Counted from the stretch's first letter, positions 1-15,948 are shown. The stretch is 15,948 nt of DNA from Deinococcales bacterium (GCA_013298595.1 JAAFIG010000024.1:55219-71166), one strand, 5' to 3'. Notes: generated by a model not told the origin, from the sequence alone. Numbers and translations: made by a program.

Positions 1-37
1 ATGTTTGAGGGTTTTTTGCTAATGGGAGTAAGGTAAC

Positions 38-142
38 GTATCTCACGCTGAAATGAGCGCGAGTAGCCCGTGAGGTGCTATTCCACGAGCAAGAACAGAA
101 TTGCCGCTTTTTGAAAAACTCTAAAATGTAGCTGTGAGATAC
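38..142. other. 105-bp element closed by a 9-bp perfect inverted repeat
   Basis: GTATCTCAC at 38-46 is the exact reverse complement of GTGAGATAC at 134-142. The stem can be extended by GCT/AGC with a one-base bulge, giving about 12 pairs. A second short pair, CTCACG (42-47) with CGTGAG (69-74), competes with it. No open reading frame, U-tract or target-site duplication is evident. It lies just downstream of the DUF2256 gene on minus and could be an RNA structure, a small mobile remnant or chance. The rest of positions 1-153 shows nothing recognisable. Confidence 0.3.
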
Positions 143-153
143 TTAGACTGGCT

Positions 154-312
154 TCATTTTCGGGCATTACGGCATTTATCCGAGCAGTAAACAACTGCAT
201 CCCAGTTGTTGCGCCAAGCTTTGCGCCAAGTAAAGGCTAGACCGCAGACGGGACAAATTTTGCTGGGGCGTTCAGATGGTTTTTTACCCTGACCAAAAGA
301 TTTTTTATCCAT
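154..312 (-). CDS. DUF2256 small zinc-ribbon protein
   Basis: This is a 52-residue basic protein with the DUF2256 pattern: [12 protein letters not shown], then a W-D pair, then YCSDKCR. The two Cys pairs (CxxC and CxxxC) probably bind one zinc ion. The family has no firmly assigned biochemical role, but it is often encoded beside, or fused to, cryptochrome/photolyase proteins, and that is the context here. I chose the ATG at 312, which overlaps the stop of the photolyase-domain gene by 8 bases. A longer in-frame start at 348 would add 12 residues that do not look conserved. It is probably the last gene of the repair operon. No clear terminator follows. Confidence 0.8.
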
Positions 313-730
313 GCAGTACTTCTTTTTCAACAACTCGCCAAAAAGCACTAAAGCGTTTAACTCGCCCAGTAAAACTTGTTAAGTATTCAGGCGAGTAAAC
401 AATAATGCCTAAACCAGCTGCCTCGAGCGCATCGAGGGTTTTATCCAGTTCTGGGCTTGGAATCTGGGTGGTATGAACTTCGGTGCAATTGTGCAACTTG
501 GCAAAGGCAATAATTTCTTTTGCTTGGACACCCACGCAAATTCTGCTGTTGGCTCGAGTTGCTAATGCCTCGAGTGCGCCTTCAAAGATAAATTGTAACC
601 TAGGAAAAGCAATTTTTGTGGACTCAAGAAATGGTTGGTCAAAGACAAATATTGCAGGGGCATCGGGGTTAGCCAGTAATGCAGGGTCGGTGTTTGATAG
701 GCTTGCACCGTGTAGCCAAACCATTTTCAT
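305..730 (-). CDS. Photolyase-type N-terminal Rossmann-domain protein (stand-alone)
   Basis: This 141-residue protein resembles the alpha/beta antenna domain of DNA photolyases and cryptochromes. It starts with a short strand ([16 protein letters not shown]), followed by a VFD segment, an ICVG strand and an EVHTT segment near residue 85, where the equivalent photolyase strands lie. It has no FAD-binding domain; that domain is encoded by the preceding gene. The ATG at 730 overlaps the TGA of that gene (ATGA), with GGATGG as a possible ribosome binding site 5 nt upstream, so translation is probably coupled. Earlier in-frame ATGs exist at 739. The two products probably work together as a split photolyase. 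Family membership is inferred from motif pattern and context, not from an alignment. Confidence 0.65.
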
Positions 731-1512
731 GATGACCATCCAAATTGACCACCAAAAAGTTCTTGCTCAAGAACCGCATATGACTTGTTGAATGGACAAA
801 CGGCTGTGCAAGTGCCACACCATTGATGACTCGAGAACTGTGCGATGTTATCTTTGTTCATAAAGTATGGTTTATGCGAAAAAGTGCTGGCGACCCATTG
901 CCAAGATAACGCATTGCTGGCAATATCCCCATCGAGTAAGTGCTGCCTAAAAAAAGTAAACCCTGCTCGCCAATCTACTTTCCTAAAATGCACAGTGTAA
1001 GCTGCAAACCACAGCCGCTCATGGTTGTGTAAGTACCCCGTTTGGATCAGTTTTGCTACCCACGCATCAACACATGGTAGCCCTGTTTTGCCCTCGAGAA
1101 TATCGTCTGGTAAGTTTTTTTGCCAATGAGTTACATATTTGGGAGCTTCCAAATTTGCGAAAACTGCTGTACCTTCTTGCTCGAGTACCAAGGCAAAAAA
1201 TTCGTGCCAAGTCAATTGTTTTAAGAACTCATCGCGTTCACGCCCTTGTGCATGCGTGCGAATATGCGTTGCAACTTCAGTGATACTCAGCATCCCATGA
1301 CGCAAATACGCCGATAACCTCGAGACAGGCGCATTGGTATGGTTACGTCGCCCATAATTTCGAGCTGTGAATTCCTTGAGTTGTTTGACCGCAGCATTGC
1401 GCCCACCCTGTAATACGGGTGCTTGAGCCTCACCTGTGTACAAACCATGCAAGGCACTCTCGAGGTATGTGGTTATTTCAGCTCGACCCGAGAAAACTTG
1501 TTTTAATTCCAT
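727..1512 (-). CDS. Photolyase/cryptochrome FAD-binding domain protein
   Basis: This 261-residue protein corresponds to the helical FAD-binding half of DNA photolyase (FAD_binding_7 type). Diagnostic stretches are RLSAYLRHGMLS (about 65-76), WHEFFALVL (about 102-110), TGLPCVDAWVAKLIQTGYLHNHERLWFA, and the ASNALSWQWVAS motif that contacts flavin. Photolyases use these to bind FAD and repair UV dimers with blue light. The N-terminal antenna domain is missing and is encoded separately just downstream, so the usual domain order is reversed. The C-terminus carries CGTCTAVCP with cysteines at 232, 235 and 239, a spacing seen in iron-sulfur proteins; another Cys sits in TGLPC. Iron-sulfur photolyases (FeS-BCP, PhrB/CryB) exist, so a cluster is possible but unproven. 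The ATG at 1512 has only a weak ribosome binding site; it lies 48 bp after the atl gene. Confidence 0.8.
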   Translation of the reverse strand: MELKQVFSGRAEITTYLESALHGLYTGEAQAPVLQGGRNAAVKQLKEFTARNYGRRNHTNAPVSRLSAYLRHGMLSITEVATHIRTHAQGRERDEFLKQLTWHEFFALVLEQEGTAVFANLEAPKYVTHWQKNLPDDILEGKTGLPCVDAWVAKLIQTGYLHNHERLWFAAYTVHFRKVDWRAGFTFFRQHLLDGDIASNALSWQWVASTFSHKPYFMNKDNIAQFSSHQWCGTCTAVCPFNKSYAVLEQELFGGQFGWSS

Positions 1513-1560
1513 TCATTTATTATGGTCTTTGCTGTCTGTATAGCGCTTGTCTGTGAGTTA

Positions 1561-1890
1561 CTATTTTTGTGGTGTAAATAGCTTAGCTGTAAAGTTTTGA
1601 ATGCAATTGTGTTCAATCGCATGCCCTTCCGCTTCAAGTAAAGTCATTTGTGAAGCTTGCCAACGATGGGCTGTGGTTTTGATTTCACCATGATTGGCAA
1701 CAACTCGGTGCCAAGGTACAGATTCGCGTTCTTGTTCGGATAACATGGCGAGAATATAGGCGACATGGCGTGGCATAACTTCGAGTATTTCGCCAATCAG
1801 ACTGTAACTCGAGACTTGCCCTAGTGGAATTTGTTGACTTAACGTAAGGACTTCTTTTTTAATGCGTGCGAATGCAGCTGATTTTGCCAT
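1561..1890 (-). CDS. atl: Alkyltransferase-like (ATL/MGMT family) DNA base-flipping protein
   Basis: This 109-residue protein has the O6-alkylguanine DNA alkyltransferase C-terminal fold: a helix-turn-helix region (VSSYSLIGEILEVMPRHVAYIL, about 26-47) and the active-site motif PWHRVV at 59-64. The methyl-accepting Cys of the PCHRV motif is Trp here (W60). That replacement defines ATL proteins, which bind alkylated bases and hand them to nucleotide excision repair instead of repairing them directly. The length matches bacterial ATLs. GAGGA upstream of the ATG may serve as ribosome binding site; it lies inside a CTCGAG palindrome. It heads a run of co-directional DNA-repair genes and is divergent from the outer-membrane protein gene. 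Confidence 0.88.
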   Translation of the reverse strand: MAKSAAFARIKKEVLTLSQQIPLGQVSSYSLIGEILEVMPRHVAYILAMLSEQERESVPWHRVVANHGEIKTTAHRWQASQMTLLEAEGHAIEHNCIQNFTAKLFTPQK

Positions 1891-1946
1891 AATAGCTATC
1901 CTCGAGTCCTGAGAATTTTGAGTGTTTTGTGTATGTCATCATGGCG

Positions 1947-1983
1947 TTTGCCTCACGCGAAGCGTTAGGGCGTGGGCTACACT
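1947..1983 (+). promoter_or_regulatory. Probable leaderless promoter and nested inverted repeat before the beta-rich protein gene
   Basis: TACACT at 1978-1983 lies 7 nt before the ATG at 1991, with no Shine-Dalgarno sequence. This fits a -10 box that starts transcription at the start codon. Upstream, CACGC (1954-1958) and GCGTG (1970-1974) can pair around a nested CGC-GAA-GCG. The sequence is much more G+C-rich than its surroundings and looks like an interspersed-repeat type element. No convincing -35 box is seen. Confidence 0.4.
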
Positions 1984-1990
1984 CTTTAGT

Positions 1991-2929
1991 ATGAAACGTT
2001 TTCTTGGTTTATTGGTGATATTGTTTTCTGTGGCACAAGCTCAAACACTTGAAGTCAGTGCTGGATTACCGTTTACAGCACAAATTGCGATTTCAAATGT
2101 GGTGCTTTCGGATGTCATTTCGGTTGGGGCAGCTGTTTCAACAGAACGCGTTAAGGTAAGTGCGGATGGTGTGCTGGATTTCTCGGTGGTTGGGTCTTTG
2201 CAAGCTCGAGTGATTGCCGAAGTTGCCTATGTTGGACGTTTTCGGGTGCAGTTATTAGCTCGAGGTTCATTTGGTCCAATTGCCGCCAATCTTGGTGTGG
2301 CGTACTGGAATGCTGCGCCTGCGAATTTTGATCCTTTTGAAATTTTTGCAACCGATCCATTGCCAAATTCGGGTATTGGTTTCCGTACCGATTTAGGCAT
2401 TGGTTACCGTGTTAATCGAAATTTTTCGGTATTTGGTGCAGGGCGTTTTGGTTCGGATTTCTCGAGTTTTAGCCTTGAAGCTCGAGTCAGGGATGGTGAA
2501 TTTGAATTCCGAGGTGGTTTACTTGGTGCAGTACAAACCACCAATGCTGCTATTCTTGCCCAAGCCAGTGCCATTTACTCGCCAGAAGAATTGCCATTTA
2601 CTGTTTCACTGGGTGCTGGATTTGGTTTTACCCAAACAGGTTTAGCGTATGAAGGTCAATTAACCTTTGCTTGGATAGTGCTCGAGGAAGTATCGCTTTC
2701 GGTTAATGCTGTTTATCAACCGTGGCGAGTGGATGTATTACCATTTCGTGGGTCGCTTGAAGTGCGAATCAATCCAGGCTTTGGCACGATTTTGCTAACG
2801 GGTTATTTGGGGTATAACCAAGTTAATACTTGGGTCTACGGCGCACGAATTGCTTTTCGGATCACACTCGAAGAACTTTTTCCAAGCCCAGAAGAAGCTC
2901 GAGTCTCATCTGGCTTAATCCGAAAATGA
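1991..2929 (+). CDS. Secreted beta-rich (probable outer-membrane beta-barrel) protein, function unknown
   Basis: This 312-residue protein has a clear signal peptide (MKRFLGLLVILFSVAQAQ, cleavage after AQA). The mature part alternates polar and hydrophobic residues and is rich in Gly, aromatic and Val residues. Repeated strand-like segments such as GIGYRVNRNFSVFGAGRFG and LGAGFGFTQTGLAYEGQLTFAW are typical of outer-membrane beta-barrels. I recognise no catalytic motif. The frame stays open upstream to 1922, but the ATG at 1991 is the one followed by the signal peptide and preceded by a TACACT box. The gene ends 13 bp before pyrophosphatase, which has its own candidate -10 box. Barrel assignment is inference from composition. 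Confidence 0.7.
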   Translation: MKRFLGLLVILFSVAQAQTLEVSAGLPFTAQIAISNVVLSDVISVGAAVSTERVKVSADGVLDFSVVGSLQARVIAEVAYVGRFRVQLLARGSFGPIAANLGVAYWNAAPANFDPFEIFATDPLPNSGIGFRTDLGIGYRVNRNFSVFGAGRFGSDFSSFSLEARVRDGEFEFRGGLLGAVQTTNAAILAQASAIYSPEELPFTVSLGAGFGFTQTGLAYEGQLTFAWIVLEEVSLSVNAVYQPWRVDVLPFRGSLEVRINPGFGTILLTGYLGYNQVNTWVYGARIAFRITLEELFPSPEEARVSSGLIRK

Positions 2930-2935
2930 TACCTT
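2930..2935 (+). promoter_or_regulatory. Candidate -10 box for leaderless ppa transcript
   Basis: TACCTT ends exactly 7 nt before the ppa start codon and no ribosome binding site is present. The spacing equals that seen before the 1991 gene. It sits immediately after the stop codon of the previous gene, so read-through transcription is also possible. Confidence 0.35.
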
Positions 2936-2942
2936 CTACCCG

Positions 2943-3464
2943 ATGAAAAACCTTTATCACCTTCCCGCCGGTCCGAAGATTCCAGAAGTCATTCATGTTG
3001 TCATTGAAGTTCCTCGAGGCAGTGCTAATAAATATGAGTACGATAAAAGTCTTGGTGTGATTAAACTCGACCGAGTTTTGTATGCTGCTATGCAGTACCC
3101 AGGCGATTATGGTTTTATACCCAGTACCCTTGGTGGTGATGGTGACCCTCTCGATGCCCTGATTCTTTCAACCCATCCATTCTTGCCAGGTGTATTGGTC
3201 GAGTGTCGGGTGCTAGGTATGCTCGAGATGTCCGATGATAAGGGACGTGATGAAAAAATCTTGGCAGTACCTGCCGACGATCCACGCTGGGATGATTTGC
3301 AAAGCCTTGCTGATGTGCGTTCGCACCGTTTAGCCGAAATCGAACATTTCTTTCTCGAGTACAAAACCTTGGAGGGTAAAACAGTGACCTCCGAAGGTTG
3401 GCGACCCCGAGAAGATGCTTTGCAGTGCATTTTAGATGCTGTTGAACGTGGTAAAAAAGAGTAA
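2943..3464 (+). CDS. ppa: Inorganic pyrophosphatase (family I)
   Basis: This 173-residue soluble enzyme hydrolyses pyrophosphate to phosphate, which pulls biosynthetic reactions such as DNA, RNA and aminoacyl-tRNA synthesis forward. The family I signature DGDPLDALI lies at 66-74 and supplies metal-binding aspartates. Other conserved elements are IEVPRGSANKYEYD (21-34, with K30) and YPGDYGFIPSTLGGDGDP. Length is normal for the bacterial hexameric enzyme. No Shine-Dalgarno sequence precedes the ATG; a TACCTT box 7 nt upstream suggests a leaderless message. A strong hairpin terminator follows the stop codon. Confidence 0.97.
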   Translation: MKNLYHLPAGPKIPEVIHVVIEVPRGSANKYEYDKSLGVIKLDRVLYAAMQYPGDYGFIPSTLGGDGDPLDALILSTHPFLPGVLVECRVLGMLEMSDDKGRDEKILAVPADDPRWDDLQSLADVRSHRLAEIEHFFLEYKTLEGKTVTSEGWRPREDALQCILDAVERGKKE

Positions 3465-3477
3465 CTGAACACGTTTT

Positions 3478-3512
3478 AAGCAGCGCCCAAACAGTTTGGA
3501 CGCTGCTTTTTT
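3478..3512 (+). terminator. Rho-independent terminator after ppa
   Basis: A hairpin with arms GCAGCGCCCAAAC and GTTTGGACGCTGC (one mismatch) is followed directly by six T residues at 3507-3512. It lies 14 bp after the ppa stop codon. Confidence 0.9.
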
Positions 3513-3703
3513 ATACTTCATGTTCTCGAGCTAGGAAGTATAAAAATAACTTAGTGTTGACACCTAACGAGAATCATATACCCATTTGCAAAAAAATGCT
3601 GTGATTAAAACCTCAGACAACCCATGAACAACAACGTTAGACTATAGCTACACCCGAGCGAACAAGCAAAACACTTCCTAGCGCAACGGTGTAAGGAGGC
3701 GTT
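3513..3703 (+). promoter_or_regulatory. hpf upstream region with promoter elements, a palindrome and a possible SD-sequestering hairpin
   Basis: This 190-bp stretch holds no gene. TTGACA at 3557-3562 matches a perfect -35 box and lies inside the palindrome GTGTTGACAC (3554-3563), which could be an operator; the best -10 nearby (CATATA, 3575-3580) is poorly spaced. A second candidate pair is CAGACA (3614-3619) and TAGACT (3638-3643), 18 bp apart. A strong Shine-Dalgarno AAGGAGG (3693-3699) lies 4 nt before the hpf ATG. CTTCCT at 3674-3679 can pair with AGGAGG at 3694-3699, which would hide the ribosome binding site. Confidence 0.4.
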
Positions 3704-4243
3704 ATGAACGTCTACAAATTAGTTGGTCGTAACCTCGAGGTCACAGAAGCCATTCGTGAACACGTGCAACAACGATTATCGAAACTAGAACGATTTTCGC
3801 CGCATATTGTTGATGCAAAAGTGGTGCTCAGTGTCAAAAACGATGGACGAGCTAATGCGCCACATCGTGTTGAAATGCAGCTCAATGTTCCACACGGTGT
3901 GATCCGAGCTGAAGAAGCTGGAACAGATATGTACGCTGTCATAGATATGGCTGTTCATGTGCTTGAACGTCAATTAAAGAAATTTCGTACCAAACTGATT
4001 ACTCGAGAACAACGTGGTGATTACATTCCCGAATCGGCTTTGCCAGATGATGATGAAGAATTCCGACCAGAAATTGTGCGTAATAAGCGCTTTGAAGTTC
4101 GACCCATGACCCCAGAGGATGCTGCTGCCCAAATGGAAGCGCTAGGACACGATTTCTTTATGTTCGAGAATTCAAAAACTGAGCGGGTTAGTGTGGTCTA
4201 TAAACGCAAAGATGGGCATTATGGTTTACTCGAGCCACATTAG
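3704..4243 (+). CDS. hpf: Ribosome hibernation promoting factor, long form
   Basis: This 179-residue protein has two parts. Residues about 1-100 form the RaiA/YfiA fold (KLVGRNLEVTEAIREHVQQRLSKLERF, then VEMQLNVP and VIDMAVHVLERQLKKFRTKL). Residues about 120-179 form the dimerising tail (IVRNKRFEVRPMTPEDAAAQMEALGHDFFMFENSKTERVSVVYKRKDGHYGLLEP). Long HPF binds the 30S decoding centre and joins ribosomes into inactive 100S dimers in stationary phase or stress. Length fits the long form found outside gamma-proteobacteria. Translation should be strong from AAGGAGG. A bidirectional terminator separates it from the convergent crp-like gene. Confidence 0.96.
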   Translation: MNVYKLVGRNLEVTEAIREHVQQRLSKLERFSPHIVDAKVVLSVKNDGRANAPHRVEMQLNVPHGVIRAEEAGTDMYAVIDMAVHVLERQLKKFRTKLITREQRGDYIPESALPDDDEEFRPEIVRNKRFEVRPMTPEDAAAQMEALGHDFFMFENSKTERVSVVYKRKDGHYGLLEPH

Positions 4244-4249
4244 TGTAAT

Positions 4250-4283
4250 AAAAAAGCCGCTGCAAATTGCAGCGGCTTTTTTT
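4250..4283. terminator. Bidirectional terminator between hpf and the crp-like gene
   Basis: GCCGCTGCAA (4256-4265) and TTGCAGCGGC (4267-4276) form a 10-bp perfect inverted repeat flanked by six A residues on the left and seven T residues on the right. It can therefore end transcripts from both convergent genes. Confidence 0.93.
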
Positions 4284-4290
4284 ACTGGGT

Positions 4291-4917
4291 TTATATTTCG
4301 TTTTCGTCAAGGTCGTTGTGTTGTGCCATGGTCTCGAGCGAATGAATACTCAGCAGTGTGATACGGCGGTAACCGCTTTGTAATAAACCTTCGGAACGCA
4401 ATTCAGTAATGATTTTACTGACGCTTTCTCGAGTGCTGCTTGTGCCTTCGGCAATCAGTTCGTGGGTGGCACGAACATAGGTGCGCCCAGCTTCGTCTTG
4501 TCCACCAAGTGGTGTTTGCGCCAGTTGCAGTAAGTATCGGGCAACGCGTTGGCGTAGGTCGCCAATTTGCAAGTGGTATTCGTATGCCATGACGCGTTGT
4601 AATTGGTCGGACAAGCTGCGGGTCACTACGCCGAGATTATCGCCTGTGATGCTTTGTGGATCCACTGGGACAAGGGTTGCATCGGTTAGGGCTTCAACTT
4701 GGTGGTCGCGCCATTGTTTGTTTAGGGCTTCTTCGCCAAAGTAATCGCCTGGTAGTACGTGGCGCACAGTCAAGACGCGTCCTTTTGGAGTAAGTTTAGC
4801 AATGCGGATTAAGCCACTTTCGACACGGAACAAAGACAATGCTGGGTCGCCTTCGTAGTATACGGTTTGTCCACGGCGGTAACGCATTTGGTGTGGGCGA
4901 TTCATTCCTAAGGTCAT
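4291..4917 (-). CDS. CRP/FNR-family transcriptional regulator (LdrP/SdrP-like)
   Basis: This 208-residue regulator has an N-terminal cyclic-nucleotide-binding-type beta-roll (about 10-95) and a C-terminal winged helix with recognition helix STRESVSKIITEL (about 161-173). It has no cysteine, so no FNR-type iron-sulfur cluster. The phosphate-binding cassette reads GEEALNKQWRDHQVEAL and lacks the Arg-Ser/Thr-Ala that contacts cAMP in E. coli CRP, so it may act without cAMP, as SdrP and LdrP of Thermus do. The start is set by AAGGAG 7 nt before the ATG at 4917; the frame continues upstream without support. It is the third gene of the litR operon, 42 bp after the desaturase-type gene, which supports a role like LdrP, an activator of light-induced carotenoid and photolyase genes. 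Orthology is inferred. Confidence 0.85.
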   Translation of the reverse strand: MTLGMNRPHQMRYRRGQTVYYEGDPALSLFRVESGLIRIAKLTPKGRVLTVRHVLPGDYFGEEALNKQWRDHQVEALTDATLVPVDPQSITGDNLGVVTRSLSDQLQRVMAYEYHLQIGDLRQRVARYLLQLAQTPLGGQDEAGRTYVRATHELIAEGTSSTRESVSKIITELRSEGLLQSGYRRITLLSIHSLETMAQHNDLDENEI

Positions 4918-4959
4918 GGGGTTGCTCCTTGCATTTTTAGCGGTTATGCTCCGCACGAG

Positions 4960-6528
4960 TTACGCTTTTGTTTGACGAGAAAAGTTCGATTTATGGGCGT
5001 TGAGGTACCGTTGGCTGCTGCGAGCGGCGTTATAACCGCTGACCGTGACACCAAGAGTGCCTTGTCCTGGAAAAATGGTTTCGCCAGCCATGTATAAGCC
5101 GGGTACACCAGAAGCGTGATGCAGCGCATTAAAATTTGCGCTGTGAGGCATTTGGGGAATGCCACCAACCCTTCCGAGGCTGTGTAATGTGAATCGCTCA
5201 AAGGTGCGTGGGGAACCACTCTCGAGCAAGACAATGCCATCGGAGAAACCTGGGAAAAGTGTTTCGAGTCGCCGTAAAATACGGTGTTCAAGCACTTGTT
5301 TTTGTTCACGGTAAGTATCTTCTGTGATGCCAATCCATGTGGTTGGGTTGACATGGGTAGAAATGGTGATGCTACGGTAACCTGCTGGTGCGCGAATGCG
5401 GTCTTCGTGACTCGAAATGGAGACCAGAAAATTCAGGGTTAAACCTTTTTCATCGTAATCGGTGATTTGTTCAAAGAGTAAAGTGTCGGCAGGTAAAGCA
5501 CTTTCTTTAATGCCGATGTACATGGTGAAAGCTCCCCAAATAGCGGGCATTTTCTCGAGTTTTTGCTGTAACGGCTCGAGTCGGCTGTCGGTTATTAGGT
5601 TAAGTGTGTCGTGGATTGGTGCGGTGCTGATAACAATTGGTGAAATAAAGTTGCGCCCGTGGGTTTCGACCCCTGCAATCTTGTTTTTCTCGAGTAAAAT
5701 GGTGCGAGCACGGGTTGCATAATGTACATTTCCACCATTGCTTTGAATGTAATTGGCAAAATCTTCGGCGATACTGGCTAAGCCGCCTGGAATGTACTGA
5801 GCGCCAAAACGGTAAACCTCGAGCGCATATGCCCCGTTTGGCAAGGCACATTCTTGGCTGGTGCATTGCATTGAGTCAAGCAGTTGTCCATCAATAAAGG
5901 CTTTGTGGGCTGGGTCGGTGATGCCTTGTTGCTCGAGGGCATGACCAACGGTATTACCTAAGTTGCCCAGCACACTTAATACACCAGGATGAATCCCCTG
6001 AGCTGTGTCCCAGATATCCCAAGCGGTTTTCCAAGGCATACTGGGGTAATGCCTAGCAGCGTGGTGCATGGTATCGGCAAGGTTCTGGATCTTTTGCCAG
6101 AATTGCTTTTTTTCTTTTTGCTGCCCGGGAAAGGTCTGCTCGAGTTGGTTTTGCCATTTGGCTCGAGTTCCTGGTACATAGGCTTGGCGCTCGTTGAGGT
6201 GTAAACGCATGACGGGGTCGAGGTTTGGGTGTTGGCGTTTTAAACCTAATTGTTGATAAATATTTTGCAGTAAACCATTTGGCTCGAGTCCAGCACAGAC
6301 TGTCGCTCCAACAGCAAACGAGAAGGTACCAAGAGCATGTTTGCGTTCGTAACGAGCAGCGCAACCGCCCGGATGAATGTCGCGCTCGAGGATACGTACT
6401 TTAAAACCATTTTTACAAAGCATTGCCCCTGCGACCAAACCAGCAAAGCCTGCGCCAATAATGGTGACATCGGCGTGTAAGTCCTCGCGTTCAACTCGCT
6501 TTGATTTTGGTAGCAATGCTTGGGTCAT
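4960..6528 (-). CDS. CrtI/CrtD-family carotenoid FAD oxidoreductase (desaturase or isomerase type)
   Basis: This 522-residue flavoprotein has a dinucleotide-binding motif GAGFAG at 25-30 followed by the FAD-ribose Glu at 48 (RILERD) and GGCAARYE. The C-terminus has GLYMAGETIFPGQGTLGVTVSGYNAARS, the FAD-binding signature of the phytoene desaturase/CrtD/carotene isomerase superfamily. Members desaturate, isomerise or hydrate carotenoid backbones at the membrane. The exact substrate cannot be read from sequence; CrtD-like 3',4'-desaturation is one option because Deinococcus and Thermus carotenoid pathways use related enzymes. The ATG overlaps the litR stop by 4 bases (ATGA), so translation is coupled to the B12 photoreceptor, which points to light control. 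Confidence 0.85.
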   Translation of the reverse strand: MTQALLPKSKRVEREDLHADVTIIGAGFAGLVAGAMLCKNGFKVRILERDIHPGGCAARYERKHALGTFSFAVGATVCAGLEPNGLLQNIYQQLGLKRQHPNLDPVMRLHLNERQAYVPGTRAKWQNQLEQTFPGQQKEKKQFWQKIQNLADTMHHAARHYPSMPWKTAWDIWDTAQGIHPGVLSVLGNLGNTVGHALEQQGITDPAHKAFIDGQLLDSMQCTSQECALPNGAYALEVYRFGAQYIPGGLASIAEDFANYIQSNGGNVHYATRARTILLEKNKIAGVETHGRNFISPIVISTAPIHDTLNLITDSRLEPLQQKLEKMPAIWGAFTMYIGIKESALPADTLLFEQITDYDEKGLTLNFLVSISSHEDRIRAPAGYRSITISTHVNPTTWIGITEDTYREQKQVLEHRILRRLETLFPGFSDGIVLLESGSPRTFERFTLHSLGRVGGIPQMPHSANFNALHHASGVPGLYMAGETIFPGQGTLGVTVSGYNAARSSQRYLNAHKSNFSRQTKA

Positions 6529-7454
6529 GCCATTTCCTTTGCGCTCTCGAGTTTGGCTAAAATAAAATCAAGGGCTTGTCCAGCATCGTTGCCTGCGTAC
6601 TCGCCGCCAAGGTCTTTGGCTAAAGTAGGGCGTTCGGTGAAGGCTCTTCCACCAAAAATCAAGGTTGGAACAACTTCGTGTAATAAATGAATATGTTGAC
6701 GCATGGTATCCACTACAGCCGCCGAACCAGCCGATAGCATGATGGCAGCAGCTTTGACTTCTCGAGCAAAACGGGCAAGGTCTATCAGTGGCATATTTGC
6801 ACCGAGGTAATGGGTGCGAATACCTGCGCGACGCAAAAAAATGCCAATCGAAAGCGCACCGATTTCGTGGTGCTCGCCTGGTCCGCAAGCAATAATGACG
6901 ATTGGTCCACTGCGTGAACTGCCTGCCATTTCAAAGAGTTGGAGTAAGCGTCCTTTGATAAAACTGGTGGCTTGGTGCTCGTGGGCAATCGTGATTTCAC
7001 CACGATGCCATTTTTCACCAATTTCGATCAAGGTGGGTTGAATAATCTCGAGTAAAACATCTTCAACAGGCATGATGGCATGGGCTTGTCCAAGGATTTT
7101 TTCGGCTCGAGCCATATCGCCTTCGAGTGTAGCCGTCAGCATTTGTTTAACAAGTTGTGTAGGCGGTATGGCTTTTGGGTGGGCGGCAGTGCTGACTTGG
7201 TTGCTGGTTGGGTTTTGTAACCACAGTTGGGCAGCTCTCGAGACAGGAATACCATCTATGATTTTATTTTTAATAAATTCAATACAAATCATATCTTGGG
7301 GGCTATACATGCGGTAACCACTTGGTGTGCGTTCTGGGCTAGGTACGCCGTAGCGTCTCTCCCATTGCCGCAGTGTGGTTGCAGGTACGCCCGTGCGAGC
7401 TTCGACTTCGCTGGCGGTAAAAAGTGGGGTTGTGTCTGTTGTTGGGCTACTCAT
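6525..7454 (-). CDS. litR: LitR/CarH adenosylcobalamin photoreceptor, MerR-type repressor
   Basis: This 309-residue protein has a MerR-type winged helix at about 10-78 (FTASEVEARTGVPATTLRQW, RRYGVPSPERTPSGYRMYS), a helical B12-capping domain (about 100-175) and a cobalamin-binding Rossmann domain (about 183-305). Every key residue of Thermus CarH has a counterpart at a constant offset of 18: W149, H150, E159, H160 (the W-x9-EH light-sensing motif) and lower-axial H195 in GPGEHH. In the dark, CarH tetramers holding AdoCbl repress carotenoid genes; light breaks the Co-C bond and releases DNA. AGGA lies 5 nt before the ATG. It is the first gene of the operon, and candidate operators occur upstream, so it probably represses itself and the genes behind it. 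Confidence 0.95.
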   Translation of the reverse strand: MSSPTTDTTPLFTASEVEARTGVPATTLRQWERRYGVPSPERTPSGYRMYSPQDMICIEFIKNKIIDGIPVSRAAQLWLQNPTSNQVSTAAHPKAIPPTQLVKQMLTATLEGDMARAEKILGQAHAIMPVEDVLLEIIQPTLIEIGEKWHRGEITIAHEHQATSFIKGRLLQLFEMAGSSRSGPIVIIACGPGEHHEIGALSIGIFLRRAGIRTHYLGANMPLIDLARFAREVKAAAIMLSAGSAAVVDTMRQHIHLLHEVVPTLIFGGRAFTERPTLAKDLGGEYAGNDAGQALDFILAKLESAKEMA

Positions 7455-7483
7455 ATTTTCCTAGGTTTTGCGAAGCGAGCTAA

Positions 7484-7539
7484 AAGGTTGGACGAAGGTT
7501 GGACAGACCTATCTTCGTACAAGGTTTGTAAAAAGTCAA
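7484..7539 (-). promoter_or_regulatory. Candidate litR promoter with operator-like repeats
   Basis: On the minus strand TTGACT (7534-7539) could be a -35 box, with a weak GAAGAT -10 (7511-7516) after 17 bp. The spacer holds the inverted repeat TACAA-N3-TTGTA (7518-7530). Downstream, near the expected start point, GTCCAACCTT occurs twice head-to-tail with an 11-bp period (7484-7493 and 7495-7504). CarH tetramers are known to contact direct repeats about 11 bp apart, so these are plausible autoregulatory sites. The -10 match is poor and all of this is inference. Confidence 0.4.
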
Positions 7540-7553
7540 GGGCTACTGGTGAT

Positions 7554-7567
7554 TGGAACAGATTCCA
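7554..7567. promoter_or_regulatory. Palindromic operator candidate, site A (TGGAA-N4-TTCCA)
   Basis: The perfect palindrome TGGAACAGATTCCA is centred about 55 bp upstream of the inferred litR start point. The same 14-bp layout recurs at 7609-7622 and 7955-7968, and with one mismatch at 7594-7607. Site A and the 7955 site share extended flanks (ATTGGAA and TTCCATGC). A 5-N4-5 layout equals that of FNR/CRP-family sites, and a CRP/FNR regulator is encoded in the operon. Confidence 0.55.
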
Positions 7568-7586
7568 TGCAGAACAAGGGTTTTTA

Positions 7587-7629
7587 AATATTATGGAACC
7601 GTTTCAATTGGAAAAGGTTCCATAATATT
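7587..7629. promoter_or_regulatory. Large inverted repeat with 14-bp perfect arms containing operator sites B and C
   Basis: AATATTATGGAACC (7587-7600) and GGTTCCATAATATT (7616-7629) are exact reverse complements around a 15-bp spacer. The element contains two side-by-side copies of the TGGAA-N4-TTCCA motif: 7594-7607 (last half-site TTCAA, one mismatch) and 7609-7622 (perfect). Their centres are 15 bp apart, so two dimers would sit on nearly the same DNA face only if the DNA is distorted. No T-tract suggests a terminator. Confidence 0.55.
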
Positions 7630-7954
7630 GTAGTTTAAATCACTAAAATATACTATATTTGATTAAGGTTTGATAAATAAAATACCTGAGAGGAATCAAA
7701 ATAAAAGCTAAGGACGCAATTAAATCGTGCTGCTGCATACGAATAACTTATACAAGCCTTGTGCAAAACCTTAAATGATGTAAAATGCTTTCTTGAACAG
7801 CATAAATCATAGTTCTCTGGATTTAAAGTCACGTAAAAAGCGTGAACTGAGCTACAAAAATACCCGAAATTCGATTTATTTAGGTTGTTCAAAAATCAGC
7901 CTAGACCCCAATAGGTCTATAAAATTCCTACAATTAAGTAGCATAAAATACAAT
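7630..7954. other. AT-rich intergenic stretch, no gene recognised
   Basis: This region between litR and the methyltransferase is clearly AT-rich. Short frames on both strands have low-complexity products, no ribosome binding site and no recognisable motif, so I leave them out. One small hairpin, TAGACC (7902-7907) with GGTCTA (7914-7919), is visible. No CTCGAG palindrome occurs here, unlike the rest of the window. Confidence 0.5.
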
Positions 7955-7968
7955 TGGAATAAGTTCCA
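7955..7968. promoter_or_regulatory. Palindromic operator candidate, site D (TGGAA-N4-TTCCA)
   Basis: TGGAATAAGTTCCA is a perfect palindrome with the same half-sites as site A. Its centre is 63.5 bp upstream of the methyltransferase ATG at 8025. If that message is leaderless, this is close to the -61.5 position used by CRP-type activators. Confidence 0.55.
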
Positions 7969-8012
7969 TGCTACGAAGTCGTATCAAGGCAAATTCTGCC
8001 ACTACAAAACGT

Positions 8013-8018
8013 TACACT
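8013..8018 (+). promoter_or_regulatory. Candidate -10 box for leaderless methyltransferase transcript
   Basis: TACACT lies 6 nt before the ATG at 8025 and no Shine-Dalgarno sequence is present. No good -35 is visible, which would fit an activator-dependent promoter with site D upstream. Confidence 0.4.
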
Positions 8019-8024
8019 TTAGCA

Positions 8025-8765
8025 ATGAACAGCATTATTAATAAAATGCCCAAAAATGCACAGTACACACTGGCTCAAATCAGTAATTTTTTACCAATTA
8101 CGGCACAACTCTACGATCTTTGGCGAGAACGCTCTTTAAGCTTACTGACTCGAGAAAATTACTCTTTAGACCGCGAATTTGCGCTGCTCGAGGAATGGTT
8201 ACAACCACAAGCTGGACAAATATTTCTGGATGTTGGTACCAGTACAGGCAATTATGCTCGAGTGCTGGCAAAACACAATTGTGGTGTCACAGCTATTGAT
8301 ATCTCTAAACATATGCTCGAAAAAGCCGTGCAGCGAGGCAATAATCAAGGTATTACCTATGAACATGTCAATGTTGAATACCTACCATATTCAGACTCGA
8401 GTTTTGATGGCGTGGTGATAGGAGCAAGCCTTAACGAATTTCATAATACCGAACGGGCTTTACAGCAAATGGCTCGAGTGCTCAAACCCAATGGTAAAAT
8501 TTTTATTATGTATTTATGTGAATCAGACACAGCTTTTGGGCGTTTAATACAACAACCCTTTAAGCTTAGTGGCGTGCGCTTTCCAAACCGTGAAAAATTA
8601 GCCATCAGTCTCGAGCAACTGGGTTTGCAGCGTGTCAGAGCCGAAGTTCGTCGGGCAGTGGCAATAGAATTATTTGTTAAAGCCCCAAAATCCAGTATGC
8701 AAACCCAAGTGCAACCAAGTTTAGTACGAGCGGCTGGAAAACCCGCAAAGGACCCAATCAAATAG
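8025..8765 (+). CDS. Class I SAM-dependent methyltransferase, substrate unknown
   Basis: This 246-residue protein has the class I methyltransferase core: motif I FLDVGTSTGNYA (67-78), an acidic post-I strand VTAIDISKHMLEKA, then FDGVVIGASLNEFHN and the motif-III-like ARVLKPNGKIFIMY. This fold transfers a methyl group from S-adenosylmethionine; small-molecule or quinone-type substrates (UbiE/COQ5-like) fit best, but nothing fixes the substrate. The frame is open from an ATG at 7968, but that ATG lies inside palindrome D; the ATG at 8025 follows a TACACT box, and another at 8046 is possible. The gene is divergent from the litR operon and shares its operator motif, so it may join the light response, perhaps in carotenoid modification. 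It converges on hxlR with almost no gap and no visible terminator. Confidence 0.8.
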   Translation: MNSIINKMPKNAQYTLAQISNFLPITAQLYDLWRERSLSLLTRENYSLDREFALLEEWLQPQAGQIFLDVGTSTGNYARVLAKHNCGVTAIDISKHMLEKAVQRGNNQGITYEHVNVEYLPYSDSSFDGVVIGASLNEFHNTERALQQMARVLKPNGKIFIMYLCESDTAFGRLIQQPFKLSGVRFPNREKLAISLEQLGLQRVRAEVRRAVAIELFVKAPKSSMQTQVQPSLVRAAGKPAKDPIK

Positions 8766-9108
8766 TTTTTAAGTACTGCCGAGACCAAGTATCAATTTCT
8801 GCAATCACATTTTGTAAAGCAATACCTGCTGAACTGAGCTGATAATTGGTTCGAGGTGGCATGGTAGATTCGATGGTTTTAACAATAATACCGTTTTTCT
8901 CGAGCATTTCGAGCCGCTCGGAAAGTGTGCTGGGGTTGCAATTACCAATGGCACGACGTAATTCGTTGAAACCTTTAGGGTTTTCGAGTAAAGCACGGAC
9001 GATATAAAGCACCCATTTTTCTTGCAGAATACCGATGGCTTTGATAGCAGGGCAAAGCTCGGGTTGCTCTGTGGTGATTGGTGGCTCGAGCAGGGTAGCT
9101 GTTGTCAT
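8758..9108 (-). CDS. HxlR-family winged-helix repressor
   Basis: This 116-residue protein has the HxlR core: CPAIKAIGILQEKWVLYIVRALLENPKGFNELRRAIGNCNPSTLSERLEMLEKNGII (about 19-77), followed by the wing and a C-terminal dimer helix. HxlR regulators such as YodB and HypR sense electrophiles or disulfide stress through an N-terminal Cys; here C19 sits in the equivalent place just before the first helix, and C57 is a second candidate. I chose the ATG at 9108 because TATGCT lies exactly 7 nt upstream, the leaderless pattern; an ATG at 9120 overlaps that box. It is divergent from yceI and a set of detoxification genes, which it probably represses along with itself. Confidence 0.9.
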   Translation of the reverse strand: MTTATLLEPPITTEQPELCPAIKAIGILQEKWVLYIVRALLENPKGFNELRRAIGNCNPSTLSERLEMLEKNGIIVKTIESTMPPRTNYQLSSAGIALQNVIAEIDTWSRQYLKTI

Positions 9109-9115
9109 AGGCAAT

Positions 9116-9217
9116 AGCATAGCATCTGGTTTGGTAGTTTCTTATACATAATGTACTAATATAAAATATATACTAATATTAAGTTCAGAGTTCATCAAGT
9201 GCTGAACAAATAAGGAG
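9116..9217. promoter_or_regulatory. Divergent hxlR/yceI control region
   Basis: For hxlR (minus), TATGCT at 9116-9121 is a -10 candidate 7 nt from the start codon. For yceI (plus), TATACT at 9169-9174 is the best -10, and AAGGAG (9212-9217) is a clear ribosome binding site 7 nt before the ATG. Between them lie the palindrome TACAT-A-ATGTA (9145-9155) and two direct copies of TACTAATAT (9154-9162 and 9171-9179) spaced 17 bp, plausible HxlR binding sites that overlap the yceI -10. Confidence 0.5.
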
Positions 9218-9224
9218 AAATACC

Positions 9225-9755
9225 ATGAGCCAAATTTGGAATATAGATCCTAGCCACACCAGCCTCGAGTTCGCTGTTCGCCATATGATGATAAGTACGG
9301 TACGCGGAAGCTTAAAAGTCAGTGGTGGCACTGTGCAACTTTCAACAAATAACGAATTGCTTGGTGTCGAAGCCCAAATAGATGCCAGCACCATCAATAC
9401 AGGAGACGCGCAACGCGACGGGCACCTAAACTCAGCCGATTTCTTTGATAGCGCCACCCACCCAGTTATTCGCTTCAAGAGCACCAATGTCACTGCCCAA
9501 GGCAACAACCAATACAAAGTCACAGGCGACTTGACCATACGAGGCAAAAGCAAAGTTATAACCTTAGAAGTCGAAACCAGCCAAAGTGCCAAAGACCCGT
9601 GGGGCAATACAAAAATTGCAGCCACAGGTAGCACCAAAATCAGTCGTAAAGAATGGGGTTTGGTTTGGAATCAAGCCCTCGAGACAGGTGGCGTACTAGT
9701 CAGTGACGAAGTCAAAATTGTCTTAGATGTCCAAGCTGCTGCACCACAAGCCTAA
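9225..9755 (+). CDS. yceI: YceI-family lipid-binding protein
   Basis: This 176-residue protein matches the YceI lipocalin-like family: WNIDPSHTSLEFAVRHMMISTVRGSLKVSGGTV at the start, then GVEAQIDASTINTGDAQRDGHLNSADFFDSATHPVIRFKS, a TGDLTIRGKSKVITLEV segment and a DEVKIVLDVQA end. The structurally known Thermus member binds a polyisoprenoid, so isoprenoid quinones or carotenoid-like lipids are likely ligands. There is no signal peptide, so it is probably cytoplasmic. It has a strong ribosome binding site and is divergent from the HxlR repressor; this pairing is common and suggests it is a direct target. A hairpin between it and the next gene may reduce downstream transcription. Confidence 0.95.
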   Translation: MSQIWNIDPSHTSLEFAVRHMMISTVRGSLKVSGGTVQLSTNNELLGVEAQIDASTINTGDAQRDGHLNSADFFDSATHPVIRFKSTNVTAQGNNQYKVTGDLTIRGKSKVITLEVETSQSAKDPWGNTKIAATGSTKISRKEWGLVWNQALETGGVLVSDEVKIVLDVQAAAPQA

Positions 9756-9766
9756 ATAACACATGA

Positions 9767-9789
9767 ATCACTGCCTACAAGCAGTGGTT
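9767..9789 (+). other. Intergenic hairpin, possible attenuator
   Basis: CACTGC (9769-9774) pairs with GCAGTG (9781-9786), with extra weak pairs outside. Only a short T stretch follows, so it is a poor terminator; it may instead shape or stabilise the message between yceI and the VOC gene. Confidence 0.4.
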
Positions 9790-9808
9790 TATGCTTGAAA
9801 GAATAACC

Positions 9809-10291
9809 ATGAATATTCACCCAGAAACCCGAATCGGGCATATCCACTTAAAAGTTGCTGATCTCGAGCGAGCCATTGCGTTTTACCGAGATATTCTTGG
9901 TTTTGCACTGACGCAACGATATGGCGAAGGGGCAGCCTTTTTGTCAGCTGGTGGTTACCATCACCATATTGGCTTAAATACTTGGGAAAGCCTTGGTGCA
10001 CCGCCACCACCGCCACACAGCACAGGTTTATATCATACTGCTATTTTGTACCCAAATCGCCAGGAATTAGCTCGAGCACTGCATAATTTGATCAAGCACA
10101 ACTACCCAATAGATGGCGCTTCGGATCATGGTGTTTCGGAAGCCATTTATCTGCGAGACCCAGATGGAAATGGTGTGGAACTTTACCGAGACCGAGACCC
10201 CGCCGATTATCCTCGAGATGCCAGTGGTAACTTAACAATGTATTCGCGTCTACTCGATTTACAAAAACTGTTAAGCGAACATCAAATTTGA
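9809..10291 (+). CDS. VOC-family protein, ring-cleavage dioxygenase/glyoxalase type (CatE/MhqE-like)
   Basis: This 160-residue protein has two beta-alpha-beta-beta-beta VOC modules. Likely metal ligands are the His in IGHIHLKV, the His in GLYHTAIL and the Glu in NGVELYRD. The segments AFLSAGGYHHHIGLNTW and SEAIYLRDPDGNGVELYRDR are those of the extradiol-dioxygenase-like proteins CatE, MhqE and MhqA of Bacillus, which open catechol or quinol rings. The ATG at 9809 gives a start close to the family; an ATG at 9791 adds six residues. It lies upstream of an MhqD-like esterase, 7 bp away, which supports a role in quinone detoxification. The exact substrate is unknown. Confidence 0.85.
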   Translation: MNIHPETRIGHIHLKVADLERAIAFYRDILGFALTQRYGEGAAFLSAGGYHHHIGLNTWESLGAPPPPPHSTGLYHTAILYPNRQELARALHNLIKHNYPIDGASDHGVSEAIYLRDPDGNGVELYRDRDPADYPRDASGNLTMYSRLLDLQKLLSEHQI

Positions 10292-10298
10292 GGAATGT

Positions 10299-10937
10299 AT
10301 GAATCTATTACATCAAGGTTTAACACCCATTATTTCTGGTTCGTTAGATACAGCCAAAACAGCAGTTATTTTGCTGCACGGACGTGGTGCGAGTCCCGAA
10401 GATATTCTTGGAATTGCCGAGCATCTGAATGCCGCAGACACAGTATTTGTTGCCCCTCGAGCTAGAAATAATACTTGGTATCCACAACGATTTATCAGAC
10501 CCAACCTTGATAATGCGCCGTGGTTAGATTCGGCTTTAAACGTTGTCGAGGAGAGCATCAAACTGACTCATTTACCACTCGAGCAAATTGTTCTTCTGGG
10601 TTTTTCGCAAGGTGCATGTTTAGCCCTCGAGTATGCCATGCAAACTGGTGGAAAATTTGGGGCAGTGATTGGTTTTTCTGGTGGTCTGATTGGTGACCAA
10701 AACGAACTGGGTATATTGGGTAAACCCATGCATAACACACCTATTTTTATTGGCTGTGACGATCAAGATTTTCATATCCCACTCGAGCGAGTGCAGCAAA
10801 GTGCGCGTATTCTCTCGAGTTTAAACGCCAATGTCGATTGTCGGATTTACCAAGGTTTAGGGCATAGCATCAATACTGATGAACTCGAGGCAGCCCAAAA
10901 ACTGATTGCCCAAGTTTCGGGTACACTCGAGCCATGA
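10299..10937 (+). CDS. Carboxylesterase/phospholipase-type alpha/beta hydrolase (MhqD-like)
   Basis: This 212-residue hydrolase has the nucleophile elbow GFSQGA with Ser103, an oxyanion segment LLHGRGAS (26-32), a likely acid in GCDDQD (154-157) and His189 in GLGHS. This is the small esterase group that includes Bacillus MhqD/YodD and bacterial phospholipase/carboxylesterase proteins. MhqD is co-regulated with ring-cleavage dioxygenases under quinone stress. GAGGA lies 4 nt before the ATG. It ends in a 4-base ATGA overlap with the next gene, so the two are translationally coupled. The gene is notable for eight CTCGAG copies in 639 bp. Confidence 0.88.
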   Translation: MNLLHQGLTPIISGSLDTAKTAVILLHGRGASPEDILGIAEHLNAADTVFVAPRARNNTWYPQRFIRPNLDNAPWLDSALNVVEESIKLTHLPLEQIVLLGFSQGACLALEYAMQTGGKFGAVIGFSGGLIGDQNELGILGKPMHNTPIFIGCDDQDFHIPLERVQQSARILSSLNANVDCRIYQGLGHSINTDELEAAQKLIAQVSGTLEP

Positions 10938-11548
10938 ATTTTACACTGGCAGATTTGAGTACCAACGAACGCTATAAATTACTCATAAGCACAATTGTGC
11001 CGCGTCCTATTGCTTGGATCTCGAGCCTGAACACCAATGGTTCGGTTAATTTAGCCCCATTTAGTGCTTTTAATTATATGGGGTCAGACCCAGCTATTAT
11101 TGCTGTATCACCAGCCGAAGGTAAACAAACTTTAGATAATATTCGCCGCGAAAAAGAATTTGTGGTCAATATTGTCACTGTAGATTTACTCAAGGCAATG
11201 AATTTAACAGCCACTGATTTCCCAATTGGAATCAGTGAACTCGAGATAGCAGGTTTAAGCGCTTTGCCAAGTGTGCATATGAAAGCCCCTCGAGTTGCCC
11301 AAAGCCCTGTGCAAATGGAATGCAAATTGCACACGATTCTTGAAATTGGACGCAACCGAGTTGTTATCGCCGAAGTACTCGAGCTGCACATTGCTGATAA
11401 GTTAATAGACAGCAAAAAATTCTATGTGGACTCGAGTGGCTTAGATGCTTTGGGGCGAATGGGTGGAGCTGGTGGTTATAGCACCACAAGAGATTCCTTA
11501 ACACAAACTCGGTTAACCTATGAAGCATGGCAGGAACTGCAAAAATAG
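10934..11548 (+). CDS. Flavin reductase-like FMN-binding split-barrel protein
   Basis: This 204-residue protein belongs to the flavin reductase-like/flavoredoxin group. The PRPIAWISSLNTNGSVNLAPFSAFNYMGSDPAIIAVS segment (about 22-58) binds FMN in this family, followed by TLDNIRREKEFVVNIV and a later ECKLHTILEIGRNRVVIAEVLELHI strand. Such proteins reduce free flavin or pass electrons to partner oxygenases. Its start overlaps the esterase stop, making it the last gene of the hxlR-controlled group. In that setting it may supply reduced flavin or reduce quinones; the specific role is inferred. No strong terminator follows. Confidence 0.9.
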   Translation: MNFTLADLSTNERYKLLISTIVPRPIAWISSLNTNGSVNLAPFSAFNYMGSDPAIIAVSPAEGKQTLDNIRREKEFVVNIVTVDLLKAMNLTATDFPIGISELEIAGLSALPSVHMKAPRVAQSPVQMECKLHTILEIGRNRVVIAEVLELHIADKLIDSKKFYVDSSGLDALGRMGGAGGYSTTRDSLTQTRLTYEAWQELQK

Positions 11549-11588
11549 GCTTATTTGTTTAGATGTATCACAAACCACCATCGGATTG

Positions 11589-11641
11589 TTGACAAAAACC
11601 GTAAACTACTCGAGTTAGGAATTGAAATTCCTCGTAAGGAG
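11589..11641 (+). promoter_or_regulatory. Sulfurtransferase upstream signals
   Basis: TTGACA (11589-11594) is a perfect -35 match, but no good -10 follows at normal spacing. AGGAATT (11617-11623) and AATTCCT (11626-11632) form a perfect inverted repeat with a 2-bp gap, a possible operator. AAGGAG (11636-11641) is a strong ribosome binding site 8 nt before the ATG. Confidence 0.4.
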
Positions 11642-11649
11642 AAAACACC

Positions 11650-12504
11650 ATGAGCTATGTCCATCCCGAAGTATTGGTCAGCACCGACTGGGTGCTCGAA
11701 CACCACAAAGACGCAAATATTCGTATTATCGAAGTTTCCGAAGACTTCTTGTTATACGAACAAGGGCACGTTCCAGGCAGTGTTAAAATTGACTGGCACA
11801 CAAACCTGCAACGCGAAGATATCCGTGATTTCATTGACGCAGCAGGCTTTGAGAAACTGGTCGAACAATTTGGCATCAGCAACGACACAACAGTTGTGTT
11901 TTACGGCGATAAAAACAATTGGTGGGCAGCCTATGCTTTCTGGTTTTTTAAGTATAACGGACACCAAAAAGCCCACTTAATGAATGGCGGACGTGCCAAA
12001 TGGGTAGCCGAAACCAAACCCCTCGAGAAAGAAACCCCAACCTACGCCCCAGCCAAATACACCGTTGCTTACCGAGACGCAAGCATTCGAGCCTTTATGC
12101 CAGATGTGCTCAAGCATTTACTCGAGGTCAATGCAGGTCGAGGCGCATTGGTAGATGTTCGTAGTGCCGATGAATTCAGTGGCAAACTGACCCACATGGC
12201 AGACTACCCACAAGAAGGTGCACTGCGTGGTGGGCACATTCCTGGTGCAATCTCACAACCGTGGGCACAAACTGTCAACCCCGATGGAACTTTCAAAAGC
12301 TTTGAAGAACTCTCCAACATGTACGGCAACAAAGGTGTGACTGCAGATAAAGATGTAATTGCTTACTGCCGTATTGCAGAACGCTCGAGCCACACTTGGT
12401 TTATCCTTAAATACCTGCTTGGTTACGATAAAGTCCGTAACTACGATGGTTCATGGACAGAATGGGGCAATGTGGTTGGTGTGCCAATCGAAAAAAGTGT
12501 TTAA
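11650..12504 (+). CDS. Thiosulfate/3-mercaptopyruvate sulfurtransferase (two-domain rhodanese)
   Basis: This 284-residue protein has two rhodanese domains. The N-terminal one (about 8-130: [47 protein letters not shown]) has Asp where a catalytic Cys would be and is inactive. The C-terminal one (about 160-280) has [24 protein letters not shown] and the active loop [10 protein letters not shown] with Cys240. That loop (CRI-x-ERSSH) is typical of the actinobacterial/Deinococcus CysA-type thiosulfate sulfurtransferases rather than the CGSGVTA loop of mercaptopyruvate enzymes. It moves sulfane sulfur from thiosulfate to cyanide or thiols. It is a single gene with its own leader and terminator. 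Confidence 0.93.
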
Positions 12505-12516
12505 GCCCACTACAAT

Positions 12517-12547
12517 AAAAGTGGAACCCAACAGGGTTCCACTTTTT
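12517..12547. terminator. Bidirectional terminator between sulfurtransferase and rseB-like gene
   Basis: AAAAGTGGAACCC (12517-12529) and GGGTTCCACTTTT (12534-12546) form a 13-bp perfect stem around AACA, with flanking A and T tracts. It serves both convergent transcripts. Confidence 0.93.
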
Positions 12548-12562
12548 GTTTGCTGTACAGCT

Positions 12563-13387
12563 CTACTTAAACTGCCCAAAACTCGAGAGCAAAACCCCAA
12601 GATTCAGCGGACTCCGAATACTGCCTGCGGTTCGCTCGAGTTCGGGGCGTAACAAATTACCAATCACCCAAACAAAAGCACCAGCAACATTCCTCGAGAC
12701 AACTTTTCCACTGTTTCCTGTACCAATTGGTGCAAAAATCATCACAAGCACACTGATACCGTTACTGGCACGTACCTCGAGTGCATTGAGGTTATCTTTA
12801 CCTACGGTACGCGGACGAATATCGAATAAATGAAACCCAGCTGGTAGCACCAAACCTGTTTCACGTTGCACAAATGCCTCGAGTTTTGGGTGAGGCTCGA
12901 GTTTCATTAGTTGTTTAACATCTTTGCGTTGTTGAGGTTTATTCTCTAAACTGGTAAAACGTGCATCATAAGTTATGATGTTATCTGCGTCACGTTCTTG
13001 AACGGCTAAGCGAACCAAGTATTGCCGATCTAACCAAATCGAAAAACTGGGTACACCAGCAATTTTTGGTATTAAATCAATACGCCATGTTTCGCGCCCA
13101 GCGATGTTTTCGCCAAAAAAAGCTTTGCTATTAAAATTTTCGCGCAACCACCGAGGAGATAATGGTGGGGGGGCAGGTATTTCGGCTCGAGTTTGTTCAG
13201 GTTCGGCTCGGGGCGGGAATAATTGGCGTTCTTTGACCACGCCTTGCCATTTGAGTTTAGCTTCGGCTTGCAATGCCCGCATCATAAAACTAATTGGATT
13301 ACTTGGCAGATCGGGAATGGTTTGTGCCAACGCCACCCACGAAGATATTGCCAGTAAAAAAAATAGCAACCAAGAACTGCGTTTCAT
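12563..13387 (-). CDS. RseB/MucB-like periplasmic sigma-factor regulatory protein
   Basis: This 274-residue protein has a signal peptide (MKRSSWLLFFLLAISSWVALA, cleavage before QT). The middle part (FGENIAGRETWRIDLIPKIAGVPSFSIWLDRQYLVRLAVQERDADNIITYDARFTSLEN) resembles the LolA-like N-terminal domain of RseB/MucB, which binds envelope lipids or lipoproteins and controls the anti-sigma factor. It directly follows the ECF sigma and anti-sigma genes, 5 bp after the anti-sigma stop, which supports the call. I chose the ATG at 13387 with GGGGTGG 8 nt upstream; a GTG at 13399 overlaps the previous gene. The C-terminal part is less like classic RseB. Confidence 0.7.
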   Translation of the reverse strand: MKRSSWLLFFLLAISSWVALAQTIPDLPSNPISFMMRALQAEAKLKWQGVVKERQLFPPRAEPEQTRAEIPAPPPLSPRWLRENFNSKAFFGENIAGRETWRIDLIPKIAGVPSFSIWLDRQYLVRLAVQERDADNIITYDARFTSLENKPQQRKDVKQLMKLEPHPKLEAFVQRETGLVLPAGFHLFDIRPRTVGKDNLNALEVRASNGISVLVMIFAPIGTGNSGKVVSRNVAGAFVWVIGNLLRPELERTAGSIRSPLNLGVLLSSFGQFK

Positions 13388-13392
13388 GAGTA

Positions 13393-13776
13393 TTACCACC
13401 CCGTTGTTGCTTCTTGGTAAACAGTATAGGCTTCACTGCTATCGGCACTGGCAGCAGGTGAAAACATCACAAATGCCACAGCTGCTACAGCCGCAGCCGC
13501 AAAACCAGCGACAGCTCGAGACAATGTTAAGCGCAAGACTTTTTGTTTAGAACGCACAGCCTTAACCGCCAGCAAAGTTGGTTGTACCACAGCCATATCC
13601 ACAGGACGAAGCGCCGCTGTGCCAGATAAATACGCTGACCATTCTTCGCCACGGGTACGCTCGAGTTTCAAAGCCGCTAAAACATGATCGGTACTCGCCA
13701 TATCCCGAGGTTCGAGGGAAGCAGCACTGGAAAGGAAGGCATCCCATTGGGTATCGGTTTTGGTGTCGTTATTCAT
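13393..13776 (-). CDS. Membrane-anchored anti-sigma factor with an internal duplication
   Basis: This 127-residue protein has one membrane segment (AVAGFAAAAVAAVAFVMF, about 88-105) and a short outer tail. It has no Cys, so it is not a zinc-binding anti-sigma factor. The cytoplasmic half consists of two copies of a 35-residue unit: W11-DAFLSSAASLEPRDMA-x5-LAALK at 11-37 and W46-SAYLSGTAALRPVDMA-x5-LLAVK at 46-72. Its ATG overlaps the sigma stop (ATGA), the usual coupling of sigma and anti-sigma. The role follows from position and topology; the sequence itself is not one I recognise. Confidence 0.78.
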   Translation of the reverse strand: MNNDTKTDTQWDAFLSSAASLEPRDMASTDHVLAALKLERTRGEEWSAYLSGTAALRPVDMAVVQPTLLAVKAVRSKQKVLRLTLSRAVAGFAAAAVAAVAFVMFSPAASADSSEAYTVYQEATTGW

Positions 13777-14324
13777 GGTTTATATCCCCATCCTTCCAGT
13801 GTTTCACGCAAAGCAGTTCTGGCTCGGCTCATACGGCTTTTAACCGTGCCCACTTCGATGCCAAGTACCTCGGCTACTCCAGCGTAATCAAGATTGCCAA
13901 ATTCAACAAGTGTAAATGTTTCACGAAATTCTGGTTTGAGTTTTGCTAAGGCTTTCTCGAGCGCAACCCGTAAATCTTGGCGTTCCACAGCCGCAAGTGG
14001 CGTATCGGTGTTATCGGCTGCATCCATTGGTGTATCGATATCCAGGGCACTATCGGGGTGTTTACGTAAACGGGCATAACAGCAATTTAAGGCAATGCGA
14101 TGCAACCAAGTGGTAAATTGGGCTTGTTCACGAAACGAAGGTAAAGCCCTGAAAGCGGCTAAAAACGCATCCTGCACAACATCATACGCCTCTTCGCGCC
14201 CAACAATTCTCGAGGACACCGCGTGCACTCGAGGGCTATGACGGCGTACCAATTCATCAAATGCCTCATCCTGCCCACGACGAGCCAAAGCCACCAAATG
14301 ACCATCGTCAAGTTCTGACAGCAT
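13773..14324 (-). CDS. ECF (sigma-70 family, sigma-E type) RNA polymerase sigma factor
   Basis: This is an about 183-residue sigma factor. Region 2 is EAFDELVRRHSPRVHAVSSRIVGREEAYDVVQDAFLAAFRALPSFREQAQFTTWLHRIALN; region 4 is LKPEFRETFTLVEFGNLDYAGVAEVLGIEVGTVKSRMSRARTALRETL, with the helix-turn-helix near the C-terminus. It directs RNA polymerase to envelope-stress genes and is held by the anti-sigma factor encoded next. The frame is open far upstream into thiB, so the start must be chosen: ATG at 14324 (MLSELDDGHLVALARRG) begins where the family begins. ATGs at 14363 and 14372 are alternatives; no good ribosome binding site marks any of them. Confidence 0.92.
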   Translation of the reverse strand: MLSELDDGHLVALARRGQDEAFDELVRRHSPRVHAVSSRIVGREEAYDVVQDAFLAAFRALPSFREQAQFTTWLHRIALNCCYARLRKHPDSALDIDTPMDAADNTDTPLAAVERQDLRVALEKALAKLKPEFRETFTLVEFGNLDYAGVAEVLGIEVGTVKSRMSRARTALRETLEGWGYKP

Positions 14325-14361
14325 CGGAGCAGGGGAAAAGCGTAAGTTCAAGATACCGACC

Positions 14362-14400
14362 ATTGTATCCATTGGATGACGGGATAGCCAAAAAAGTTCC
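14362..14400 (-). promoter_or_regulatory. Candidate promoters of the sigma operon
   Basis: On the minus strand TACAAT (14362-14367) with TTGGCT 18 bp upstream is a vegetative-type candidate. GGAACTT (14394-14400) followed after 15 nt (counted from GGAAC) by GTC (14378-14380) resembles an ECF sigma-E promoter, but with a spacer about 2 bp short. The second would allow self-activation of the sigma gene. Confidence 0.3.
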
Positions 14401-14412
14401 CAATGGGTAAAA

Positions 14413-15441
14413 TCAGCGTTTTTGCAGCACCACTCGAGTCCAAGCTTCAATCCAACGCTGCTGATTAACAGCCATGATATTGGCAGAAAAACTCGAGATT
14501 TGCGTTTCCTTTGGGCGAATTGCAAAAGAAAAAACATCAGGTAAAGCAATCCCTTTGATTGCAGGGTAAACCCACATATTAGTAGGAATATCGGCTTGGG
14601 TTCTTGGCTCGAGCATAAAATCAATAAATTTGTGGGCTAAATCCGAATTCTTAGTTCCTCTCAGCACTGCCACCCCTTCGATTTGCAAGAAACTCGAGCC
14701 AGGCAGTAATAAATTAGCTGTGGTTGCCGTTTTACCATCACCATAAAAAACTTCAGCGGCTGGACTGGAGCTATACGAAACCACAATTGGTCTGGTACCA
14801 CCATTACGAGAAAAATCCGAGTAATACGCGGCTTCCCAACCTGCCGCAACTTTGACATCATTGGTTTTTAACCCAGCCCAGAACTCGAGTGCTTTGCGTT
14901 CACCAAAGAATTTCAGGGTTGCAAAATAAAAAGCTAAACCAGGGCTAGAAGTAGCAGGATTTTGCACGACCAACAAACTCTTATACGCAGGTTTGGTTAA
15001 ATCCTCGAGCGACTTTGGCAAAGCCAGTTTGGCTTTCTCAAACCAAGCCAGATCGTAATTGAGGCAAACAAACCCATAATTCACAGGAGAAATTCGCCAC
15101 TTGGCATCGAGAATCGAAAATTTCTCGAGTGCTGCCGCCATCTTCGGACGATATGACTCGAGGATATCAGCCTGTAATGCCTTTGCCATTAAACTATTAT
15201 CAATTCCAAAAACCACATCAGCAATCGGATTGCTTTTGGTTAGAATCAATTTATTGGTCATTGCACCAGCATCGCCGCCTTTAACAAAAGCCAGCTTGAT
15301 ATTCTCTTTTGCCTCAAAGGCAGCCACAACATCTTTACTCAGATTAAACGAATCGTGTGTTATAACAGTTAAAACCCGTTGTTGAGCACTCGAGAAACCA
15401 AACAACACCGCAATACCAAGAACCACCACTGCTTTTTTCAT
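14413..15441 (-). CDS. thiB: Thiamine ABC transporter substrate-binding protein
   Basis: This 342-residue exported protein has a signal peptide (MKKAVVVLGIAVLFGFSSAQQ). The start of the mature part, VLTVITHDSFNLSKDVVAAFEAKENIKLAFVKGGDAGAMTNKLILTKSNPIADVVFGIDNSLM, matches the TbpA/ThiB family, as do VNYGFVCLNYD, LVVQNPATSSPGLAF and VVSYSSSPAAEV. It binds thiamine and its phosphates in the periplasm for uptake. A TPP riboswitch precedes it, which confirms the vitamin. The permease and ATPase genes (thiP, thiQ) are not next to it; the following gene is the ECF sigma factor, so those partners must be elsewhere. GGGGA serves as ribosome binding site and is part of the riboswitch terminator hairpin. 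Confidence 0.95.
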   Translation of the reverse strand: MKKAVVVLGIAVLFGFSSAQQRVLTVITHDSFNLSKDVVAAFEAKENIKLAFVKGGDAGAMTNKLILTKSNPIADVVFGIDNSLMAKALQADILESYRPKMAAALEKFSILDAKWRISPVNYGFVCLNYDLAWFEKAKLALPKSLEDLTKPAYKSLLVVQNPATSSPGLAFYFATLKFFGERKALEFWAGLKTNDVKVAAGWEAAYYSDFSRNGGTRPIVVSYSSSPAAEVFYGDGKTATTANLLLPGSSFLQIEGVAVLRGTKNSDLAHKFIDFMLEPRTQADIPTNMWVYPAIKGIALPDVFSFAIRPKETQISSFSANIMAVNQQRWIEAWTRVVLQKR

Positions 15442-15469
15442 AAAAAAATCCCCTTTCCAAGGAAAGAGG
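15442..15469 (-). terminator. Riboswitch-controlled terminator touching the thiB start codon
   Basis: On the minus strand CCTCTTTC and GAAAGGGG form an 8-bp stem (one G-U pair) with loop CTTG, followed by A and seven T residues that run directly into the ATG. The 3' arm also contains the GGGG of the ribosome binding site, so the hairpin could block both transcription and translation. Confidence 0.8.
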
Positions 15470-15499
15470 AAGCGTCAACACCCACAACTAATGGGTATT

Positions 15500-15581
15500 G
15501 GTCACGCTCCCTACGGCGGTATTAACCGCGTCAGGTTCAGGGGAACTCTCTCAGCCGAAACGTTCGGCACTCCCGTTGACC
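15500..15581 (-). ncRNA. TPP riboswitch (THI element)
   Basis: The minus strand carries the THI-box consensus: GGGAGTGCC, GGCTGAGAGAG, CCCTGAACCTGA, a GCGGTTAATACCGC stem and GTAGGGA. The closing stem P1 pairs GGTCAACG with CGTGACC. In this class, thiamine pyrophosphate folds the aptamer and turns expression off. The 3' side GGGAGCGT can instead pair with ACGCTTCC just before the terminator (15468-15475), a plausible antiterminator; binding of TPP would free the terminator at 15442-15469. Confidence 0.96.
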
Positions 15582-15762
15582 AATGAGCAGCATAAATCAA
15601 AACTCGAGGGGCGTTTGGCTAAGGTAAAATTGATTTTAAATCTCGAGTGGTCAAAAATAACAAGGGTTTTTCTAGCTCAAGGGTAGACTTCTCCTTATGT
15701 TTTTTCGTCTAACTCCAATTACAATTCTTAAAGCCACTTCCCGAAGAAAGAAAGGAGGTTTT
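15582..15762. promoter_or_regulatory. Divergent control region between thiB riboswitch and lipoprotein gene
   Basis: Toward thiB, TATGCT (minus, 15589-15594) is a -10 candidate placing the start of RNA near the aptamer P1 stem; no good -35 is visible. Toward plus, TAGACT (15684-15689) lies exactly 7 nt before an ATG at 15697 that is in frame with the lipoprotein, and AAAGGAGG (15751-15758) lies 4 nt before the ATG at 15763. Two CTCGAG copies occur at about 15603 and 15642. Confidence 0.4.
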
Positions 15763-15948
15763 ATGTTCACAGCCGCATTACTGGCATCCGCCCTGACCGC
15801 TTGTCCTCAAGCTCCAGCAATTCAAGAACAACAAGTATCAACCCAAGCTTTAACCACCCCTCGAGATATCATGCTTCACGGTATCATCGCTGGGCTAACC
15901 TTCCAAAGTAACCAAGGTTTTACATTGCAAAACAACTCGAGTATTCAT
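15763..15948 (+). CDS. Lipoprotein, 5' part only (runs off the window)
   Basis: The first 62 codons are present. The product begins MFTAALLASALTACPQAP; LTAC is a lipobox, so Cys14 should be lipidated and the protein anchored to a membrane. The following region is Gln- and Thr-rich, and no domain is recognisable yet. The ATG at 15763 has an excellent ribosome binding site 4 nt upstream. An in-frame ATG at 15697 would add 22 residues ending in a basic RRKKGG stretch, which would make a more normal signal-peptide n-region. Function unknown. Confidence 0.65.
   Translation, partial: MFTAALLASALTACPQAPAIQEQQVSTQALTTPRDIMLHGIIAGLTFQSNQGFTLQNNSSIH

What the first reader, a model, noticed from the sequence alone, without database searches (positions are those of the whole stretch)
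422..15941. CTCGAG is a genome-peppering palindrome, a HIP1-like system with a different word
About 94 copies were counted by hand in 15.9 kb, some thirty times the rough expectation. Copies use all three codon frames: in the esterase gene alone they encode PLE, PRA and LSS. They also lie in intergenic DNA, so protein sequence or codon bias cannot explain them. Selection or a mutational/conversion process must act on the DNA word itself. HIP1 (GCGATCGC) in cyanobacteria is the only close analogy I know, and it is often linked to a solitary DNA methyltransferase. Possible roles are methylation-directed repair, recombination, chromosome structure or DNA-uptake tagging.
Basis: partly seen in the sequence, partly recalled or inferred. 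Interest (0 to 1): 0.88.

Follow-up and report, generated by a model that had tools for sequence, protein, structure and literature searches.

The report
CTCGAG peppers a Deinococcales family's genomes
One six-letter DNA word, CTCGAG, occurs every ~170 bases throughout the genomes of a little-known family of bacteria related to Deinococcus, tens of times more often than chance, in genes and between them, and something in the cell evidently reads the exact word; it resembles the HIP1 word of cyanobacteria, but here no matching methylating enzyme common to the genomes was found.

Summary
Confirmed and extended. The window holds exactly 94 CTCGAG (about 3 expected); its genome (4.58 Mb) holds 27,159, one per 169 bp. 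All four genomes of the family have ~27,000, as does one genus of a second family at similar density. Other Deinococcales are weaker or lack it. Copies fill all three reading frames and intergenic DNA. Where the amino acids allow CTCGAG it is used 66%, 63% and 36% of the time by frame (1-4% expected). In orthologous DNA 72.7% identical, 65% of sites are conserved against 19% of all hexamers. Intergenic ln(obs/exp) is 3.9-4.3 in five samples. New here: a CTCGAG within ~20 bp of another is strongly disfavoured (0.28 v 0.75, p~1e-66). One-base variants or other words nearby have little or no effect, so the exact word is read, over tens of bases. That short reach fits local occupancy by a sequence-specific DNA-binding factor better than uptake, Chi or kilobase-range mismatch repair. 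No DNA-methyltransferase orthologue is shared by all CTCGAG-rich genomes, so the HIP1-style methylase link is unsupported, not excluded. Other palindromes are heavily avoided in the same genomes. Best filed as a HIP-like element of a new phylum: new variant of a known kind. The reading factor is unknown.

The parts
422..15941 (.). All 94 CTCGAG sites, first base at: 422, 553, 569, 830, 1093, 1180, 1319, 1459, 1808, 1901, 2205, 2259, 2461, 2481, 2681, 2898, 3013, 3222, 3354, 3525, 3734, 4002, 4229, 4333, 4428, 5221, 5554, 5575, 5689, 5818, 5932, 6139, 6162, 6283, 6385, 6546, 6761, 7047, 7106, 7237, 8149, 8187, 8257, 8396, 8473, 8610, 8899, 9085, 9264, 9678, 9863, 10071, 10212, 10456, 10578, 10626, 10782, 10814, 10884, 10926, 11020, 11240, 11289, 11378, 11431, 11609, 12022, 12121, 12384, 12582, 12635, 12693, 12776, 12878, 12896, 13186, 13515, 13660, 13956, 14209, 14228, 14433, 14492, 14608, 14693, 14884, 15004, 15124, 15157, 15389, 15603, 15642, 15860, 15936
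   Evidence: exact count; expectation 3.2
10456..10461 (+). CTCGAG read as P-R-A in the esterase gene (xCT CGA Gxx frame)
10578..10583 (+). CTCGAG read as L-E in the esterase gene (CTC GAG frame)
10814..10819 (+). CTCGAG read as L-S-S in the esterase gene (xxC TCG AGx frame)
3525..3530 (.). CTCGAG in the gap between the pyrophosphatase ORF (2943-3464) and the HPF-like ORF (3704-4243)
11609..11614 (.). CTCGAG in the gap between the flavin-reductase-like ORF (10934-11548) and the sulfurtransferase-like ORF (11650-12504)
15603..15941 (.). four CTCGAG (15603, 15642, 15860, 15936) outside the listed genes, beyond the TPP riboswitch at 15490-15584

Best explanation
CTCGAG is a highly iterated palindrome of this Deinococcales lineage. 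A nearly uniform, weak, genome-wide force holds it at high density; the force acts on the exact DNA word and not on codons or proteins. Most likely the force is selection for occupancy by a sequence-specific DNA-binding factor, such as a nucleoid-type protein or another protein that binds CTCGAG, with a reach of about 20 bp per site. Each isolated site is favoured by a scaled strength of about 4-5 (2Nes or its equivalent), and a second site within ~20 bp adds much less because one bound factor already covers it. Shown here: enrichment, frame independence, conservation in place, near-uniform strength, and a short-range neighbour effect that needs the exact word. Inferred: that a protein is bound, that the force is selection and not biased repair, and that the function is architectural.
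For: Genome count 27,159; clade distribution; 36-75x over a masked model. Conserved 134/206 between species against 19% for all hexamers, the highest of all hexamers with enough data. Codons inside sites are conserved far more than the same codons outside: CTC .79 v .38, GAG .85 v .51, TCG .91 v .39. Synonymous opportunities used 66/63/36% against 1.7/4.0/1.2% expected. Strength ln(obs/exp) is 3.9-4.3 in intergenic DNA of five samples and 3.0-4.7 in coding frames. Pair O/E 0.15 at 6-9 bp, 0.44 at 12-18, ~1 beyond 60; generic inverted repeats do not show this. P(CTCGAG|Leu-Glu) is 0.20 within 12 bp of another site against ~0.77 beyond 90 bp, p~1e-66 for <18 bp v 60-300 bp, and the effect is seen in all four family genomes. 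One-base variants or unrelated words nearby have little or no effect. Divergent, promoter-type gaps are not depleted.
Against: No reading protein was identified and no binding data exist. Over larger distances the spacing is random (CV ~1.04), so a regular lattice is excluded. A second site still carries about half the favour (S 2.7 against 5.2), so redundancy is partial. A biased repair or conversion process carried out by a bound enzyme could also be weakened next to an occupied site. Transition-type near-misses are about 1.2-3 times expectation, which a simple equilibrium with non-functional near-misses does not predict.
Confidence: 0.42

Rival explanations
1. HIP1-type, methyltransferase-linked: a solitary enzyme methylates CTCGAG and methylation-biased mismatch repair or a related conversion process ratchets near-misses into CTCGAG; the word itself may have no function.
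For: In cyanobacteria every genome with a highly overrepresented word has an MTase able to methylate it, and the ratchet model exists. CTCGAG-specific MTases exist elsewhere: m5C in Halorubrum and an orphan CTCGAG MTase in Nocardia. G000 has a C5 MTase without an evident adjacent nuclease (L123; C15:67964-68851), with orthologues in G001 (74%) and G012 (59%).
Against: No orthologous MTase group from PF01555, PF02384, PF07669, PF00145 or PF02086 spans all CTCGAG-rich genomes; L123 has no close relative among the C5 hits of G002 and G003. The G012 copy sits beside an HNH-nuclease-like ORF, like an R-M pair. The repair model saturates at ~1000 nt, whereas the neighbour effect here ends at ~20-45 bp. 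No consistent C-to-T hot spot at either cytosine.
Confidence: 0.28
2. Biased repair or gene conversion by a sequence-specific enzyme without base methylation, for example a nicking or mismatch-processing protein that restores or creates CTCGAG.
For: The strength is nearly uniform in coding and non-coding DNA, as a transmission bias would give; foreign-looking low-GC genes lack sites, so accumulation is slow.
Against: A conversion process acting site by site gives no repulsion between perfect sites unless the enzyme is titrated by them. Near-misses are not depleted.
Confidence: 0.15
3. Self-recognition tag: DNA-uptake sequence or Chi-like site that marks own DNA for import or recombination.
For: Very high copy number, and foreign islands lack it.
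Against: One site per 169 bp is far more than one per fragment, and the neighbour effect ends at ~20-45 bp, not at fragment length. The word is short and palindromic, so it has no direction, unlike the known uptake and Chi sequences (my knowledge).
Confidence: 0.08
4. Codon-pair or protein-level effect (Leu-Glu), or restriction-site bookkeeping with no force on the word.
For: Just over half of the coding sites are in the CTC GAG frame; in GC-rich relatives such as G008 most sites are in that frame.
Against: Two other frames and intergenic DNA show a similar strength; codons outside the word do not show the conservation.
Confidence: 0.02

Closest known systems
HIP1 (GCGATCGC) and alternate HIPs of cyanobacteria (Elhai 2015, PMC4390886)
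   Same: Short palindrome, greatly overrepresented over the whole genome, clade-wide but lost or weak in some relatives.
   Different: Different phylum; word of 6 and not 8; 5,930 per Mb against 300-2,700 for HIP1; O/E 30 for a hexamer, above the 15.5 quoted for GGCGCC in a Calothrix strain, the top hexamer of that survey; no MTase common to the carriers found; a neighbour effect of ~20-45 bp measured here.
Orphan CTCGAG methyltransferase of Nocardia (PMC4752239)
   Same: Same hexamer, carried as a non-restriction mark.
   Different: There CTCGAG clusters near dnaA are described; here it covers the whole genome. No orthologue was looked for directly.
DNA uptake sequences of Neisseriaceae and Pasteurellaceae (PMC1939737)
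   Same: Short word enriched genome-wide.
   Different: Those are about 9-12 bp and ~1 per kb (my knowledge); this one is a 6-bp palindrome at 1 per 169 bp with only short-range redundancy.
Dam/GATC-MutH methyl-directed mismatch repair
   Same: Short palindrome read by a DNA-repair circuit would be an analogue.
   Different: Range ~1 kb; no MTase common to the carriers found; MutH was not searched.

Membership tests
Highly iterated palindrome (HIP) | palindromic word extremely overrepresented over the whole genome | tested here: met
Highly iterated palindrome (HIP) | present in all reading frames and in intergenic DNA | tested here: met
Highly iterated palindrome (HIP) | maintained over evolutionary time at orthologous positions | tested here: met
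Highly iterated palindrome (HIP) | accompanied by a methyltransferase able to methylate the word | tested here: inconclusive
   no orthologous MTase in all carriers; different enzymes of the same specificity, or genes missing from incomplete genomes, are not excluded
HIP1 proper | word GCGATCGC, in cyanobacteria | tested here: not met
   word is CTCGAG; the host is Deinococcales, from the record title of G001's matching contig and its same-genus kinship
XhoI-type restriction-modification | XhoI endonuclease gene (PF04555) | tested here: inconclusive
   no match in 18 genomes, but the control genomes gave none either
DNA uptake sequence / Chi | redundancy range equal to fragment or kilobase length | tested here: not met
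   redundancy ends at ~20-45 bp
DNA uptake sequence | biased uptake of tagged DNA | not testable with these tools
   needs transformation assays
Nucleoid-protein binding site | an abundant protein binds the word in vivo | not testable with these tools
   needs pull-down or occupancy mapping; the footprint-like exclusion is indirect evidence

The most novel reading that the evidence does not exclude
A phylum-deep system in which an abundant sequence-specific protein decorates the chromosome at ~27,000 CTCGAG sites, each covering ~20 bp, so that weak selection for occupancy has rewritten about half of all synonymous opportunities in the genome: a sequence-encoded nucleoid without DNA methylation.
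Probability: 0.3. Interest if true: 0.93.

Novelty: new variant of a known kind. Interest (0 to 1): 0.8.

Why it matters
HIP1 has stayed unexplained for decades, partly because it occurs in one phylum and is entangled with its methyltransferases. A second, stronger and apparently independent case in Deinococcales, graded from absent (G004) through intermediate (G008, G059) to extreme (f1, g11), allows a comparative test. The site strength (about 4 in log units) and the short redundancy range can be measured from sequence alone and are numbers that any mechanism must reproduce. The same measurement can now be made for HIP1.

Tried and rejected
Methyltransferase orthology over five Pfam families in 15 genomes: no common enzyme. 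MTases of G000 by neighbourhood: L004 lies beside an ORF that I read as NotI-like, L015 beside a 307-aa ORF, both R-M-like; L123 has no evident adjacent nuclease, but its G012 relative lies beside an HNH-nuclease-like ORF (my reading of the ORFs, no family search run). XhoI endonuclease PF04555: nothing, but the control was silent too. Hairpin avoidance as cause of the repulsion: generic inverted repeats show only a slight deficit at 6-9 bp. Codon-pair bias: rejected by the other frames and intergenic DNA. Cytosine-deamination signature: none consistent. Promoter exclusion: none. Genome-contig scan with the CrtI-like protein gave one locus.

Full report
OBSERVATION. The window has exactly 94 CTCGAG where its composition predicts 3.2; the next commonest palindromic hexamers have 13. 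The genome has 27,159 in 4,582,226 bp, one per 169 bp, while the reversed word GAGCTC occurs 15 times. In 1.2 Mb sampled from the genome the density is 5.7 per kb, ~70 times a trinucleotide model built with the sites masked.

WHO HAS IT. The same-genus genome (G001) and both other family members (G002, G003) have 26,600-28,200 copies each. In a second family one genus (G012, G016) has 21,868 in 3.5 Mb and 14,690 in 1.9 Mb, G008 has 13,552 (GC 67%), and G004 only 683. Of the 111 genomes held for the phylum the rest are lower in density. I built no tree, and I cannot say where Deinococcus itself stands.

NOT CODONS, NOT PROTEIN. Coding and intergenic densities are similar (6.0 and 5.0 per kb). 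Where the protein sequence would permit CTCGAG it is used 66% of the time for Leu-Glu, 63% for [APTS]-Arg-[AVGDE] and 36% in the Ser frame, against 1.7, 4.0 and 1.2% if codons were chosen independently. Expressed as ln(odds observed/odds expected), coding values run 3.0-4.7 in the four family genomes. Intergenic values, ln(obs/exp), are 4.00, 4.09, 3.90, 4.00 and 4.34 in G000, G001, G002, G003 and g11. G008 and G059 show about 1.5-2.7 in all frames, G004 none. The trait is therefore graded within the order; the G059, G004 and g11 samples are small and partly taken around MTase genes.

CONSERVATION. In 43.7 kb of alignable DNA between G000 and G001 (72.7% identity) 134 of 206 sites are intact in both, 65%, against 19% for hexamers in general; it is the most conserved hexamer. 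With the amino acid held constant, CTC, GAG and TCG codons inside a site are conserved at 79, 85 and 91%, outside at 38, 51 and 39%. Long genes without any site are mostly of low GC, including what I read as a surface-polysaccharide locus and a defence-type locus, which suggests recent acquisition and slow accumulation.

THE EXACT WORD IS READ, AT SHORT RANGE. Site pairs closer than ~60 bp are too rare: O/E 0.15 at 6-9 bp, 0.32 at 9-12, 0.44 at 12-18, 0.7-0.8 at 18-45, ~1 beyond. The same shows in synonymous choice. A Leu-Glu pair is written CTCGAG in 20% of cases within 12 bp of another site, 35% at 12-18, ~55% at 18-45 and 71-77% at 45-300; <18 against 60-300 bp is 0.28 against 0.75, p~1e-66. 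All four family genomes show it, with the range ending at ~20-24 bp in three (pooled) and ~45 bp in G000. Generic GC-matched inverted repeats are not depleted in this way, so mRNA or DNA hairpins are not the reason. A near-miss one base away, or any of eight unrelated hexamers, has little or no effect when nearby (counts for near-misses are small). Something distinguishes CTCGAG from its one-base variants and treats two copies within ~20 bp as partly redundant.

MECHANISM. These facts ask for a trans-acting, sequence-specific factor and a weak, nearly uniform force of about 4-5 in scaled units, falling to 2.7 beside another site. Long-range functions (mismatch-repair strand marking with ~1 kb range in Elhai's model; uptake tags; Chi) would make neighbours redundant over hundreds of bases, which is not seen. 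Selection for local occupancy by a DNA-binding protein fits best. A conversion process driven by a bound enzyme is the main alternative, because an occupied site could also shield its neighbourhood.

METHYLATION. HIP-type words in cyanobacteria always come with a capable MTase, so I searched PF01555, PF02384, PF07669, PF00145 and PF02086 in 15 genomes and clustered the encoded proteins. No cluster spans the carriers. The nearest is a C5 MTase shared by G000, G001 and G012 (59-74%), not matched among the C5 enzymes of G002 and G003; its G012 version sits beside an HNH-type ORF. CTCGAG MTases are known elsewhere (Halorubrum; Nocardia), so different enzymes with one specificity remain possible, and the carrier genomes are 58-94% complete. 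Near-miss counts are raised for all three transitions (1.2-3.2 times) without consistent preference for either cytosine.

OTHER PALINDROMES. In the same genomes palindromic hexamers other than CTCGAG have a median O/E of 0.18-0.41 (0.71 and 0.82 in G008 and G004), and 27-40% of them are below 0.1. The pattern is patchy between genomes and looks like restriction-site avoidance. CTCGAG is the exception by far; AGCGCT (1.25-2.3) is the only other one clearly above expectation in all carriers.

NOVELTY. The phenomenon is HIP-like: 'works like' is supported, membership in HIP1 proper is not. It is denser than HIP1 (5,930 against 300-2,700 per Mb). My searches of the open-access library found no report of CTCGAG overrepresentation in this group, which is limited evidence of novelty.

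LIMITS. Gene calls are mechanical ORFs; neutral expectations are Markov or codon-independence models; only ~2.1 Mb from the family's four genomes could be read; alignable orthologous DNA is biased to conserved genes; equilibrium is assumed when odds ratios are read as a selection strength.

Noticed in passing
whole genome sample: Extreme avoidance of other palindromes in CTCGAG-rich genomes: in G000 GGCC 10 against 1,200 expected, GAGCTC, TTCGAA, GGCGCC, CCGCGG and TCGCGA nearly absent; patterns differ between genomes, like a history of many restriction systems.
   Followed up: partly
CTCGAG flanks, all family genomes: The 8-bp palindrome CCTCGAGG is avoided, most in G002 (2 against 104 expected), less in G000 (78/229), G003 (23/68) and G001 (58/92); in G008 it is instead the commonest extension.
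   Followed up: partly
window 38-147: Dispersed element with inverted ends (GTATCTCAC...GTGAGATAC), related copies in G000, partial ones in G001 and G003; folds well as RNA (z -3.7); no Rfam match.
   Followed up: partly
window 15490-15584, minus strand: TPP riboswitch (Rfam RF00059, 66 bits) upstream of an ORF that I read as a thiamine-type ABC binding protein (14413-15441).
   Followed up: no
L229 16378-19822, L092 6639-9089, L078 244-1234, L090 4267-6238: Long genes without CTCGAG, GC mostly 0.25-0.40: apparent recently acquired islands.
   Followed up: partly
G000 Leu-Glu sites: The neighbour effect in G000 has two steps, a steep one to ~16 bp and a plateau at ~0.55 to ~44 bp; the other three genomes pooled show only the first.
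   Followed up: no
L123 1444-2574 (G000:C15); L124 in G012: C5 methyltransferase without an evident adjacent nuclease, between siderophore-transport-like ORFs and an RNA-MTase-like ORF; the relative in G012 is beside an HNH-type ORF.
   Followed up: partly
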